Source: Streptomyces sp. SCL15-4
GTDB taxonomy: Bacteria > Actinomycetota > Actinomycetes > Streptomycetales > Streptomycetaceae
NCBI RefSeq assembly: GCF_033366695.1
Contig: NZ_JAOBTQ010000001.1
Coordinates: 434,001-498,000, forward strand
Reading direction: 5' to 3'
DNA: 64,000 bases
How positions within the stretch are numbered: position 1 is the first letter of the stretch; every line of letters starts with the position of its first letter. Under the pieces are notes generated by a model. It had not been told where the DNA came from and did not search any database. It saw only the letters and a program-made list of their open reading frames with translations. The position numbers and the translations under genes are program-made. Positions 1 through 64,000 of the stretch are shown piece after piece.

Positions 1-1
1 C

Positions 2-406
2 GGCGAGCGCGTCCGCGGCTACGCCGTCGAGAGCCACTGGGAGGACATCGGCACCGTCGACCGCTACCACCGGTCCCACCGGGGACTGCTGCGCCGGCCC
101 CCCACCATGCCCCTGACCGACCTGCCGCTGACCGTGCGCCCCGAGCTGACCCCCCGGTTCGTCGAGGAAGACGCGGGCGTCCGCTCCAGCATCGTCCGCG
201 ACGACCTCGTCAACCACGGTCTCCTCGACCACTGCGTCGCCTACCCCGGCGTGCGCGTCGGCGCCGGCGCGACCGTACGGGACTCCGTGCTGCTGCCGGG
301 AGCCCGCATACCCGACGGAGCCCGCCTGGAGTCGGTCATCGTGCTGGAGGACGGCACCGTGCAGCACTGCGACCGCGAGCCGTCCGCCGCCGGGACGGTG
401 TCGTGA
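2..406 (+). CDS. GlgC-like sugar/cyclitol-1-phosphate nucleotidyltransferase, 3' part only
   Basis: The reading frame is open from the first base, so the gene starts left of the window and only about 134 C-terminal residues are present. The segment [20 protein letters not shown], followed by a left-handed beta-helix-like tail (VRVGAGATVRDSVLLPGARI), matches the end of the nucleotidyltransferase at 46363-47469 almost position by position, including the final VLEDG-VQH. ADP-glucose pyrophosphorylase-like enzymes of this type (AcbR, ValB) activate cyclitol 1-phosphates as NDP derivatives. The stop overlaps the next start (GTGA), so the gene is translationally coupled to the ROK kinase. A role in ordinary glycogen synthesis cannot be excluded, but this downstream context does not fit one. 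Confidence 0.8.
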   Translation, partial: GERVRGYAVESHWEDIGTVDRYHRSHRGLLRRPPTMPLTDLPLTVRPELTPRFVEEDAGVRSSIVRDDLVNHGLLDHCVAYPGVRVGAGATVRDSVLLPGARIPDGARLESVIVLEDGTVQHCDREPSAAGTVS

Positions 407-1464
407 GCGCCGCCGCCGGGGCCGCGTCCGGCCCGCGCCGTCACGTCGTGGCCGATCTGGGCGGCACCACCCTGCGCATCGGCCGGATCGCGGCCGACGG
501 CGGCATCGAGGCGGTGCGCCGGGTCATCACCGACGGCATCGGCCGCCACGGCCCAGGACCCGCCCGCACCTTGCAGCGCCGGGTGCTGGACCAGCTCGTC
601 CGGCAGCTGGAGGAGTACCTCGACTCGCCCGACGGCCACGGAGCGAGCGCGGTGGGCCTCTCCTTCGCCGGACCTCTGGCCAAGGACGGCGTCGTCCGCG
701 CGGCCCCCACGCTCTGGGGCGCCGAGGCCGATCCTGTGCACGTCGGCGACCTTCTCTCGGCGAGGCTCGGCCTGCCGGTGCTGGTCGCCAACGACATCAC
801 CGCCGCGGCCTGGCGCTACGCCGAGACGGAGGCGCAGCCCTTCTGCCTCATCACGATCAGTTCCGGCATCGGCAGCAAGGTCTTCCGGCACGGCGAGGTC
901 CTCGTCGACGACCAGGGCCACGGCGGCGAACTGGGGCACTGGCGGGTCGATCCGAGCGAGGACGCGACGCCCTGCGACTGCGGCGGCCGGGGCCACCTCG
1001 GCGCCGTCGCCTCCGGCCGCGGCATCCTGCGGGCGGCCCGCGCGGCCGCCGCGGCCGATCCGCCGGCCTTCGCCCGCTCGGCGCTCGCCGCTCCCGCCGG
1101 GCACCGTCCGGAAGGCATCACCAACGAGGCACTGGCCCGGGCCGTCCGCGCCGGCGACCCCTTCGCGACCCGGACCCTGCGCGGTTCACTGCGCCCGCTC
1201 GCCTCGGCCGTCAACTGCCTGTTCACGGCCATCGGCATCCGGCGGTACCTGTTCATCGGCGGCTTCGCCGTCGCCGTGGGCGAGCGGTTCGTCTCCCTGC
1301 TGGGCGACGAACTGGTCCGCCTCGGCTGCTTCGGCCTGGACGGCGCCGAGACCCGCGCCATGCTCGCGCTCGGCGCCGCCGACGACGACCACTGCCTGAT
1401 CGGCATGGGCCGCATGCTCCAGCGGTCCCCGCACCCCATCCCCGTCCTGGAGGACAGCGTATGA
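403..1464 (+). CDS. ROK-family cyclitol/sugar kinase, paralogue of the AcbM-like kinase
   Basis: This is a 353-residue ROK kinase. The N-terminal phosphate-binding loop is DLGGTT (about residue 18). The ROK signature GHGGELGHW (about 175-185) is followed by the zinc-site segment CDCGGRGHLGA. ROK kinases phosphorylate free sugars with ATP; AcbM and ValC of the acarbose and validamycin pathways are ROK members acting on C7-cyclitols. The protein aligns along its whole length with the kinase at 55049-56089 (shared ITISSGIG-KVFR, EAVRAGDPF-like, LVRLGCFGLD). It overlaps both neighbours by 4 bp. I infer a C7-cyclitol 7-kinase because it lies between nucleotidyltransferase and SDR genes that also have paralogues in the acarviose cluster. 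A glucokinase role remains possible. Confidence 0.8.
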   Translation: MSAAAGAASGPRRHVVADLGGTTLRIGRIAADGGIEAVRRVITDGIGRHGPGPARTLQRRVLDQLVRQLEEYLDSPDGHGASAVGLSFAGPLAKDGVVRAAPTLWGAEADPVHVGDLLSARLGLPVLVANDITAAAWRYAETEAQPFCLITISSGIGSKVFRHGEVLVDDQGHGGELGHWRVDPSEDATPCDCGGRGHLGAVASGRGILRAARAAAAADPPAFARSALAAPAGHRPEGITNEALARAVRAGDPFATRTLRGSLRPLASAVNCLFTAIGIRRYLFIGGFAVAVGERFVSLLGDELVRLGCFGLDGAETRAMLALGAADDDHCLIGMGRMLQRSPHPIPVLEDSV

Positions 1465-2369
1465 GCACCCTGGTCATAGGCAGCGGATTCGTCGGACGGG
1501 CCGTCGCCGCGCACCTGCTGCGCTCCGGTGAGAAGGCCGTGGTGGCGTCGCGGACACCACCGCCCGCCGACCCCGGGCACCCCGCGCCCTGGTCGGCCCT
1601 CGACGTCACCGACCCGACGGCGGTCCGGCGGGTCCTCGACGCCACGGACGCCGAGCGGATCGTCCTCGTCCACGGACCGTCCGACGTCACCTGGTGCGAG
1701 GAACACCCCGAAGAGGCCCTGCGCGGCCACGCCGGGGCGGCACGCGTGGTGGCCGAGGCGGCCGGCGACAGGCGGATCGTGCTGATCTCCACCGACAACG
1801 TCTTCGACGGCACCGCCCGGGCCCCCGACGAGACCGCCCCGACCCGCCCCGCCAACGCCTACGGCAGGGCCAAGCTCGCCGCCGAACGGATCCTCGCCGA
1901 GCGGGCTGCGACGACGGTGCTGCGGGTGAGCCTGATCTACGGCTGGGAACCCGCCACCGCCCCGAAGTGGCTCAACTACTTCTCGTCCTGCGTGCACCGG
2001 CTACGCACGGGCGAGCACGTCACGGCCCCGACCGACCAGTGGACCACCCCGGTGCTCGTCGAGGACGTGGCGGCCGTCACCGCCGCCGTACTGCGGGCAC
2101 CGGCACCCGGACTGCTCCACCTGGGAGGACCCGAACGGATCTCCCGCGCCGACTGGGCCCGGCTCATCGCGCGCGAACTCGGCCTGCCGCAGGACCGCGT
2201 GACGGGGCAGCCGCGCGCCCTCGGCCGGTACGCGTCCCGGCCGGAGAACACCTGCCTGGCGAGCACCCTGCTCACCGTCCACCCCGCCACGGCGGGCGTC
2301 CCGGTGCGCGGAGTGCACGACGGCACCCGCCTCCTGCTCGCCCGCGCGGAACGCGCCGCCGCGCTCTGA
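1461..2369 (+). CDS. RmlD-like NAD(P)-dependent sugar/cyclitol reductase (extended SDR)
   Basis: The protein has 302 residues. An N-terminal Rossmann loop (GSGFVG) is followed by STDNVFDG and the YGRAK catalytic pair (Tyr/Lys of the SDR triad). These features place it with dTDP-4-dehydrorhamnose reductase-like SDRs. It is closely similar to 56086-57009 over its whole length (VLVHGPSDVTWCE, WTTPVLVEDVA, RYASRPENTCL). In both loci the gene directly follows the ROK kinase with an ATGA overlap. The conserved pairing suggests that the two enzymes act in sequence on one substrate, possibly a ketocyclitol phosphate. The substrate cannot be read from the sequence. Confidence 0.75.
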   Translation: MSTLVIGSGFVGRAVAAHLLRSGEKAVVASRTPPPADPGHPAPWSALDVTDPTAVRRVLDATDAERIVLVHGPSDVTWCEEHPEEALRGHAGAARVVAEAAGDRRIVLISTDNVFDGTARAPDETAPTRPANAYGRAKLAAERILAERAATTVLRVSLIYGWEPATAPKWLNYFSSCVHRLRTGEHVTAPTDQWTTPVLVEDVAAVTAAVLRAPAPGLLHLGGPERISRADWARLIARELGLPQDRVTGQPRALGRYASRPENTCLASTLLTVHPATAGVPVRGVHDGTRLLLARAERAAAL

Positions 2370-2394
2370 CCCCGGCCGCTCCGCCGGCGCGCCG

Positions 2395-2424
2395 CTCCGT
2401 ACGGCTCCGTACGGCCTCGTACGG
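2395..2424. repeat. Three 10-bp direct repeats carrying CGTACG
   Basis: The units CTCCGTACGG, CTCCGTACGG and CCTCGTACGG lie head to tail with a period of exactly 10 bp, about one helical turn. Each unit contains the palindrome CGTACG. They sit just after the SDR stop and before the glycosyltransferase start, where an operator or processing site could lie. Chance in GC-rich sequence is also possible. Confidence 0.4.
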
Positions 2425-2488
2425 CGTCGTCTCACGGGCGCGCCGCCGGCCCCCGCACCACCGACCCACGCCAAGAGGAAGGACACCC

Positions 2489-3727
2489 GTGCCCGCACTG
2501 ATGCCCGACGACCCGGACCAGCTCGCCGACGCCGTCGTCACCACCCTCGCGGTCGACGCCGACCCCCAGGCACGTGAGGCCAGCATCTTCTACTGGGAAC
2601 GCGGACAGCCGTACCGCGAGGCGGTGGCGGAAGCCGTCGCCCGGGTCCCGGACGGCGAACTGCTCGCCGCCGCCCGGGCGTTGCGGAACAGTCCGGCCGA
2701 CCCGGCCACCCACGCGACCCTGCACCGGCGGCTGACCGAACTGGCCCGCGACCGCGACGCCCCGGCGCTCGGCAAGCTGTTCGCCGAGGCGTGGCAGGCG
2801 GAGTCCAACTCCCGCCTCGGCTACCACCTGGGACGCCACTACAGCCCGCGCGCGGGCGGGAGCGTCACTCCCGAACGGCTGCGCTCCCTGGACGCTGCCA
2901 CCGCCCCGGCCGTCCCGCCGTCCGCCGCGCCCGGCGGCGACGCCGAGACGCTCGTCGTCGTACCGTTCCGCGACCGCGGACCCGGACACCGGCTGCGCAA
3001 CCTGCTGGCCTGCCTGCTCTCGCTGCGCGACCAATCGGTGCCGGCCTCGTCGTACCGGGTCGTGGTCGTGGAGAGTGACGACACACCGCGCTGGCGGGAC
3101 GTCGTCACGCCGTACACCGACCACTACCTCTTCGCCCGCAAGGACGGGCTCTTCAACAAGTCCTGGGCGGTGAACGTCGGAGTGGTCAACGCGCCCGGCC
3201 GGCCGGAGGCCGTGTGCATCCTGGACGCCGACGTGCTGGTCGACCGCGACTTCATCGCCCGCAACACCGCACGCTTCCGGGAGCGCGGCACCATGGGGCA
3301 CCTCAGCTACCGCGACATGTGGTGCCTCGACGAGTCCGCCACGTCCTGGGCGATCGAGGAACGCCTCGGGCGCGGCGCCCCCCAGGTCGACAGCGACCGG
3401 CTGCGGGCCTTCGTGCTGCGCCGCCCGCCCGGCTGCTGCGTCTGGGTCCGCACCAGCGCCTTCCACCGCATCGGCGGCATGGACGAGCGGTTCGAGGGCT
3501 GGGGAGGCGAGGACAACGACTTCGCCTACCGCATGGACACACACTCCGCCTTCGACCAGTACCGCGACCCGCTGCTCCACATGTATCACCCCTCCTCCGC
3601 CGTGCTGCGCGAGGACGGAGAACTCATCAACGCGCACATCCCCGCGCTGACCTGGGGGCCCGGGGAACGCCTGGGCGACATCGAGCGGTTCGCGGGGACG
3701 CCCGCCGCCACGGGGCCGGAACAGTGA
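2489..3727 (+). CDS. GT-A glycosyltransferase with galactosyltransferase-type C-terminal domain
   Basis: The GTG start is chosen because GAGGAAGGA lies just upstream; the product has 412 residues. Residues about 1-130 are a helical region with no assignment. From about 150 a GT-A domain begins (TLVVVPFRDR), with the nucleotide/metal motif LDADVLVD near 245. The C-terminal signature FEGWGGEDNDFAYR (about 335) is typical of the Glyco_transf_7C/beta-galactosyltransferase group. No signal peptide or membrane helix is visible, so it is cytosolic. Its place after the kinase/SDR pair suggests glycosylation of a cyclitol product, much as ValG glucosylates validoxylamine. That comparison is an analogy, not a demonstrated homology. 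Confidence 0.72.
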   Translation: MPALMPDDPDQLADAVVTTLAVDADPQAREASIFYWERGQPYREAVAEAVARVPDGELLAAARALRNSPADPATHATLHRRLTELARDRDAPALGKLFAEAWQAESNSRLGYHLGRHYSPRAGGSVTPERLRSLDAATAPAVPPSAAPGGDAETLVVVPFRDRGPGHRLRNLLACLLSLRDQSVPASSYRVVVVESDDTPRWRDVVTPYTDHYLFARKDGLFNKSWAVNVGVVNAPGRPEAVCILDADVLVDRDFIARNTARFRERGTMGHLSYRDMWCLDESATSWAIEERLGRGAPQVDSDRLRAFVLRRPPGCCVWVRTSAFHRIGGMDERFEGWGGEDNDFAYRMDTHSAFDQYRDPLLHMYHPSSAVLREDGELINAHIPALTWGPGERLGDIERFAGTPAATGPEQ

Positions 3728-3805
3728 CGAATACGACGGCGATCACGGCATGACGGCAATGACGACACGGCAACAAATCTCCACCCCGACGAAAGGCGGC
3801 CCGAC

Positions 3806-4780
3806 ATGGCGCAGGACATTCCCGTACTGGACCTGACCGAGTGGCAGGAGGCGGACTCCGCGCACCGCGCCGCCATCGCCGCGCGACTGGACGCGGCCCT
3901 GCGGCAGACCGGCCTGTTCCTGCTGGCCGGCCACGGGATACCGGAGGAACTGACCGACCGGATGCGCACCGAGGGACGCGCCTTCTTCGGTCTCCCGCGT
4001 GAGGACAAGGAGCGGTACCGGGTCAGCCGTCCCTACGACAACGGATGGCGCGGACTGGGCGCGCTCCAGGTCGGTGCCCTGGACGGCAAGCCCGACACCT
4101 CCGACCTGCACGAGGCGTTCCACGTCGGTCCGAGCCACCGCACCGGCGACGCGGCGTTCGACACGCTGTACTACCCCGACAACAAGTGGCCGGAGGAACG
4201 GCCCGCGCTGCGTGAGGCGGTGCTGGCGTACACCGGGCACATGACCCGCGTCGCCCACCAGGTGATGGAAGTGCTGGCCGGTGTCCTCGGCCTGCCGGCG
4301 GACTTCTTCACCTCGCGCTGCGCGCGGGCCACCTGGACGCAGAACGTCAACTGGTATCCCTCACTGACCAGCCTGGGCGAGGTGCAGCCCGGCCAGATGC
4401 GGGTCGGGCCGCACACGGACTTCGGCACGCTGTCCCTGCTCGACCGGCAGCCCGGCGTCGGCGGGCTCCAGGTGTGGAACGAAGAGGACGGCTGGTTCGA
4501 GCCGCCCTTCGAGCCGGGCACTCTGGTCGTCAACCTCGGCGACCTGATGTCGCTGTGGACGGACGGCCGCTGGCGGGCCCTGCGCCATCGCGTCCTCGCG
4601 CCCAGCAGCCTCGCGCCGGACGAGGAACTGGTCTCCCTCGTGTACTTCTTCGAGACCGACCCCGACGCCGAGATCGTCCCGTTGCCCGCACCGGTGGGCG
4701 GGGGCGCGGGCCTGTCTCCCGTCATCGCCGGGGAATCGATTCTGCAGAAGGTCGGCGCGACGGTGAGCCTGCCCGGCTGA
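3806..4780 (+). CDS. Isopenicillin N synthase-family Fe(II) oxygenase
   Basis: The protein has 324 residues with the IPNS/2-oxoglutarate oxygenase layout: an N-terminal DIOX_N segment (IPVLDLTEW, LFLLAGHGIP) and a double-stranded beta-helix core. The iron ligands are His and Asp in GPHTDFG (about 198-200) and His in ALRHRVL. The usual Arg-x-Ser that binds the 2-oxoglutarate carboxylate appears as LVS in EELVSLVYF, so co-substrate use is uncertain. It is the last gene of the left operon and is followed by a strong terminator. By analogy with VldW, which hydroxylates validamycin A, it may hydroxylate the finished cyclitol glycoside. The substrate is unknown. Confidence 0.78.
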   Translation: MAQDIPVLDLTEWQEADSAHRAAIAARLDAALRQTGLFLLAGHGIPEELTDRMRTEGRAFFGLPREDKERYRVSRPYDNGWRGLGALQVGALDGKPDTSDLHEAFHVGPSHRTGDAAFDTLYYPDNKWPEERPALREAVLAYTGHMTRVAHQVMEVLAGVLGLPADFFTSRCARATWTQNVNWYPSLTSLGEVQPGQMRVGPHTDFGTLSLLDRQPGVGGLQVWNEEDGWFEPPFEPGTLVVNLGDLMSLWTDGRWRALRHRVLAPSSLAPDEELVSLVYFFETDPDAEIVPLPAPVGGGAGLSPVIAGESILQKVGATVSLPG

Positions 4781-4831
4781 CCCCTCCCCGCACCGCCGCC
4801 TCCCCGGCCGGGCCCGGTGACCGGCTCGCCC

Positions 4832-4879
4832 GACAGCACTGCGCCGCCCGGACGATGGCCCGGGCGGCGCAGTGCTGTC
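4832..4879 (+). terminator. Perfect 20-bp stem-loop after the left operon
   Basis: Bases 4832-4851 and 4860-4879 are exact reverse complements around an 8-nt loop (ACGATGGC). The stem is very GC-rich and has no T-tract, as is common for Streptomyces terminators. It lies 51 bp after the oxygenase stop and closes the operon. Confidence 0.85.
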
Positions 4880-5184
4880 CGAGGAGGACACACCGGCACC
4901 CGAGCCGCCGGCGCGGTGCAGGCCGGCGGCGACGGCTCCGGCAGCGGGCGAGCACCGGCTCCAGTCGGTCTCTTCAGTCCGCGCCGGGCTCGGCGGGACG
5001 GTGAACACCCGGGCGGCCCGGCACGTATCCGTGGGCGAAGGGTCGAGTCCCCGCGGAGGAACCGTGATCACGCGCAAGCGCCGCTCGCCGGCTGTCTCCC
5101 GGCCCGGCATCGCTCCCGTCGACCCCGTGTCCGGCGCGGCCTGCGCCGGTACCGGTGACAGGCGGTCGGCGCCGGACCGGGCCG
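4880..5184. other. Gap before apbE; no clear gene
   Basis: No recognised gene is present. A 42-codon frame at 5064-5192 has GGAGG before its GTG and ends across the apbE start region, so it could be a leader peptide. Its composition (Arg/Ala/Pro/Gly) gives no further support. Confidence 0.4.
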
Positions 5185-5988
5185 GTGGCTGATCCGGTGG
5201 CCGAGTGGGCGGAGGCTCCCGCCGCGGTGCGTCACACGGAGGAGGTCATGGGGACGGTCTTCTCCTTCGACGTCCGCGGCGGGGAGCCCGGTGCGGTGCG
5301 GGCGGCGCTCGCCGAGGCGGTGGCCGGGCTGCACCGGGCCGACATGTTGTTCAGCACCTACCGGGAGAACAGCGAGGTCGCGCGGCTGGCCCGGGGTGAG
5401 CTGGAGCCGGCCCGGTGCGCCCCCGAGGTGACGGAGGTGCTGGACCTGGCGGCCGAGGCGGAGCGGGTGAGCGGCGGCTGGTTCGCCACCCGGTACCGGG
5501 GAGTCCCGGACCCCACCGGCATCGTCAAGGGCTGGGCGACGGAGCGGGCGGCGCGGCTGCTGGCCGGAGTGCCGGGTGTGTGCGGGGTCGGCGTCAACGG
5601 AGGCGGTGACGTGCAGCTGCTGGGCTCGCCGGAGCCGCGGCGGCCGTGGCGGGTGGGGATCGCCGATCCGCTCCGCCCGGGCGGCCTCGCGGCGGTGATC
5701 TCGGCTGCGGGCGCGGAGGAGTTGTCGGTGGCGACGTCCGGGACGGCCGAGCGGGGCGCGCACATCATCGACCCGCGCACCGGCAGGCCGGCGGAGACGG
5801 ACCTGGTCGCGGTGACCGTCGTCGGCCCCCGGCTGACCTGGACGGACTGCTGGGCCACGGCGGCGTTCGCGAGGGGCTCGCGGGCGGGCCTGGCATGGCT
5901 GGAGTCGCTGCCGGACGTGGAGGCGCTGCTGATCACGGCCGGCGACGAGGTGCGGTGCACCGGAGGCCTCGCGGCACGGCTGGCCTGA
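5185..5988 (+). CDS. apbE: ApbE-family FAD:protein FMN transferase
   Basis: This is a short, actinobacterial-type ApbE (about 267 residues). Family motifs are EEVMGTVFSFDVR, PTGIVKGWATERAA, NGGGDVQLLG, and TSGTAERGAHIIDPRTG with the conserved DPxTG. ApbE proteins move FMN from FAD to a Ser/Thr of flavoprotein subunits, using Mg2+. No lipobox or signal peptide is visible, so it is probably cytosolic. The start is uncertain: GTG at 5185 is used here, but GTG at 5227 is possible, and ATG at 5248 has GGAGGAGG before it yet would remove conserved residues. The usual partner, an FMN-binding-domain protein, is not adjacent, so its target is probably elsewhere. Confidence 0.85.
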   Translation: MADPVAEWAEAPAAVRHTEEVMGTVFSFDVRGGEPGAVRAALAEAVAGLHRADMLFSTYRENSEVARLARGELEPARCAPEVTEVLDLAAEAERVSGGWFATRYRGVPDPTGIVKGWATERAARLLAGVPGVCGVGVNGGGDVQLLGSPEPRRPWRVGIADPLRPGGLAAVISAAGAEELSVATSGTAERGAHIIDPRTGRPAETDLVAVTVVGPRLTWTDCWATAAFARGSRAGLAWLESLPDVEALLITAGDEVRCTGGLAARLA

Positions 5989-6562
5989 AACCCGGCACCG
6001 CCGCCCCGCTCACCGGGTTGTACACATCCGGCCCGGCCCGCCGCACACGCCGACCACACCGCACGGAAGGCGGTACGCACGACGTGACTCCGAGGAACCG
6101 GCAGCGCGACCGGCCCCAACCCGGCACCGCCGCACCGCTCGTCGGCTTCGCCGCGCGCGACGCCATGCCCTCACCCGACCGGCGAACCGTACGCGTCCGG
6201 CCGGGCCGCCGCACACGCTGCCCACATCGCACGGAACGCTGACCACACCGCACGTAAGGCGGTGGCGCACGACGTGACTCCGAGGAACGGCCGGCCCGAC
6301 CGGCCCGAAAACCGGCACCGCCACCCCCGCCCCCGCCCCACTCGTCGGCTTCGCCGCGCCTAGGTACGCATCCGGCCCGGCCGCCGCGCACGCTGACCGC
6401 ACCACACGGAAGGCGGTACGCACGCCGTGGCTCCGGAAGCCGACGGGTGCGTACGCGGACGCCGCCCCGGGTACTCGTGGTCACCCCGCGCGTGACAGCG
6501 GCGCCGGACGTCCACGGACGCTCCGCGCCCCGCCCGCGCACCACCCGGAGCGAGGAACGCCC
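5989..6562. repeat. Non-coding 574-bp gap with three imperfect tandem repeats
   Basis: Three diverged copies of a unit of roughly 150-190 bp lie in tandem. The marker ACGACGTGACTCCGAGGAAC occurs at about 6079 and 6269, and a worn version at about 6422 (GCCGTGGCTCCGGAA). A second marker, CTCGTCGGCTTCGCCGCG, occurs near 6138 and 6342. A third, around CCGCACACGCTGACC, starts each unit. No frame stays open across the copies with convincing codon use, and no terminal inverted repeats were found. I see no gene here. Confidence 0.6.
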
Positions 6563-7507
6563 ATGTCTCCCACCTCGCGGCCACGGCCCGGCACCGCGGT
6601 CCCCCGCGACTCGGTCCTGCGGGGCCGTGTCGCCGTCGTCACCGGAGCGGCCCGCGGGGTCGGCGAGGCCCTGACGCGTCGCCTTTCCGCCGCCGGCATG
6701 CGCGTCGCCCTGCTCGGCCGCGAGGCACAGACCCTGCGCGCCGCCGCCGCCTCGCTCGGCACCCCGAGCCTGTGCGTCGAGTGCGACGTCACCGAGCCGG
6801 AGGCACTCGACGAGGCCGCGCGCCAGGTGGCGGACCGGCTCGGTGACGCGTCCGTGGTCGTCGCCAACGCGGGCGTCGCGGCCGGCGGCCCCTTCCGGCT
6901 GACCGACGCCGGTCTGTGGCGGCGAGTCATCGACGTCAATCTGGTCGGCTCCGCCAACACTGCCCGCGCCTTCCTGCCGCAGCTCGCCCGCACGCGCGGC
7001 TACTTCCTCCAGATCGACTCCACCGCCGCGTTCGGTTCGGCACCCATGATGAGCGCCTACTGCGCGTCCAAGGCGGGCGCGGAGTCCTTCGCCCGGGCCC
7101 TGCGCGGCGAGGTCGAGCCCGACGGGATCACCGTCGGCATCGCCTACCTGCACTGGACCGCGACCGACATGCTCACCGACCTGGACGAGCACCCGGTGCT
7201 GCGCGCCCTGCGCGCCCACCAGCCGCGGTTCGCCCGCCGGGTGCACACGGCGGGCCAGGTCGCCGACTGGCTCGCGGCCGGTGTGGAGCGCCGCGCCGTC
7301 CACGTCTACGCCCCGCCCTGGCTGCGCTGGTGCCAGCCGCTGCGACCGCTCTTCCCCGCCCTGGTCACGCACGTCGCCCGCCGCGAGATGCGCCGCACAC
7401 CCGCCGCCGGTTTCACGGCCGGCACGGGAGTCATGGGCGCGGGCGGACGCGCCGACTGGGAGGCCTACACGTCCTCGGCGCGCGGCCGGCCCGCTCCGCC
7501 GCGGTAG
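6563..7507 (+). CDS. Classical SDR-family oxidoreductase
   Basis: The protein has 314 residues. The cofactor loop TGAARGVG is at about 29-36, NAG at about 101-103, and the catalytic Ser plus YCASK (about 170) follow. This is the classical short-chain dehydrogenase arrangement with a C-terminal extension of about 60 residues (from RREMRRT on) with no assignment. GAGGAACG precedes the ATG. It is convergent with crtU and probably monocistronic. The substrate is unknown. Nearness to the carotenoid genes is not evidence of a role there, because the strand and spacing differ. Confidence 0.8.
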   Translation: MSPTSRPRPGTAVPRDSVLRGRVAVVTGAARGVGEALTRRLSAAGMRVALLGREAQTLRAAAASLGTPSLCVECDVTEPEALDEAARQVADRLGDASVVVANAGVAAGGPFRLTDAGLWRRVIDVNLVGSANTARAFLPQLARTRGYFLQIDSTAAFGSAPMMSAYCASKAGAESFARALRGEVEPDGITVGIAYLHWTATDMLTDLDEHPVLRALRAHQPRFARRVHTAGQVADWLAAGVERRAVHVYAPPWLRWCQPLRPLFPALVTHVARREMRRTPAAGFTAGTGVMGAGGRADWEAYTSSARGRPAPPR

Positions 7508-7559
7508 CGAGCACTACGTCGGCGCGGCCCGTGCGCCCGGTGGCGGCCCACAGCACCGT

Positions 7560-7620
7560 CCTGTGCGGCGACGACGTTCTCCCGCCGCAGGTCGCCGTGG
7601 GACAGGCACGGAGGCTGCCT
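7560..7620 (-). pseudogene. Fragment of an aminoglycoside-phosphotransferase-type kinase
   Basis: On the minus strand this stretch reads CLSHGDLRRENVVAAQD, which fits the catalytic loop HGDxxxxN of APH-fold kinases. The frame on either side does not continue into recognisable kinase sequence. It therefore looks like a worn remnant, or a chance match, between the convergent ends of the SDR gene and crtU. Confidence 0.3.
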
Positions 7621-7667
7621 CGGAACCGGTCCCAGCCGGTGTCCTGACGCATGCGGCCCGGCGCGCA

Positions 7668-9257
7668 TCAGACCACGCCTTGCCGCGCTCGTCCGCGAAC
7701 GGCGGGCTGCCGCCCCCACGTGGCCAGGGCCCGGAGAAGTGCGCTTCGCCCGCGGTCCGGCACCGTCCACAGCGTCTGGCCCCGCACTCCCCACCGCTCC
7801 AGCAGGACGTTGGCCGCGAGGAAACCGCTCGTGGCGGCCCGTTCCATGAGCGCCACGGGCAGGCCGGTGCGGACCAGGTCTCCGGCCACGACCAGCCGGG
7901 GGTGCGGGGTGCGGACGGTGGGGCGGTCGCCGTAGCCGTCCACCGGGAACAGGGGGCAGTCCGTGTGCCACTCGTGACGGGCGTCGAGGACCGTGGCCGG
8001 GCCGGTCTCCGGATAGACGCGGCGCAATTGTTCGAGCAGGCGCTTCTGTTCCACGTCCCGGGCGGCTTCGGGCGGTACGGCGTAGGCGTGCAACTCGACG
8101 ACGGAACCTCCGCTGCGCGCGCTCCACCGGGCCGCCTCGTCCTCGTAGCGTTCCGGCACGCTGATGTTGTCGAGGGTGCCGAAGCCGCTGGTGCCGAGGA
8201 AGCCGGGCCGGTCGGGTGCGACGGGCCGGTCCAGCCACAGTCGGCTGACCAGGAACGGCGGAGCGGTGCGCAGCCGTCCGATGCGCTCGCGCCAGGGCGC
8301 GTCGCCCAGCTGTCCGCAGCGCCCGGCCAGCGAGCGCAGCCCGGCGGTGTCGAGGGCGAGGACGACCGCGTCGTAGCGGCGCTCGTCCCGGCCGGTGGCG
8401 GCCACGAGACCGCCGTCCCGGGTGGGCGCGATGTGCTCGACGGCCGTTCCGGTGCGCACCTCGGCGTGGTGCCGGGCCAGATGGCGGGCGAGCGGGTCCC
8501 ACAGGGCGGCCGGGAAGGGGGCGCGGGGCACGTCGAACAACAGCCCCTCGGCGGAGCCCAGGAAGTAGATGTGGAACATCAGCGCCATCTCGGCCGCCGA
8601 CAGCTGCCGCGGGTCGGCGAAAAAGCTCCGGGAGAACACCTCGAAGGCCAGGTGACGGGCGCTTTCGGGGAAGCCCACGGCGTCCAGGAAGGCGTGGGCG
8701 CTGGTGCCGTCCAGGCTGTCGTAGATCTCCGGCACGCGCACGTCGAGCAGGGGCAGGGCCCCCCGCGGGTCCATCGCGCGCAGGTCCGCGAGCCGGAAGG
8801 AGGGGCTGAGCGCCGCGAAGCCGAGCGCGCTGAGCGGCGGGGTGCGCGGGACGTGCCGGAAGCTGTCGCGCAGGCCGGCGGCGTGGCGCAGCGGGTAGTC
8901 CGGAAGGCCGGTGAGCCGCTCCAGTCCGGGGTCGGTCCGGCGCAGCAGCCCGCGCAGGTTGTAGTACTGGCGGAAGAACGCGTGGAAGCCGCGGCTCATG
9001 GTCACCGTGGTGCCGTCGCGCAGTTCGGCCGGCCATCCGCCGACCCGCCCGCCGAGGTACGGCCGCTTCTCGTACACGGTGACGGCCACCCCTCGCTCGG
9101 CGAGCACGGTGGCGGCGGCCAGGCCCGCGATGCCCGCGCCGACCACCGCCACCGACGGCGGAGGTCCCTGCACGCGGGCGGTGCCCGGCCGGGCGGGCAG
9201 GACCCGGGCCCGCCGGTCGCGGCCCGGGCGCGCGGCGCCCTGGCTCCGGGTCCTCAT
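7668..9257 (-). CDS. crtU: Isorenieratene synthase (carotene desaturase/methyltransferase)
   Basis: The protein has 529 residues. An FAD-binding dinucleotide motif (VVGAGIAGLAAATVLAERG, about 48-66) and a second element (YEKRPYLGGR) place it in the phytoene-desaturase/CrtU superfamily. CrtU desaturates the beta-ionone rings of beta-carotene and shifts a methyl group to give aromatic rings (isorenieratene). The ATG overlaps the crtT stop (ATGA) and has GGGGAGGA just upstream. The first 40 or so residues are Arg-rich and poorly conserved, so a later start is possible. It is the third gene of crtY-crtT-crtU. Gene order with crtY and crtT makes the call strong. Confidence 0.88.
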   Translation of the reverse strand: MRTRSQGAARPGRDRRARVLPARPGTARVQGPPPSVAVVGAGIAGLAAATVLAERGVAVTVYEKRPYLGGRVGGWPAELRDGTTVTMSRGFHAFFRQYYNLRGLLRRTDPGLERLTGLPDYPLRHAAGLRDSFRHVPRTPPLSALGFAALSPSFRLADLRAMDPRGALPLLDVRVPEIYDSLDGTSAHAFLDAVGFPESARHLAFEVFSRSFFADPRQLSAAEMALMFHIYFLGSAEGLLFDVPRAPFPAALWDPLARHLARHHAEVRTGTAVEHIAPTRDGGLVAATGRDERRYDAVVLALDTAGLRSLAGRCGQLGDAPWRERIGRLRTAPPFLVSRLWLDRPVAPDRPGFLGTSGFGTLDNISVPERYEDEAARWSARSGGSVVELHAYAVPPEAARDVEQKRLLEQLRRVYPETGPATVLDARHEWHTDCPLFPVDGYGDRPTVRTPHPRLVVAGDLVRTGLPVALMERAATSGFLAANVLLERWGVRGQTLWTVPDRGRSALLRALATWGRQPAVRGRARQGVV

Positions 9258-9982
9258 GCGTCCTCCCCGGGGACGTGCGCCCGGCGGGCGACGAAGGTGT
9301 GGGTGATGCCCGTCTGCCAGCCCGGCAGCGGCAGGGCGCGGACCTGGTCGAAGCCGGCCGCGCCGAGCCGTCGCGCGAACCGCCCGGCGGTGTCGAAGTC
9401 CACCACGCTGCGCCACAGGTGCCGGTACAGCGGCCCGTCCCCCAGCACAGCCGCGACGGGCCGCACCACGCCTCGGCACACCAGCGTCCACACCACGCGG
9501 TCCGCGCGCCGCCCGCGGAGGGTGTACTCGTGCACACCGAGCCGGCCGCCCGGCCGCAGCAGCCCGCGCACGGCGGCGAGCACGGCGTCGGGGTCGGTGA
9601 CGTTGCGGAAGAGGTAGGCCGCGAACACCGCGTCGAACGGGCCGGACACCCCGGCCTCGGACAGCCGCTCGGCCGGGGCGTGCACGAAGGTCACCCCGTC
9701 CGCCCACGGTTTGGCCGCGGCCCTCCGGAGCATGCCGGCCGAGGCGTCCACGGCCGTGATGCCGGCGGCGGGCAGGACGGAGCGCAGCGCGGCGGTGGAG
9801 GCGCCGGTACCGCAGCCGAGGTCGAGCAGGCGCAGCCCCCGGCCCTGTCCGGGCAGGCCGAGCCGGCGCACCGAGCGGCGCAGGTGGGCGTGGTAGCCGG
9901 GGTTGGCGGCCACCAGCGCGTCATAGCCGCGGGCGGCGTGGTCGAAGGCGGCGGCGAGGTGCTCGTCGCGCAGCAGTGTCAT
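9254..9982 (-). CDS. crtT: Class I SAM-dependent methyltransferase of the carotenoid operon
   Basis: The protein has 242 residues. The SAM-binding motif LLDLGCGTGAST (about 47-58), an acidic loop (ITAVDASAGML) and DAVFAAYLFRNVTDPDAVL are typical of the UbiE/CrtT-like class I methyltransferases. The ATG overlaps the crtY stop by ATGA, and its own stop overlaps the crtU start, so the three genes are coupled. In Streptomyces isorenieratene clusters this position is crtT. Its reaction is less well defined than those of CrtU and CrtY. Confidence 0.85.
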   Translation of the reverse strand: MTLLRDEHLAAAFDHAARGYDALVAANPGYHAHLRRSVRRLGLPGQGRGLRLLDLGCGTGASTAALRSVLPAAGITAVDASAGMLRRAAAKPWADGVTFVHAPAERLSEAGVSGPFDAVFAAYLFRNVTDPDAVLAAVRGLLRPGGRLGVHEYTLRGRRADRVVWTLVCRGVVRPVAAVLGDGPLYRHLWRSVVDFDTAGRFARRLGAAGFDQVRALPLPGWQTGITHTFVARRAHVPGEDA

Positions 9983-11226
9983 GCGGTCTCCGTCGGGGGG
10001 AGGTGCGGGGCGGACGTCGGCGGATGCGGTGGCGGGGGCAGGTCGAAGGGACGGCGGGGCAGGCGGGGCAGTTCCAGGGCGGAGCGCAGCATCGGCTTGA
10101 CGGGCGTACGCAGGCCGATGGACAGGTCCTCGTGCGGGCGGGTGTCCCCGTCGAGGAAGCGCAGCAGCCGTGCCATGGGCACGCGGGCGAAGAGGCGCCC
10201 GAACAGGTCCGCGCCGTCGGCCCGGCCGCTGTCCAGCGCGCGCAGCAGGACGGCGTCCATGACGCGGGAGCGCGCCGGGTGGGCGGCGGGCGGCACCGGG
10301 CGGCGGCCGTGGCGCAGGGCGGCGGCGACGGCGCCGGTCTGGCGTTGCAGTCCGGCGAAGGTGTAGCCGGTGGCGGGACGGGTCGCTCCGCCGGCGGCGC
10401 CGATGCGGAAGACCGAGGCTCCGGTCTGCCGGGCGATCGGCGCGTCGGTCATCGGGATGACACCGGTCTCGGTGGCCAGCACCTGCCGTTCGCCGAGCCG
10501 CAGCACCTCGTCGGCGTAGTGCCGCACGGCGGCCTCGTAACGGTCCGGGGTCAGGGTGTGCCGGGAGAACTCGGTGTACTCCACGAGCGCCTCGCACGGC
10601 CCGGTCGGCAGGACGTAGCCGAAGGACAGGCCGTGGGCGGGCTGCGGGGTACGGAAGTCCATCAGTTCCACGGCGGCCGGGTCGAAGACGGGCCGGGCGG
10701 TGCGCACGAACCAGCCGTGGAAGTGCTGGAGCAGGGTGGTGCGGGCGGCCGGGAGGCTGCCCGGGGGGCGGGAGTCGAGCACCCAGCGGGCGCTGAGCAC
10801 CCGCGCCCGGCCGTCGGTGTCCCTCAGGTGGACGTGCGCGCCGCCGGGCACGTCCTCCACCGCTTCGACGGTCGCTTCGAGGCGCCGCACGTTGGGGCTG
10901 CGGGCCAGGTCCCGGGAGACCAGGCGCTCGAAGTCGTCGGAGCGGATCATGCGGTACCGCAGCGGGTCGATGTCGCCCTCGACCGGCGCGCCGGTGCGCG
11001 GGCGGACCCTCAGCCGCCGCCACTCGGCCCGCACCGCCGCGTCGAACCGTCCCGCTCCCGCCGTCCAGTAGCACCAGGTCCGCGGAGGCGGCCGCAGCGG
11101 GCCGGGCGGCGCGTCCACCAGCACCACCGACGGTGTCCGCAGGCCGGGAACGCCGCCGGAGAGCCGGTGGGCCAGCGACAGCCCGGCGGCGCCCGCACCC
11201 ACGACGGCCACGTCGGTGTCCGGCAC
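9979..11226 (-). CDS. crtY: Lycopene beta-cyclase
   Basis: The protein has 415 residues and a GTG start preceded by GGGAGG. The N-terminal Rossmann motif is DVAVVGAGAAGLSLAHRL. The cyclase-family segment FRIGAAGGATRPATGYTFAG lies at about 283-302. CrtY-type FAD enzymes cyclise both ends of lycopene to beta-carotene, the substrate of CrtU. It is the first gene of the leftward operon and is divergent from crtE across a 261-bp regulatory gap. An upstream in-frame extension exists, but it runs through the control region and lacks a ribosome-binding site. Confidence 0.9.
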   Translation of the reverse strand: MPDTDVAVVGAGAAGLSLAHRLSGGVPGLRTPSVVLVDAPPGPLRPPPRTWCYWTAGAGRFDAAVRAEWRRLRVRPRTGAPVEGDIDPLRYRMIRSDDFERLVSRDLARSPNVRRLEATVEAVEDVPGGAHVHLRDTDGRARVLSARWVLDSRPPGSLPAARTTLLQHFHGWFVRTARPVFDPAAVELMDFRTPQPAHGLSFGYVLPTGPCEALVEYTEFSRHTLTPDRYEAAVRHYADEVLRLGERQVLATETGVIPMTDAPIARQTGASVFRIGAAGGATRPATGYTFAGLQRQTGAVAAALRHGRRPVPPAAHPARSRVMDAVLLRALDSGRADGADLFGRLFARVPMARLLRFLDGDTRPHEDLSIGLRTPVKPMLRSALELPRLPRRPFDLPPPPHPPTSAPHLPPTETA

Positions 11227-11487
11227 GGTTCCTCCCTTCCTCGGTGTCCTCGCCTCTCCGGTCCGGCCGCGGCACGCCACGGCCGGCCGGGGGCCCGGTA
11301 CCGCGGAATGTGTACCCCGGCGGATGCAGGCCGCCCCCTGGCGGCGAGCGGCCGGGCGCCGGACGGGGCACGGTGGAGGGGGCGGATCCCCGGCGTCCGC
11401 GCGATCGCGTGGGGCGTCCACGTGTCCGTCCGCGCCGAAGCAGAGGGTGACGGCACGAGGGATACGAACACGACGGAGGGAACCGGG
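11227..11487. promoter_or_regulatory. Divergent control region crtY / crtE
   Basis: This 261-bp gap must contain the promoters of both carotenoid operons. The inverted repeat GGTAC-N10-GTACC lies at about 11297-11316 and includes a GTGTAC core, faintly like the TGTAC-containing sites of LitR/CarH light regulators. I could not pick out convincing -35/-10 pairs. The crtE ribosome-binding site GGAGGG lies at 11475-11480. No lit genes are in the window. Confidence 0.5.
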
Positions 11488-12804
11488 ATGCGGCCCACCC
11501 ACGCGAAGGACCACCCCGCGACCGCGCCGCCGCAGCCGGGCGCGGCGTCGCCCGTGGCGTCATGTGCGCACGGGACGGTGGCCGACGACGGGGAGGGGCA
11601 CCGCGTCGCGGAGGGCGTTCCGGTGCCGGCCGGGTCCGCCGAGGTGCGCCGGATCGACGCCGACGTGCCCGGCGCCGTCGGCCGGCTGCTCGGCCGGGTG
11701 CTGGCGGAGCGCCTGCGCCGGGCACGGCTGACGGATCCCCTGTTCGCCGAGGAACTGGCCGAACGGGTGGCAGGCTTCACTCTCCAGGGTGGCAAGCGCA
11801 CGCGCGCGCGGCTGGTGTGGTGGGCCTCGCGGGCCTGTGCCGGCCGGGACCGGGCGGCCGCGGCGGCGGCCCTGCGGATCGGAGGCGCCCTGGAGCTGCT
11901 CCAGACGTGCGCGCTCGTCCACGACGACGTGATGGACCGGGCCGTACTGCGGCGTGGCCGGCCCACGCTGCACACGGACCTGACCGACCGGCACGCCGAC
12001 CGGGTCGGGCCCGGGCGGGCCGGGCGGTTCGGGCAGTCGGCGGCGGTCCTCGCCGGGGACCTCGCGCTGGCCTGGGCCGACGATCTGATGGCGGAGACAC
12101 CGCTGGCGCCGGGGACGGGCGAGGTGGTGCGGCGGCTGTGGAGCGACATGCGCACGGAGATGGTGGCGGGCCAGTACCTCGACGTACAGGGCCAGATCTC
12201 GGCGGTCCCGTCGCTGCCCCGTGTGCTGCGCGCCGCCTGCCTGAAGAGCGCCCTGTACTCGGTCGAGCGGCCCCTCGCCCTGGGCGCCGCAGTGGCGGGC
12301 GCGGACGAGGTGACGCTGCGCCGGCTGGGCGCCGCCGGGCGCTGTGTCGGCATGGCGTTCCAGCTGCGCGACGACCTGGACGACGTCTTCGGCGACCCTC
12401 GGGAGACCGGCAAGGCGTGCGGCGGCGACATCCGGGAGGGCAAGCCCACCTATCTGGTCGCGGTCGCCCGCGCACGGGCGGAGGCCGCCGGTGACGGCAT
12501 CGCGCCGGCCGTCCTGGACCGGTGGCTCGGTGATCCGGCGCTCACCGATCGCGGCCTGGACGAGGTGCGGGAGGTGCTGGTCGCGACGGGTGCGCGCGCC
12601 ACCGTGGAGGCCGAGGTGGACCGGCTGGCCGCGCAGGGGCTGCGGCACTTCGACCGCGCCGTCCTCGATGCGGAGGGCGGCGGGCCGCTGCGCGATCTGC
12701 TGCTGGCGACGGCGGGGGCGCGGCCGGAAGCGGCCGCCGCCGCAGGTCCGCGGCCGGCGCGCGGCCCGGCCCGTGCCCGCGGCGGCGCGGAGGATGAACG
12801 GTGA
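11488..12804 (+). CDS. crtE: Geranylgeranyl diphosphate synthase
   Basis: The protein has 438 residues, starting at an ATG 7 nt after GGAGGG. The trans-prenyltransferase motifs are the first aspartate-rich motif HDDVMD (with LRRGRPT after it), GKRTRARL near residue 103, and the second aspartate-rich motif FQLRDDLDD. It supplies the C20 precursor for carotenoids in the cytosol. The first 50 residues or so are low-complexity and longer than usual. The gene begins the rightward operon crtE-crtI-crtB-Rieske and overlaps crtI by 4 bp (GTGA). Confidence 0.92.
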
Positions 12805-14537
12805 CCCGCACGGTGCCCGGTCGCACGGACCACGTGGTGGTCGTCGGCGCCGGACTCGCCGGGCTGTCGGCGGCGCTGCACCTGCTGGGCGCCGGACGGC
12901 GGGTCACGGTGGTCGAGCGCGAGGAGCTGCCCGGCGGCCGGGCCGGACGCCTCGACCTGGCCGGTTACCGGATCGACACCGGGCCGACCGTGCTGACCAT
13001 GCCCGACCTGGCCGACGAGGCGTTCGCCGCCGTCGGCGACAGCCTGTACGAGCGGGTCGAGCTGATCCCCCTGCACCCGGCCTACCGGGCCTGCTTCGCG
13101 GACGGCAGCAGCCTCGACGTGCACAGCGGCGCGGACGCGATGGCCGCGGAGGTGGAGCGGTTCGCCGGGGCGGCCGAGGCGGCGGGCTACCGGCGGCTGC
13201 GCGACTGGCTCCAGCGGCTGTACGCGGCGCAGGTGCGCCGCTTCATCGACGCCAACTTCGACTCGCCGCTCGGCCTGCTCCGCTCCGATCTCGCCCGGCT
13301 GGCCGCCCTCGGCGGCTTCGGCCGCCTGGACGCCCGCATCGGCCGTTTCCTGAGCGACGAACGGCTGCGCCGGGTGTTCTCCTTCCAGGCCCTGTACGCG
13401 GGTGTGCCTCCGGCGCGGGCGCTGGCCGCCTACGCGGTCATCGCCTACATGGACACCGTCGCCGGCGTGTACTTCCCCCGGGGCGGCATGCACGCCCTGC
13501 CGCGGGCGATGGCGGAAGCGGCTGCCACGGCCGGTGCCGAGCTGCGGTTCGGACAGCCGGTGATCCGCCTGGAGAGGTCGGGCGAGCGCGTCACCGCCGT
13601 CGTCACCGACGCCGGCCGCATCCCGTGCGACGCGGTCGTCCTCACCCCGGACCTGCCCGTCGCCTACCGGCTGCTCGGCCGCCGGCCGCGCAGACCGCGC
13701 GGACTGCGCCACTCCCCTTCCGCGGTCGTGCTGCACGCCGGCACGGACCGCACCTGGCCCCGCCTCGCCCACCACACGATCTCCTTCGGCGCGGCGTGGC
13801 ACCGCACTTTCGACGAACTCACCCGTTCCGGGAACCTGATGAGCGACCCGTCGCTGCTCGTCACCCGCCCCACCGCCACCGATCCCTCTCTCGCGCCACC
13901 GGGCCGTCACCTGCACTACATCCTCGCCCCGTGTCCCAACACCGACATCGGCCCGGACGCGGCGGCCTGGTCCGACCTCGGCCCGCGCTACCGGGACACG
14001 CTGCTGCGGGAGCTGGAACGGCGCGGACTGGACGGCATCGAGGCCGCCATCGAGGAGGAGTGCCTGGTCACACCGGCCGACTGGCACGCGCACGGGCACG
14101 CCGCCGGAACCCCGTTCTCCGTCGCCCACACCTTCGCGCAGACCGGCCCGTTCCGGCCACGCAATCTGGTGCGCGGCACGGAGAACGCGGTCCTGGCCGG
14201 CTGCGGCACCACGCCCGGCGTCGGCGTGCCCACCGTCCTGCTCTCGGGGAAGCTGGCCGCGGCCCGCGTCACGGGCGTACCCGGCCGCGGCGGCAGCCAC
14301 CCGCGCCCCTGTCCGGCCACGACTCTCCAGGAACGCGTCGACGCTCCGGCCGGCACGGGCTTCCGTGCCGGCCGGCAGGAGCCGGCCGCCGCCGCGCGAG
14401 CGCACGAGGAGCCTCCCCGCCGCCGCACCGCCGCGCAGGAGCCGCCGGCCTCCCCGGCTGCCGCGCGGCAGTCCCCGCCGCCGGGAAGCCTCCCGGCCGG
14501 CCCCACGGCCCCCGCGACCGAAGGCAGGACAGGATGA
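12801..14537 (+). CDS. crtI: Phytoene desaturase
   Basis: The protein has 578 residues. The N-terminal FAD motif [20 protein letters not shown] is followed by [20 protein letters not shown]. The C-terminal CrtI signature [20 protein letters not shown] ends near residue 490. CrtI performs the successive desaturations of phytoene to lycopene. The last 80 or so residues (Pro/Ala/Arg-rich) extend past the normal end of the family and look disordered. The GTG start overlaps the crtE stop, and the stop overlaps the crtB ATG. Confidence 0.92.
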
Positions 14538-15583
14538 CCGATCGAGAGCTGGACGCGGCGGGGATCGACGATCCGGCGCTGCGCGCGGCCTACCGCCACT
14601 GCCGCGCCCTCAACGCCCGGCACGGCAGGACCTACTTCCTCGCCACCCGGCTGCTGCCCGCCGAGCGCCGGCCCGCCGTGCACGCCCTGTACGGCTTCGC
14701 CCGCTGGGCCGACGACATCGTCGACTCGCTCGATCCCGGCGCCGGAACGGACGTACGGGTGCGGGCCCTGGCCCGGCTCCAGGAGGAGCTGGCGCAGGGA
14801 CTGCGGCGGGGCGACGGTGGCGAGCCGGTGGTGCGCGCGCTCGCCGACACCGCCCGCCGCTACGCCATCGACCACGCCCACTTCCGGGACTTCATGACCG
14901 CCATGCGCTCCGACCTGGTCGTGACGTCCTATCCCACCTACGCGGACCTGCGCGCGTACATGCACGGCTCGGCCGCGGTGATCGGGCTCCAGATGCTGCC
15001 CGTGCTCGGCACGGTGGTGCCGCGGGAGGAGGCCGCGCCGTACGCCGCGGCGCTCGGCGTCGCCTTCCAGCTGAGCAACTTCCTGCGGGACGTCGGCGAG
15101 GACCTGGACCGCGGGCGCGTCTATCTGCCCGCCGACCTGCTCGCCGGTCACGGCGTGGACCGGGAACTGCTGGCCTTCAGCCGCGCCACGGGCCGCCCGG
15201 ACCGCCGGATCACCGCCGCGCTCAGGGAGTTCGAGGCGCTGACCCGCGGCGTGTACCGGGAGGCGATGCCCGGCATCGAACTGCTCGAACCGGTGGCCCG
15301 GCCCTGCATCCGCACCGCGGCCGTCCTGTACGGCGGCATCCTGGACGCCGTGGCCCGCGACGGCTACACCGTGCTGCACCGGCGGTCGGTGGTGCCGCGG
15401 CGGCGCAGAGCGGTGGTCGCCGCCGACGGGCTCGCCCGGCTGGCGACGGCCCGGCTGCGGGCCCGGACCACTCCCCCGCACCGGTCGGCTCCCTCCTCCC
15501 GGGCCTCTCGGGCCTCCCGCGGCCTGCCCGGTGCCTCGCGCCCGCCGGCGACGGCCGTCCGCTCCGCCGGGGAAGTCGTGTGA
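14534..15583 (+). CDS. crtB: Phytoene synthase
   Basis: The protein has 349 residues of the squalene/phytoene synthase family. Both substrate-binding aspartate motifs are present: [10 protein letters not shown] (about 58-67) and [18 protein letters not shown] (about 178-195). It condenses two geranylgeranyl diphosphates to phytoene. It is coupled to crtI (ATGA overlap) and to the Rieske gene (stop/start overlap). The C-terminal tail from about residue 310 is Ser/Arg/Pro-rich and not conserved. Confidence 0.93.
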
Positions 15584-16590
15584 GCCGCCGCCGTCGCCTG
15601 CCACTGTCGCTGCGCCGCCATGCCGTGCCCTGGGAAGGACAGCGGCCCACCTGGCGCGAGGCACGGCCCGGGCTGATCGCCGGGGCGCTGAAGCGGGCGC
15701 AGGCCCGCCCGTCCGGGAACTGGTACGTCGTCGGCGCCTCCCGCGCCCTGCGAGGCAACGGCAAACTGGCGCGGACCGTGGCCGGGCGGGAGATCGTGGT
15801 GTGGCGGGGGCCCGACGGCCGCCCCGTCGGCGGACCGGGCATCTGCCCGCACCTGGGAGCACCGCTGCGGGACAGTCCCGTGCGCTGCGGCACGCTGGTG
15901 TGCCACTGGCACGGACTGGCTCTGGACGGCGGTCCGTACGCGGGCTGGTCGCCGCTGCCGGTGTACGACGACGGGGTGCTGGTGTGGGCGCGGCTGGACG
16001 CGGTGGGCGGCGAGGAGCCCCTGGACGCGCCGGTCGTACCGCCCCGGCCCGAGCCCGCGCGCGCTGTGACGGCCGTCTACACCGGCGTGGGCGTCTGTGA
16101 GCCGGAGGACGTGGTCGCCAACCGGCTCGATCCGTGGCACGGCGCGTGGTTGCACCCCTACTCGTTCGTCGACCTGACCGTGGTGGACACTCCCGGTGAC
16201 CCGGCCGGCGCGACGGACGACGGCCCGGACGCCCTGACCGTCGACGTGTCCTTCAAGGTGGCGGGCCGACTGGTCGTGCCGGTCCGCGCCGTCTTCACCG
16301 CGCCCGGCCCCCGCACGGTCGTCATGCGCGTCACCGAGGGCGAGGGCGCGGGCTCCGTCGTGGAGACCCACGCCACCCCGCTCGGCCCGGACGGGGCCGG
16401 CCGGCCCCGCACCGCCGTCGTCGAGGCGGTGGTCGCCGCCTCGCCCCGCCCGGGCTTCGCCGCCGCCCGCCGGACCGCACCGCTGCTGCGCCCGCTGCTC
16501 CGTGCCACGGCCGGCCGGTTGTGGCGGGACGACCTGGCCTACGCCGAACGGCGCTGGCACCTGCGGTCCACCGGCCGCTTCCCGGGCTGA
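15580..16590 (+). CDS. Rieske [2Fe-2S] oxygenase-like protein in the carotenoid operon
   Basis: The protein has 336 residues. The Rieske motif is complete: CPHLGA (about 88-93) and CHWHG (about 108-112) supply the Cys-x-His and Cys-x2-His ligands. The remaining 200 residues resemble the actinobacterial DUF5914-type domain. It occupies the fourth place of the operon, where crtV is described in S. griseus and S. coelicolor. It may carry out an oxidative ring or chain modification, but the product is not established. The GTG start overlaps the crtB stop. I leave the symbol blank because CrtV was first described as a methylesterase-like protein. Confidence 0.75.
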
Positions 16591-16686
16591 GCGGCCGCAA
16601 CCGGCACACCCGGCCGTCCTCCCGCCCGGCCCGGCGGATCAGCCGCGCGGCCGGGACGTGGGCGCGGCCGGCCGGACGCTGCCGGG

Positions 16687-17894
16687 TCAGGTGTTGGAGC
16701 CGCCGCTGGTGCGGCGCTGTGTCGAGCGGCTGCCGTGCCAGTCGAGCACCAGGAGGGTGGCATCGTCGGGCAGAGCCCCTCCGCACGCCTTGTGCACCGC
16801 CGAAGTCAGGTACCGGACCACTTCGCGCGGGTGCTCGTCGCGAGTGGCGTGTATGAGGGAGAGAAGGTCGACCGAGGCGGCCGCGCGTTCGTGCATGCCA
16901 TCGGTGATCATGATGAGACGGTCGCCGGGCTCCAGACGAAGCCGCTGCACCTCGTAGGTGACCGGGGCCGGCACCCCGAACGGCATGCCACCTTGATGAC
17001 CAGTTCCTCCGCGCGGCCGCCGCGCAGTAGCAGGGGCCAGGGATGGCCGGCGTTGACCAGCTCGCAGGCGCCGGTGCCGAGCCGGACCCGCAGCAGCTGC
17101 CCGGTGGTCATGCCGCGGCTGTACCTGGTGATCGCCCGGTGGGCGGCGTACGCCTGGTCGAGGACGCCGTCTCCGTCCCGGCGGGCTCTGCGCAGGGCGT
17201 TCACCGTCAGTGTGGCCAGCAGCGCGGAGTCGGTGTCATGGCCCATGGCATCGGTGATCGACAGGTAGAGGGCGTCCTGGTCGAGGGCGTAGTCGTAGGT
17301 GTCGCCGCCGATGTCGTCGGCGGGGACCAGGCCCGCGGCCAGGGTGAACTGCGCTGCCTCGCAGCAGGACGCCGAGGGCAGCAGCTGGTGCTGGATCTCC
17401 GCGGCCAGGCTCATCGTCGAGGTGCGCCGTCCCCAGTGGTAGAGGTCGGTGAAGCGGCGGTCGGTCACCACGATGTACGCGAGCGCGTGTGCGGCCCGTG
17501 TCACCGCCTCGCACAGCGCGTCGTCCGCCCGGGGCACCACCAGGTCCAGGACGCCGATGCAGTCGCCGCGGTTGGTCACCGGGGCCGCGAGCCGGCGGCG
17601 GCCCTCTCCGGCCGGTTCCTGGTGCAGGTGCTGGGAACGCAGTACCCGGTCGTAGAGGCTGCCCGCCAGCTCGCGTCTCTCCGCCTGACCGGGCGCTTGC
17701 CCGGCCGCGTCGGTTCTGGGCAGCCGTACGGCTTCCTGTCCGAGCATGTCCACGAGCCAGAGCGAGACCTCGCTCGCCGAGCACCGCTTCTCCAGCTCTC
17801 GGGCGATCACGTCCACCGACTCCACCGGCGCGGCGTCCTCCGCCGCCCGCAGCACCTCGTCCAGGAGCAAGCCCTCATCGCCCACGGCAGACAC
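16687..17894 (-). pseudogene. Frameshifted GAF-PP2C (SpoIIE-type) protein phosphatase
   Basis: Two minus-strand frames make up one phosphatase. The upstream part (GTG at 17894) has a GAF-like region with a CIGVLDLVVPR segment, then the PP2C landmarks DDIGGDTYDY, DAMGHDTDSALLA and VNAGHPWPLLLRGG, and runs out of frame after EELVIKV. The downstream part continues in another frame from MPFGVPAPVTYEV through GDRLIMITDGMHER to LPDDATLLVLDWHG. The junction is near 16985-16992 (reads GTGGCATGCCG), where one added base would restore the frame. Such proteins dephosphorylate anti-sigma-factor antagonists. A sequencing error is possible; otherwise the gene is broken. Confidence 0.8.
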
Positions 17895-18020
17895 CTCCCG
17901 ACTCCTCCCGTCCGACTTCCCTGGAGGCTTCTGCCGAATACACCGCGGACCCTGCGTTCCGCAGCGGCTCCGCCGGAACGGCACAGGAAGACGAGGTCGC
18001 GGTGCCCTTACCGCCGGCGC

Positions 18021-18419
18021 TCAGGCTGCGGCTTCGCCGGGGTCCTCGTCCTCGTCCTCGTCCTCGTCATCCGAGGAGCCGCCCCGCTCGTACCCCGCAA
18101 CGGGAACAACGCGGCCGTCGGCGAGCGTCCTCGTGTGCCCGGTCACCGGGTGCCTGACGGGGGGTTTGCGTCGCTCGTCCTCGGCGGCGGAGTCGGCGGA
18201 CGACCCGGTGTCCCCGGTGTCCTCACCGTCCCCGATGTCCTCGGTGGCGTTCTGTTCCATGGCCTTCCTGGCGGCCAGGACAACGGCGGTCAGGGCCACG
18301 CCGCCGAGGGCGGTGCCGGCGGCGAGGATCTTGCCCTTGTGCTTGCCGTACAGGTTCTTCGTCTTCTCGATGAAGGAGGTGGGCTCGCCGTCCTCGGGCG
18401 TGGAGTCAGTCACGCACAC
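18021..18419 (-). CDS. Small single-pass membrane protein, function unknown
   Basis: The protein has 132 residues. A basic segment (IEKTKNLYGKHKGK) precedes one hydrophobic helix (ILAAGTALGGVALTAVVLAA, about 31-50). An acidic, serine-rich linker and a strikingly acidic C-terminal run (DDEDEDEDEDP) follow. This looks like a short membrane-anchored protein with a cytosolic or extracellular acidic tail. The middle segment HPVTGHTRTLADGRVVPV has no family I recognise. The GTG start at 18419 could be replaced by the GTG two codons later. It stands alone. Confidence 0.6.
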   Translation of the reverse strand: MCVTDSTPEDGEPTSFIEKTKNLYGKHKGKILAAGTALGGVALTAVVLAARKAMEQNATEDIGDGEDTGDTGSSADSAAEDERRKPPVRHPVTGHTRTLADGRVVPVAGYERGGSSDDEDEDEDEDPGEAAA

Positions 18420-18561
18420 ACATCTACCGGACCCGTCCCTCCCCTGTCAGGCAATCACCCGACATCGCCGCATCAAGCCGAGTGTGTTCCTTCGCCGGGC
18501 GGCGCACGAGGGGGGACTCGGTGCGCCGCGGGCGGCTCTTCCGACGGCAACGGCCGGGGGC

Positions 18562-19623
18562 TCAGGCGGCGTTGTGGCGTAGCTTGGGCCTCGACGCCGT
18601 GGAGCCGCGTACCACCAGCTCCGGCATGAACACGAACTCGCTGTGCGGCGCGGGAGTGCCGCCGACCTCTTCCAGCAGCGTGCGCACCGCGGCCTGGCCC
18701 ATCGCGGGCACGGGTTTGCGGATCGTGGTCAGGGGCGGGTCGGTGAAGGCGATCAGGGGCGAGTCGTCGAAGCCGACGACGGAGAAGTCCCGGGGGACCT
18801 CCATGCCGCGCTGCCGGGCCGCCCGTATCGCTCCGAGCGCCATCATGTCGCTGGCACAGACCACCGCCGTACAGCCCCGCTCGATCAGGGCCGCGGCGGC
18901 GGCCTGGCCGCCCTCCAGGCTGTAGAGGGAGTGCTGGATCAGCGTCGACTCGGTCATGTCCGGCGACAGACCCAGCTGCTCCTGTACCGCGCGGACGAAG
19001 CCCTCGATCTTGCGCTGCACGGGCACGAAGCGCCGGGGCCCGACGGCCAGGCCGATGCGGGTGTGGCCCAGGGAGGCCAGGTGGGCCACCGCCAGGGTCA
19101 TCGCCGCGCGGTCGTCGGGCGAGATGAACGGGGCCTGCACCTTCGCCGAGAAGCCGTCCACGAGCACGAACGGCACACCCTGGGCGCGCAGCTCGGCGTA
19201 GCGCCCGGTGTCGGCGGTGGTGTCCGCGTGCAGTCCGGAGACGTAGATGATGCCGGCCACCGCGCGGTCCACGAGCATCTCGGTGAGTTCGTCCTCCGTG
19301 GACCCGCCGGGTGTCTGGGTGGCGAGCACCGGGGTGTAGCCCTGCCGGGTGAGGGCCTGTCCGATGACCTGTGCGAGCGCCGGGAAGATGGGGTTGTCCA
19401 GCTCGGGGGTGATGAGGCCGACCAGGCCCTCGCTGCGCTGCCGCAGCCGTACCGGGCGTTCGTAGCCCAGCACGTCCAGTGCGGCGAGCACGGCCTGGCG
19501 GGTGCCGGAGGCGACGCTCGGTTTTCCGTTGAGGACCCGGCTGACGGTCGCCTCGCTCACCCCGGCCTGTGCGGCGATGTCGGCGAGCCGGATCGTCACG
19601 GGGACGGTCTGTACCGGCCGCAT
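18562..19623 (-). CDS. malR: LacI-family repressor of maltose genes (MalR-like)
   Basis: The protein has 353 residues. The N-terminal LacI helix-turn-helix and hinge are clear (IRLADIAAQAGVSEATVSRV, then LNGKPSVASGTR). A periplasmic-binding-protein-like sensor domain follows (GLITPELDNPIFPALAQVIG; VVCASDMMALGAIRAARQRG). It sits one base after the aglA stop as the last gene of malE-malF-malG-aglA, so it is probably autoregulated with the operon. Homologues such as MalR/Reg1 repress maltose and amylase genes in Streptomyces through TTGCA-rich sites; sites of that kind occur upstream of malE, the pullulanase and the amylase here. The start MRPVQ is chosen over an upstream extension that would run into aglA. 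Confidence 0.85.
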   Translation of the reverse strand: MRPVQTVPVTIRLADIAAQAGVSEATVSRVLNGKPSVASGTRQAVLAALDVLGYERPVRLRQRSEGLVGLITPELDNPIFPALAQVIGQALTRQGYTPVLATQTPGGSTEDELTEMLVDRAVAGIIYVSGLHADTTADTGRYAELRAQGVPFVLVDGFSAKVQAPFISPDDRAAMTLAVAHLASLGHTRIGLAVGPRRFVPVQRKIEGFVRAVQEQLGLSPDMTESTLIQHSLYSLEGGQAAAAALIERGCTAVVCASDMMALGAIRAARQRGMEVPRDFSVVGFDDSPLIAFTDPPLTTIRKPVPAMGQAAVRTLLEEVGGTPAPHSEFVFMPELVVRGSTASRPKLRHNAA

Positions 19624-19624
19624 G

Positions 19625-21289
19625 TCAGGCTGCCCACCAGACGGCGCACTCCCCGGGCAGTGCTGTCGTACCGGCGCCCGGCTCCACGTCGGCACCGGCG
19701 AGCAGCAGCGTGCCGGGCGTGGTCAGCGTGACGGGGGCGGCGGTGAAGTTGACCGTGCAGATGAAGGAGCCGTGCTCGCTGTCGCGGCGGAAGGCCAGGA
19801 CTCCTTCCGGAGCGTCCAGCCAGGTGATCTGGCGGCCCGCGCCCAGCGCCGGGTGCTCGCGGCGGATGGCGAGTGCCCTGCGGTAGAACTCCAGCGTGGA
19901 GGCCGCGTCGCCCTCCTGCGCCTCGACGGTCAGGTGTGTCCAGTCCGCCGGCTGCGGCAGCCAGGTCGGGCCGCCCTCGACGGGACCGAAGCCGTACGGC
20001 GGAACCTGGCCGGACCACGGGATCGGCACCCTGCAGCCGTCACGGGTGCCGTCCTGGCCCGTGGTGCGGAAGAACGCGGGGTCCTGTCGCACCTCGTCGG
20101 GCAGGTCGACGACCTCGGGCAGGCCGAGTTCCTCGCCCTGGTAGATGTAGGCCGAGCCGGGCAGTCCCAGCATCAGCAGGGTCGCCGCGCGGGCCCGGCG
20201 CAGGCCGCGCGCCGGGTCTCCGTCCGCGAGTCGCGTGGCGTGCCGCACCACGTCGTGGTTGGACAGCACCCAGGTCGCCGGCGCGTGTACGGCGTTCATG
20301 GCGCGCAGCGAGCGGTCGACGACCTCGCGCAGTCCGGCCGCGTCCCAGCCGGTGCCCAGGTAGTCGAAGTTGAAGGCCTGGTGCAGCTCGTCCGGTCGCA
20401 GGTACAGGGCGCTGCGCTCCACGGTCGGGGTCCATGCCTCGGCGACGGCGATGCGTTCGCCGTGGTACTCGTCGAGGATGCGCCGCCAGCCGCGGTAGAT
20501 GTCGTGCACGCCGTCCTGGTCGAAGTACGGTACCGGCCGCGTGCCGAGCAGCTTGACCTGCTCGTCGTGGCCGACGTCCGGCAGGCCGGCCGCCTTGACC
20601 AGGCCGTGTGCCACGTCGACGCGGAAGCCGTCGACGCCCAGGTCCAGCCAGAACCGCAGGATGGAGCGGAACTCGTCGTGGACGGCGGGGTGGTCCCAGT
20701 TGAAGTCGGGCTGTTCGGGCGCGAAGAGGTGCAGGTACCACTCGCCCGGGGTGCCGTCGGGTTCGGTGACCCGGGTCCAGGCGGGGCCGCCGAAGATGGA
20801 CTCCCAGTCGTTGGGCGGCAGTTCGCCCTCGGTGCCCTTGCCCGGCCGGAAGTGGAAGCGGTCCCGGAGAGGAGAGCCGGGCCCCTCGCGCAGGGCCTGC
20901 TTGAACCACTCGTGCTGGTCGGAGCAGTGGTTGGGCACCAGGTCGACGATGATCCGCAGCCCCAGCGCGTGGGCGTCGCGCACCAGGTCGTAGGCGTCGG
21001 TGAGGGTGCCGAACATGGGGTCCACGGCCCGGTAGTCGGCGACGTCGTACCCTCCGTCGGCCTGCGGCGAGGCGTAGAACGGCGACAGCCACACGGCGTC
21101 GACACCGAGCTTCTTCAGGTAGGGCAGCCGTGCGCGGATGCCGGGCAGGTCGCCGATTCCGTCGCCGTTGCTGTCGGCGAAACTGCGCGGATACACCTGG
21201 TAGATGACCGCGTCGCGCCACCACTCCCGGTCCGGGGAGGCGAGGGCGGGGGCTTCGTGGGCGACTGTGTCGGTGACGTGCTGGGTCAT
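19625..21289 (-). CDS. aglA: Intracellular GH13 alpha-glucosidase
   Basis: The protein has 554 residues and no signal peptide, so it is cytosolic. GH13 landmarks in order are WRDAVIYQVYPRSFADSNGD, DLVPNH, DGFRVDVAHG (nucleophile Asp), AVAEAW (acid/base Glu) and VLSNHDVVRH (transition-state Asp). The segment IYQGEELGLPEV is typical of oligo-alpha-glucosidases. It hydrolyses maltose and maltodextrins imported by the adjacent ABC transporter. It is fourth in the operon, 83 bp after malG. In an acarviose producer such an enzyme is a likely target of the product, so possible insensitivity is of interest. Confidence 0.88.
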   Translation of the reverse strand: MTQHVTDTVAHEAPALASPDREWWRDAVIYQVYPRSFADSNGDGIGDLPGIRARLPYLKKLGVDAVWLSPFYASPQADGGYDVADYRAVDPMFGTLTDAYDLVRDAHALGLRIIVDLVPNHCSDQHEWFKQALREGPGSPLRDRFHFRPGKGTEGELPPNDWESIFGGPAWTRVTEPDGTPGEWYLHLFAPEQPDFNWDHPAVHDEFRSILRFWLDLGVDGFRVDVAHGLVKAAGLPDVGHDEQVKLLGTRPVPYFDQDGVHDIYRGWRRILDEYHGERIAVAEAWTPTVERSALYLRPDELHQAFNFDYLGTGWDAAGLREVVDRSLRAMNAVHAPATWVLSNHDVVRHATRLADGDPARGLRRARAATLLMLGLPGSAYIYQGEELGLPEVVDLPDEVRQDPAFFRTTGQDGTRDGCRVPIPWSGQVPPYGFGPVEGGPTWLPQPADWTHLTVEAQEGDAASTLEFYRRALAIRREHPALGAGRQITWLDAPEGVLAFRRDSEHGSFICTVNFTAAPVTLTTPGTLLLAGADVEPGAGTTALPGECAVWWAA

Positions 21290-21372
21290 GGATTCCCTCG
21301 GGGAGTGGAAGGATAACGGCGAAGGCGCGTCCTCGGTGGGCGGGCGCCGGGGTCCGGCCGGGGTGGTGCCGG

Positions 21373-22287
21373 TCATGACTTGGTGCCGCCGGCCGTCAGT
21401 CCGGAGACGAGGCTGCGCTGCACGAGCATGAACACGAGGGCGGCCGGGATGGTGATGATGATCGCGGTGGCCGACGTCCACGCCCAGTCGGGCCGCTGGT
21501 CCTGGGCGAAGGTGCGGATGCCGACGGCGAGCGTGTAGTGGTCGGACTGCATGAACTGCGTCGCGTACGCGACCTCGCCCCACGCGGTGAGGAAGCTGTA
21601 GAAGGCCGTCACCGCGAGACCGGGCCGGGCCAGCGGCACGATCAGACGCCAGAAGGTGCCGATGGGAGTCAGGCCGTCCACTCGTCCGGCCTCGTCTATC
21701 TCCTTCGGGATGGTGTCGAAGTAGCCCTTCATCATCCAGGCGCAGAACGGCACCGCCGTGGTCGCGTAGGCCAGGATCAGTCCGAGGTAGTTGTCGAGCA
21801 GGTGCAGGTCGGCCATGAGCAGGTACAGCGGCACGATGAGCACGATGCTGGGGAACATCTGGGTGACCAGGAAGACCCACATCAGCTGCCGGCTGCCCGG
21901 GAACCGCATCCGGGACACGGCGTAGCCGGCGGTCGCGGCGAGGAAGACGCCCAGTGCCGTGGTGCCGGCCGCCACGATGACGGTGTTCAGGAACCACTGC
22001 AGCAGGTCCGAATGGGCCAGTACGTCGCTGTAGTTGTGGAAGCCGAGATGCGACAGCACCTCGCCCGGCTCCTGCCAGGCGTTCTTCGGGCCCAGGGAGA
22101 TGAAGAACACCCATACCACGGGGAAGGCCGCGATCACGGTGGCGAGGATCAGGGTGGCGTGCAGGGCCACGGAGGCGCCGAGCCCTCGTTCCTCCCGGCC
22201 GCGCACCCTGCGGGTCCGGCGGACGGCGGCGGGGAGCGGGACGGTCTCCTCGGGCGCGGCGGCGGTCTCGTGCGTTGCTGCGGTCAT
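21373..22287 (-). CDS. malG: Maltose/maltodextrin ABC transporter permease, MalG type
   Basis: The protein has 304 residues. An N-terminal cytosolic tail is followed by about six membrane helices. The permease-ATPase contact motif EAA---G appears as EIDEAGRVDGLTPIGTFWRL, in the position usual for binding-protein-dependent sugar importers. It forms the membrane channel with MalF. No ATPase gene is in the operon, so, as in other streptomycetes, a shared MsiK-type ATPase elsewhere is presumably used. GacG/GacF of the S. glaucescens acarbose system belong to the same family. Sequence alone does not say whether maltodextrins or acarbose-like compounds are the cargo. Confidence 0.87.
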   Translation of the reverse strand: MTAATHETAAAPEETVPLPAAVRRTRRVRGREERGLGASVALHATLILATVIAAFPVVWVFFISLGPKNAWQEPGEVLSHLGFHNYSDVLAHSDLLQWFLNTVIVAAGTTALGVFLAATAGYAVSRMRFPGSRQLMWVFLVTQMFPSIVLIVPLYLLMADLHLLDNYLGLILAYATTAVPFCAWMMKGYFDTIPKEIDEAGRVDGLTPIGTFWRLIVPLARPGLAVTAFYSFLTAWGEVAYATQFMQSDHYTLAVGIRTFAQDQRPDWAWTSATAIIITIPAALVFMLVQRSLVSGLTAGGTKS

Positions 22288-22300
22288 GACGATGGCTCCT

Positions 22301-23305
22301 TTACGCCTGCTCGGACTTCAGGGTGCTGCGGCGGTAGAAGGTCGAGAAGGCGAGCAGGAGAGCGAGGATGATGATCCCGTAGGTCGCCGCTCCCGCGTAG
22401 TCCGAGACGCCGTTGAACGCCTTGTGGAAGGCGAAGGTGACGAGGATGTCCGTGTCGCCGGTGGTGTTGTTGCCCAGCAGCAGATAGATGACGTTGAACA
22501 TGTTGAACGTCCAGATGCAGCCCAGCAGGATCACGGTGTTCGACACCGGGCGCAGTCCGGGCAGGGTGACGTTGAGGAAGCGCTGCCAGGGCGAGGCGCC
22601 GTCCATCTCGGCCGCCTCGTACAACTCCTTGGGGATCGACTGGAGTCCGCCGAGCACGGCGACCATGTTGAAGGGGATGCCGATCCAGACGTTGACCATG
22701 ATGACGGCGATCTTCTGGGACAGCGGGGAGCCGAGCCAGTTCTGCGCGGGCAGGCCGAACGCCTGGATGATCTCGTTGAACACGCCGTACTGGGAGTTGA
22801 GCATCAGCCGCCAGGCGAAGACGCCGATGAACGACGGGACGGCCCACGGCAGGATCAGCATCGCGCGGTAGAAACCCCGCAGGCGCATCTTGCGGTTGAG
22901 CAGCACCGCGAGCCCCATGCCGAGACCGACCTGCAGGACGACGCAGGACACCGTCCACACGACCGTCCACGCCAGCCGCGGGTAGAAGTCGCCGTCCGCG
23001 CCCGACAGGACGTGCCAGTAGTTGTCGAGACCGACGAACTCGTATGTGGCGGGACGGTGGAAGGCGCCGATGGTGGTGGCGACGTTGGACTCGTTCGCGT
23101 CGGTCAGCGACTGGTAGAAGCCGTATCCGAGCGGATACAGCACCAGCAGGGCGATGACGATGGCCACCGGGGCCACCATGGCCCAGGCGTACCAGTACCT
23201 GTCCCATGCGCGTCTGAACGCCGTACCACGTGGTCGGTGCGGTTTGCGGTGGTCACGGGCTGTCTCGTCGGTCGTTCCGGTGCTCGTTGCGGTCGTCATA
23301 CTCAT
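22301..23305 (-). CDS. malF: Maltose/maltodextrin ABC transporter permease, MalF type
   Basis: The protein has 334 residues. After a 35-residue hydrophilic N-terminus, six or so hydrophobic helices follow. The EAA motif is ELYEAAEMDGASPWQRFLNV (about 223-242), the ATPase contact loop. It lies 13 bp before malG and 127 bp after malE, from which it is separated by a strong stem-loop. Together with MalG it imports oligosaccharides delivered by the MalE lipoprotein. Two adjacent Met codons make the exact start ambiguous by two residues. Confidence 0.87.
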   Translation of the reverse strand: MSMTTATSTGTTDETARDHRKPHRPRGTAFRRAWDRYWYAWAMVAPVAIVIALLVLYPLGYGFYQSLTDANESNVATTIGAFHRPATYEFVGLDNYWHVLSGADGDFYPRLAWTVVWTVSCVVLQVGLGMGLAVLLNRKMRLRGFYRAMLILPWAVPSFIGVFAWRLMLNSQYGVFNEIIQAFGLPAQNWLGSPLSQKIAVIMVNVWIGIPFNMVAVLGGLQSIPKELYEAAEMDGASPWQRFLNVTLPGLRPVSNTVILLGCIWTFNMFNVIYLLLGNNTTGDTDILVTFAFHKAFNGVSDYAGAATYGIIILALLLAFSTFYRRSTLKSEQA

Positions 23306-23336
23306 CGGCTCTTTCGCGGGCGAAGTCGGGTGGTAC

Positions 23337-23397
23337 CGCAGCCCCGGGGGAGCCCCGGTCGGGGCGGCAGCGGGGAAGTGGTTCCCCCGGGGCTGCG
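23337..23397 (-). other. 15-bp intercistronic stem-loop between malE and malF
   Basis: Bases 23337-23351 and 23383-23397 are exact reverse complements around a 31-nt loop. On the mRNA the hairpin lies just after the malE stop. In binding-protein operons such hairpins stabilise the upstream message or partly terminate transcription, giving more binding protein than permease. That role is inferred from position. Confidence 0.7.
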
Positions 23398-23432
23398 TGT
23401 CCTTCGGTTACCGTCGGGCGGTGCGCCGCGGT

Positions 23433-24722
23433 TCAGCCGATGGAGAAGCCTTTCAGGAGCTTCTGGAACTCCTTGGCGGTGGTGTCGAGGCCGCCTTGGA
23501 CCGACTCGTCGCCCTGGAGGATCTTCACGTAGTTCTGCGCCAGCGGGGTGAAGAGCGAACCGGCCTGCGGCAGGGCCACGCGTGCGCGTGCCGTCTTCTC
23601 CAGGAGGGGCTGGAAGCCGGCGATCTTGGCGTCCCCGGTGACCTCGCTGGTGTAGGCGGACTTGCGGGTCGGCAGGGTGCCGGTCCCCTTGGCGATCTCG
23701 ATCTGGCTCGGCGTCGAGGTCATGAACTGCGTGAACAGGTAGCTGGCGTCCAGATTGCCCGAGCCCTGGTACACGGTGAGGTTGTGGCCGCCGGTCGGGG
23801 CCTGGGCCTTGCCGCCGGCGCCGGCCGGGACGGGCGCGAAGCCGAGGTTCTTCTCGTCGCCCTTGAACGCCGTGCCGCTCAGGTCGTCGCCGACCGACCA
23901 GGGGCCCTGGATCAGCATGGCGACCTTGCCGTTCTTGAAGGCGGCCTGCATGTTCTGGTAGGCGTTCGCGAAGTCGACCTTCATCGACGCCTCGTCGTTG
24001 ATCTTCTTCGCGGTGGTCAGGGCCTTGACGGCGGCACCGTCGTTGATGGTGATCTTCTTGGCCGAGGGGTCGGCCAGGTCCGCGCCGTTGCTGTAGAGCA
24101 GCGGGAGCAGGAAGTAGGAGTCGGGGTTCAGGTAGGTGCCGTAGGCCCCCGTCTTCTGCTTGATGGTCTTGGCGTCGGTGATGAACTCGTCCCAGGTGGC
24201 CGGGGGTTCGGCGATGCCGGCCTGCTTCAGGAGCTTCTTGTTGTACAGCAGGCCCAGGGTGTCGGTGACCGACGGGACGCCGTAGGTCTTGCCCTTGTAC
24301 TTGGCCGTGTTCAGCGGAACGGAGCTGAAGTCGCCGGTGTCCTTCAGGGCCGGGGTGCCGTCGAGCGGGGCGATGTAGCCCAGCTCGGCGTACTCGGCCA
24401 TCAGACCCACGTCGGTGCGGACGACGTCCGGTGCGCCCTTGCCGCTCTTGGCGGCGGACTTGAACTTCTGCTCGATGTCGGTGAACGGGACGTTCTGGTA
24501 GTCCACCTTGATCTTCGGGTACTTGTTCTCGAACTGCTTGATGAGGGCCTTGTACGTCGGGGCCTCGGTCGCGGCGTCCGAGGTGTCCCAGTACGTGATC
24601 GTCCCGGAGATGTCCTTGGGGTCCTTCGGCTTGCTCGATGAGTCGCCACCCGAGCCACCGCAGGCGGAAGCGGTGAGGGCGACCACGGTGACCGCGGCGG
24701 CGATCGATATGCCACGTCGCAT
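23433..24722 (-). CDS. malE: Extracellular maltose/maltodextrin-binding lipoprotein
   Basis: The protein has 429 residues. A lipoprotein signal peptide ends in the lipobox LTASAC (Cys about 21). A family-1 solute-binding fold follows (TITYWDTSDAATEAPTYKAL; AMLIQGPWSVGDDL; TGGHNLTVYQGSG). It binds maltose or maltodextrins outside the membrane and hands them to MalFG. It is first in the leftward operon and is preceded by an operator-bearing promoter. Its family includes GacH, the acarbose-binding protein of S. glaucescens, so acarviose-compound binding is an alternative that sequence cannot settle. Confidence 0.88.
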   Translation of the reverse strand: MRRGISIAAAVTVVALTASACGGSGGDSSSKPKDPKDISGTITYWDTSDAATEAPTYKALIKQFENKYPKIKVDYQNVPFTDIEQKFKSAAKSGKGAPDVVRTDVGLMAEYAELGYIAPLDGTPALKDTGDFSSVPLNTAKYKGKTYGVPSVTDTLGLLYNKKLLKQAGIAEPPATWDEFITDAKTIKQKTGAYGTYLNPDSYFLLPLLYSNGADLADPSAKKITINDGAAVKALTTAKKINDEASMKVDFANAYQNMQAAFKNGKVAMLIQGPWSVGDDLSGTAFKGDEKNLGFAPVPAGAGGKAQAPTGGHNLTVYQGSGNLDASYLFTQFMTSTPSQIEIAKGTGTLPTRKSAYTSEVTGDAKIAGFQPLLEKTARARVALPQAGSLFTPLAQNYVKILQGDESVQGGLDTTAKEFQKLLKGFSIG

Positions 24723-24811
24723 AGCAACTCCTTGATCTGGGTGCCCGGAACATCCCTAGAGCAGGGCCGGGGTGCCGTGTGTCTCGACCAACGGCCGCCG
24801 GGCGCGAGTTG

Positions 24812-24850
24812 AACATACAAGGTTGCAATCTCTTGCGAAAGACGTTGCAG
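24812..24850 (-). promoter_or_regulatory. malE promoter with overlapping TTGC-rich operator
   Basis: On the minus strand a weak -35 (TTTCGC, 24840-24835) and a -10 (TATGTT, 24817-24812) are separated by exactly 17 bp. The interval and its flank hold TTGCAA, CTTGCG and TTGCAG elements (plus-strand 24822-24850). These match the kind of CTTGCA-type repeats bound by MalR/Reg1 in Streptomyces amylase and mal promoters. A bound repressor would cover both promoter elements. Confidence 0.65.
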
Positions 24851-25094
24851 ACAGATTCCTTCCCGGTTCCCGGGACGTGACAATCTTGTGACCTGCGCAC
24901 CCAGTTGCCCGAACACCGTGCGCAACTGTCGCATGCGCCCAGCTCAGTTGGCGTAACAACACCTTTCAGACACCTCCCGCACACCTCCGCGACCCGGTGG
25001 CCCGGCACCCGGCGAGAAGAGCCCGGTCGGCAACGGCCGCCAGGTGTGGCTGGGCAGCTCGCCGACAACTGATGAACCGTCGACAGCATGTGTG

Positions 25095-25128
25095 AAGTCT
25101 TTTGCTGATTCTTTCAAGTCTCTTGCTG
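25095..25128 (+). promoter_or_regulatory. Direct-repeat operator upstream of the pullulanase gene
   Basis: AAGTCTTTTGCTG (25095-25107) and AAGTCTCTTGCTG (25116-25128) are a 13-bp direct repeat with one mismatch and a period of 21 bp, two helical turns. The TTGC cores resemble the mal operators next door. It lies about 65 bp before the pullulanase start. I infer control by the LacI-family repressor. Confidence 0.6.
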
Positions 25129-25193
25129 TAACGGCTCGCCGGTGGTTACGGTCGCGCCCACTCTGTCCCTCAGCACACAAGGAGTTCACACTC

Positions 25194-27947
25194 GTGACAC
25201 ACAGCCGGCGGACGCCCGTGCAGCGCCCGCCCCACCAGGCCGGACGGGGAAGACGAGGCAAGCGGGGTGAGCGCGTGGCGGCAGTCACGGGTGCCCTGCT
25301 CGTCGCCGCCCTCCTCCAGCCCCTCGCCGCACTCCCCCCGGCCGCCGCCCACGCTCCCCTCGCAACAGGCACCGGCGCCGTCGATGTGACCACCTCCAAG
25401 GCGGTCTGGATCGACCGGGACACCGTCGCCTGGAACGGCGTCGCGGGCGCCGCCACCACCGAGCTGCTGTACTCCCCGGACGGCTCCCTCACCGCCGGGG
25501 ACGCCTCGTCGCCCGGCGGCCGCACGCACCGGATCAGGCTCGCCGAGACGACCCTGACCGACGCGCAGAAGGCCAGGTTCCCGCATCTGAAGGACTACGC
25601 CGCCTGGTCGGTGGACCCGCGTGACCGGGGCCGGGTGCGCGAGGCGCTGAGGGGCCGGCTCGTGGCCTCGCAGCGGGCGGTGAACGGTGCGGTGCTGGCC
25701 GCGACCGGTGTGCAGAGCGCCGGTGTGCTGGACGACCTCTACTCCGCCGCCACCAAGGCGCGGCTCGGGCCGGTGTTCGATCACGGCCGGCCCACGCTGT
25801 CGGTGTGGGCTCCGACGGCGCGGAGCGTGTCGCTGGAACTCGGCGGTTCGCTCAGGCGCATGCACCGGGACGACTCCACCGGCGTGTGGTCCGTCACCGG
25901 GCCGGCGTCCTGGAAGGGCCGGCCGTACCGGTACGTGGTGACGGTGTGGGCGCCCAGCGTCCGCAAGATGGTCACCAACAAGGTCACCGACCCGTACTCG
26001 GTGGCGCTCACCGCCGATTCCGAGCGCAGCCTGATCGTGGACCTGGACGACAAGTCCCTGGCACCGGCAGGCTGGTCGACGCTGCGCAAGCCCAAGGCCG
26101 TACCGCTGCGGGACGCGCAGATCCAGGAACTGCACATCCGGGACTTCTCCATCGAGGACAAGACGGTGCCGGTGAAGGACCGGGGCACCTACCTGGCGTT
26201 CACCGACACCGGCGCCGACGGGTCCCGGCACCTGAGGAAGCTGGCCAAGGCGGGCACGTCGTACGTGCACCTCTTGCCCGCCTTCGACATCGCGGGAATT
26301 CCCGAGCGCAAGGCGGACCAGGCGGTCCCGGACTGTGATCCGGCGTCCTTCCCGGCCGATTCCGAGCGGCAGCAGGAGTGTGTGGGCAAGGCGGCGGCGA
26401 AAGACGCTTACAACTGGGGTTACGACCCGTTGCACTACACGGTTCCGGAGGGTTCCTACGCCTCTGATCCGGACGGTACGGCCCGGACGGTGGAGTTCCG
26501 CCGGATGGTGCGGGCCTTGAACGAGGACGGGCTGCGGGTGGTGATGGACGTGGTCTACAACCACACGGCGGCCGCCGGTCAGGCGGATGTGTCGGTGCTG
26601 GACCGGATCGTGCCCGGCTACTACCACCGGCTGCTGGCGGACGGGTCGGTGGCGAGCAGCACCTGCTGTGCCAACACCGCGACGGAGAACGCGATGATGG
26701 GCAAGCTGGTGGTGGACTCGGTCGTCACCTGGGCCAGGCAGTACAAGGTCGACGGGTTCCGGTTCGACCTCATGGGCCACCAGCCCAAGGCCAACATCCT
26801 GGCCGTGCGCAAGGCCCTGGACGCGCTGAACGTGCGGCGGGACGGCGTGGACGGCAGGAAGATCGTCCTGTACGGGGAGGGCTGGAACTTCGGCGAGGTC
26901 GCCGACGACGCCCGGTTCGTCCAGGCCACGCAGAAGAACATGGCCGGCACCGGGATCGCCACGTTCTCCGACCGGGCCCGGGACGCGGTGCGCGGCGGTA
27001 CTCCCTTCGACGCCGACCCGGGTGTGCAGGGTTTCGCCTCCGGGCTGTACACCGACCCCAACGCCTCCGCCGCCAACGGCACGGAGCAGGAGCAGCGGGC
27101 CCGGCTGCTGCATTACCAGGACCTGATCAAGGTGGGGCTCACCGGGAACCTGGCGCGGTTCCGTTTCACGGACACCGGCGGCAGGACGGTCACCGGCGCG
27201 GAGGTGGACTACAACGGCGCGCCCGCCGGATACGCCGACGCCCCCGGTGACGCCCTCGCCTACGTGGACGCGCACGACAACGAGTCGCTGTTCGACGCGC
27301 TGGCCTACAAACTCCCCACGGACACTCCCGCCGCCGGCCGGGCCCGGATGCAGGTGCTGGCCATGGCGACGGCCGCGCTGTCCCAGGGACCGGCGCTGTC
27401 CCAGGCCGGCAGCGACCTGCTGCGGTCGAAGTCCCTGGACCGCAACTCCTTCGACAGCGGGGACTGGTTCAACGCGATCCACTGGAACTGCGCCGACGGC
27501 AACGGCTTCGGCCGCGGCCTGCCCCCGGCCGCCGACAACCGCTCCAAGTGGGACCACGCCAGGCCCCTGCTCACCACGGTGAAGGCCGGCTGTGCGGACA
27601 TCACCGCCGCCTCCGCCGCCTACCGGGACCTGCTGAAGATCCGCACCACCGAGAAGGCGTTCTCCCTGACCACCGCCACCGAGGTCCAGCGGCGGCTGTC
27701 CTTCCCGCTGTCCGGCAAGGACGAGACACCCGGCGTCATCACCATGAGACTCGGCGACCTCGTCATCGTCTTCAACGCCACCCCGCAACAGCAGCGACAG
27801 CGCATCGGCACCCTCGCCGGCACTCCCTACCACCTCCACCCGGTACAGGCCGCAGGCGCCGACGAAATCGTGAAGTCCGCCTCGTTCACGACCGGTTCGG
27901 GCACGTTCACCGTCCCGGCGCGGACCGTCGCGGTGTTCACCCGCTGA
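25194..27947 (+). CDS. Secreted pullulanase (GH13 alpha-1,6-glucosidase)
   Basis: The protein has 917 residues from a GTG preceded by AAGGAG. A long twin-Arg-containing n-region and a hydrophobic core ending in AAAHA form the signal peptide. Residues about 62-185 form the module with [11 protein letters not shown] and the VDPRDRGR segment. A CBM48-like domain follows ([15 protein letters not shown]), then the GH13 barrel: [20 protein letters not shown] (nucleophile), YGEGWNF (acid/base) and YVDAHDN. The C-terminal beta-domain resembles DUF3372. It debranches extracellular starch or pullulan. It corresponds to the second half of the bifunctional amylase/dextrinase I recall in S. coelicolor. 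Confidence 0.88.
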
Positions 27948-27967
27948 GTCAGCGTTCCCCGCACACA

Positions 27968-28004
27968 CGAAGGGTGCCCCTCGCTCGGCGAGGGGCACCC
28001 TTCG
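27968..28004. terminator. Bidirectional terminator between convergent GH13 genes
   Basis: Bases 27968-27984 and 27988-28004 are perfect reverse complements (17 bp) around a 3-nt loop. It lies between the pullulanase stop and the stop of the convergent amylase-like gene, and would serve both. Confidence 0.9.
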
Positions 28005-28015
28005 GTCGTGGTGTG

Positions 28016-31000
28016 TCAGGAAAGGCGGACTCCGGTGGCGGCGAGCAGCGCGCCGTTGGCGGCCCGCTGTGTGGCGATGAGCTGGGCGCGCAGAGCAGCC
28101 GGAACACGGTCGCGGTCGCGGGGATCGACCGTGAACGCCGGATCGTCCGCCAGCTCCGGATGCGCCGACTTCTGCGCGTCCGTGAGCTTCGACGGGAGCA
28201 GCCGGAGCCAGTGTCCCTCGTCGGACAGCGCGCCGTCCTTGACGGTGATGCCTCCGTCAGGGGCGTACACGAGCTGCTGGCTGGTGGCGTCGGTGGTCTT
28301 CACCTTCCACACGAGCGTGTCCGTGTCGATCCACCGTGCCTTGGCCGTGCCGAGGTCCAGGTCGGGTGCGCCGCCCACCGTCGGCAGCAGGTAGTCGCTG
28401 TCGCCGCCGATCAGCCAGGTCTCCTTGCCGTAGGTGGCGAAGTCCAGCGAACGGTCGGCGGAGATGTCCTTCTCGTCGCCCTTGTGGACGATGTAGCTGA
28501 GCGAGGTCGCGCCGTCGGCGAGCGGCACCTCGAAGGTCACGCCGAAGGCGTCCCTGCCGGTCGGGGTGAGCGGCGCCGACCAGTCCGTGGGGCGTTTGGC
28601 GCCGGTCCAGGTGTGCAGGCCCCAGCCGTCGTAGTCACCGTCGGCCCGGTGGTAGTGGATCACGGCCTTGGCCGGGTCGGGAGCCGGGTAGGCGCCGTGC
28701 GGTGCCGTGTCCGACTGGCCGTCGTCCCCCTGCCGGATCCAGACCTCGCCCGTCTTGTCCAGGTCGATGGTGCGCTGCGGGCCGTCCGCGGTGCCGTCGC
28801 CGGTGACCGTGTACGTCAGGCTCCGCGCGCCGTCCTCCAACTTGACCCAGGCGAACGCCCCGTAGGCGTCCCGCCCGGTGAACTCGGCCGACTGCCCGGC
28901 GGATTCGAGGTGCCGGCCGGTGTAGTCGGCGTCCGGGCGCTGGTAGTGCACGACGGCGTAGGCGCGGTTCAGGGCGCTCGGCGGCCTGGGCGTCGCCGGC
29001 CGGCCGGCCGTGGTCGTGGCGAGGTCGCTCGCGGTGCGGCCCGCGAGGTCGACGGCCACGGCCTTGTAGCGCAAGGAGGTGCCCGGCTCGACGGTGTCGG
29101 GCAGGTGCTGTGTGACCTTGTACGGGGCGTGGTCGGCGGTGCCGAGCGTCTGCCACGGGCCGTCGCCGATCTGGGCGGCGAAGACGACGCGGTCGAGGCC
29201 GCCGCCGCTGACGTCGGCGGAGATGTCGACGTCTGCGGTGGCGCCCGCCGAGGGGGCCGTGAGTTCCAGGACCGGCCGGGTGGCCGGCGTGCCGGGCCGC
29301 CGCGCCGCCTCCAGCACCACGGACGACAGCGGCGGAATGGTGACGGTCACACGGGTGTCGGCGCCGCTGGTCACCGTGCCGGTGGTGCCGTACAGGCCCC
29401 GGTAGGCCATCCGGGCGTAGCCCGTGGGGATGCGCACGGTCCGTGCCTGGGTGGCGTTGTTGGAGGCGACCAGGTAGTGGTCGCGCCGGTGGGTGTCGGT
29501 GCGGGTGAAGGCGTAGACGGAGCCTTGTGCGTAGCGCTCGGTCTGGACGCCGTCGCGCAGGGCGGGGTGGCGCCGGGTGAGCCGGGAGAGGTCGGCTATC
29601 GCGCGGTAGAGGGGGTGGGAGGTGTCGTACGCGTCGGAGGCGGCCGTGCGGCCGGTGCCGATCTCGTCGTCGTCCAGGTAGTCCGGCACCTTCGAGGCGA
29701 ACAGGGTCTGGCGGGCGTCCTTGTCGCCGCCGGCGCCGGTGAAGCCCTGCTCGTCGCCGGAGTAGACGACCGGGTTGCCGCGGGAGAGGAACATCAGCTC
29801 ATGGGCGAAGCGGTCGCGGCGCAGGAGTTCGGCATCGTCGGCCTTCGGGTTGTCCTTGAGCAGGAAGCCGCCGATGCGGCCCATGTCGTGGTTGCCGAGG
29901 AAGGTCACCTGTTCGTAGGCGTTCGCCTTGTCGGTGGTGTAGCGGTAGTCCTGCGCGAAGACGTCGGCGAGCCGGTCGGCCGTCCGGCCCTGGGAGGCGT
30001 ACTGGCGGATGGCGTCCTGGAGCGGGAAGTCGAGTGTCGCGTCGAGGCGGCCCTGGCGGACGTACGGCGAGGTGACGGCCGGGTCGGAGGACAGTGTCTC
30101 GCCGAAGACGAAGAAGTCCTCGCGGCCCTTCTTGGCCGCATAGGCGTCGAGTGCCGTCGCCCACTGGGTCCAGAAGGCCATGTCGACGTTGCGGACGGTG
30201 TCGACGCGGAAGCCGTCGACGCGGAACTCGTCGACCCACTTCTCGTAGATCTCCTCCATGCCGCGCACGACTTCGGGGCGCTCGGTCCACAGGTCGTCCA
30301 GACCGGTGTGGTCGCCGTAGAGGGTGCTCTCGCCGGCGAAGGTGGAGTCGCCCCGGTTGTGGTACATGGTGGGGTCGTTGAGCCAGGCGGGGACCTTGGC
30401 GTTGCGTTCGGACGGGGCGACCTGTGGTGTGTAGGGGAAGCTTCGGGCGTCGACCTTCCGCATGCCCTTGCTGTCGTCGAAGGGACGGCCTTCGGTGTCC
30501 AGGTACGGGTAGGCGCCCTTGCCGCGGTACGCGAACGTCTTCTCGGTGTTGGTGACGGTGTCGGCCGTGTGGTTGGTGATGACGTCGAAGAAGACCTTCA
30601 TCCCCTTGGCGTGGGCCTTGCGGATGAGTTCGGCGAGGTCCGCGTTGGTGCCGAAGTGCGGGTCGACACGGGTGAAGTCGGTGATCCAGTAACCGTGGTA
30701 GCCGGCGCTCTCGCCGTTGCCCTGCACGGGCTTGTTCTTGAAGATCGGGGCCAGCCAGATCGCGGTGGTGCCGAGCCCCTTGACGTAGTCCAGCTTGCTG
30801 ATGAGTCCCTTCAGGTCACCGCCTTGGTAGAAGCCCTTGTCGGTCGGGTCGTAGCCGGTGCCGGTGCGGTCGCCGGCCAGTCCGCCCCGGTCGTTGCCGG
30901 CGGAGCCGTTGGCGAAGCGGTCGGGGAGGAGGAAGTAGAACTGCTCGCGGGTCAGGTCGTGCCGGGCCGTCACCGCGGCGAGCCGGGCGTCGGACGGCGG

Positions 31001-31174
31001 GGCGGGCGGGCGGTCCGTGGCGCCGGCCGGCTGGGCGGCGTACGGGGCCGTGGCGAGCAGCGCGGCGGTGACGGCCACGGTGGCGGCGCGGGTGACGGCG
31101 GCCGGGAGTCTCCGGCCGCGCGGGCGGGCCGGTGGTCCGCCCGGGTTGCCGCGGGCGGTGGGTGCTGGGATCAC
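28016..31174 (-). CDS. Secreted multidomain GH13 alpha-amylase-like enzyme (copy 1)
   Basis: The protein has 1052 residues. An Arg-rich n-region and a hydrophobic stretch ending near AGATDR form the signal peptide. The GH13 barrel spans about 70-520: DVITNHTADT, DGFRVDTVRN (nucleophile), FGETL (acid/base) and FLGNHDMGR. Then come beta-domains, two pullulanase-associated (PUD/CBM41-like) modules beginning VVHYQRPDADYTG and VIHYHRADGDYDG, and a C-terminal module (WIDTDTLVWK to VDPRDRDRV). The last module is homologous to the N-terminal module of the pullulanase at 25194 and stops where the catalytic part would begin. I infer half of a former amylase/dextrinase fusion. It may be a product-resistant amylase or an acarviosyl transferase-like enzyme. 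Confidence 0.82.
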   Translation of the reverse strand: MIPAPTARGNPGGPPARPRGRRLPAAVTRAATVAVTAALLATAPYAAQPAGATDRPPAPPSDARLAAVTARHDLTREQFYFLLPDRFANGSAGNDRGGLAGDRTGTGYDPTDKGFYQGGDLKGLISKLDYVKGLGTTAIWLAPIFKNKPVQGNGESAGYHGYWITDFTRVDPHFGTNADLAELIRKAHAKGMKVFFDVITNHTADTVTNTEKTFAYRGKGAYPYLDTEGRPFDDSKGMRKVDARSFPYTPQVAPSERNAKVPAWLNDPTMYHNRGDSTFAGESTLYGDHTGLDDLWTERPEVVRGMEEIYEKWVDEFRVDGFRVDTVRNVDMAFWTQWATALDAYAAKKGREDFFVFGETLSSDPAVTSPYVRQGRLDATLDFPLQDAIRQYASQGRTADRLADVFAQDYRYTTDKANAYEQVTFLGNHDMGRIGGFLLKDNPKADDAELLRRDRFAHELMFLSRGNPVVYSGDEQGFTGAGGDKDARQTLFASKVPDYLDDDEIGTGRTAASDAYDTSHPLYRAIADLSRLTRRHPALRDGVQTERYAQGSVYAFTRTDTHRRDHYLVASNNATQARTVRIPTGYARMAYRGLYGTTGTVTSGADTRVTVTIPPLSSVVLEAARRPGTPATRPVLELTAPSAGATADVDISADVSGGGLDRVVFAAQIGDGPWQTLGTADHAPYKVTQHLPDTVEPGTSLRYKAVAVDLAGRTASDLATTTAGRPATPRPPSALNRAYAVVHYQRPDADYTGRHLESAGQSAEFTGRDAYGAFAWVKLEDGARSLTYTVTGDGTADGPQRTIDLDKTGEVWIRQGDDGQSDTAPHGAYPAPDPAKAVIHYHRADGDYDGWGLHTWTGAKRPTDWSAPLTPTGRDAFGVTFEVPLADGATSLSYIVHKGDEKDISADRSLDFATYGKETWLIGGDSDYLLPTVGGAPDLDLGTAKARWIDTDTLVWKVKTTDATSQQLVYAPDGGITVKDGALSDEGHWLRLLPSKLTDAQKSAHPELADDPAFTVDPRDRDRVPAALRAQLIATQRAANGALLAATGVRLS

Positions 31175-31214
31175 GGTGCGGCTCTTTCCTCTCGTACGGT
31201 GTGTGCTGGGGAGG

Positions 31215-34200
31215 TCAGCCCGGTGGCAGGTGCACGGTCGTCGCGCCGAGCAGCGCCCCGTCCTGTCCTCGCTGGGTGGCGATCAGCTGGCGGCTCGCCC
31301 GGGCCTCGGCGATCCGGTCGCGGTCTCGTGCGTCGACGGTGAAGGCCTGGTAATCCGCGAAGCGCGGATGGGCGGACCGTTGCGCGTCGGTCAGCCGCGC
31401 GGGGACCAGGCGCAGCCAGTGCCCCTCGTCCGACAGGGAACCGTTCGCCAGACGGATACCGCCGTCGGGTGCGTACACGAGCTGCTGGCTGGCGACCCCG
31501 GCTCCGGTCCCGCGCCATACGACGGTGGTGTCGTCCAGCCAGGTCGCGGCCGACGTGCCGAGGTCCAGGCCGAAGGCGCCGCCGAGGGTGGGGGTGAGGT
31601 AGGCGCCGTCCCCGGCCACGCGCCACACCTCGTGGCCGTAGAGGGAGAAGTCGAGGGTCTCGTCGGAGGAGATGTCCTTCTCCTCCTTCTTGTGCAGGAT
31701 GTAGCTGAGAGAGTCCGCGTGATCGGCCAGCGGGACCTCGAAGACCAGGCCGAAGGAGTCCCGGCCCACCGGGCGGACGGGGTCGTTCCACTCCGGCGGA
31801 CGGGCGGCTCCCGTCCAGGCGTGCAGGCCCCAGCCGTCGTAGTCGCCGTCGGGGCGGTGGTAGTGGACGACCGCCTTCGCCGGGTCCTGGGCGGGGTAGG
31901 CGTCCGCGGGTCTGGTGCCCGTCACCGCGTCGCTGCCCTGCTCGGTCCACACCTCGGGTGTCGCGGCGAAGTCCAGCGTGCGCGCGGGGCCGTCGGCGAC
32001 TCCGTCCTTCTCCACGGTGAAGGGGATGCCGGTGGTGCCTTCGGCCGGGGCCAGCCAGGCGAACGCTCCGTAGGCGTCGCGGCCGGTGAAGGCGGCGGTC
32101 CGGCCGTCGGCCGTGCGCAGCAGCAGGCCGTCGTAGTCGCCGTCGGGCCGCCGGTGGTGGACGACGGCCCAGTGGCGTGCCGCCGTCGGTACGGGAACCG
32201 CCGCCGCCCGGCCCGCGGTCGTGGTGGCGAGGTCGCCGGCGGTCCGGCCGGTCCGGTCGACGACGACCGCCTTGTACCGCAGCGGCGTTCCCGCGGGGAC
32301 GGCCGGGCCGATGGTCTGGGTGACGCGGTAGGGCGCGTGGTCGGCGGTGCCGAGCGTCTGCCACGGGCCGTCGCCGGTCTGGGCGGCGAAGACGACCCGC
32401 TGGTATCCGCCGCCCGTGACGTCGGCGGAGATCTCCACGGTTCCGTGGGCGCCCGCGTCCGGGGCGGTGAGCGCGAGCGCCGGTCCGGCCGTCGAGGCGC
32501 GCGGTGGCCGGGTCGCGTGGTACACGACGGACGACAGGGCCGGGACGGTCACGGTGATCTTTCCGGCGGCGTCGGCGCGGACGCCGCCGGTGGCGCCGTA
32601 CAGCGCGCGGTAGGGCGTGTCCGGCGAGCCGGCCGGCAGGGTGACGGTCCGGTCCTCGGTGGCGTTGTTGAAGGCCACCAGGTAGTCGCGTCCTTCGCGG
32701 ACGTCGGTGCGGGTGAAGGCGTAGACGGAGTCCTGTGCGTAGCGCTCGGTCTGGACGCCGTCGCGCAGGGCGGGATGGTGCCGGGTGAGCCGGGAGAGGG
32801 CGGCTATCGCGCGGTAGAGGGGGTGGGAGGTGTCGTACGCGTCGGAGGCCGCCGTGCGGCCGGTGCCGATCTCGTCGTCGTCCAGGTAGTCCGGCACCTT
32901 CGAGGCGAACAGGGTCTGGCGGGCGGCCACGTCCCCGCCGGCGCCGGTGAAGCCCTGCTCGTCGCCGGAGTAGACGACCGGGTTGCCGCGGGAGAGGAAC
33001 ATCAGCTCATGGGCCAGGCGGTCGCGGCGCAGGAGTTCGGCGTCGTCCGCGCCGGGGTGGTCCTGGGCGATGAAGGTGCCGATGCGCCCCATGTCGTGGC
33101 TGCCGAGGAAGGTGACCTGGCTGTAGGCGTTGGTCTTGCCGGTGGTGTAGCGGTAGTCCTGCGCGAAGACGTGGGCGAGGTCGTCCGCGGGGCCGCCGCG
33201 TGAGGCGAAGTTGCGGGCGGCGGCCTGGAACGGGAAGTCGAGCGTGGCGTCGAGCCGGCCCTGGGTGACGTAGGGGGCGGTGATGGACGCGTCGGCGGAG
33301 AACGCCTCGGCGAAGAGGAAGAAGTCCCGGCGTCCGTGCCGTGCCGCGTAGCGGTCGAGTGCGGTGGCCCACTGGGTCCAGAAGGCCATGTCGACGTTCT
33401 TGGCGGTGTCGACCCGGAAGCCGTCCACCCGGAAGTCGTCGACCCACTTCTCGTAGATCTCCTCCATGCCCCGGACCACCTCCGGCCGTTCGGTCCACAG
33501 GTCGTCCATGCCCATGAAGTCGCCGTCCAGCGCGCTCTCGCCGGCGAAGGTGGAGTTGCCGCGGTTGTGGTACATGGAGGGGTCGTTCAGCCAGTCGGGC
33601 ACCTTGCGGTCCCGCGGGTCGGCGGAGACGCGCGGGGTGTACGGGGCGCCGTCCGCGTCCGCCGGGCGCATGCCGGTGGTGTCGTCGAAGGGGCGGCCCT
33701 CGGTGTCGAGGTAGGGGTAGGCGCCCTTGCTGCGGTATCCGTACCGTTCCTCGGCGTAGTCGATGGTGTCCGCGGTGTGGTTGGTGATGACGTCGAAGAA
33801 GACCTTCATGCCCTTGGCGTGGGCCTTGTCGATCAGCTCGGAGAGGTCGGCCTCGGTGCCGAAGTGCGGGTCGACCCGGGTGAAGTCGGTGATGGCGTAG
33901 CCGTGGTAGTTGGCGGTCGCCCTGCCGTCGCGCACCGTCACGGGCTTGTTCTTGAACACCGGTGCGAGCCAGATGGCGGTGGTGCCGAGGCCCTTGATGT
34001 AGTCCAGGTGGTCGATGGCGCCTCTGAGGTCGCCGCCCTGGAAGAAGTCCTTGTCGGTCGGGTCGTAGCCGGTGGTGGCGCGGTCGCCGGTCAGTCCGCC
34101 CCGGTCGTTGGCGGCGGAGCCGTTGGCGAACCGGTCGGGCAGCAGCAGGTAGAACTGTTCGCGGCTCGCCGCCGGACGGGCCGGGAGGTGCGCGAGCCGT

Positions 34201-34328
34201 GCGTCCGTCGGCGGCGGGGGTGGCCCGGCGGCCGTCGCCGGGGTCGTCAGCGGTGGCAGTACGGCTGCGCACAGCGCGATGGCCAGGACGGTTGCGTGGT
34301 GTCTGGGTCTGCCGACCACGTGACGCAT
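31215..34328 (-). CDS. Secreted multidomain GH13 alpha-amylase-like enzyme (copy 2)
   Basis: The protein has 1037 residues with the same architecture as its downstream neighbour, 40 bp away. It has a signal peptide (ending near TTPATAAG), a GH13 barrel with DGFRVDTAKN, FLFAEAF and FLGSHDMGR, beta-domains, two PUD-like modules (VVHHRRPDGDYDG; VVHYHRPDGDYDG) and the truncated pullulanase-type module (WLDDTTVVWR, ending TTVHLPPG). It is an obvious tandem duplicate of the other copy. Parts of the barrel are nearly identical at the DNA level, while others have diverged. Extracellular starch degradation is the base expectation. Acarviose-producer amylases (AcbZ/AcbE types) are often insensitive to the inhibitor. 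Confidence 0.82.
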   Translation of the reverse strand: MRHVVGRPRHHATVLAIALCAAVLPPLTTPATAAGPPPPPTDARLAHLPARPAASREQFYLLLPDRFANGSAANDRGGLTGDRATTGYDPTDKDFFQGGDLRGAIDHLDYIKGLGTTAIWLAPVFKNKPVTVRDGRATANYHGYAITDFTRVDPHFGTEADLSELIDKAHAKGMKVFFDVITNHTADTIDYAEERYGYRSKGAYPYLDTEGRPFDDTTGMRPADADGAPYTPRVSADPRDRKVPDWLNDPSMYHNRGNSTFAGESALDGDFMGMDDLWTERPEVVRGMEEIYEKWVDDFRVDGFRVDTAKNVDMAFWTQWATALDRYAARHGRRDFFLFAEAFSADASITAPYVTQGRLDATLDFPFQAAARNFASRGGPADDLAHVFAQDYRYTTGKTNAYSQVTFLGSHDMGRIGTFIAQDHPGADDAELLRRDRLAHELMFLSRGNPVVYSGDEQGFTGAGGDVAARQTLFASKVPDYLDDDEIGTGRTAASDAYDTSHPLYRAIAALSRLTRHHPALRDGVQTERYAQDSVYAFTRTDVREGRDYLVAFNNATEDRTVTLPAGSPDTPYRALYGATGGVRADAAGKITVTVPALSSVVYHATRPPRASTAGPALALTAPDAGAHGTVEISADVTGGGYQRVVFAAQTGDGPWQTLGTADHAPYRVTQTIGPAVPAGTPLRYKAVVVDRTGRTAGDLATTTAGRAAAVPVPTAARHWAVVHHRRPDGDYDGLLLRTADGRTAAFTGRDAYGAFAWLAPAEGTTGIPFTVEKDGVADGPARTLDFAATPEVWTEQGSDAVTGTRPADAYPAQDPAKAVVHYHRPDGDYDGWGLHAWTGAARPPEWNDPVRPVGRDSFGLVFEVPLADHADSLSYILHKKEEKDISSDETLDFSLYGHEVWRVAGDGAYLTPTLGGAFGLDLGTSAATWLDDTTVVWRGTGAGVASQQLVYAPDGGIRLANGSLSDEGHWLRLVPARLTDAQRSAHPRFADYQAFTVDARDRDRIAEARASRQLIATQRGQDGALLGATTVHLPPG

Positions 34329-34385
34329 CTCCTCGGGGTGTCGGTCGCGGGCAAGGACGGGGCGTCGCCGTGCGGCGGAGCGCGG

Positions 34386-34420
34386 GACCGCCCGGCACCG
34401 GTTGCGCGGGCCGGGCGGTC
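34386..34420 (-). terminator. 11-bp stem-loop after the alpha-amylase gene
   Basis: GACCGCCCGGC (34386-34396) and GCCGGGCGGTC (34410-34420) pair perfectly around a 13-nt loop. It lies between the alpha-amylase stop and the next gene in the same direction, so it probably limits read-through into the tandem GH13 genes. Confidence 0.65.
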
Positions 34421-34478
34421 GTTGCCGGTGAGCGCCGTTCGTACCGCGGTGATCGGCGTTCGTCTCCGGGTGGTGCGG

Positions 34479-36179
34479 TCAGTTGCGCCAGGTGTCGTTC
34501 AGCGTGACCACACCGCTGGACGGCACGGTGGCCGTCCGGTTGGAGCCGCTCTCCCAGGTGACGTTGCCGCCGGCGTCCTTGCGGAGGTACTTGTACTCGA
34601 ACGAGGTGCCCGCGGGCAGGGACTGCTCGAGCTTCCAGACGGGGTAGCTCGCGGGGTCCAGCTTGAGGGCGTTGGAGGTGTTCCAGTTGCCGAGGGCGGA
34701 GGTGCCGCCGACGACGTAGACGTTCTGGCCCCACTGGGTGGTGGCGTTGACGTTGAACGAGGCCCCGGTCGCGGGTTCGGGATCGGGGTCGACGGTGGTG
34801 TCGCAGTTCTTCGCCCCGACGTGCAGGGCGAGGGCGGAGTTGGCGCCCAGGCTCGCCGTGAACCGGCCGGACGAGTCGACGGTCACGGCCTTGCCGCTCT
34901 GCACGTCGCAGTAACCGCCGGCGGGCAGGGAGGTCTGGAAGGTGCGGCTGAGGGTGGAACCCTCGTGGTTGATGACGACGTACGCCTTGGCGCCGCGGCC
35001 GAAGGCGATCTGGTTGTTGCCGTTGTCCCACCAGTCGGTCACCGCGGCGCCGGCGGCCGTGTTGCGGAACTTGACCATGCCCGTTATCTCGCGCCAGGCG
35101 TGCTGGCACTTCCAGCCTTCGGTGTAACAGGCGTTGACCTGGCCGTTGTTGGGGCCGCCGGCGTCCTTGTCGCTGAACTCGTAGCCGGAGTGCACCGCGG
35201 GTGAGCCGTAGGGCCACGCCAGCATGAAGACGTGCGCGAGGGTGTAGTTGGAGCCGTCCTTGTAGGTGAGGCTGCCTCCGTTGCGTTCGGTGTCGTGGTT
35301 GGTGACGAAGACGGACGCCTTGCCGCTGGAGACGTAGCCCCACGCCTCGCCGAAGTTCTTCAGCTCGGCGAGCTTCTCGTTGTTGAAGACCCGCTTGAGG
35401 TCGTAGGCGTAGCGGAACTCCTGGACGTCGCCCGTGTTGTAGAACTCGGGCGGCTGGACCGCCTCACCGGCGGCGCCGATCGTCTCCTGGTTCCAGTACA
35501 CGCCGGGGTTGGACAGGCGGGACTTGATGTTGGTGAGGTCTTCCTCGGGGATGTGCTTGGCGGCGTCGATGCGGAAGCCGTCGACGCCGAGGGAGAGCAG
35601 GTCGTTCATGTAGCCCGCGATGGTCTTGCGGACGTACTCCTCGCCGGTGTCGAGGTCGGGCAGGCCGCCCATCTCGCAGTGCTGGACGTTCCAGCGGTCG
35701 GCGTAGTTGCTGATGCTCGTGGTGCAGTCGTCCATGTCGGCCGCGGAGTACGTGCCCGGGTAGTCGTACTTGCTGAACGTCGACCCGGCGGAGCCCGTAC
35801 CGGAGGAGTTCGCCATGTGGTTGATCACCGTGTCGGCGACCACCTTGACGCCCGCCGCGTGACAGGTGTCGACCATGGCCTTGAAGTCCGAGCGGTTGCC
35901 CAGCTTCGTGCCGATCTTGTAGCTGACGGGCTGGTAGGCCGTCCACCAGGGGGTGCCCTGGATGTGTTCGTTCGGCGGGGAGACCTGGACATAGCCGTAC
36001 CCGTCGGGGCCCAGCTGGTCCGTGCACGCCTTGGCGACGGACTTGAAGTTCCATTCGAACATCACCGCGGTGACGTCCTTGCCGCCGGGCGCGCTCGCCT
36101 GCGCCGGCGTCGGTGCCGTGACGGCCACAGCGGCTCCCGCCAGGGCGGCGAGTACAGCGGCCACGGTCTTTCTGGCCAT
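34479..36179 (-). CDS. aml: Secreted alpha-amylase with C-terminal starch-binding domain
   Basis: The protein has 566 residues, the usual length of Streptomyces raw-starch alpha-amylases. The ATG at 36179 is chosen because CTGGAG precedes it and a typical signal peptide follows ([20 protein letters not shown], cleaved near AQASA). Catalytic elements are [10 protein letters not shown] (nucleophile), WNQETIG (Glu acid/base) and [12 protein letters not shown]. Residues about 468-566 form a CBM20 starch-binding domain ([17 protein letters not shown]). It is next to the acarviose cluster, shares TTGC-type control elements with it, and resembles a primary-metabolism amylase. Confidence 0.93.
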
Positions 36180-36545
36180 GGTTGCTCCAGTGGGGAAGTG
36201 GGGTGATACCGGAGTCAGCCTTGGTTGACAACGCGCCATGCCAGGTAAGGCCGTTCACTGGTTCTTGCTGCAAGAAATTGCGGTCGAGACCGTACGGCGC
36301 CGCTTACCGCAGGTCAACCCCTTGCGCAGAAATAGCAGTTGAGCAGGAAATAGTTGAAGGAGCTGCGCGCAAAGCCTTTCGCAAAGGTTTTCAGAGTGTT
36401 ACGTTCGACGAACTCCGGCCCGCGGCCGCGGGGTTCGCACCCGGTGTGTCCCCGACGCGCCCGGCCGTGCGGGCCGGAGCCGCACGACGGCGGCGCACGC
36501 ACCCCGGGCCGAGCCGGGCGGAACCCTTCGCGGGCCCCGCCTCCG
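36180..36545. promoter_or_regulatory. Amylase control region and 3' flank of acbB, with TTCTTGC palindrome
   Basis: TTCTTGC-T-GCAAGAA at 36262-36276 is a perfect inverted repeat (7-bp arms) about 83 bp upstream of the amylase start. It is the clearest TTGC-type operator in the window. A second TTGCG element is near 36321. AT-rich sequence at 36325-36400 is unusual for this genome and includes a TTTCGCAAAGG stretch. CCCGCGGCCGCGGG (36418-36431) may form a hairpin after acbB. No gene is seen here. Confidence 0.6.
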
Positions 36546-37523
36546 TCAGACGGACTCCAGCAGGGGTCCCCACCAGGATCGATGACTCCGGTACCAGTCC
36601 ACCGTGGCGGCCAGCGCGGCCTCGAAGCCGACCTGGGGCCGGTATCCCAGCTCGGCGGTGATCTTGCCGTGGTCCACCGCGTACCGGCGGTCGTGGCCCT
36701 TGCGGTCCTCGACGTGCGTGATGCGCTCCGGGCCTGCTCCGCACCAGCGGAGCAGGCGGTGCGCGAGGTCCATATTGGTCAGCGAGGTGCCACCACCGAT
36801 GTTGTACGTCTGCCCCGGCCGTCCCGCCGTGCGCACCAGCTCCACCGCCCTGACGTGGTCGTCGACGTGCAACCAGTCGCGCACCTGCCGCCCGTCGCCG
36901 TACACCGGCAGGTCACCGCCGGTCAGCAGGGTGGCGACGAAGCGCGGGATGACCTTCTCCGGATGCTGGTAGGGGCCGAAGTTGTTGGAGCAGCGGGTCA
37001 CCCGGACGTCCAGGCCGTGGGTGTGGTGGTGGGCCAGGGCCACGAGGTCGGCCGCCGCCTTCGACGCCGCGTACGGCGAGCTGGGCCGCAGCTGGTCCTC
37101 CTCGCGTGCGGCACCCTGGGGTATCGAGCCGTAGACCTCGTCGGTGGAGATCTGCACGAAGGTGCGCACCCCGTGCCGCAGCGCGGCGTCCAGCAGGGTG
37201 TGGGTGCCCATCACGTTGGTGTGGGTGAAGCCGGTGCCGTCCTCGATGGAGCGGTCGACGTGCGACTCCGCCGCGAAGTGCACGATCTCGTCGTGCCCGG
37301 CCGCCAGCCGGCGCACCGTCGCGGTGTCGCAGACGTCGCCGTGCACGAAGGTCAGGCCGGGGTGGCCGCGGACCGGGTCGAGGCGGGCGAGGCTGCCCGC
37401 GTAGGTGAGTTTGTCCAGGACCGTGACCGCGACGCCGGACGGCCCCGCGGGGCCGAGCAGCGCGCGGACGTAGGCGGATCCGATGAAGCCGGCTCCGCCG
37501 GTGACGAGGATGCGTGACGTCAT
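36546..37523 (-). CDS. acbB: dTDP-glucose 4,6-dehydratase
   Basis: The protein has 325 residues of the RmlB family. TGGAGFIGS is at about 8-16, STDEVYGS lies in the active-site strand with the Asp-Glu pair, and YAASK holds the Tyr/Lys pair. It converts dTDP-glucose to dTDP-4-keto-6-deoxyglucose, the precursor of the 4-amino-4,6-dideoxyglucose unit of acarviose. Its ATG overlaps the acbA stop (ATGA), so the two are coupled. An RmlB for rhamnose is the alternative, but the aminotransferase divergent from acbA favours this pathway. Confidence 0.88.
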   Translation of the reverse strand: MTSRILVTGGAGFIGSAYVRALLGPAGPSGVAVTVLDKLTYAGSLARLDPVRGHPGLTFVHGDVCDTATVRRLAAGHDEIVHFAAESHVDRSIEDGTGFTHTNVMGTHTLLDAALRHGVRTFVQISTDEVYGSIPQGAAREEDQLRPSSPYAASKAAADLVALAHHHTHGLDVRVTRCSNNFGPYQHPEKVIPRFVATLLTGGDLPVYGDGRQVRDWLHVDDHVRAVELVRTAGRPGQTYNIGGGTSLTNMDLAHRLLRWCGAGPERITHVEDRKGHDRRYAVDHGKITAELGYRPQVGFEAALAATVDWYRSHRSWWGPLLESV

Positions 37524-38587
37524 GAGGTGAGCTGCACCTTGCTGTGGTCGCCGAGGACGAGACGGTGGGCCTGGGGCGGGCGGGGCGCGGCGGTCACCAC
37601 GGCCTCCCGGCCGATGAGCGACCGCTCGATCCGTGCGGCCCCCTCCACGCAGGCGCCCCGGAGGAGCACCGAGAACTCGATCGCGCTGTCCTCGACGCGG
37701 CAGTCCTCGGCGATGGCGGTGTACGGGCCGACGCTGGAGTTGTTGATGACGGCACCCGCCCCGACGACCACGGGTCCGACGATCCGCGATCCTCTCACCA
37801 CGGCCCCGTCCTCGATGCGGACCCGGCCCACCAGGACGCTGTGCGGATCGACCTTGCCGTCGACGCGCCCCTCCATCCGGTCCAGGACGTGCCGGTTGGC
37901 CTCCAGCAGGTCGTCGACGCTGCCGGTGTCGCGCCACGGCCGGGTGGTCGTCTCCGCGCGCACCGGCAGTCCGCGGTCGATCATCCACTGCACCGCGTGG
38001 GTGATCTCCAGCTCGCCGCGCCCGGAGGGACGGATGGCGCGCACCGCCTCGTGCACGGCCGGGGTGAAGGCATAGACGCCGACCAGGGCGAGGTCGCTGC
38101 GGGGGTGTTCCGGTTTCTCCTCCAGCCCTCGCACCGTTCCGTCGTCGTCGACTTCGGCGACGCCGAAGGCGGTGGGGTCGGGCACGGGGGTGAGCAGCAG
38201 GCGGGCGGCGTCCCGGTGTGCGGCGGCGCGCCGGACGAAGCCCGTCACGCCGTCCTCCAGGTGGTTGTCCCCGAGGTACAGCAGGAAGTCGTCGTCCGCG
38301 AGGAAGGTGCGGGCGACCGCCACCGCGTGGGCCAGGCCCAGGGGCCGGGACTGGTTCAGGTAGGCGATGTCCAGCCCGAAGGCCGAGCCGTCGCCGACCG
38401 CGCGGCGGATGTCGTCCCCGTGGTGGCCGACCACCACGCCCACCTCTTCGATGCCGGCGTCGGCTATCGCCTGGAGGGCGTAGTGCACCACCGGTCTGTT
38501 GGCGATGGGGAGGAGCTGCTTGGCGCTCGTGTGGGTGAACGGCCGCAGCCGGCTGCCGGTGCCACCCGCCAGGACCAGGGCTTTCAT
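37520..38587 (-). CDS. acbA: Glucose-1-phosphate thymidylyltransferase (long, StrD/AcbA type)
   Basis: From the ATG at 38587 the product has 355 residues, the usual length of the StrD/AcbA branch, and begins with MKALVLAGGTGSRLRPFTHT. The substrate motif EKPEHPRSDLALVGVYAF is present. A beta-helix tail (PHSVLVGRVRIEDGAVVRGS) marks the long form. It makes dTDP-glucose from dTTP and glucose 1-phosphate. The frame is open a further 31 codons upstream (GTG 38680), but that N-terminus is not family-like. The ATG has no strong ribosome-binding site of its own, which fits coupling to a short leader frame. Confidence 0.88.
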   Translation of the reverse strand: MKALVLAGGTGSRLRPFTHTSAKQLLPIANRPVVHYALQAIADAGIEEVGVVVGHHGDDIRRAVGDGSAFGLDIAYLNQSRPLGLAHAVAVARTFLADDDFLLYLGDNHLEDGVTGFVRRAAAHRDAARLLLTPVPDPTAFGVAEVDDDGTVRGLEEKPEHPRSDLALVGVYAFTPAVHEAVRAIRPSGRGELEITHAVQWMIDRGLPVRAETTTRPWRDTGSVDDLLEANRHVLDRMEGRVDGKVDPHSVLVGRVRIEDGAVVRGSRIVGPVVVGAGAVINNSSVGPYTAIAEDCRVEDSAIEFSVLLRGACVEGAARIERSLIGREAVVTAAPRPPQAHRLVLGDHSKVQLTS

Positions 38588-38631
38588 GCCGGGCACCGGT
38601 GTCGCGGCGGGGACTGGATCTGTGGTCTCAC
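38584..38631 (-). CDS. Possible 15-residue leader peptide coupled to acbA
   Basis: A GTG at 38631, with AAGGAG just upstream, opens a 15-codon frame. Its TGA overlaps the acbA ATG as ATGA, the same junction used throughout this cluster. It would explain how acbA is translated without its own strong ribosome-binding site. Not proven to be translated. Confidence 0.35.
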   Translation of the reverse strand: MRPQIQSPPRHRCPA

Positions 38632-38833
38632 GGATGTCTCCTTGAGCGAGAGTCTCGGTGTCACCGGTGGAACTGTCCACGACTCAAGCAGAGACCGCAC
38701 AGTGGGCGCAAGGTCGTTCAGCAACTTTCAGCAACTTCTTGCATACAGCGCCACGTTGGTGTTTGACTCGCTCCCGGCACCGCCCAACGGCGATGTTCGG
38801 CAAAGCAGTTCACACAGAAGGGGGTGGGCAGCG
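38588..38833. promoter_or_regulatory. Divergent control region acbA / acbV with TTCAGCAACT repeats
   Basis: TTCAGCAACT occurs twice in tandem (38717-38726, 38727-38736; 10-bp period), directly followed by TTCTTGCAT. The TTGC/GCAA elements resemble the mal-type operators upstream of malE and the amylase. The region must drive acbAB leftward and the long acbV operon rightward. A TTGACT lies at 38762 without a good -10 partner. No StrR-type palindrome was found here. Confidence 0.55.
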
Positions 38834-40126
38834 GTGACGGCTCGGCACCAGCGGGAACAGTTGGAGCGGGAGGCGCGGCACCTGGCTCCGGGCGCCTCCG
38901 AGGAGGCGGCCGTCGGCCGCCGGGTCTTCGCCGAGGGGCGCGGCCCGGTCCTCACGGACCTCGACGGCAACCAGTACCTGGACTTCGCGGCGGGCACCCT
39001 GACCCAGTCCCTGGGACACGGCCATCCGGAGGTCGTGGCGGCGCTGACCGAGCAGGCCCGGCGCCTGTGGAACGTACACGACTCGGCGACGCCCGACCGG
39101 GCCGCCCTGCTGGAGCTGCTGGCCGGGCTGCTGCCGGAACGGCTGGACACGTACGCGCTGTTCTCCACCGGTGCGGAGGTCGTCGAGGCCGCGCTGCGCG
39201 TGGTGCAGGCCACCGCCGCACCGGGCCGCAACCGCGTCGGCGCGCTGCGCGGAGGCTTCCACGGCAAGACGATGGGCGCGCGGATGCTGGTGCACTGGGA
39301 CGTGGGCCACCAGGCCTTCGCCGGGAACTCCGTCCTCGGGTACTCGGCCTACTGCTACCGCTGCCCGCTGGAACTCACCTACCCCTCCTGCGGGCTGAGG
39401 TGCGCCTCGCTCGTCCGCAAGCACATCGCCGACAAGCCGAACATCTCGGCGCTGGTCTTCGAACCCGTCCTCGGAGCCGCCGGCGTCGTCGTGCCGCCGC
39501 CGGGCTACTGGGAGCAGATCGCCGAGGCCTGCCGGTCCAACGGCGTCCTGCTCGTGGCCGACGAGGTGCTCACCGGCGGCGGCCGGACGGGCACGTTCCT
39601 GGCGAGCGAGCAGTTCGGGATCGAACCGGACCTGGTGGCCCTGTCCAAGGGGATGGCCAGCGGGTTCCCGTTCGCCGTGCTGGCGGGACGGGCCGACCTG
39701 ATGCACCATCCGGCGGCCTCCGGGGCCGGTGCCTACGCGTCGACGTACGCGGGCAATCCCCTCGGCATCGCGGCGGCCCGGGCCACGCTGGAGGTCGTCG
39801 AACGCGACCGCCTGATCGAGCGGGTCCGGGTCCTGGGCGAGCTGCTGCACGAGCGGCTGAGGGCCCTTGCGGCCCGCTTCGAGAACCTCGGGGACGTGCG
39901 CGGCCTGGGGCTGCTGTACGGGCTGGAGTTCGTCACCGACCGGCAGAGCCGCACCCCCGCGCCGCACCTCGCGCGGGCCGTGTACACAGCCGCACTCGAC
40001 CTGGGCCTGCGCGTCGCCCTGGGCGGGCACATCCTGCGGCTGGCACCGCCCTTCACCATCGACGAGTCCCTCCTCGACGAGGGCGTGGGGCTGCTCGAAC
40101 AGGCCCTGGAACGGGTGCTGTCGTGA
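38834..40126 (+). CDS. acbV: dTDP-4-keto-6-deoxyglucose aminotransferase (class III PLP enzyme)
   Basis: The protein has 430 residues from a GTG after AAGGGGGTGGG. Class III aminotransferase motifs are LFSTGAEVVEAALRV, ADEVLTGGGRTGTF (cofactor Asp) and LVALSKGMASGFPFAV, whose Lys forms the PLP imine. AcbV makes dTDP-4-amino-4,6-dideoxyglucose, and the amino group becomes the bridging nitrogen of acarviose. The fold class differs from the DegT family usual for sugar aminotransferases, which is itself a mark of AcbV. It opens the rightward operon and is GTGA-coupled to the ABC transporter genes. Confidence 0.85.
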   Translation: MTARHQREQLEREARHLAPGASEEAAVGRRVFAEGRGPVLTDLDGNQYLDFAAGTLTQSLGHGHPEVVAALTEQARRLWNVHDSATPDRAALLELLAGLLPERLDTYALFSTGAEVVEAALRVVQATAAPGRNRVGALRGGFHGKTMGARMLVHWDVGHQAFAGNSVLGYSAYCYRCPLELTYPSCGLRCASLVRKHIADKPNISALVFEPVLGAAGVVVPPPGYWEQIAEACRSNGVLLVADEVLTGGGRTGTFLASEQFGIEPDLVALSKGMASGFPFAVLAGRADLMHHPAASGAGAYASTYAGNPLGIAAARATLEVVERDRLIERVRVLGELLHERLRALAARFENLGDVRGLGLLYGLEFVTDRQSRTPAPHLARAVYTAALDLGLRVALGGHILRLAPPFTIDESLLDEGVGLLEQALERVLS

Positions 40127-41166
40127 TCGTCGCGGAGAACCTCGTCAAGGAGTTCCGGCTCACCGAGCGCAAGCCGGGCCTGGCCGGCAGCCTGGCCACC
40201 CTCTTCACCCGCGAGCACCGCCTCGTCCGCGCGGTCGACGGCGTGTCCTTCACGATCCCGGCCGGCGCGAAGACGGCGTACATCGGCGCGAACGGGGCGG
40301 GCAAGTCGACCACGATCAAGATGCTGACCGGCATCATGACGCCCACCAGCGGGCGCTGTCTGGTCCGCGGCATCGAGCCCTACCGGCACCGGCAGGCCAA
40401 CGCCCGCGGCATCGGAGTGGTCTTCGGGCAGCGCAGTCAGCTCTGGTGGGACCTGTCCGTGCCGGACTCGTTCCGCATCCTGCGCCGGGTCTACGACATC
40501 CCCGATCCGGTGTACCACCGCAATCTCGCCCTCTACCGGGAGCTGCTGGACATCGACGCCCTCGGTACCACGCCCGTGCGACAGCTGAGCCTGGGGCAGC
40601 GGATGCGGGCCGAGATCGCGGCGAGCCTGCTGCACGATCCGGCGGTCGTCTTCTGGGACGAGCCGACCATCGGCCTCGACATGGTGCTCAAGGACGCGGT
40701 GCGGCAGCTGGTCAACCGCGTCCACGAGGAGCTGGGCACGACCGTCGTCCTCACCAGCCATGACATCGCGGACATCGCCGCCATCTGCGACAGCGCGCTG
40801 GTCGTGGACCGGGGACGGGTGGTGCACCAGGGCAGCATCCGGGATCTGCTGCGCACCGCCGACCGGCGTTCGGTCGTGTTCGACCACCGGGGCCGGCCCG
40901 ATCCCGGGCCCGTCCGCGCGGAGATAGAGCGGGGGCTGCCCGGGGTGAGCGCCTCGGCCGCCGAGGACGGCCGGATCAGAGTCGACTACCCGGCGGACCG
41001 CTTCACCTCCCGGCAGGTGCTCGGCTTCCTGCTCGAACGCTTCGACCTGGCGGACTGCTACGCGCCGGAACCCGATCTGGAGGACGTCCTGCGCAGGATC
41101 TACGGCGGGCACCGCGAGGCCCCGCCCGCCGGGGTCCCGGGCGGGCGCCGGGAGGGTGCGGCATGA
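40123..41166 (+). CDS. acbW: ABC exporter ATP-binding subunit
   Basis: The protein has 347 residues. Walker A is GANGAGKSTT, the signature is LSLGQRMRAEIA, and Walker B is VVFWDEPTIGLD, with a switch His in LTSHDIADI. An unusual N-terminal REKPGL-like segment (FRLTERKPGLAGSLATLFTR) and a C-terminal ligand-like domain are as in DrrA/EcsA-type exporters. With the two permeases that follow it matches AcbWXY, the proposed acarbose exporter. Overlapping starts and stops couple all three. Confidence 0.87.
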   Translation: MIVAENLVKEFRLTERKPGLAGSLATLFTREHRLVRAVDGVSFTIPAGAKTAYIGANGAGKSTTIKMLTGIMTPTSGRCLVRGIEPYRHRQANARGIGVVFGQRSQLWWDLSVPDSFRILRRVYDIPDPVYHRNLALYRELLDIDALGTTPVRQLSLGQRMRAEIAASLLHDPAVVFWDEPTIGLDMVLKDAVRQLVNRVHEELGTTVVLTSHDIADIAAICDSALVVDRGRVVHQGSIRDLLRTADRRSVVFDHRGRPDPGPVRAEIERGLPGVSASAAEDGRIRVDYPADRFTSRQVLGFLLERFDLADCYAPEPDLEDVLRRIYGGHREAPPAGVPGGRREGAA

Positions 41167-42023
41167 ACGGCCGGCTCCACCGGCGGCGAGAGAACCCGAC
41201 GCCCCGGCACCTGTCCGCACGCGCCCGGCGCTATCTGCCGTTCGCCACCGGAGGGCTGCAGTCCCTGCTCCAGTACCGTTCGACCTTCGTCACCACCGGG
41301 ATCACGGCCGCCGCCGGCGCGGCGATCACCGTCTTCCTGTGGCGGGCGGTGTACGCGGACGCCCCGCCGGGCGGCGGCCCGGGCGGCTTCACCGCCGAGA
41401 GCATCACCACCTATCTGCTGGTGGCGCAGGTGCTCCAGATCCTGCACGCCAACCGGGTGGACGACGAGGTCGCCGCCGAGGTCTACCGCGGTGACGTCGC
41501 CGTCATGCTGGTGCGGCCGGTCAGCTATCCGGTGATGCGGTTCTTCGCGTGTCTGCCGGTGGTCGCGGCCAACGCCGTGCTGGTCGGCGTCCCCGTGCTC
41601 GTGCTGTTCGCGCTGCTCGTGCCGCTCACCGCGCCGCGGCCCGTGGACGTGCTGCTGTTCGCGGTGTCCACCGCGCTGTCCGTGCTGCTCGCCTTCCTCG
41701 TGAACCTGCTGACCGGGATGACGGGCTTCGTCACCACGAACACCTGGGGGGTGCGGATGGTGAAGCAGAGCGTGGTCGCCTTCTTCGCCGGACAGCTGGT
41801 GCCCCTCGCGCTGATGCCGGGCTGGCTGGCGGCGCTGGCGTCCGCGCTGCCCTTCCGCGGCATGGTCGACGGACCGCTCACCCTGCTGCTCGGCCGGTAC
41901 GACGGTGCGGCCGGCGCGCTCGACGTGCTGGCCCGGCAGATCGGCTGGGCGGCCGCCCTGACGCTGCTCGCCGGCGTGCTGTGGCGGGCCTCGCTGAGCC
42001 GTCTGGAGGTGCTCGGCGGATGA
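41163..42023 (+). CDS. acbX: ABC-2 type exporter permease
   Basis: The protein has 286 residues with about six hydrophobic helices after a basic N-terminal tail. It resembles the DUF990/ABC-2 permease group found in pairs next to a single ATPase. It overlaps acbW and acbY by ATGA. It is expected to form half of the membrane channel exporting the pseudo-oligosaccharide. The cargo is assigned from context only. Confidence 0.83.
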   Translation: MNGRLHRRRENPTPRHLSARARRYLPFATGGLQSLLQYRSTFVTTGITAAAGAAITVFLWRAVYADAPPGGGPGGFTAESITTYLLVAQVLQILHANRVDDEVAAEVYRGDVAVMLVRPVSYPVMRFFACLPVVAANAVLVGVPVLVLFALLVPLTAPRPVDVLLFAVSTALSVLLAFLVNLLTGMTGFVTTNTWGVRMVKQSVVAFFAGQLVPLALMPGWLAALASALPFRGMVDGPLTLLLGRYDGAAGALDVLARQIGWAAALTLLAGVLWRASLSRLEVLGG

Positions 42024-42820
42024 CCGGCACGGTGTGGCGCCATGTGCGGCTGGCCTTCTTCCTCGGCGGGGTCGGACTGCACCGGCTGAGCATGTACCGC
42101 CTGGACTTCGCCCTCGGGGCGGGGGCCTTCCTGGTCCGCGTGGGCCTGCAGACGGCCGTGGTGGGCCTGGTCTTCCGGCAGGTGCCCGCGGTGGACGGCT
42201 GGACCTATCACGAGGTGCTGTTCCTGCTCGGCTTCTCGCTGCTGCCGCGCGGCCTGGACCACCTCTTCACCGACCAGCTGTGGGAACTGGGCCGCAAGCT
42301 GGTCCAGCGCGGCGAGTTCTACCGCTATCTGATCCGGCCCGTGAACCCGCTGTTCTCCCTGCTGTCGGAGCGCTTCTTCCATCCCGACGGCCTCGGCGAA
42401 CTCGCCGTCGGAGCCGTCCTGGTGGGCTGGTCCGGCAGCGAACTGGGGCTCCACCTCACCGCGGTGCAGTGGGTCGCGGCCCCGTTCCTCGTGCTGTGCG
42501 GCGCCCTGATCCACACCTCGGTGAAACTCCTGTTCGCCTCGCTGTCGTTCTGGACGGTGACCAGTCTGCCGTCGATGTACGCGGCGAACCAGGTGTCCGA
42601 GTTCGCCGCCTATCCGCTGGACATCTACCACCCCTCGCTGCGCGCCGTGCTGACCTGGGTGCTCCCCTTCGCCTTCACCTCGTACGTGCCGTGCGTCTAT
42701 CTGCTGACCGGCGCCACGGGGCTGGTGCGCTGGCTGCCGGTGGTGACCGCCGCGGCCCTCGCCGTCGCCTTGACCGTCTGGCGGCGCGGCGTCAACGCCT
42801 ACGAAATGACCGGGAGTTGA
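42020..42820 (+). CDS. acbY: ABC-2 type exporter permease, second subunit
   Basis: The protein has 266 residues and about six membrane helices (for example LHLTAVQWVAAPFLVLCGAL and a C-terminal LPVVTAAALAVALTVW). It is distantly related to its neighbour acbX and presumably pairs with it. The start ATG overlaps the acbX stop. Its own stop lies 8 bp before the GTG chosen for the next gene. Confidence 0.83.
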   Translation: MTGTVWRHVRLAFFLGGVGLHRLSMYRLDFALGAGAFLVRVGLQTAVVGLVFRQVPAVDGWTYHEVLFLLGFSLLPRGLDHLFTDQLWELGRKLVQRGEFYRYLIRPVNPLFSLLSERFFHPDGLGELAVGAVLVGWSGSELGLHLTAVQWVAAPFLVLCGALIHTSVKLLFASLSFWTVTSLPSMYAANQVSEFAAYPLDIYHPSLRAVLTWVLPFAFTSYVPCVYLLTGATGLVRWLPVVTAAALAVALTVWRRGVNAYEMTGS

Positions 42821-42828
42821 GCACGCAC

Positions 42829-44280
42829 GTGATCCGCGACGACGACCTCGAACCCCTGCTGCGCACCGCGTCCTGGATGCCGCGCGACCTGCGCGCCGCC
42901 CACCGGTACGAAGCGTTCGACCACGCCGAGCTGGGCCTTGGCGAGCTGCTGCTGGTGGTGGCCGCCGTCGGCGGACCCGCCTCGGGTGAACGGATCTTCC
43001 TGACGGCGCGCAAGGAGCCGTCGGGCGCTCTCACCGCGGCCGGCGCCGACGGGCCGCACGGACTCGCGGCCGTGCGCCGTGTGCTCACCGGCGCACGGCT
43101 GCGCACCACCCGCGGCGGGCACATCGACTTCCGCCGGGCGCCGTCGGCACCGGCCGGCGAGGTACGGCGGCTCCCCTTCGACCAGGGCTGGTCCTCCAAC
43201 TCACTGTCCCTGGTGGAGGTCGACGGCTCCGCGTACCTCCACAAGACCTACCGGCGCCTGGCCGAGGCGGTCCACGAGCCAGAACTGCTCCGGCTGATGA
43301 GCGGCACCGGGCACACACCCGAGTGGGCCGGTGACTACACCTACACGGACCCCGTGCACGGAACCCGGCACCCCGTGGGCGTGCTCTACCGCCACGCGCC
43401 GGGACAGGGGATCGACGCGCCGTTGCGCGAGAACCTGCGCTCCCTGTGGCCCCGGCTCACGGGCGGCGCCGTACCGGAACGGCTCGTGCACGCCCATCTG
43501 CTGCCGCTGGAAGGCAGGCTGCACTCCGCCGGGCGATTCCTGCGCGGCTTCCACCGCGACCTGGCGGCACGCCTGGGCGCTCCCGCCACCGGCTACCCCG
43601 TGGCCGGCGCCCTCGCGCGGTCCTCGGCACGGCTGGCCGAACTGGCCCGGGACGACGCACCGCTCCCCCAGGCCGCCCGGAAGGCCGCCTTCGGCGCCCT
43701 CGCCGCCGAACTCGACCTGCTGGAAACCGAGTTCGGCGGCCGGACGACGGCTCCCGGCGCCGGCCCCTGCCACGGCGATCTGCACCTGTCGCACCTACTG
43801 TGCTCCGACGCGGCCGACGGCACCTGGCACATGAGCGTCATCGACCTGTCCACGCCCGTCCTGTCACCGGACGACCCCGAGTACGCCGCCCAGTCCCCCG
43901 TGCAGGATCTCGTCGCCGTGCGCCGCGCGCTGGAGTACTTCGCCGCCGACGAGGCCGCCTTCGAGAGCGCCCGCAGGCTCGGCATCGACTCGACCGAGAC
44001 CATGTACGGCTCCCTGGACGGCGCGCCCGGCCTGCCGCCCGCGGACCGGGCCGTGCTGCACGGCGTCTTCCGCACCGCCGACCTCTGGCGCGAGCGCGTG
44101 CTGCGCCTGCTGCTCGGCCCCGCCACCGACGATCCGCTGCGGCGGCTGCTGTACCTGCGCCGGCTCCTGCACGAGCTGGGCTACAACCACGACCACGCCC
44201 GCCCCTACCACGCCGCGATCGACCTGCGCCACGCGCTCGCGCTGGCCTCCCCCGCCCCGACGACCCACGCGAGGACATGA
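42829..44280 (+). CDS. acbU: APH/maltokinase-fold cyclitol kinase (AcbU-like)
   Basis: The protein has 483 residues from the GTG, which has GGGAG 12 nt upstream; a TTG at 42817 overlapping the acbY stop is less likely. The N-terminal cap domain resembles that of maltokinases. The phosphotransferase core has the catalytic loop CHGDLHLSHLL (about 308-318) and the metal-binding IDLSTP after it. In the acarbose pathway AcbU phosphorylates the C1 hydroxyl of valienol 7-phosphate; context and order (between exporter and AcbS-like enzyme) support that role. A true maltokinase is the alternative. Confidence 0.78.
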   Translation: MIRDDDLEPLLRTASWMPRDLRAAHRYEAFDHAELGLGELLLVVAAVGGPASGERIFLTARKEPSGALTAAGADGPHGLAAVRRVLTGARLRTTRGGHIDFRRAPSAPAGEVRRLPFDQGWSSNSLSLVEVDGSAYLHKTYRRLAEAVHEPELLRLMSGTGHTPEWAGDYTYTDPVHGTRHPVGVLYRHAPGQGIDAPLRENLRSLWPRLTGGAVPERLVHAHLLPLEGRLHSAGRFLRGFHRDLAARLGAPATGYPVAGALARSSARLAELARDDAPLPQAARKAAFGALAAELDLLETEFGGRTTAPGAGPCHGDLHLSHLLCSDAADGTWHMSVIDLSTPVLSPDDPEYAAQSPVQDLVAVRRALEYFAADEAAFESARRLGIDSTETMYGSLDGAPGLPPADRAVLHGVFRTADLWRERVLRLLLGPATDDPLRRLLYLRRLLHELGYNHDHARPYHAAIDLRHALALASPAPTTHART

Positions 44281-46370
44281 CCGTCGTGAACGCGCCCAGG
44301 ATGCACATCATCGAGACGTACTTCGAGTGCTGCGGATTCGACCACACCTTCCTGCAGGGCGGCACGTCCGTGTACCTGTGGAACCTGTCCAGGGCCTTCG
44401 CCGCCCGGGGACACCGGGTCTCCATCGTCACCCCCGCCCACGGCCGGCTCGACGACCTGCGGCAGCGCTACGAGGTGGAGGACCTGCCCTACGAGGACAC
44501 CTACACGCTGCCGGTGGCCCTCGACCCCCGGGTCTGGCAGGGCTTTCCCGCCCAGGCCGACCTGGCGCTGCGCACCACCGCCCACCGCATCCGGCTGGAG
44601 GGCGTGGACCTGTACTTCCTGGCCAACGAGTACCTGAACCGGCTGCCCGACACCTTCTACCCGCCGTACTCCGCCAAGGGCCGGGACCTGGTGTTCTTCA
44701 AGCCCCTGGTGTTCCAGGTGGACAGCGTGCGCTTCCTGCGCGGCTGGTTCGGCGGCGAGAAGGCCATCGTCCACGCGCACGAGCCGTACTACCACTACCT
44801 GCTGCCGGCCGCCCTGCGCGACGACCCCACGAAGCTGGTCGTCAGCAACGTGCAGAGCAACATGCCGATCGCGAAGAAGGTGTACGCGCCGGAGGTGCGG
44901 CGCCTCTTCGAACTTCTCGGCGTGGACGCTGAGTTGCCCGGCCCGGAGCCCGAGACCGACGTGCCCGCGGCGATCGTGCAGTACCAGCAGCTCACCCATC
45001 TGCACTACACCTACCCGCCGGACCACGTGGCGATCTACGAGCTGACCGCCGAGCACGCCGACCTGATCGACTTCCTCTCGCCCGGCCAGCTGGACTTCTA
45101 CGCGGGCTTCCGGGACACCCCGTTCGAAGCGCTCTTCGGGCGGCTGCCCATCGCCGGCGTGGTGCGCCGCAACGCCCACAAGATGTTCGTCGGCGGCTGC
45201 GCCATCTCCGACCAGTGGCTGGCCTGGGACCCCGCCGGCGTGGACCGGGAGAAGGTGCTCGGCGGCCTCGGCCTCGATCCCGCCCTGCCGGCGTTCTTCC
45301 ACAACGCCCGCTACGCGGTGCACCACAAGGGCCAGATCGAGCTGATGCGGGCCGTGGACCGGGTGCTGAGCGAGGGCCTGGAGGCCGTCTTCGTCATCCG
45401 CTGCATCTCCGGCAACGGCATCGACGACCCGTTCTTCCACGAGGTGGCCGCCCGCCATCCGGGCCGGCTGCACTTGGAGTGGGAACGCGTCGAGGAGGCA
45501 CAGGTCTTCTCCTACGCCGCCGCCTGCGACTTCGCCCTGTTCCCCTCCAAGTTCGAGATGGACACCTTCCTGATCGCGCAGGGCGAGGCCATGGCCGTGG
45601 GCGCGGTGCCGATCGCCACGGACCAGCGCGGCATGGAGCACTTCCGGCACGCCGACGGCCCCGAGACCACCACCGGCTTCGCGGTCAACCGCTCCTTCGC
45701 CGAGGACGACGACCTGCTCACCGGCGCGCTCGCGGAGCGCATCCGCCAGGCGGCCGCCCTGTGGTCGGACGACCCCGGCCGCTACCGGGAGCTGTCCGAG
45801 CGCGCCGCGGCCGTCGCCCGGATCTTCACCTGGGATCACTGCGCCGATCTGCATCTGGAGGCGTTCACCGGTCTGTGGGAGGGCCGGCCCGCCGTCCTGT
45901 CCACCGAACTGGCGTTGCGGCACGGCTGGTTCGACCTGCTCCCCGACGCGTCGGTCACCACCGCCGCCGCGCTCGCACACGGTGACATCACCGCGTACGA
46001 ACGCCGCGCCCCGTTCGATGCGGACGCCGCGCCGGCGATGTTCCGCGCCGCCTGGGAGCGGGCCGACTTCGCCGCCTGCGAGCGGGTCCTCGACCGGCTC
46101 CCCGAAGCGGTGCCCGCGGCGGAGAGGGCCCGGCTGCGCGAACGCTTCCGCGTCCTCGGTGACGGACGGCTGGAGTACCGGCTCCCGCACGCCGAACGAG
46201 TGGAAGTCGTCGAGCCCCGGCGGGGCCCGGACCGGGCCCTGCCCGACGTGCGCACCCTGGAACGCACGGCGCCGGGCGTCTTCGTCGGCGAGGCTCCGGG
46301 AGCCGCCGGCCGACTGCTGCTCACCCTGTCCTCCGGCCGGGTGACCTGGGACGAGGTGCGTCATGGCTGA
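44277..46370 (+). CDS. acbS: Glycogen-synthase-like (pseudo)glycosyltransferase, AcbS-like
   Basis: The protein has 697 residues. The N-terminal GT-B domain begins [16 protein letters not shown] with the loop [16 protein letters not shown], as in starch/glycogen synthases. The second Rossmann domain carries [19 protein letters not shown] and the donor-site segment [20 protein letters not shown]. The C-terminal 180 residues are a variable helical/beta region shared with the larger paralogue at 48428. By gene order (U, this gene, R) it matches AcbS, the pseudoglycosyltransferase that forms the C-N bond between NDP-valienol and the amino sugar. Assignment between AcbS and AcbI rests on synteny, not on active-site evidence. 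Confidence 0.75.
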
Positions 46371-47469
46371 TCTGAGCACGGTACGCGCGGTGCTGCTGGC
46401 GGGCGGCGAGGGACGCCGGATGGGCCCGCTCGGCACCGGACGGCTCAAGCCGCTGGTCCCGTACGGGGGCACCTGCCGGCTCATCGACTTCAGCCTGGCC
46501 AACGCCCGCGCCTCGGGCCTGCCGGAGGTCCTGCTGCTCTCCCAGTACGAGGAGCGGCTGCTGATGGACGACCTGCACCGGACCTGGAACACCGGGCCCG
46601 GCTTCCGGGTGCGCTTCGGCCCCTACGACGCCGCCTACACGGGCCGGGAGCTGCCCGACGCGCTGCCGCCGCGCACCTGGCCGCTGGAGCGGGGCACGGC
46701 CGACGCGCTGATCCGCAAGGCGGAGTACGTCTTCACGGAAGGCACCGAGGACGTCCTCGTGCTGCACGCGGACCACGTCTACCGCTACGACTACGGCCCG
46801 CTGGTCGAGGCGCACCGGGTCTCCGGCGCGGCGCTGACCGTCGCCTACCAGCGGATCGACATGCGCTGGGTGCACCTGTTCGGCATGGTCCGCTTCGACG
46901 ACGGCGGCCGGCTGACCGAGTTCACGGAGAAACCCGAGAACCCCACCTCCGACCTGGTCTTCGCCGCGTTCTGCGTCTTCGACGCCGCCGTGCTGCGCCG
47001 CTATCTGACCCGGCTGGACGGCACCGACTGGCAGCACGACATCAGCCGGGACGTGATTCCCGCGATGCTCGCCGCCGGAGAGCACATCCGCGGCCACGAG
47101 GTGCGCGGCCACTGGGAGGACATCGGCACCGTCGAGCGCTACCACCGCGCCCACCTGGCCCTCGCCACCGGCCCGCGGGCGCCCCTGCCCGTCGGCCGGA
47201 TGCCGCGGACGGTGCGGCCGGAGGTCGGGCGGCACTGGGTCGCCGACGCGCCGGGAGTACGTACGTCGGTGGTCCCGTCGGACCTCGTCAACGCCGGACT
47301 CGTGCACGACAGCGTGCTCTTTCCCGGTGTGCGGGTCGGCGCGGGTGCCCGGGTGCGCCGCAGCGTGGTGCTGCCCGGCGCGGTGATACCGCCCGGCGCC
47401 GACATCGACGGTGCGGTCGTCCTGGAGGACGGACGCGTTCAGCACGTTGCCGAAGGAGTGAGCGCATGA
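46363..47469 (+). CDS. acbR: Cyclitol-1-phosphate nucleotidyltransferase (AcbR-like)
   Basis: The protein has 368 residues of the GlgC type. [14 protein letters not shown] lies at the N-terminus, [16 protein letters not shown] is the sugar-phosphate loop, and [10 protein letters not shown] and [10 protein letters not shown] follow. A short left-handed beta-helix ends the chain. In acarbose synthesis AcbR makes the NDP derivative of valienol from valienol 1-phosphate. It overlaps the preceding gene by 8 bp and the next by 4 bp. The partial gene at the left edge of the window is a close paralogue. Confidence 0.83.
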
Positions 47470-48416
47470 CCCTGTCCGAACACCACACCCGCGCCGGGCG
47501 GCCGGCCGACTACGACGTCCTGGTGGTCGGCGGGGTCGGCGTGGACACCATCGTGCGGGTGGACGAGCTGCGCGTACCGCCGGGCGACTCGGTCTTCGTG
47601 GAGCCGCTGAAGGACTACGTCGGGCACACCGGCAACGGCGTCGCGCTGGGCTGGCACGCGCTCGGACTGCGCACCAAGTTCATCGACTTCCTCGGTGACG
47701 ACCCGCAGGGCCGCATGGTGCTGGAGCACTACGCCCGTGAGGGCCTCGACTTCAGCCATCTCGTCTCGCCGCACGGCACCCCGCGTTCGGCGAACCTCGT
47801 GGACCCGCGGGGCCGCCGCTTCTCCTTCTACGACGGCCGCCACCCCGCCGGCCTCAGGCTGCCCCGCGACTTCTACCTGCCCTTCCTGGAGCGGTCGGCG
47901 CACGTCCATCTGTCGATCATCGGCCACAACCAGGACATGTACGAGGACGTCCACCGGCTCGGCGTGACCAGCTCCACCGATCTGCACGACTGGGACGGAC
48001 ACAACCCGCACCACCGCCACTACGCGCTCAATTCCGACTACGTCTTCCTGAGCGCGGCGGCGATCCACGACCGGCTGGAGACCGTGCTGCGGGGAATCGT
48101 CGACGAGGGCCGGGCCGAGTTCGTGGTCGCCACCGACGGCGCGGACGGCTGCCATGTGCTGGAGCGCGGCGGCACGGAGATCCGCCACTTCCCCGCCGTG
48201 CGCCCCGAGCGCCCGGTGGTCGACAGCAACGGTGCCGGGGACGCCTTCGTCACCGCGTTCCTGCACTCCTGGTTCGAGGGCCGTCCGCTGGAGGAGTGCG
48301 TGCTGAGCGGTTCGGTGGCCGGCGCCTTCGTGTGCGGGAGCGTCGGCACCCACACCGAGTTCATCGACCTGCCGGGGCTGCGCGCGGCCGGCGCGCGCGC
48401 CGCGGCGAACCGGTGA
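47466..48416 (+). CDS. acbK: PfkB-family kinase, acarbose-7-kinase-like
   Basis: The protein has 316 residues of the ribokinase/PfkB fold. The N-terminal glycine-rich segment [11 protein letters not shown], a [15 protein letters not shown] substrate segment, and the C-terminal anion hole and catalytic base [13 protein letters not shown] are all present. AcbK phosphorylates acarbose at O7 inside the cell, protecting the producer's own glucosidases. The location in the cluster supports that function. In Actinoplanes acbK follows acbQ, whereas here the gene precedes the acbI-like gene. Confidence 0.8.
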
Positions 48417-48427
48417 GGGACGCGCCC

Positions 48428-51400
48428 ATGCATGTCATTCACTTCGCCTTCGAGTGCGGCGGGTTCGACAACCGCCTGATGCGCGGCGGGCTGTCCCCGC
48501 TGGTGTGGAACCTCTCGCGGGAGTACGCGGCGCGCGGTCACCGCGTCTCGCTGGTCACTCCGGCCCACGGGCTCCTGGAGACGCTGCGGCGCGACCATCC
48601 GATCGAGGAACTCCCCTACGTCCACGAGCACCGCGTGCCCCTCGTGCCGGATCCCAAGGTGTGGCCGGACCACCCGGCCGAGATCGGCCTGGACCTCACC
48701 ACGCGGGCCCACCTGCTGCGCAGGGACGGCGTGGACGTGTACTTCCTCTCGGATGCCTTCCTCGATCTGCTTCCCGACCGGCTGTATCCGCCGCCCGGCA
48801 CCGAGGGCAGGGACCTCGCGTACTTCAAGCCACTGGTGTTCCAGGTCGCGGGCGCCCACTTCGTCCGGCGGTACCTGAGCGGCGAGGAGGCGGTGGTCCA
48901 CGGCTTCGAGCCGTACTACCACTACCTGCTGCCGACGCTGTTCGCCGGCGATCCGTCCCTGCGCACGGTGAGCACGGTCGCGGCCAACGCGCCCGTCACC
49001 CAGGCGGTGTACCGCCCGCAGGTGGAGCGGCTGCTGGACGTGTTCGGCGTCGACGCCGGCCTGGACGCGTTCGAGGAGCCGCTGCCCGCCGAGGACAGCC
49101 CGGAGACGACCATGGCGCGGGTCCTGGCCGGCACCCGGATGCACGTCGAGACCGGCCCGGACCACATCGCCTTCCTGCCGATGATCCTGGCCCACGCCGA
49201 TCTCGTCGACTTCGTCTCGCCGGGCCAGCGCGACCACTACAGCACCTTCCGGGACACGCCGTTCGAGTCGCTGTTCCAGACCCTGCCGGTGTCGCGGATG
49301 CTGCGCGAGCGGGCCCCGAAGCTCTTCACGGGAGGCTGCGGCATATCCGACAGCTGGCTGGCACGGGACCCGCGGGCCGTGGACCGCGACGCGGTCCTGC
49401 GCGGCCTGGGCCTCGACGCGTCGCTGCCGGTGTTCTACCACGCCGCCCGCTACGCGGTGCACCACAAGGGGCAGCTGGAGCTGATGCGCGCCGTCGAGGA
49501 GGTCCTGACGAGCGGTACGGAAGCCGTGTTCGTGCTGCGTTTCGCAACCAACGGCGGCGCCGGGCGGACGGCACCGGCCGCCAACGCCTACTTCCAGAGC
49601 GTCGCCGACCGGTTCCCGGGCCGCGTGTACCTGGACTGGCGCCTGGCCGACGAGGACACCTTGTTCGAGCAGGCCGCGTGCGCCGACTTCTGTGTGTTCC
49701 CGTCCAAGTTCGAACTCGACGGCTTCCTCATCGCCCAGGCCGAGGCGATGGCGTGCGGCGCGGTGCCGATCGCGACCGCGCAGAGCGTCACCGCGCACTT
49801 CGGGCACGCGCTGCCCGTGGACGACCCGCGGGCGACCGGGCTGTCGCTGCCCGGCTCGTTCCGCGACGACGATCCGGCTCTGGCCGCGGCGCTCGCCGAG
49901 CGCATACGCCAGGCCGTGGCGCTGCGGCGCACGGCCCCCGACGAGTACGCCCGGCTGTCGGCCACCTCACGGTCCACGGCTCGGCAGTTCACCTGGGCGC
50001 GCAGCGCGGACCGGCGCCTCGCGGCCTTCGCGGACCTGCTGCGCGACCGGCCCCGGCCCTTCCCCACCGAGGACGCCGTCCGGTACGGCTGGTTCGACAG
50101 CCTGCCCGCCGCCGCCTGGTCCCGGCACCGGCAGGCCCTCGCCCGGTCCGCCGCGGACCTGGGCGACAGCGCGGCCTACGGACGCTGCGCCGCCCTGGAC
50201 GAGCAGGCGTACGAGCGGCTCTTCGAAGCCGCCTACGCCCGCGCCGACTTCGTCCGGTGCGCCGAGACGGCCCGCGCGGCCGGACGGGACGACTGGGCGG
50301 CCCGGGTGCGCGGACGGTACCGGGTGCTCCGGGACACCGCGGGCGGCCGGCTGCTGGAGTACCGCCATCCGCACGCGCGGCACGTGGAGATCGCGGTGCC
50401 CGGTGCCGTCGCTCCCGCCACGGGCCTGGAGTCGCGCGCGGAGGCCGTCGCCTCCGACGAGGCCGTGCCGGCGGACAGCGGCATGGTCCTGACGGCCCTC
50501 GCCCCGGCCGGGGACGGCGTGTTCCGGGGCGCCCTGCCCGGCTCGCCGGCCGGACGCCATCTGCTCGTCATGCTGACCCTGGCCTCCGGACGGGTCACCT
50601 GGGACACCCTGCCGGCCGGCGACCTCGCGGACCGTCCGCCTTTCCGGCTGGTGGCCACCGATCTCGACGGCACGCTGCTGCGCAGCGACCAGAGCGTCTC
50701 CGCGCGCACTCGCAGGGCCCTCGCCCGGGCGGCCGAGGCCGGGGCCCGGCACCTCGTGGTCACCGGAAGACCCGCCTCGGCGTGCAAGCAGTACCTGGCC
50801 GAACTCGGCTACCGGGGGCTCGCCGTGTGCGGGCAGGGCGCTCAGCTCTACGACGCCGGGGCCGACCGGCTGCTCAGCTCGGCCTCGCTCGACCTCGACC
50901 TCGCCCGGGAGGTGGTGGAACGCGTCGAGGCGGCGCTGGGGCCCCTGGAACTGGGCGTCGTGACAGCGCCCCCGGAGAGCCGCTTCAAGGTCACTCCCCG
51001 GTTCGGTGAACGCGTCCGCCACGGCTGGGACGTCACCACCGACCGCGCCCTGCTGTGGACGGACCCCATCGACAAGCTCGTCCTGCACCACACGAGCGTC
51101 CCCGAGGACGAGGTCGAGGCCGTGGCGCGGACGCTGTGCGGGGACCGGGTCACCGTGGTGCACTCCGTGCGCGGAATGGTGGAGGTGCTGCCGGCGGGCA
51201 CCACCAAGGCGGCCGGGGTGGAACGGGCGGCGAAACTGCTCGGCTGCGACGCGGCCGAGACCGTGGCCTTCGGTGACATGCCCAACGACATACCGCTTTT
51301 GGCCTGGGCCGGGCACGGCGTGGCCGTGGCCAACGCCCATCCGGCGCTGCGGGCCATGGCCGACGAGATCGCGCCCGGCAACGACGAGGACGGCGTCGCC

Positions 51401-51445
51401 GTCGTCCTGGAACGCCTCTTCGGCACACCGGAGGAGCCGTCATGA
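48428..51445 (+). CDS. acbIJ: Fusion of AcbI-like glycosyltransferase and AcbJ-like HAD phosphatase
   Basis: The protein has 1005 residues. Residues 1 to about 735 are a GT-B enzyme paralogous to the AcbS-like protein ([75 protein letters not shown]). Residues from about 738 are a complete Cof-type HAD phosphatase: TDLDGTLLRSD (nucleophile and general acid Asp), VVTGRP, a Lys segment and FGDMPNDIPLL. In Actinoplanes acbI and acbJ are adjacent separate genes; here they are one frame with no internal stop. Expected reactions are transfer of the amino sugar to maltose and removal of the 7-phosphate from valienol 1,7-bisphosphate. ATG 48428 is chosen because of GAGGGA; GTG 48413 is possible. Confidence 0.8.
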   Translation: MHVIHFAFECGGFDNRLMRGGLSPLVWNLSREYAARGHRVSLVTPAHGLLETLRRDHPIEELPYVHEHRVPLVPDPKVWPDHPAEIGLDLTTRAHLLRRDGVDVYFLSDAFLDLLPDRLYPPPGTEGRDLAYFKPLVFQVAGAHFVRRYLSGEEAVVHGFEPYYHYLLPTLFAGDPSLRTVSTVAANAPVTQAVYRPQVERLLDVFGVDAGLDAFEEPLPAEDSPETTMARVLAGTRMHVETGPDHIAFLPMILAHADLVDFVSPGQRDHYSTFRDTPFESLFQTLPVSRMLRERAPKLFTGGCGISDSWLARDPRAVDRDAVLRGLGLDASLPVFYHAARYAVHHKGQLELMRAVEEVLTSGTEAVFVLRFATNGGAGRTAPAANAYFQSVADRFPGRVYLDWRLADEDTLFEQAACADFCVFPSKFELDGFLIAQAEAMACGAVPIATAQSVTAHFGHALPVDDPRATGLSLPGSFRDDDPALAAALAERIRQAVALRRTAPDEYARLSATSRSTARQFTWARSADRRLAAFADLLRDRPRPFPTEDAVRYGWFDSLPAAAWSRHRQALARSAADLGDSAAYGRCAALDEQAYERLFEAAYARADFVRCAETARAAGRDDWAARVRGRYRVLRDTAGGRLLEYRHPHARHVEIAVPGAVAPATGLESRAEAVASDEAVPADSGMVLTALAPAGDGVFRGALPGSPAGRHLLVMLTLASGRVTWDTLPAGDLADRPPFRLVATDLDGTLLRSDQSVSARTRRALARAAEAGARHLVVTGRPASACKQYLAELGYRGLAVCGQGAQLYDAGADRLLSSASLDLDLAREVVERVEAALGPLELGVVTAPPESRFKVTPRFGERVRHGWDVTTDRALLWTDPIDKLVLHHTSVPEDEVEAVARTLCGDRVTVVHSVRGMVEVLPAGTTKAAGVERAAKLLGCDAAETVAFGDMPNDIPLLAWAGHGVAVANAHPALRAMADEIAPGNDEDGVAVVLERLFGTPEEPS

Positions 51446-53490
51446 CCGACGCGCTGCACGAGTTGGCCCGCGCCCACCGCATAGCCACCGCCTACACCAC
51501 CGACCGGGGCCGGCGGGTGGCGGTGTCCTCCGACACCCTCGTGGCCGTACTCGCCGCCTGCGGCGTGGACGCGGCCACCGATGCGGCGGCCCGCGCCGCC
51601 CTCGCCGCCCACCGCGAGCGTACGGCGGCCCGGTTGCTGCCCGAGTGCGTCGTCGTACGCGGCGGCGCCGTGCCTCCGCTCACACTGCCCGGGAACGCCA
51701 CGGCCGAGGTGGAACTCGAAGACGGGGGCGCCGCCGCCCTTTCCGGTTCCCTGCCCGTCGGCCGGCACACCCTGCGCGTCGGCGCGCCGGGGCGGAGCCA
51801 GTCCGCGCCGCTGCTCGTCGTACCGGAGCGGCTGCCGGTGCCGGCGGGGCGGCACTGGGGATTCCTCGTCCAGCTGTACTCGGTGCTCTCGCGCCGTTCG
51901 TGGGGCATGGGCGACCTCGGTGACCTGGCGGAGCTGGCGTCCTGGTCGGGTCGCGCGCTCGGGGCGGACTTCGTACAGCTCGGTCCGCTGCACGCGATGG
52001 AGCCCGGTCCGCTGCCGGACCCGTCGCCGTACCGGCCCAGTTCCCGCCGGTATCCCGACCCCATGCATGTCCGGGTGGAGGCGATCCCGGAATACGCCTA
52101 CCTCACGGGAGAGCCACGCCGTACCGCCGACCGGTGCGCCGCCCGGGCCCGGGCCCTCAACGAGGGTGTGCTGCGCGGTGATCTGCTCATCGACCGGGAG
52201 ACGGTGCGCCTGCTCAAACACGAGGCGCTGCGGGCCGTGCACCAGGTGCCGCTCTCTCCCGGGCGGGCCGCCGCGTTCGCCGAGTTCACCGCGCGGGAGG
52301 GCGAGGACCTGACGGACTTCGCCACCTGGTGCGCGCTGGCGGACGTGCACGGCGGGGCCTGGCGCTCCTGGCCGGCCGGATTGCGGGACCCGCGGTCGTC
52401 CGCCGTGGCCCGCGCCCGCGAGGAACTGGCCGCCGAGGTGCACTTCCACCGCTGGCTCGCCTGGGTGACCGACGAACAGCTGGCCGCGGCGCAGTCGGCG
52501 GCCACCGGCGCCGGCATGGAGATCGGCCTGATCCACGACCTGGCGGTCGGAGTGGCCCCGGAAGGCGCCGACGCCTGGGCCCTCCAGGACTGCCTGGCCC
52601 CGGGCATGAGCGTCGGCGCGCCTCCGGACGACTTCAACCCGCACGGCCAGGACTGGGCGCAGCCGCCCTGGCGTCCGGGCGGGCTCGCCGCGGCCGGTTA
52701 CCGGCCGCTCGCCGCGCTGCTGCGGGCCGGGCTGCGGCACTCGGGCGCGCTGCGCGTGGACCATGTGATGGGCCTGTTCCGGCTGTGGTGGGTGCCGGAG
52801 GGCCGGCCGCCGTCCGAGGGCACGTACGTCCGCTACGACGGCGAGGCCATGCTGGGCGTGCTGATGCTGGAGGCGCACCGCGCGGGAGCCGCCGTGATCG
52901 GCGAGGACCTCGGCACGGTCGAGGCCGGCGTCCGCGAGTCCCTCGCCGCGCGGGGCGTCCTCGGCACGTCCGTGCAGCGTTTCGAGTACCTCGGTGGCTC
53001 GGCGGGCCGGCACGGTCCGCTGCCGCCCGAGCAGTGGCGGCGCGACTGCCTCGCCACTCTGACCACGCACGACCTGCCGCCGACCGCGGCCTGGCTCAGC
53101 GGCGAGCACGTCGCGCTGCGCGCCCGCCTCGGCCTGCTCACCCGTCCCGAGGCGGAGGAGAAGGCCGAGGCCACGGCCGAGCGCGACGGCTGGCTGGCGG
53201 AGCTGGAACGGCTGGGTCTGCTGCCCGGCCCGGAGGACGACGTGGTCGCGCTGCACCGTTTCCTGTGCCGGACGCCGGCGCGTCTGCTCGGTGTCTGGCT
53301 GCCCGACGCGACCGGCGACCGCCGGTCCCAGAACATCCCCGGCACGTCCGCGGTGTACCCCAACTGGCGGCTGCCCGTGAGCGATGCCCAGGACCGTCCC
53401 GTACCGCTGGAGGACCTGCCCGCACAGCCCCTCGTGGCCGCGGTGTCGCAGGTCTTCGAGCACCTTCCGCGGCACGGTGAGAACACGTGA
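51442..53490 (+). CDS. acbQ: 4-alpha-glucanotransferase (amylomaltase)
   Basis: The protein has 682 residues of GH77/MalQ. After an N-terminal beta-domain of about 140 residues, the catalytic residues appear in LRVDHVMGLFRLWW (nucleophile Asp), VIGEDLGTVEAG (acid/base Glu) and TTHDLPPTAAW (Asp). It moves maltodextrin units between acceptors in the cytosol and can supply or lengthen the maltose part of acarviostatin-type products. It overlaps the preceding gene by 4 bp. Its place in the operon points to AcbQ rather than a housekeeping MalQ. Confidence 0.88.
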   Translation: MTDALHELARAHRIATAYTTDRGRRVAVSSDTLVAVLAACGVDAATDAAARAALAAHRERTAARLLPECVVVRGGAVPPLTLPGNATAEVELEDGGAAALSGSLPVGRHTLRVGAPGRSQSAPLLVVPERLPVPAGRHWGFLVQLYSVLSRRSWGMGDLGDLAELASWSGRALGADFVQLGPLHAMEPGPLPDPSPYRPSSRRYPDPMHVRVEAIPEYAYLTGEPRRTADRCAARARALNEGVLRGDLLIDRETVRLLKHEALRAVHQVPLSPGRAAAFAEFTAREGEDLTDFATWCALADVHGGAWRSWPAGLRDPRSSAVARAREELAAEVHFHRWLAWVTDEQLAAAQSAATGAGMEIGLIHDLAVGVAPEGADAWALQDCLAPGMSVGAPPDDFNPHGQDWAQPPWRPGGLAAAGYRPLAALLRAGLRHSGALRVDHVMGLFRLWWVPEGRPPSEGTYVRYDGEAMLGVLMLEAHRAGAAVIGEDLGTVEAGVRESLAARGVLGTSVQRFEYLGGSAGRHGPLPPEQWRRDCLATLTTHDLPPTAAWLSGEHVALRARLGLLTRPEAEEKAEATAERDGWLAELERLGLLPGPEDDVVALHRFLCRTPARLLGVWLPDATGDRRSQNIPGTSAVYPNWRLPVSDAQDRPVPLEDLPAQPLVAAVSQVFEHLPRHGENT

Positions 53491-53498
53491 GGAGAGAG

Positions 53499-54701
53499 AT
53501 GACAAGCCAGGTTCTCGATCGGGTCGGGCATCCGCCGGCAGGGGTCCGCGAGGATTCCGGCGGCTTCGACCTGAGCGCACCGGACGGCACCCGGTACCGG
53601 GTCGACCTCGGCACCGGGATACTCGACCCGGCCGACACCCTGCTCGCCGGCTATCTGGAGGACCGCCGGGTCGTGGCGTTCGTCAGCCCGACCGTCGACC
53701 GGCTCTACGGCGACCGGCTGCGGGCCTATTTGGCGGCCCATGTCCGGCCCGGCCAGTGGTCCTTGCACGTGCTGGCCACCGGTGAGCACCACAAGACCCT
53801 CGCCGCGGCGGAGCACGTGTGCGCCCTCGCCAAGGCGGACGGCCTGGACCGCCACGGGGTGATGCTCGCCGTCGGCGGTGGCATCGTGGCCGACGTCGTC
53901 GGCTTCGCCGCGTCCATCTACGCCCGCGGCATCCGCTACATCAAGGTCAACACCACGCTCGTCGGCCAGGTGGACGTCGGGGTCGGGGTCAAGACCGGCG
54001 TCAACGCCCTGCGCACGAAGAACATGTTCGGCGCCTACCATCCGGCGCACGCCTCCCTGAACGACCCGGCCTTCCTCGCGACGCTGCCGCACCGGGAGAT
54101 CCGCTGCGGGCTCGCCGAGATAGTGAAGATGGCCGTGATCCTGGACGGGGACCTGTTCCAGGCACTGGAGCGGCATCCGGACGCGTTCCGGCGCCCGGAG
54201 GGTGACGCGCACCATTCCCACGGGGAGCTGGAGACCTACATCCTGCGCACGTCGATGCGGCTGATGATGGAGGAACTCTGCCCCAACCTCCGGGAACACG
54301 AGCTGGCCCGGCTCGTCGACTTCGGCCACACCTTCAGCCCGGTGGTGGAGACGGCCGGCGACCACCGTCTGGAGCACGGCGAGGCGGTCGCCGTAGACAT
54401 GGCGCTCTCCGCCCACCTGGCACGCCTGCTCGGCCTCGCGGACGACGAGACGTGCGACCGCGTCGTCCGGTTGCTGCGGCGGATCGGGCTGCCGGTGTTC
54501 GACCCCGGCACCTGCACCCCGGAGCTGATGACACAGGCCCTGCATGCCTCCTGGCAGCGCCGGGGCCGCAAACTGCACCTCGTGGTGCCGACGGGTATCG
54601 GCAAGGCGGCCTTCGTGGAGGAGCTGGAGGACGTCCCCGCCGACGTCCTGGTCTCCGCGCTGAAGGCGCTCGCGGCTGACGGGGAGCGGCGCGATGCCTG
54701 A
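53499..54701 (+). CDS. acbC: 2-epi-5-epi-valiolone synthase (sedoheptulose 7-phosphate cyclase)
   Basis: The protein has 400 residues of the dehydroquinate-synthase fold. The NAD-binding glycine loop and the cyclase-specific segment GGGIVADVVGFAASIYARGI run into VNTTLVGQVDVGVGVKTGVN, the C7-cyclitol synthase form of the family. Metal ligands are Glu in GLAEIVKMAV and His in DFGHTFSPVVE and LEHGEAVAVDM. It converts sedoheptulose 7-phosphate to 2-epi-5-epi-valiolone, the first committed step. The ATG is preceded by GAGGAGAG; a GTG at 53487 would overlap the acbQ stop. This gene is the firmest evidence for a C7-cyclitol pathway. Confidence 0.93.
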   Translation: MTSQVLDRVGHPPAGVREDSGGFDLSAPDGTRYRVDLGTGILDPADTLLAGYLEDRRVVAFVSPTVDRLYGDRLRAYLAAHVRPGQWSLHVLATGEHHKTLAAAEHVCALAKADGLDRHGVMLAVGGGIVADVVGFAASIYARGIRYIKVNTTLVGQVDVGVGVKTGVNALRTKNMFGAYHPAHASLNDPAFLATLPHREIRCGLAEIVKMAVILDGDLFQALERHPDAFRRPEGDAHHSHGELETYILRTSMRLMMEELCPNLREHELARLVDFGHTFSPVVETAGDHRLEHGEAVAVDMALSAHLARLLGLADDETCDRVVRLLRRIGLPVFDPGTCTPELMTQALHASWQRRGRKLHLVVPTGIGKAAFVEELEDVPADVLVSALKALAADGERRDA

Positions 54702-55068
54702 GTCCGTGGTCAACCTGCGGGAACTGCTGACCGGCAAGGAGCGGGACCACGGCGGTCTCGGCACGATCCTCGCCCACCGCGTCTTCGCCCGCCGGCCCGG
54801 CTCCCCGGGCGCGGAATTCATCGATCTGGCGGTCCTGCCGCCGGGCACCTCGATCGGCCGGCACCGGCACGGCGCCGACCGCGAGACCTACATCGTGCTG
54901 GACGGCGAGGGCCTGATGTACCTCGACGGCGAGGAGTTCCGGGTCGGTCCCGGTGACGTCGTGGTCAACGGCCACTACGGCGAGCACGGCCTGCTCAACG
55001 ACGGCGAAAGGGATCTGCGGCTGCTCGTCTTCGAGGAGGGAGCGGCGGATGAGCGGCGGGCCGGCTGA
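54694..55068 (+). CDS. Small cupin protein, candidate cyclitol-phosphate epimerase
   Basis: The protein has 124 residues and a single cupin barrel. Cupin motif 1 (GRHRHGADRETYIVLDGEG, with two His and a Glu) and motif 2 (GPGDVVVNGHYGEHGL) supply a typical metal site. It overlaps acbC by 8 bp and the kinase by 20 bp. In acarbose synthesis AcbO epimerises 2-epi-5-epi-valiolone 7-phosphate; no AcbO-like gene is visible here. A metal-dependent cupin in exactly this place could do that job. This is inference only; a regulatory or detoxifying cupin is also possible. Confidence 0.6.
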   Translation: MPESVVNLRELLTGKERDHGGLGTILAHRVFARRPGSPGAEFIDLAVLPPGTSIGRHRHGADRETYIVLDGEGLMYLDGEEFRVGPGDVVVNGHYGEHGLLNDGERDLRLLVFEEGAADERRAG

Positions 55069-56089
55069 CGAGGTGTTCACCGTGGTCGACGTGGGCGGCA
55101 CCACGCTGCGGGTGGGCGACTACGATCCCGCGACCGGCGCCGTGCGCCGGGTGCGCCGGGTGCCCGTCGAGGGCCTGCACCGCGATCCGGGTGCTCCGGT
55201 ACCGGTGCTGCAACGCCGGGTGGTGGAGCAGATCGTGCGCGAGGTCTCCGCGCACACGGGCGGACGGCCGCCGCGGGCGCTGGGCGTGGCCTTCGCCGGG
55301 CCGATCTCGGCCGCCGGTCTGGTGCTCGCCGCGCCCACCGTCTGGGGACGGCGCGGCGATCCGCTGCCGCTGGGCGAGCTGCTGACGGAACGGACCGGCA
55401 CACCGGCCGTCGTCGTCAACGACCTGACCGCGGCGGCCTGGCGGTACGCCGCCACCGAGCCCGGGGACTTCTGCCTGCTCACCATCAGTTCCGGTATCGG
55501 CAACAAGGTGTTCCGCGGCGGCGAGGTCCTGCTGGACGCCGACGGCCACGGCGGCGAGCTGGGCCACTGGGTCTGCGACCCGTCGCCCGACGCGCCGCTG
55601 TGCGACTGCGGGGGCCGGGGCCACCTCGGCGCCATCGCCTCCGGGCGGGGCGTGCTGGCCGCGACGCGCCGGGCCGCGCGCGCCCGGGAGTCCGCCTTCC
55701 GCGCCTCCCGGCTCGCGGCGTCGTGCGGCGGCCGGGCGGACCGCGTCGACAACCGGGCGATCGCCGAGGCGGTCCGCGCGGGCGACCCCTTCAGCACGGA
55801 GGTGCTGCGCGGCACGCTGACGCCGCTGGCCCAGGCGGTCTCCGGGGTGTTCGCGTCGGTCGGGGTGTGCCGGTACATCCTCATGGGCGGCTTCGCGCTG
55901 GCGGTCGGTGAGCCGTACCGGCGGCTGCTGGTCGCCGAGTTGGTGCGGCTGGGCTGCTTCGGCCTCGATCCCGGGCAGATCGACGCCATGGTGTCGCTCG
56001 GGGTCGCCGACGACGATCACGGACTGATCGGTGCGGGCCGGCTGCTGGCGGACCGGATGCCGGCTCCGTTCTCCCAGGAGGCGTCATGA
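55049..56089 (+). CDS. acbM: ROK-family 2-epi-5-epi-valiolone 7-kinase (AcbM-like)
   Basis: The protein has 346 residues from an ATG 8 nt after GGAGGG. ROK landmarks are DVGGTTLRVG (about 12-21), FAGPISAAGLV, LTISSGIGNKVFRGGEV, GHGGELGHW and the zinc segment CDCGGRGHLGA. AcbM uses ATP to phosphorylate 2-epi-5-epi-valiolone at O7. It follows the cyclase and the cupin and is coupled to the SDR. The gene at 403-1464 is a full-length paralogue in the left locus. Confidence 0.87.
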   Translation: MSGGPADEVFTVVDVGGTTLRVGDYDPATGAVRRVRRVPVEGLHRDPGAPVPVLQRRVVEQIVREVSAHTGGRPPRALGVAFAGPISAAGLVLAAPTVWGRRGDPLPLGELLTERTGTPAVVVNDLTAAAWRYAATEPGDFCLLTISSGIGNKVFRGGEVLLDADGHGGELGHWVCDPSPDAPLCDCGGRGHLGAIASGRGVLAATRRAARARESAFRASRLAASCGGRADRVDNRAIAEAVRAGDPFSTEVLRGTLTPLAQAVSGVFASVGVCRYILMGGFALAVGEPYRRLLVAELVRLGCFGLDPGQIDAMVSLGVADDDHGLIGAGRLLADRMPAPFSQEAS

Positions 56090-57009
56090 GCGAGCGGATC
56101 CTTGTCGTGGGCAGCGGCCTGGTGGGCACCGGGATCGCCCGGCGGCTGGCGGCGGGGCAGCCCGTGACGCTCGCCTCGCGCCGCCCGCCCTCGGTGCCGC
56201 CCGAGGAGTACGGGGCCCGCTGGGCCGCCCTCGACGCCACCGACGCCACGGCCTGCCGGCGGTTGCTGGACCACCTGCGCCCGGGAGGCGTCGTCCTGGT
56301 GCACGGCCCGTCCGACGTCACCTGGTGCGAGGCCCACCCGGAGGAGGCCCGGGCCGCGCACGTCGGCGTCGCGGAGACCTTCGCCGCTCTGGCGCGCGAC
56401 GCGCGGATCGTGATGATCTCCACCGACAACGTCTTCGACGGCGGCTCGGCGGACAACACCGAGAGCGCCGCCGTCTCCCCGGCGAACGCCTACGGCCGGG
56501 CGAAGGCGGAGGCGGAGCGGGCACTGCTCGCCTCGGCGGCCCGGGCGGTGGCCCTGCGGGTCAGCCTCGTCTACGGCCACGAGCCGGCCGACGCGGGCAA
56601 GTGGCTGAACTTCTTCGCCGCGTGCGCCCACCGGCTGCGGCACGGAGAGCCGGTCGAGGCCCCGGACGACCACTGGACGACCCCGGTCCTCCTGGACGAC
56701 GTGGCGGAGGTGACAACGGCCCTGCTGCGCGTCGGGCATCCGCTGCCTCCCGTGCTGCACCTCGGCGGCCCCGACCGCCTCACCCGTGCCGCATGGGCCA
56801 CCGTCATCGCCCGGGAACTGGGCGCGCCCGCCGGCCTGGTGACACCGGTACCGCGGGCCCTGACCCGCTATGCCTCCCGTCCGGTGAACGCCTGCCTCGG
56901 CAGTGAGCTGCTGGCGACCCTGCCCGCCACCGAGGGGATCACGGTCCGCGGGGTGCGCGAGGGAGCGCGCCTGCTGGCGCCCGCGTTCGCCGGAACCCCG
57001 GCCGTGTGA
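56086..57009 (+). CDS. RmlD-like SDR, candidate cyclitol reductase
   Basis: The protein has 307 residues. GSGLVG cofactor loop, VLVHGPSDVTWCE, STDNVFDGG and YGRAK are shared with 1461-2369. Extended SDRs of this type reduce ketosugars with NADPH. In the Actinoplanes pathway AcbN and AcbL carry out the reduction and dehydration of the 7-phosphorylated cyclitol, but neither is recognisably this type. The gene may replace one of them. It is coupled to the kinase by ATGA, as in the left locus. Confidence 0.72.
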   Translation: MSERILVVGSGLVGTGIARRLAAGQPVTLASRRPPSVPPEEYGARWAALDATDATACRRLLDHLRPGGVVLVHGPSDVTWCEAHPEEARAAHVGVAETFAALARDARIVMISTDNVFDGGSADNTESAAVSPANAYGRAKAEAERALLASAARAVALRVSLVYGHEPADAGKWLNFFAACAHRLRHGEPVEAPDDHWTTPVLLDDVAEVTTALLRVGHPLPPVLHLGGPDRLTRAAWATVIARELGAPAGLVTPVPRALTRYASRPVNACLGSELLATLPATEGITVRGVREGARLLAPAFAGTPAV

Positions 57010-57047
57010 ATCCCGGCCGTCCCGATCCCGTATCCGCGAGGAGCCCC

Positions 57048-58994
57048 GTGGCCACAGCACCCACCCGTTTCCGGCATGCCCGGCTGTACCTCACCTTCCG
57101 CTGCAACTCCCGCTGCGGGTACTGCAATGTCTGGCAGGACCCGGTCTTCGACGGACACCGGGAGCTGACCTCCGACGGGTTGCGGCGCTGCCTCGACGAG
57201 CTGGCGGAACTGGGCGTCACCTACCTCGACATCACCGGTGGCGAACCGTCCCTGCACCGTGAACTGGTCACGGCGGTACGGCACGCGCGGGACCTGGGCA
57301 TGACCGTGGAACTCACCACCAACGCCATCCGGTTCGCCCCGCTGGCGGCCGGGATCGTGCCCCTCGTCGACACGCTGAACATCTCGCTGGACACGCTCAG
57401 CGCCGAGCGTTACCACCGCATCCGCGGTACGGACACCCTCGACCGCACCCTGGCCCTGGTGGAGAGCCTCCGGGCCGAGGGAGCGGGCAACCTCAAGCTG
57501 ATCTGCGTGGTGACCGACCAGAACGCCGGCGAAGTGGAGGACGTGGTCGCCTACGCGCAACGGCACCGGGTCGCCGTCTACCTCGCGCCCATGTTCGGCT
57601 ACTTCGCGGCACAGAGCGAGGTGCGCCCGGCCGGCTCGGTGCGGATGCTGAAGCTGGCCGCCGTCAACGGACGGAGCACTGCGGCGACTTCGGCCGAGAC
57701 GCCCGCGCGGGTGCCGTCGTCGGAGCTGCTGCGCCGGGTGGCGGAGCAGCGGTACGCGCCGTACACCACGGTGAACCTGGCCTTCGTGCACCATATGCGG
57801 ACGCTCTCCCCGGCGACCGCGACCGCCTGCGGGGCCAACTCCCGCATTCTCACGGTCGGCCCGGACGGCCGGGTCATGCTGCCCTGCTATCACGAGTGGG
57901 ACGCCTCGCTGCCCTGGGAGCGGCCGTACCGGGAGCTGGTGCGGGACCCGGAGCTGGTCCGGGTGCGGGACGAGGAGGTGGGTCACCGCCCCGCCTGCCG
58001 CACCTGCGCGGTCTTCCCCTATCTGGGACTGCCGATGAGCCACCGGCTCACCACGCCGTTCCTGCTCCAGGCGTTCTCCCGGGAGCTGGACCGGATCAAA
58101 CCGTACGCGGCGGCCCCGACGCCCGAGCGCCGCGCGGAGCTGCTCGAACGGAGCGACGCGCTGCTCGCGGAGGTGGAGCGGGTGTCCGCGCCGCTGCGGC
58201 CCGGGGAGCACCTGGACGAGCTGTACCACTTCGAGGCGGCGGAGGCGGGCGTGCGCACCGGTCTCGCGCGGCAGCCGGTCGCGGTGGAGGAGCTGCTCGC
58301 GGACCACGCCCACGACGACTGCTGGCCGGCCCAGCGGACCCCGCATCGCCTCGTCCGGCTGCTGTACACCGAGATCCTGCCCGCGCTGGCCGCCGAGGCG
58401 CGGCACGACCCGGCACCGGTGTCCGCGCTCGCCACGGACGTATGGGACATCCATCTCGACTGCTGGCACATCCTGCTGGCGCTGCTGCCCGGGGGCGCGG
58501 CGCCGGACGTCGCCGTGCGGCAGCGGCTCGCGCACTGGTGCGCGCGGGCCGGACAGGTCCTCGGCGGCCGTTCCGCGGCGCCGGCCCTGGCCCTGCTGGC
58601 GTGCCTGAGCACGCTGCCCGCCGCGGAGATCGCCTCCTGGGGCTCGCCCCGGGGGCACACGGAGGAGCCGCTCGCCGTCAAGCTGCTGCGCTCGCTGGCC
58701 GGCCCGGAGCGCCGCGCGGAACTGGCTTGCCTTTTCTCACCTCAATTCACGCCCGCGCTGACGGGCGAGCCGGTGCCGGCCGATGGCGCCACGGCGGTGT
58801 CCGAGCGGGTGCCGACGCCGGAGGAGGCGCGCGGCGGCCACGGCGTGGAGCGGTTCGTGACCGCGCTGCGCGGGGCGGACACCGGTGCGCTGCGCGGCGC
58901 CCTGCGGCGCTGGAAGGCGGCGGCGGACCCGGTGACGGCCCCGGACATCGCACGGCGTCTGCTTCTCGCCGAACTCGGCGCCGGCCCCCGGTGA
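57048..58994 (+). CDS. Radical SAM enzyme with Cys-rich SPASM/twitch-like region and long C-terminal extension
   Basis: The protein has 648 residues from the GTG at 57048, which has GCGAGGAG just before it; a GTG at 57006 overlapping the SDR stop is possible. The iron-sulfur motif CNSRCGYC is canonical (Cx3Cx2C), followed by DITGGEPSLH and TNAIRF. Further cysteines (TACGANS, VMLPCYHEW, PACRTCAVF) suggest an auxiliary cluster as in SPASM/twitch enzymes. The last 320 residues are helical and unassigned. It ends a tightly coupled run (cyclase, cupin, kinase, SDR), so a step on the cyclitol such as dehydration or epimerisation is plausible. No acarbose gene from Actinoplanes that I know matches it. 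Confidence 0.8.
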   Translation: MATAPTRFRHARLYLTFRCNSRCGYCNVWQDPVFDGHRELTSDGLRRCLDELAELGVTYLDITGGEPSLHRELVTAVRHARDLGMTVELTTNAIRFAPLAAGIVPLVDTLNISLDTLSAERYHRIRGTDTLDRTLALVESLRAEGAGNLKLICVVTDQNAGEVEDVVAYAQRHRVAVYLAPMFGYFAAQSEVRPAGSVRMLKLAAVNGRSTAATSAETPARVPSSELLRRVAEQRYAPYTTVNLAFVHHMRTLSPATATACGANSRILTVGPDGRVMLPCYHEWDASLPWERPYRELVRDPELVRVRDEEVGHRPACRTCAVFPYLGLPMSHRLTTPFLLQAFSRELDRIKPYAAAPTPERRAELLERSDALLAEVERVSAPLRPGEHLDELYHFEAAEAGVRTGLARQPVAVEELLADHAHDDCWPAQRTPHRLVRLLYTEILPALAAEARHDPAPVSALATDVWDIHLDCWHILLALLPGGAAPDVAVRQRLAHWCARAGQVLGGRSAAPALALLACLSTLPAAEIASWGSPRGHTEEPLAVKLLRSLAGPERRAELACLFSPQFTPALTGEPVPADGATAVSERVPTPEEARGGHGVERFVTALRGADTGALRGALRRWKAAADPVTAPDIARRLLLAELGAGPR

Positions 58995-59064
58995 CGCCCC
59001 TCCTCCCCGCACGGCGGTTCCACATCCCTCCTGCCTCCCCACCCGACCTCTCAGCGGAGCGACC

Positions 59065-60555
59065 ATGAAGATCCCGTCCCTTGCGTCCGGCTACGACGTC
59101 GTCATCCTCGGCGGCGGAGTCGCCGGCTGCGTACTGGCGGCACGCCTGAGCGAGGACCCCGGCCGCACCGTGTGCCTCGTGGAGGCGGGCCCCGACTACG
59201 GACCCCGGCGGGAGAGCTGGCCCGAGAAGATCCGCAACGCCCGTGCCCTGCCGCGCGAGGACGTGTGGGAACGGCACACGGAGTTCTACCGCGTCCGGGC
59301 CCGCGTCCTGGGCGGGTCGTCGTGCATCAACGGCGCCTGGAACACATGGGGGTCGCACGCCGACCACGCGGAGTGGTCCCGCGCCGGCGGTGAGCGGTGG
59401 TCGGCCGGCGCGCTGGAGCCGTACCGGCTGCGGGCCGTGGAGCGCATGGGGCTGCGCACCGTACCGGACCCGGAGCTGTCCGCCTGGGCCTCGGCCGCGC
59501 TGGTGGCGGCGCGCGAACTCGGCTATCCGGAAGTGGACATGGGCACTGCGGGGCCGCCCGGACACGGCCGGCCGCTGCTCAACTCCGTGGACGGGCTGCG
59601 CTGGAACGCCGCCTTCGCCTACCTGGACCCGGCGACCCGGGCGCGGCCGAACCTGACGATCCTCGGCGACGCCCTGGTGGACCGGCTGTCCCTGCGCGCG
59701 GGCCGGGTGACCGGCGCGCACCTCGTCCTGGACGGGCAGCCGGTGACCCTGGAGGCCGGCACCCATGTCCTGGCGTCCGGCACCTTCGGCTCTCCCGCCG
59801 TGCTGCTGCGCAGCGGCATCGGCCCCGCCGCGCAGCTGGAGGAGACCGGCATCCGCTGCGCGGCCGACCTCCCCGGTGTCGGCGCCAACCTGTCCGACCA
59901 GCCCGGTGTCTTCGTACCCCTGTCCCCCACGGACGGCCTGAACAAGGCGCTGGCCGCCAAGGAGGCGGCCGGGGAGCTGTACGTCAGCCGCATGCTGATC
60001 CGGGCGGCCAGCGAGTTCTGCCCGGACGGGGCGTGGGACCTGCACCTCCTGCCCACGGCCGGCCCGCCGCTGTTCGGCTCGCTCCCGCCCGGGCAGTACG
60101 AGGCCGGTATCTCCGCCTTCCTGATGAAGCCGGTCTCGCGCGGGCACGTCCGGCTGCGCTCCGCCGATCCCCTGGAGCCTCCCGAGATCGACCCCGCCTT
60201 CCTGACCGACCCGGCGGGCCGTGACATCGCCGTCGTGCGGGCCGGCCTGCGGAAGGTGGAGGAACTCGCCACGGCCATGAAGCCGCTGGCGGGGCCCGCG
60301 GACGCGGTACCGGCCCACACACTGTCCGACTCGCGCCTGCGGGCCCGGGTGGGCACCTACTGGCATCCCGTGGGCACCTGCGCCATGGGTCCGGCGGACG
60401 ATCCGCGGTCCGTGGTCGACGGGCAGGGCGCCGTGCACGGTGTGGCGGGGCTGCGCGTCGCGGACGCCTCCATCCTGCCGACCGTGCCCGCCGCCAACAC
60501 CCAGCTTCCGGTCCTGGCCGTCGCCGAGATGCTCGCCGACACCCTTCGCGCCTGA
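59065..60555 (+). CDS. GMC-family FAD oxidoreductase
   Basis: The protein has 496 residues. The FAD motif DVVILGGGVAGCVLAARLSE is at about 9-28, GMC signature 1 is LGGSSCINGAWNTWG, and the C-terminal active site is GTYWHPVGTCAMG with the paired PAANTQLPVLAVAEM segment. These flavoenzymes oxidise alcohols of sugars or polyols. No signal peptide is visible. It is 70 bp after the radical SAM gene and on the same strand, so probably in the same transcript. It could oxidise a cyclitol or sugar hydroxyl on the way to, or after, the acarviose core. Confidence 0.83.
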   Translation: MKIPSLASGYDVVILGGGVAGCVLAARLSEDPGRTVCLVEAGPDYGPRRESWPEKIRNARALPREDVWERHTEFYRVRARVLGGSSCINGAWNTWGSHADHAEWSRAGGERWSAGALEPYRLRAVERMGLRTVPDPELSAWASAALVAARELGYPEVDMGTAGPPGHGRPLLNSVDGLRWNAAFAYLDPATRARPNLTILGDALVDRLSLRAGRVTGAHLVLDGQPVTLEAGTHVLASGTFGSPAVLLRSGIGPAAQLEETGIRCAADLPGVGANLSDQPGVFVPLSPTDGLNKALAAKEAAGELYVSRMLIRAASEFCPDGAWDLHLLPTAGPPLFGSLPPGQYEAGISAFLMKPVSRGHVRLRSADPLEPPEIDPAFLTDPAGRDIAVVRAGLRKVEELATAMKPLAGPADAVPAHTLSDSRLRARVGTYWHPVGTCAMGPADDPRSVVDGQGAVHGVAGLRVADASILPTVPAANTQLPVLAVAEMLADTLRA

Positions 60556-60597
60556 CCTTCCTCCCCCTCCACCGAACGCGTCCACGACGGAGACGAC

Positions 60598-61542
60598 ATG
60601 GCGGCAGAGACCGACATACGCACGCACAAGCTGCTCTACGGCTGCATGGGCCTCGGCGGCGGCTGGGACACCGAGCCGTACACGGCCGAGGACATCCGGC
60701 ACGCGGAGACCGCGATCGAGGCGGCGCTGACCGCCGGCATCACGGCTTTCGACCACGCCGACATCTACCAGTACGGCAAGTCGGAGGCCGTCTTCGGCGA
60801 GGTGCTGGCGCGCAGCTCGGGTCTGCGGGAACGCATCGTGCTGCAGACCAAGTGCGGCATCCGGCTGCCCGACGGCGACCGGCCCGGACTCTACGACCTG
60901 CGGGGTGCCGGCATCGTACGGCGGGTCGAGGAGAGCCTGGTCCGGCTGCGCACGGACGTCCTCGACGTCCTCCTGCTGCACCGGCCCGATCCGCTGACCG
61001 ACCCCCGGGAGATCGCCGCGGCACTGACCTCCCTGCACGCCCAGGGGCTGGTACGGCAGTTCGGCGTGTCCAACATGAGCGGCCCGCAGATCGCCGCGCT
61101 GCGGGCCCACACGGACCTCCCGCTGGTCGTCAACCAGCTGGAGATGAGCCTGGCCCGGCGGGACTGGGTGGAGGCGGGTGTCCTGTTCAACACGCCGGAC
61201 GCCACCCGCAACGGCTTCGCGCCCGGCACGCTGGAGTGGTGTGCGGCGAACGGCGTCCGGCTCCAGGCATGGGGCCCGCTCGCCCGGGGCCGCTTCACCT
61301 CGGGCGCGGACACGCGGGCGAGCCGGCTCGTCGCGGAACTCGCCCGGCGCAAGGACACCACACCGGAGACCATCCTCCTGTGGTGGCTGCGACGCCACCC
61401 GGCGGGCATCGCTCCCGTCGTCGGCACCACCCGCCCCGAACGCATCACGGCCTGCCGGGACGCGGCCCTCCGCGAGCCGGACCTCACCCACGAGGAGTGG
61501 TACGGCCTGTGGACGGCCGCGCGGGAGGCTCCGCTGCCCTGA
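60598..61542 (+). CDS. Aldo/keto reductase
   Basis: The protein has 314 residues of the AKR barrel, nearest the YdhF-like group. The catalytic tetrad is visible: Asp and Tyr in FDHADIYQYGKSE, Lys in LQTKCGI, His in LLLHRPDPL. QAWGPLARGRF and VVGTTRPERI form the NADPH pocket. Paired with the preceding oxidoreductase, it could complete an oxidation/reduction inversion of one stereocentre. Its 3' end overlaps the convergent lipoprotein gene by 59 bp. It may also be unrelated to the cluster, at its border. Confidence 0.8.
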   Translation: MAAETDIRTHKLLYGCMGLGGGWDTEPYTAEDIRHAETAIEAALTAGITAFDHADIYQYGKSEAVFGEVLARSSGLRERIVLQTKCGIRLPDGDRPGLYDLRGAGIVRRVEESLVRLRTDVLDVLLLHRPDPLTDPREIAAALTSLHAQGLVRQFGVSNMSGPQIAALRAHTDLPLVVNQLEMSLARRDWVEAGVLFNTPDATRNGFAPGTLEWCAANGVRLQAWGPLARGRFTSGADTRASRLVAELARRKDTTPETILLWWLRRHPAGIAPVVGTTRPERITACRDAALREPDLTHEEWYGLWTAAREAPLP

Positions 61543-62536
61543 GGGGACCGCTCCGGCCGGAGCCGGCCAGTGCCCGGCCTTCCGCCTGCTTCCACGGCCC
61601 GACCCCGAGCTTCCCGGTGGTTCCGAGGTCCAGGTGCGGGGTCACCGTCACCGGTTCGGCACCCTCCTCGGCCCGGACCCGGACGTAGGGCACGTTCACC
61701 GGTGTGCCGAAGCCGGTGGTGTTGCGCCAGACCAGGCCGGCGGTCGCCGACTCGCCGGGTTGCAGCGTGACGGGCCGGGGCCGATCGTCGAGCCCGGTGC
61801 CGGTGGCGATCCCCCCGCTGCCGTGGAGGATCTCCACCGCGCCGACGGGCCGGCGGTCGTCGTCCAGGAGTTCCAGCAGCGGGTAGCCCTCGACGGTGTA
61901 GGCGCGCGTACCGCAGTTGTCGAGGTGCAGGCCCACGACGCGCAGCCCCATGGCCGCGTCGCCCTCGTCGGTGCCGATCCGGACCCCGGAGGCCGGGCAC
62001 GTGCCGGGTTCGGCCGGGGCCTCGCGCGCGGGCACCTTGGTCACTTCGAGCACCTTCGCGCCCGTCACCCGCGGCGCGCCGGCCGGCAGTTCCCCGGCCC
62101 GGACCGTGCCCCGCACGGTCCGTCCCGGGCCGACGTCGCGCACGGTTTCGGTCCGGTTGCCCACGGCCCCGCCGTCCTCGCTCACGAAGGTGAAGACGAC
62201 GGAGTAGGTCAGCGTCTCGGTGCCCTCGTTGGTGACCTCGTACGCGGCGGAGATCCCCGGGTCCGCGCCCGTGGCGAGGCCTTCCGCGGAGACGGAGTGG
62301 TCGCGGGTGGGCGAGGGGGACGCCGGCGGGAGGGTCAGCGACGTGATCCGCACGCCGTCCTTGCCCGGGTCGTCGGCCCGTGTGCCGCTCCGCGACGCGG
62401 CCGGGCGGGCGCCGGTGCTCCCGGCCGCCGCGTGCTCCGTCCCGCAGGCCGTGAGCAGCAGGGCGGTCGCGGCCAGGGCCGGGAGCAAGGGGATGGCCGC
62501 GGCGGAAGCCGGGCGGAGGTCAGCGGGTCTGCGCAT
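61484..62536 (-). CDS. DUF4232-type secreted lipoprotein
   Basis: The protein has 350 residues. A hydrophobic signal ends in the lipobox LLTACG (Cys about 31). A Ser/Ala/Gly-rich linker follows, then a beta-rich region, and a DUF4232-like domain from about residue 185 (MGLRVVGLHLDNCGTRAYTV, GYPLLELLD, PGESATAGLVWRN). The function of DUF4232 is unknown; many are anchored cell-surface proteins. The last 30 residues read into the convergent aldo/keto reductase gene and are not domain-like. It marks the likely right edge of the biosynthetic genes. Confidence 0.75.
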   Translation of the reverse strand: MRRPADLRPASAAAIPLLPALAATALLLTACGTEHAAAGSTGARPAASRSGTRADDPGKDGVRITSLTLPPASPSPTRDHSVSAEGLATGADPGISAAYEVTNEGTETLTYSVVFTFVSEDGGAVGNRTETVRDVGPGRTVRGTVRAGELPAGAPRVTGAKVLEVTKVPAREAPAEPGTCPASGVRIGTDEGDAAMGLRVVGLHLDNCGTRAYTVEGYPLLELLDDDRRPVGAVEILHGSGGIATGTGLDDRPRPVTLQPGESATAGLVWRNTTGFGTPVNVPYVRVRAEEGAEPVTVTPHLDLGTTGKLGVGPWKQAEGRALAGSGRSGPLRAAEPPARPSTGRTTPRG

Positions 62537-62550
62537 TCCGTCATCCCATC

Positions 62551-62588
62551 AGAAAAGCCGGCGACCCCGCGCGGAGCGCTGCCGGCTT
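62551..62588 (-). terminator. Rho-independent-like hairpin upstream of the lipoprotein gene
   Basis: On the minus strand AAGCCGGC (62588-62581) and GCCGGCTT (62562-62555) pair around a GC-rich loop and are followed by TTCT, a weak U-tract. It lies only 15 bp before the lipoprotein ATG, so it either stops antisense transcription coming from the right or attenuates the lipoprotein leader. Confidence 0.45.
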
Positions 62589-62632
62589 CCGCTGTCCTCA
62601 TCGACGGATGGCCCGCTCCCCCAGGTGCGGCC

Positions 62633-62661
62633 GTTCAAGTGCGGAGGAGCAGCGGTTGAAC
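62633..62661. promoter_or_regulatory. StrR-type binding site
   Basis: GTTCAAGTG-N11-CGGTTGAAC matches the StrR consensus (GTTCRActG-N11-CagTYGAAC) at 8 of 9 positions in each half and has the exact 11-bp spacer. It lies 41 bp upstream of the -35 of the StrR-type regulator gene and about 97 bp upstream of the lipoprotein start. It could serve autoregulation or the divergent gene. Confidence 0.75.
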
Positions 62662-62700
62662 GGCGGTGGGCCGTACGGGGGTTCACCTGCGTCCGTATTG

Positions 62701-62731
62701 ATTTGACTAGACCAATCATCGGGTCTACTGT
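62701..62731 (+). promoter_or_regulatory. Promoter of the StrR-type regulator with a DasR-like element
   Basis: TTGACT (62703-62708) and TACTGT (62726-62731) are separated by exactly 17 bp, the best housekeeping-type promoter in the window. ATTTGACTAGACCAAT (62701-62716) matches 12 of 16 positions of the DasR element ACTGGTCTAGACCAGT. An inverted repeat TAGACC-N8-GGTCTA (62708-62727) also spans the spacer. A leader of about 170 nt precedes the start codon. Confidence 0.6.
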
Positions 62732-62910
62732 CCTGCCGGTGTTGTGATCACCCGTTGACGGCGTACGGGGAGGGGGAGCCGAGGGCTGGGTGGATGCCGG
62801 AGCCGTGGCCCCGTTCTTGACGGCGCTCGTCCTTCCGGTTCTCCAGCACGACCGATGCTGTTCCAGCGAGCCGCCCATCATCGTGTGTGCCCGCGGAGGT
62901 GCATGACGGA

Positions 62911-63948
62911 GTGACCGGAACCATCAGGAGCATCGCGCCCCTCACCGACGACGTCGATTCCCCTGACGGGATCGACCTCTCCGCCCTTCCGGTCCACCTG
63001 TTGTCCACCACCGGTCTGAAGACGGACGGCTCTTCCTTCCTCCGGTCGGCGGGCCTCGACCCGGAACACGTGCGCACGCTGTACGAGGCGGGAGCGGAGG
63101 CACCTCCGATCGTGGTGCACCGGCGCACCATGCGGGTCGTCGACGGAAGGCACCGGCTGTGCGCCGCCCGGCTGCGCGGCGAGGAGTACATAGCGGCCCG
63201 GCTCGTCGACGGCGAGGACGACGACATCTTCCTCCTGGCCGTGAAGCTCAACATGAGGCACGGCCTTCCGCTGTCCCGGGACGACCGGATGGCCGCGGCC
63301 CGGCGCATCATCCGCGGTCACCCGGACTGGTCCGACCGGCGCATCGCGCGGGCCAGCGGTCTGTCGGACAAGACGGTGGCCGCCGTCAGACGCTCGGCCG
63401 GCGACCTGGCGGAGACGGGGACGCGCGTGGGGCGGGACGGACGAGCGCGGCCGCGGCAGACCGCCGAGGCCCGCATACGCGCGGCGGAACTGCTGCGGGA
63501 CAATCCCCGCATCTCCCTGCGGGAACTCGCGAGCGCGGCCGGGATCTCGCTGGGCACGGCCCGGGACGTCAGGGTACGCGTGCTGCGCGGGGCCGATCCG
63601 GTCCCGGACGGGCAGCGCCGGCCGAGGGCCTCGCAGGGCCCGCCCGCGCCGTCGGCGGAGCCGCTCACCGCTCCGCTGAACCCCGCGGAACGGCAGCGCG
63701 CCATCGCCCGGCTGGCCCGCGATCCGTCGCTGCGGCAGACCGAGACGGGCCGTACCGTACTGCGCATCCTGGCCGTCCACTCGCTGGGCGCCGCCGAGTT
63801 GGAGCGTCTGGCCCGCGCCGTCCCGCCGCACGGCGTCGACGCGGTGCTCACGCTGGCCCGCGCGTGCGCCGACGACTGGTCCCGGTTCGTCCGGCGTCTG
63901 GAGTCGGGCGCACTGGTCGGGCCGGCGGAGGGCCGACGCCGGCCGTGA
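62911..63948 (+). CDS. StrR-type pathway-specific regulator (ParB-like domain plus HTH)
   Basis: The protein has 345 residues from GTG 62911, which has GGAGGT 10 nt upstream; GTG 62887 is an alternative. A ParB/sulfiredoxin-like domain carries VVDGRHRLCAARLRGEEYI (about 75-93). A helix-turn-helix follows (WSDRRIARASGLSDKTVAAV, about 142-161) and then a second HTH-like segment (ISLRELASAAGISLGTARDV). This is the layout of StrR, the activator of the streptomycin cluster, and of other aminocyclitol regulators. A near-consensus StrR site lies upstream. It is the obvious candidate activator of the acarviose-type cluster. Confidence 0.83.
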   Translation: MTGTIRSIAPLTDDVDSPDGIDLSALPVHLLSTTGLKTDGSSFLRSAGLDPEHVRTLYEAGAEAPPIVVHRRTMRVVDGRHRLCAARLRGEEYIAARLVDGEDDDIFLLAVKLNMRHGLPLSRDDRMAAARRIIRGHPDWSDRRIARASGLSDKTVAAVRRSAGDLAETGTRVGRDGRARPRQTAEARIRAAELLRDNPRISLRELASAAGISLGTARDVRVRVLRGADPVPDGQRRPRASQGPPAPSAEPLTAPLNPAERQRAIARLARDPSLRQTETGRTVLRILAVHSLGAAELERLARAVPPHGVDAVLTLARACADDWSRFVRRLESGALVGPAEGRRRP

Positions 63949-64000
63949 TCCGGCGGGCCGGTCCGGTGCGGCGCCGTGGGCCTCCGGCGGTGGGAGGCGA

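Follow-up and report, generated by a model that had tools for sequence, protein, structure and literature searches.

The question raised by this locus is how a cluster for an acarviose-type inhibitor could reach valienol 7-phosphate when the Actinoplanes enzymes AcbO, AcbL and AcbN cannot be recognised in it. The cluster is of the acarbose/acarviostatin type and spans approximately 18.6-61.5 kb of the window (the whole 64,000-nucleotide stretch of DNA analysed) in a Streptomyces-like genome. All named genes are intact open reading frames with a high-GC coding bias. A sequence-only reading had predicted an acarviose-type product, in agreement with the core gene set, order and protein sizes, which are as in the published sct and gac lists. 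It had also set the cluster limits at 36546..61542, which proved too narrow: a LacI-family regulator, a GH13 enzyme, an importer, a pullulanase-type protein and three alpha-amylases at 18562-36128 belong to the cluster as well. We consider it probable that the cluster is of the sct/gac acarviosyl-oligosaccharide (alpha-amylase/glucosidase inhibitor) type, with a cyclitol branch formed by C, J, M and O as proposed below.

The core starts on the reverse strand with an AcbB/SctB-type dTDP-glucose 4,6-dehydratase (36546..37523; 325 aa, as SctB; Pfam GDP_Man_Dehyd/Epimerase) and an AcbA/SctA-type dTDP-glucose synthase (37520..38596; 358 aa, SctA 357 aa; Pfam NTP_transferase). On the forward strand there follow an AcbV/SctV-type aminotransferase (38834..40126; 430 aa; Pfam Aminotran_3), an AcbW, X, Y-type exporter (40123..42820; 347, 286 and 266 aa; Pfam ABC_tran and two ABC2_membrane_6), the protein in the AcbU/SctU position (42817..44280; 487 aa, also the length of SctU), an AcbS/SctS-type pseudoglycosyltransferase (44277..46370; 697 aa), an AcbR/SctR-type nucleotidyltransferase (46390..47469; 359 aa), an AcbK/SctK-type PfkB kinase (47466..48416; 316 aa), an AcbI-type glycosyltransferase (48413..51445; 1010 aa), an AcbQ/SctQ-type GH77 glucanotransferase (51442..53490; 682 aa) and the C-position gene (53499..54701), which lies between Q and the cupin gene J. 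The sct/gac-type core A, V, W, X, Y, U, S, R, K, I, Q, C, J, M, O is thus complete, with U placed by position and length only, and with the ZG0656 and GLA.O clusters known via published lists. The AcbI-type protein has the length of about 1000 aa that marks the sct/gac type; AcbI and the HAD phosphatase form one fused protein, with glycosyltransferase domains followed by Hydrolase_3 at 747-999. Of the 19 proteins encoded between 36546 and 61542, 18 gave a fitting Pfam match, the sole exception being the AcbU-position protein, with neither a Pfam nor an NCBIfam match. The genes from V to O (V-W-X-Y-U-S-R-K-I-Q-C-J-M-O) make up a single packed run with intergenic gaps of -20 to +19 bases. A promoter and terminator scan of 53.4-62.0 kb found none (shuffles average 0.1 and 1.1), so gene spacing is the only guide to the operon limits. 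At gathering thresholds, Rfam found no RNA family in the window.

Upstream, the reverse strand carries a LacI-family regulator of the SctC1/C2 type (18562..19623; 353 aa; Pfam LacI/Peripla_BP_3), with 75-81% identity to the regulators of three other loci (L018, L023 and L046) that lie between the importer and B genes, which is the SctC1 place. It is followed by a GH13 enzyme that resembles SctE1 in size and neighbours (19625..21289, reverse; 554 aa, SctE1 553 aa; Pfam Alpha-amylase), and a sugar ABC importer of the SctG/F/H type (21373..24686, reverse), with permeases of 304 and 292 aa and a solute-binding protein of 417 aa (Pfam BPD_transp_1 twice, SBP_bac_1). The available sct table gives 301, 335 and 424 aa for SctG, SctF and SctH (PMC8234114). 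A pullulanase-type protein on the forward strand (25386..27947; 853 aa) is without counterpart in that table. Two SctZ-like alpha-amylases with pullulanase-associated domains (28016..34328, reverse; 1020 and 1037 aa) have homologues of 69-71% adjoining other clusters; SctZ1 and SctZ2 are listed at 1042 and 1619 aa in the same table (PMC8234114). An alpha-amylase with a starch-binding domain, SctE2-like by size (34479..36128, reverse; 549 aa, SctE2 565 aa), completes the block.

No VOC protein is encoded in the stretch 36546..61542. The genome has 37 ADH_N (zinc/MDR-type dehydrogenase) matches, with none at positions 404001-512000 of the host contig (G000:C1) and the closest at 517683. The earlier claim that the AcbO/L/N set is unrecognisable in the cluster agrees with these profile results. 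This lack is a known trait of Streptomyces clusters: AcbO, AcbL and AcbN homologues are reported absent from the sct cluster, for which SctJ and SctO have been proposed instead, in the part of the review available (PMC8234114). The non-Actinoplanes middle pathway of the sequence-only reading is partly supported as a proposed alternative route, though one already published for sct. In the window, it is a cupin and an RmlD-like SDR that occupy the SctJ and SctO positions.

The cupin (54694..55068, forward; 124 aa; Pfam Cupin_2; SctJ/GacJ position) is our candidate 2-epimerase. It is present in 36 of 40 AcbS loci, and three of the four misses are loci cut by contig ends. In AcbS locus L036 the cupin is absent, and the sole AcbC-like match, at 35%, lies on the opposite strand. 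Among 100 relatives the cupin was found in three, including the window's own genome, and both others carry AcbS. The residues of a putative 3-His/1-Glu metal site (H57, H59, E64 and H98) are kept, along with Y66, in 35 of 35 sequences, and the four site residues again in 17 of 17 in a separate alignment; we take this arrangement to be the metal site of metal-dependent cupins. The predicted model has a pLDDT of 90.4. Phosphomannose isomerase, the lyase DddK and BacB are among the similar structures and profiles, while a predicted oxalate decarboxylase gives the top structural match and dioxygenases match too, so that the fold is compatible with more than one reaction. No family named 2-epi-5-epi-valiolone 2-epimerase is among its Pfam and NCBIfam matches.

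Next to the cupin gene lie a ROK cyclitol 7-kinase in the AcbM/SctM position (55049..56089, forward; 346 aa) and the RmlD-like SDR in the SctO/GacO position (56086..57009, forward; 307 aa), a putative NADPH reductase and perhaps also a dehydratase. The SDR was found in 36 of 36 genomes. Among 147 sequences, T113 is kept in 144, Y136 and K140 in all, and the GxGxxG glycines in 142-143, a combination that presumably represents the SDR reductase catalytic motif. At 111 bits, against a curated cut-off of 224 for NCBIfam rmlD, the protein is not filed as RmlD itself. A description of SctO as a dehydratase in the accessible part of the review (PMC8234114) counts against the reductase reading. The shared letter O might suggest an AcbO orthologue, a candidate we rejected, as the same review lists SctO without an acb homologue (PMC8234114).

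From these sequences we infer the activity of each enzyme in the following pathway, and the order in which J and M act. C would supply 2-epi-5-epi-valiolone; cupin J, as a metal enzyme able to stabilise the C1 enolate, would epimerise C2, the role of AcbO and ValD elsewhere; ROK kinase M would phosphorylate O7; and the ValK-type SDR O would use NADPH to reduce the C1 ketone, yielding valienol 7-phosphate. The 5-OH would be lost by E1cB elimination adjacent to that ketone, catalysed by O or by J, and we lean slightly towards O, in line with the published proposal. U, R, S, I, K and Q would then perform assembly and extension as in Actinoplanes. The GMC, AKR and radical SAM proteins encoded after O would act later or elsewhere, in tailoring or recycling.

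Three chemical steps are thereby shared by two proteins, which implies either that one is bifunctional or that one step is encoded outside the cluster. It is possible, though we hold it doubtful, that the cupin and the ValK-type SDR perform 2-epimerisation, dehydration and 1-ketone reduction between them, the SDR being a dehydratase-reductase, beside a conserved but undescribed tailoring module of kinase, GMC, AKR and radical SAM proteins. This reading is weakened because a validamycin-like cluster that has an SDR of this type also has an ADH-type gene, whose product could do the dehydration; that cluster is therefore no proof that O dehydrates. The same ADH-type gene lends something to a dehydratase encoded outside the cluster, for example an AcbL-like zinc dehydrogenase, as do the many ADH_N matches of the genome, none of them near the cluster, and the literature on AcbL, an NADPH-preferring dehydratase assayed with zinc. 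We regard this as rather unlikely; at that end of the loci read, no single additional gene beyond C, J, M and O is shared by all, an observation silent on unlinked genes. A bifunctional cupin, performing both 2-epimerisation and beta-elimination of the 5-OH and leaving O only to reduce valienone 7-phosphate, appears unlikely, although both reactions begin with proton removal next to the C1 ketone, DddK is a metal cupin DMSP lyase, and O retains the reductase active-site residues. The likeness to DddK is low (24-26% identity), many other cupins match equally, and the cupin has no sequence sign of a second activity. Should J and O be enough, two enzymes could replace AcbO/L/N on the way to acarbose, a diabetes drug made by fermentation.

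The sequence-only reading had pointed to five unassigned genes for the middle steps, adding to the cupin and SDR a radical SAM protein with SPASM-like cysteines (57048..58994; 648 aa), a GMC oxidoreductase (59065..60555; 496 aa) and an aldo/keto reductase (60598..61542; 314 aa), all on the forward strand. All five follow acbC in the same direction; in 22 of 22 genomes with both on one contig, the GMC gene is no more than 20.6 kb from AcbS (a 23rd genome has them on different contigs), and it follows a PfkB kinase gene in several species. Yet among 35 other AcbS genomes, orthologues of GMC (67% or more), AKR and radical SAM occur in 23, 25 and 16 and are missing from 12, 10 and 19, with ten lacking both a close GMC and a close AKR. 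The sct table, as far as available, names no GMC, AKR or radical SAM and gives SctT as unknown (PMC8234114). We rejected the five genes as one pathway on this distribution, and now find it very improbable; only the near-universal cupin and SDR stand. Given their patchy distribution, the other three are accessory and look like optional extras, and such a module may mark unrecognised product variants. The S. coelicoflavus NBRC 15399 and S. glaucescens NRRL B-2706 drafts are among the genomes lacking all three orthologues; in S. atriruber and strain 13-12-16 the AKR occurs without a close GMC, and some absences could reflect draft gaps. In the radical SAM protein, CNSRCGYC starts at 19, and C19, C23, C26, C261, C280, C317 and C320 are invariant in 17 sequences; its model has a pLDDT of only 69.5, and a fold search returned radical SAM/SPASM structures in general, with TM-scores by query length of at most 0.34.

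Among known systems, sct of strain ZG0656 (compared via the available portion of the review's table) has the same genes in the listed order and at similar sizes from SctB to SctO, including SctJ of 138 aa, SctO of 324 aa and SctI of 1027 aa, and is listed without an AcbO/L/N homologue; according to that text, none of the sct enzymes had yet been characterised in 2021 (PMC8234114). The S. coelicoflavus NBRC 15399 locus has a 138-aa cupin in the same place as the window's cupin. The upstream block differs, with the amylases first and SctC1 between H and B in sct, whereas the window has amylases there, one LacI gene seen and an extra pullulanase-type gene; radical SAM, GMC and AKR genes are added after O relative to that table. 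The acarbose cluster gac of S. glaucescens GLA.O shares its published core list gac(A,V,W,X,Y,U,S,R,K,I,Q,C,J,M,O), naming J and O, with the window (PMC13240717, in part); the draft of S. glaucescens NRRL B-2706 has the O gene without a close GMC, AKR or radical SAM. For Actinoplanes sp. SE50/110, the sct table, in its available form, gives counterparts of A, B, V, W, X, Y, U, S, R, K, I, Q, C and M, and the predicted acarviosyl core is the same, whereas in the literature the middle steps fall to AcbO, AcbL and AcbN. The acb genes noted by the sequence-only reading are present, but from B to O they are arranged as in the sct table and not as in Actinoplanes, where K-M-L-N-O-C are consecutive (locus tags, PMC6599336). 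Class-wide searches of 394 genomes each used AcbS, SctO-type and AcbC queries, and the AcbS query matched its own genome only.

A cluster of S. hygroscopicus NBRC 13472 (L106), called validamycin-like by gene order, domains and a 497-aa ValL length rather than from published val sequences, differs in that a VOC (ValD-type) protein takes the place of cupin J, an ADH-type gene is present and a GT20 replaces AcbS; no J-type cupin occurs in the 19 kb of it read. A second C7-cyclitol cluster starts upstream in the window's own genome, and there a VOC protein adjoins a different cupin, so that 'cupin or VOC' is no clean swap. The ValB-position protein of L106 is 66% identical to R. SctM and AcbM share just 31% (PMC8234114, in the portion available), against 55% for the window's M and the ValC-position protein. 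This likeness of the kinase, and that of the SDR to the ValK-position protein (51%), are new here.

Codon-bias gene calling gave 46 genes in the window. The acb-type gene set claimed by the sequence-only reading is present within 36546-57009: B and A, in this order, are minus-strand genes, after which V, W, X, Y, U, S, R, K, I (with HAD), Q, C, a cupin gene (J, 54694-55068), a ROK kinase gene (M, 55049-56089) and an RmlD-like SDR gene (O, 56086-57009) follow in this order on the plus strand. Next come genes for a radical SAM protein (57048-58994), a GMC oxidoreductase (59065-60555) and an aldo/keto reductase (AKR, 60598-61542), with gaps of 38, 70 and 42 bases. From B through the AKR, 18 of the 19 proteins have Pfam support; the AcbU-position protein matched nothing in Pfam or NCBIfam. 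The acb letters were assigned from the Pfam class, size and position of each protein and its homology to Streptomyces loci, not by direct sequence comparison with acb, gac or sct. Upstream of the core are genes for a LacI regulator, a GH13 enzyme, an ABC importer (two permeases and a solute-binding protein), a pullulanase-type protein and three alpha-amylases, the kinds of gene tabulated ahead of SctB in PMC8234114, though arrangement and sizes differ (for example, 1037 aa in the window versus 1619 aa for SctZ2; 292 aa versus 335 aa for SctF). A minus-strand tRNA-Arg (ccg) gene (36420-36513) separates the amylase genes from acbB, and a DUF4232 gene (61484-62488) follows the AKR gene.

In Actinoplanes, according to the pathway passages of PMC9200736 and PMC7081202, 2-epi-5-epi-valiolone is phosphorylated by AcbM and epimerised at C2 by AcbO, after which dehydration by AcbL and reduction by AcbN give valienol 7-phosphate. 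A 2021 review (PMC8234114, section 2.3 and Table 1) states that sct, from S. coelicoflavus ZG0656, has no homologues of AcbO, AcbL or AcbN, lists SctJ (138 aa) and SctO (324 aa) as having no acb homologue, and proposes SctJ for epimerisation and SctM with SctO for phosphorylation and dehydration. The J and O genes are also named in the gac core in a 2026 paper (PMC13240717). The lack of a recognisable AcbO, AcbL and AcbN, with five other genes suspected as a replacement middle pathway, was thus a good observation in the sequence-only reading, but its central point is already in print, and three of the five genes are accessory.

That distinction comes from their distribution. A single scan of genome contigs with the pseudoglycosyltransferase AcbS gave 40 loci, of which 37 (all except L011, L019 and L020) were submitted to whole-genome searches covering 35 genomes. 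The cupin is present at 36 of the 40 loci; L011, L029 and L046 run out of contig before reaching its position, whereas in L036 there is no cupin, the V gene is short and the AcbC-like match, on the other strand, is only 35%. The SDR was found in all 35 genomes and in our own. GMC matches exceeded the threshold in 25/35 genomes, but two are paralogues of only 36-38%, leaving 23 at 67% identity or more; the AKR occurs in 25/35 and the radical SAM protein in 16/35 (three at 81-82%, thirteen at 45-48%). On this distribution, the five genes are very unlikely to form one middle-pathway set. Close GMC and AKR are both missing from ten genomes. In nine of these (L054-L061, L064) the stretch after the SDR contains no GMC, AKR or radical SAM orthologue; one of them, Nocardiopsis, has two AKR paralogues (28-32%) nearby. 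In the tenth, S. glaucescens NRRL B-2706, an SDR piece at a contig end adjoins a DUF4232 gene (L069:9772-10668) that is 80% identical to that of the window, in opposite relative orientation. Single absences weigh little, since a number of the genomes are draft assemblies in many pieces. Clusters with the same identity values on three contigs of S. alfalfae XY25 (L018, L019, L020) reflect either triplication or an assembly artefact, and an AcbS-like match at G431:C1:554717-556837 carries one in-frame TAG stop.

In all 22 cases with GMC and AcbS on one contig, the two are separated by at most 20.6 kb. Several species share the order PfkB kinase-GMC-AKR, in most cases followed by radical SAM. A search of open-licence papers found no description of this module. 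Six loci (L036, L037, L039, L040, L042, L047) represent a second type of AcbS cluster that lacks the AcbI part and, within the loci, any A or B match; here stand-alone HAD-type and NUDIX-like genes precede PfkB-GMC-AKR and, in most cases, radical SAM.

In the established chemistry of these compounds, epimerisation at C2 and elimination of the 5-hydroxyl each start at a carbon adjoining the C1 ketone. Cupin residues H57, H59, E64, H98 and Y66 are kept in 35/35 sequences; the nearest structure to its model (pLDDT 90.4) is a predicted oxalate decarboxylase, and KdgF, DddK and phosphomannose isomerase are among the best 50 structural matches. Of 147 SDR sequences, 144-147 keep the T/Y/K residues and 142-143 the glycines of GxGxxG, a pattern that fits an NAD(P)H reductase. 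Labelling SctO a 'dehydratase', as published, leaves the reduction step without an enzyme. Because of this gap, the shared ketone chemistry and the conserved residues, J is predicted to be the 2-epimerase and O the reductase; candidates for the dehydration would be O, J or an unlinked enzyme.

A second C7-cyclitol cluster occupies 1-4780 of the window and extends upstream (L006:2583-18000). It includes EEVS, a 248-aa cupin, VOC, HAD, SDR, GT2 and two MFS genes, together with an 830-aa AcbS-like and NUDIX fusion, which has close relatives in other Streptomyces, and AcbR-like, ROK kinase, ValK-type SDR, GT2 and 2OG oxygenase genes. Its EEVS, kinase and nucleotidyltransferase share 59-72% identity with the validamycin-position proteins. 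Carotenoid-type genes lie at 7668-15583 (lycopene cyclase, polyprenyl synthetase, phytoene synthase, two FAD amine-oxidase/desaturase-type proteins). At L008:10746-14747 (about 655.7-659.7 kb on our own contig, G000:C1), a third EEVS-like gene is followed by cupin-like, SDR-like and DegT-type aminotransferase genes.

S. hygroscopicus NBRC 13472 carries not only an acarviostatin-type cluster but also region L106, where genes for an EEVS, a nucleotidyltransferase, a ROK kinase and a VOC protein share one strand. The opposite strand holds those for an RmlD-like SDR, a 497-aa GT20 enzyme, a class-III aminotransferase, and ADH, GT2 and MFS proteins. In L106 the EEVS, the nucleotidyltransferase, the kinase and the GT2 and MFS proteins were named by homology to genes of L006, most of them scanned. 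The layout agrees with the validamycin operons valABCD and valKLMN, as described in PMC3424136, and with the 497-aa ValL in the abstract of PMC3288074. M of the window is 55% identical to the ValC-position protein of L106 and O is 51% identical to the ValK-position protein; because of these resemblances, the Streptomyces acarbose-type clusters look like mosaics of acb-like assembly genes and val-like cyclitol genes. As far as we could see, this ValC/ValK kinship, the division of the genes into general and accessory ones and the neighbouring second cluster are new. ValD is said, in the title of a cited paper, to be a VOC epimerase. In the mosaic picture, the acarbose-type Streptomyces clusters have a cupin in the position that a VOC protein holds in val.
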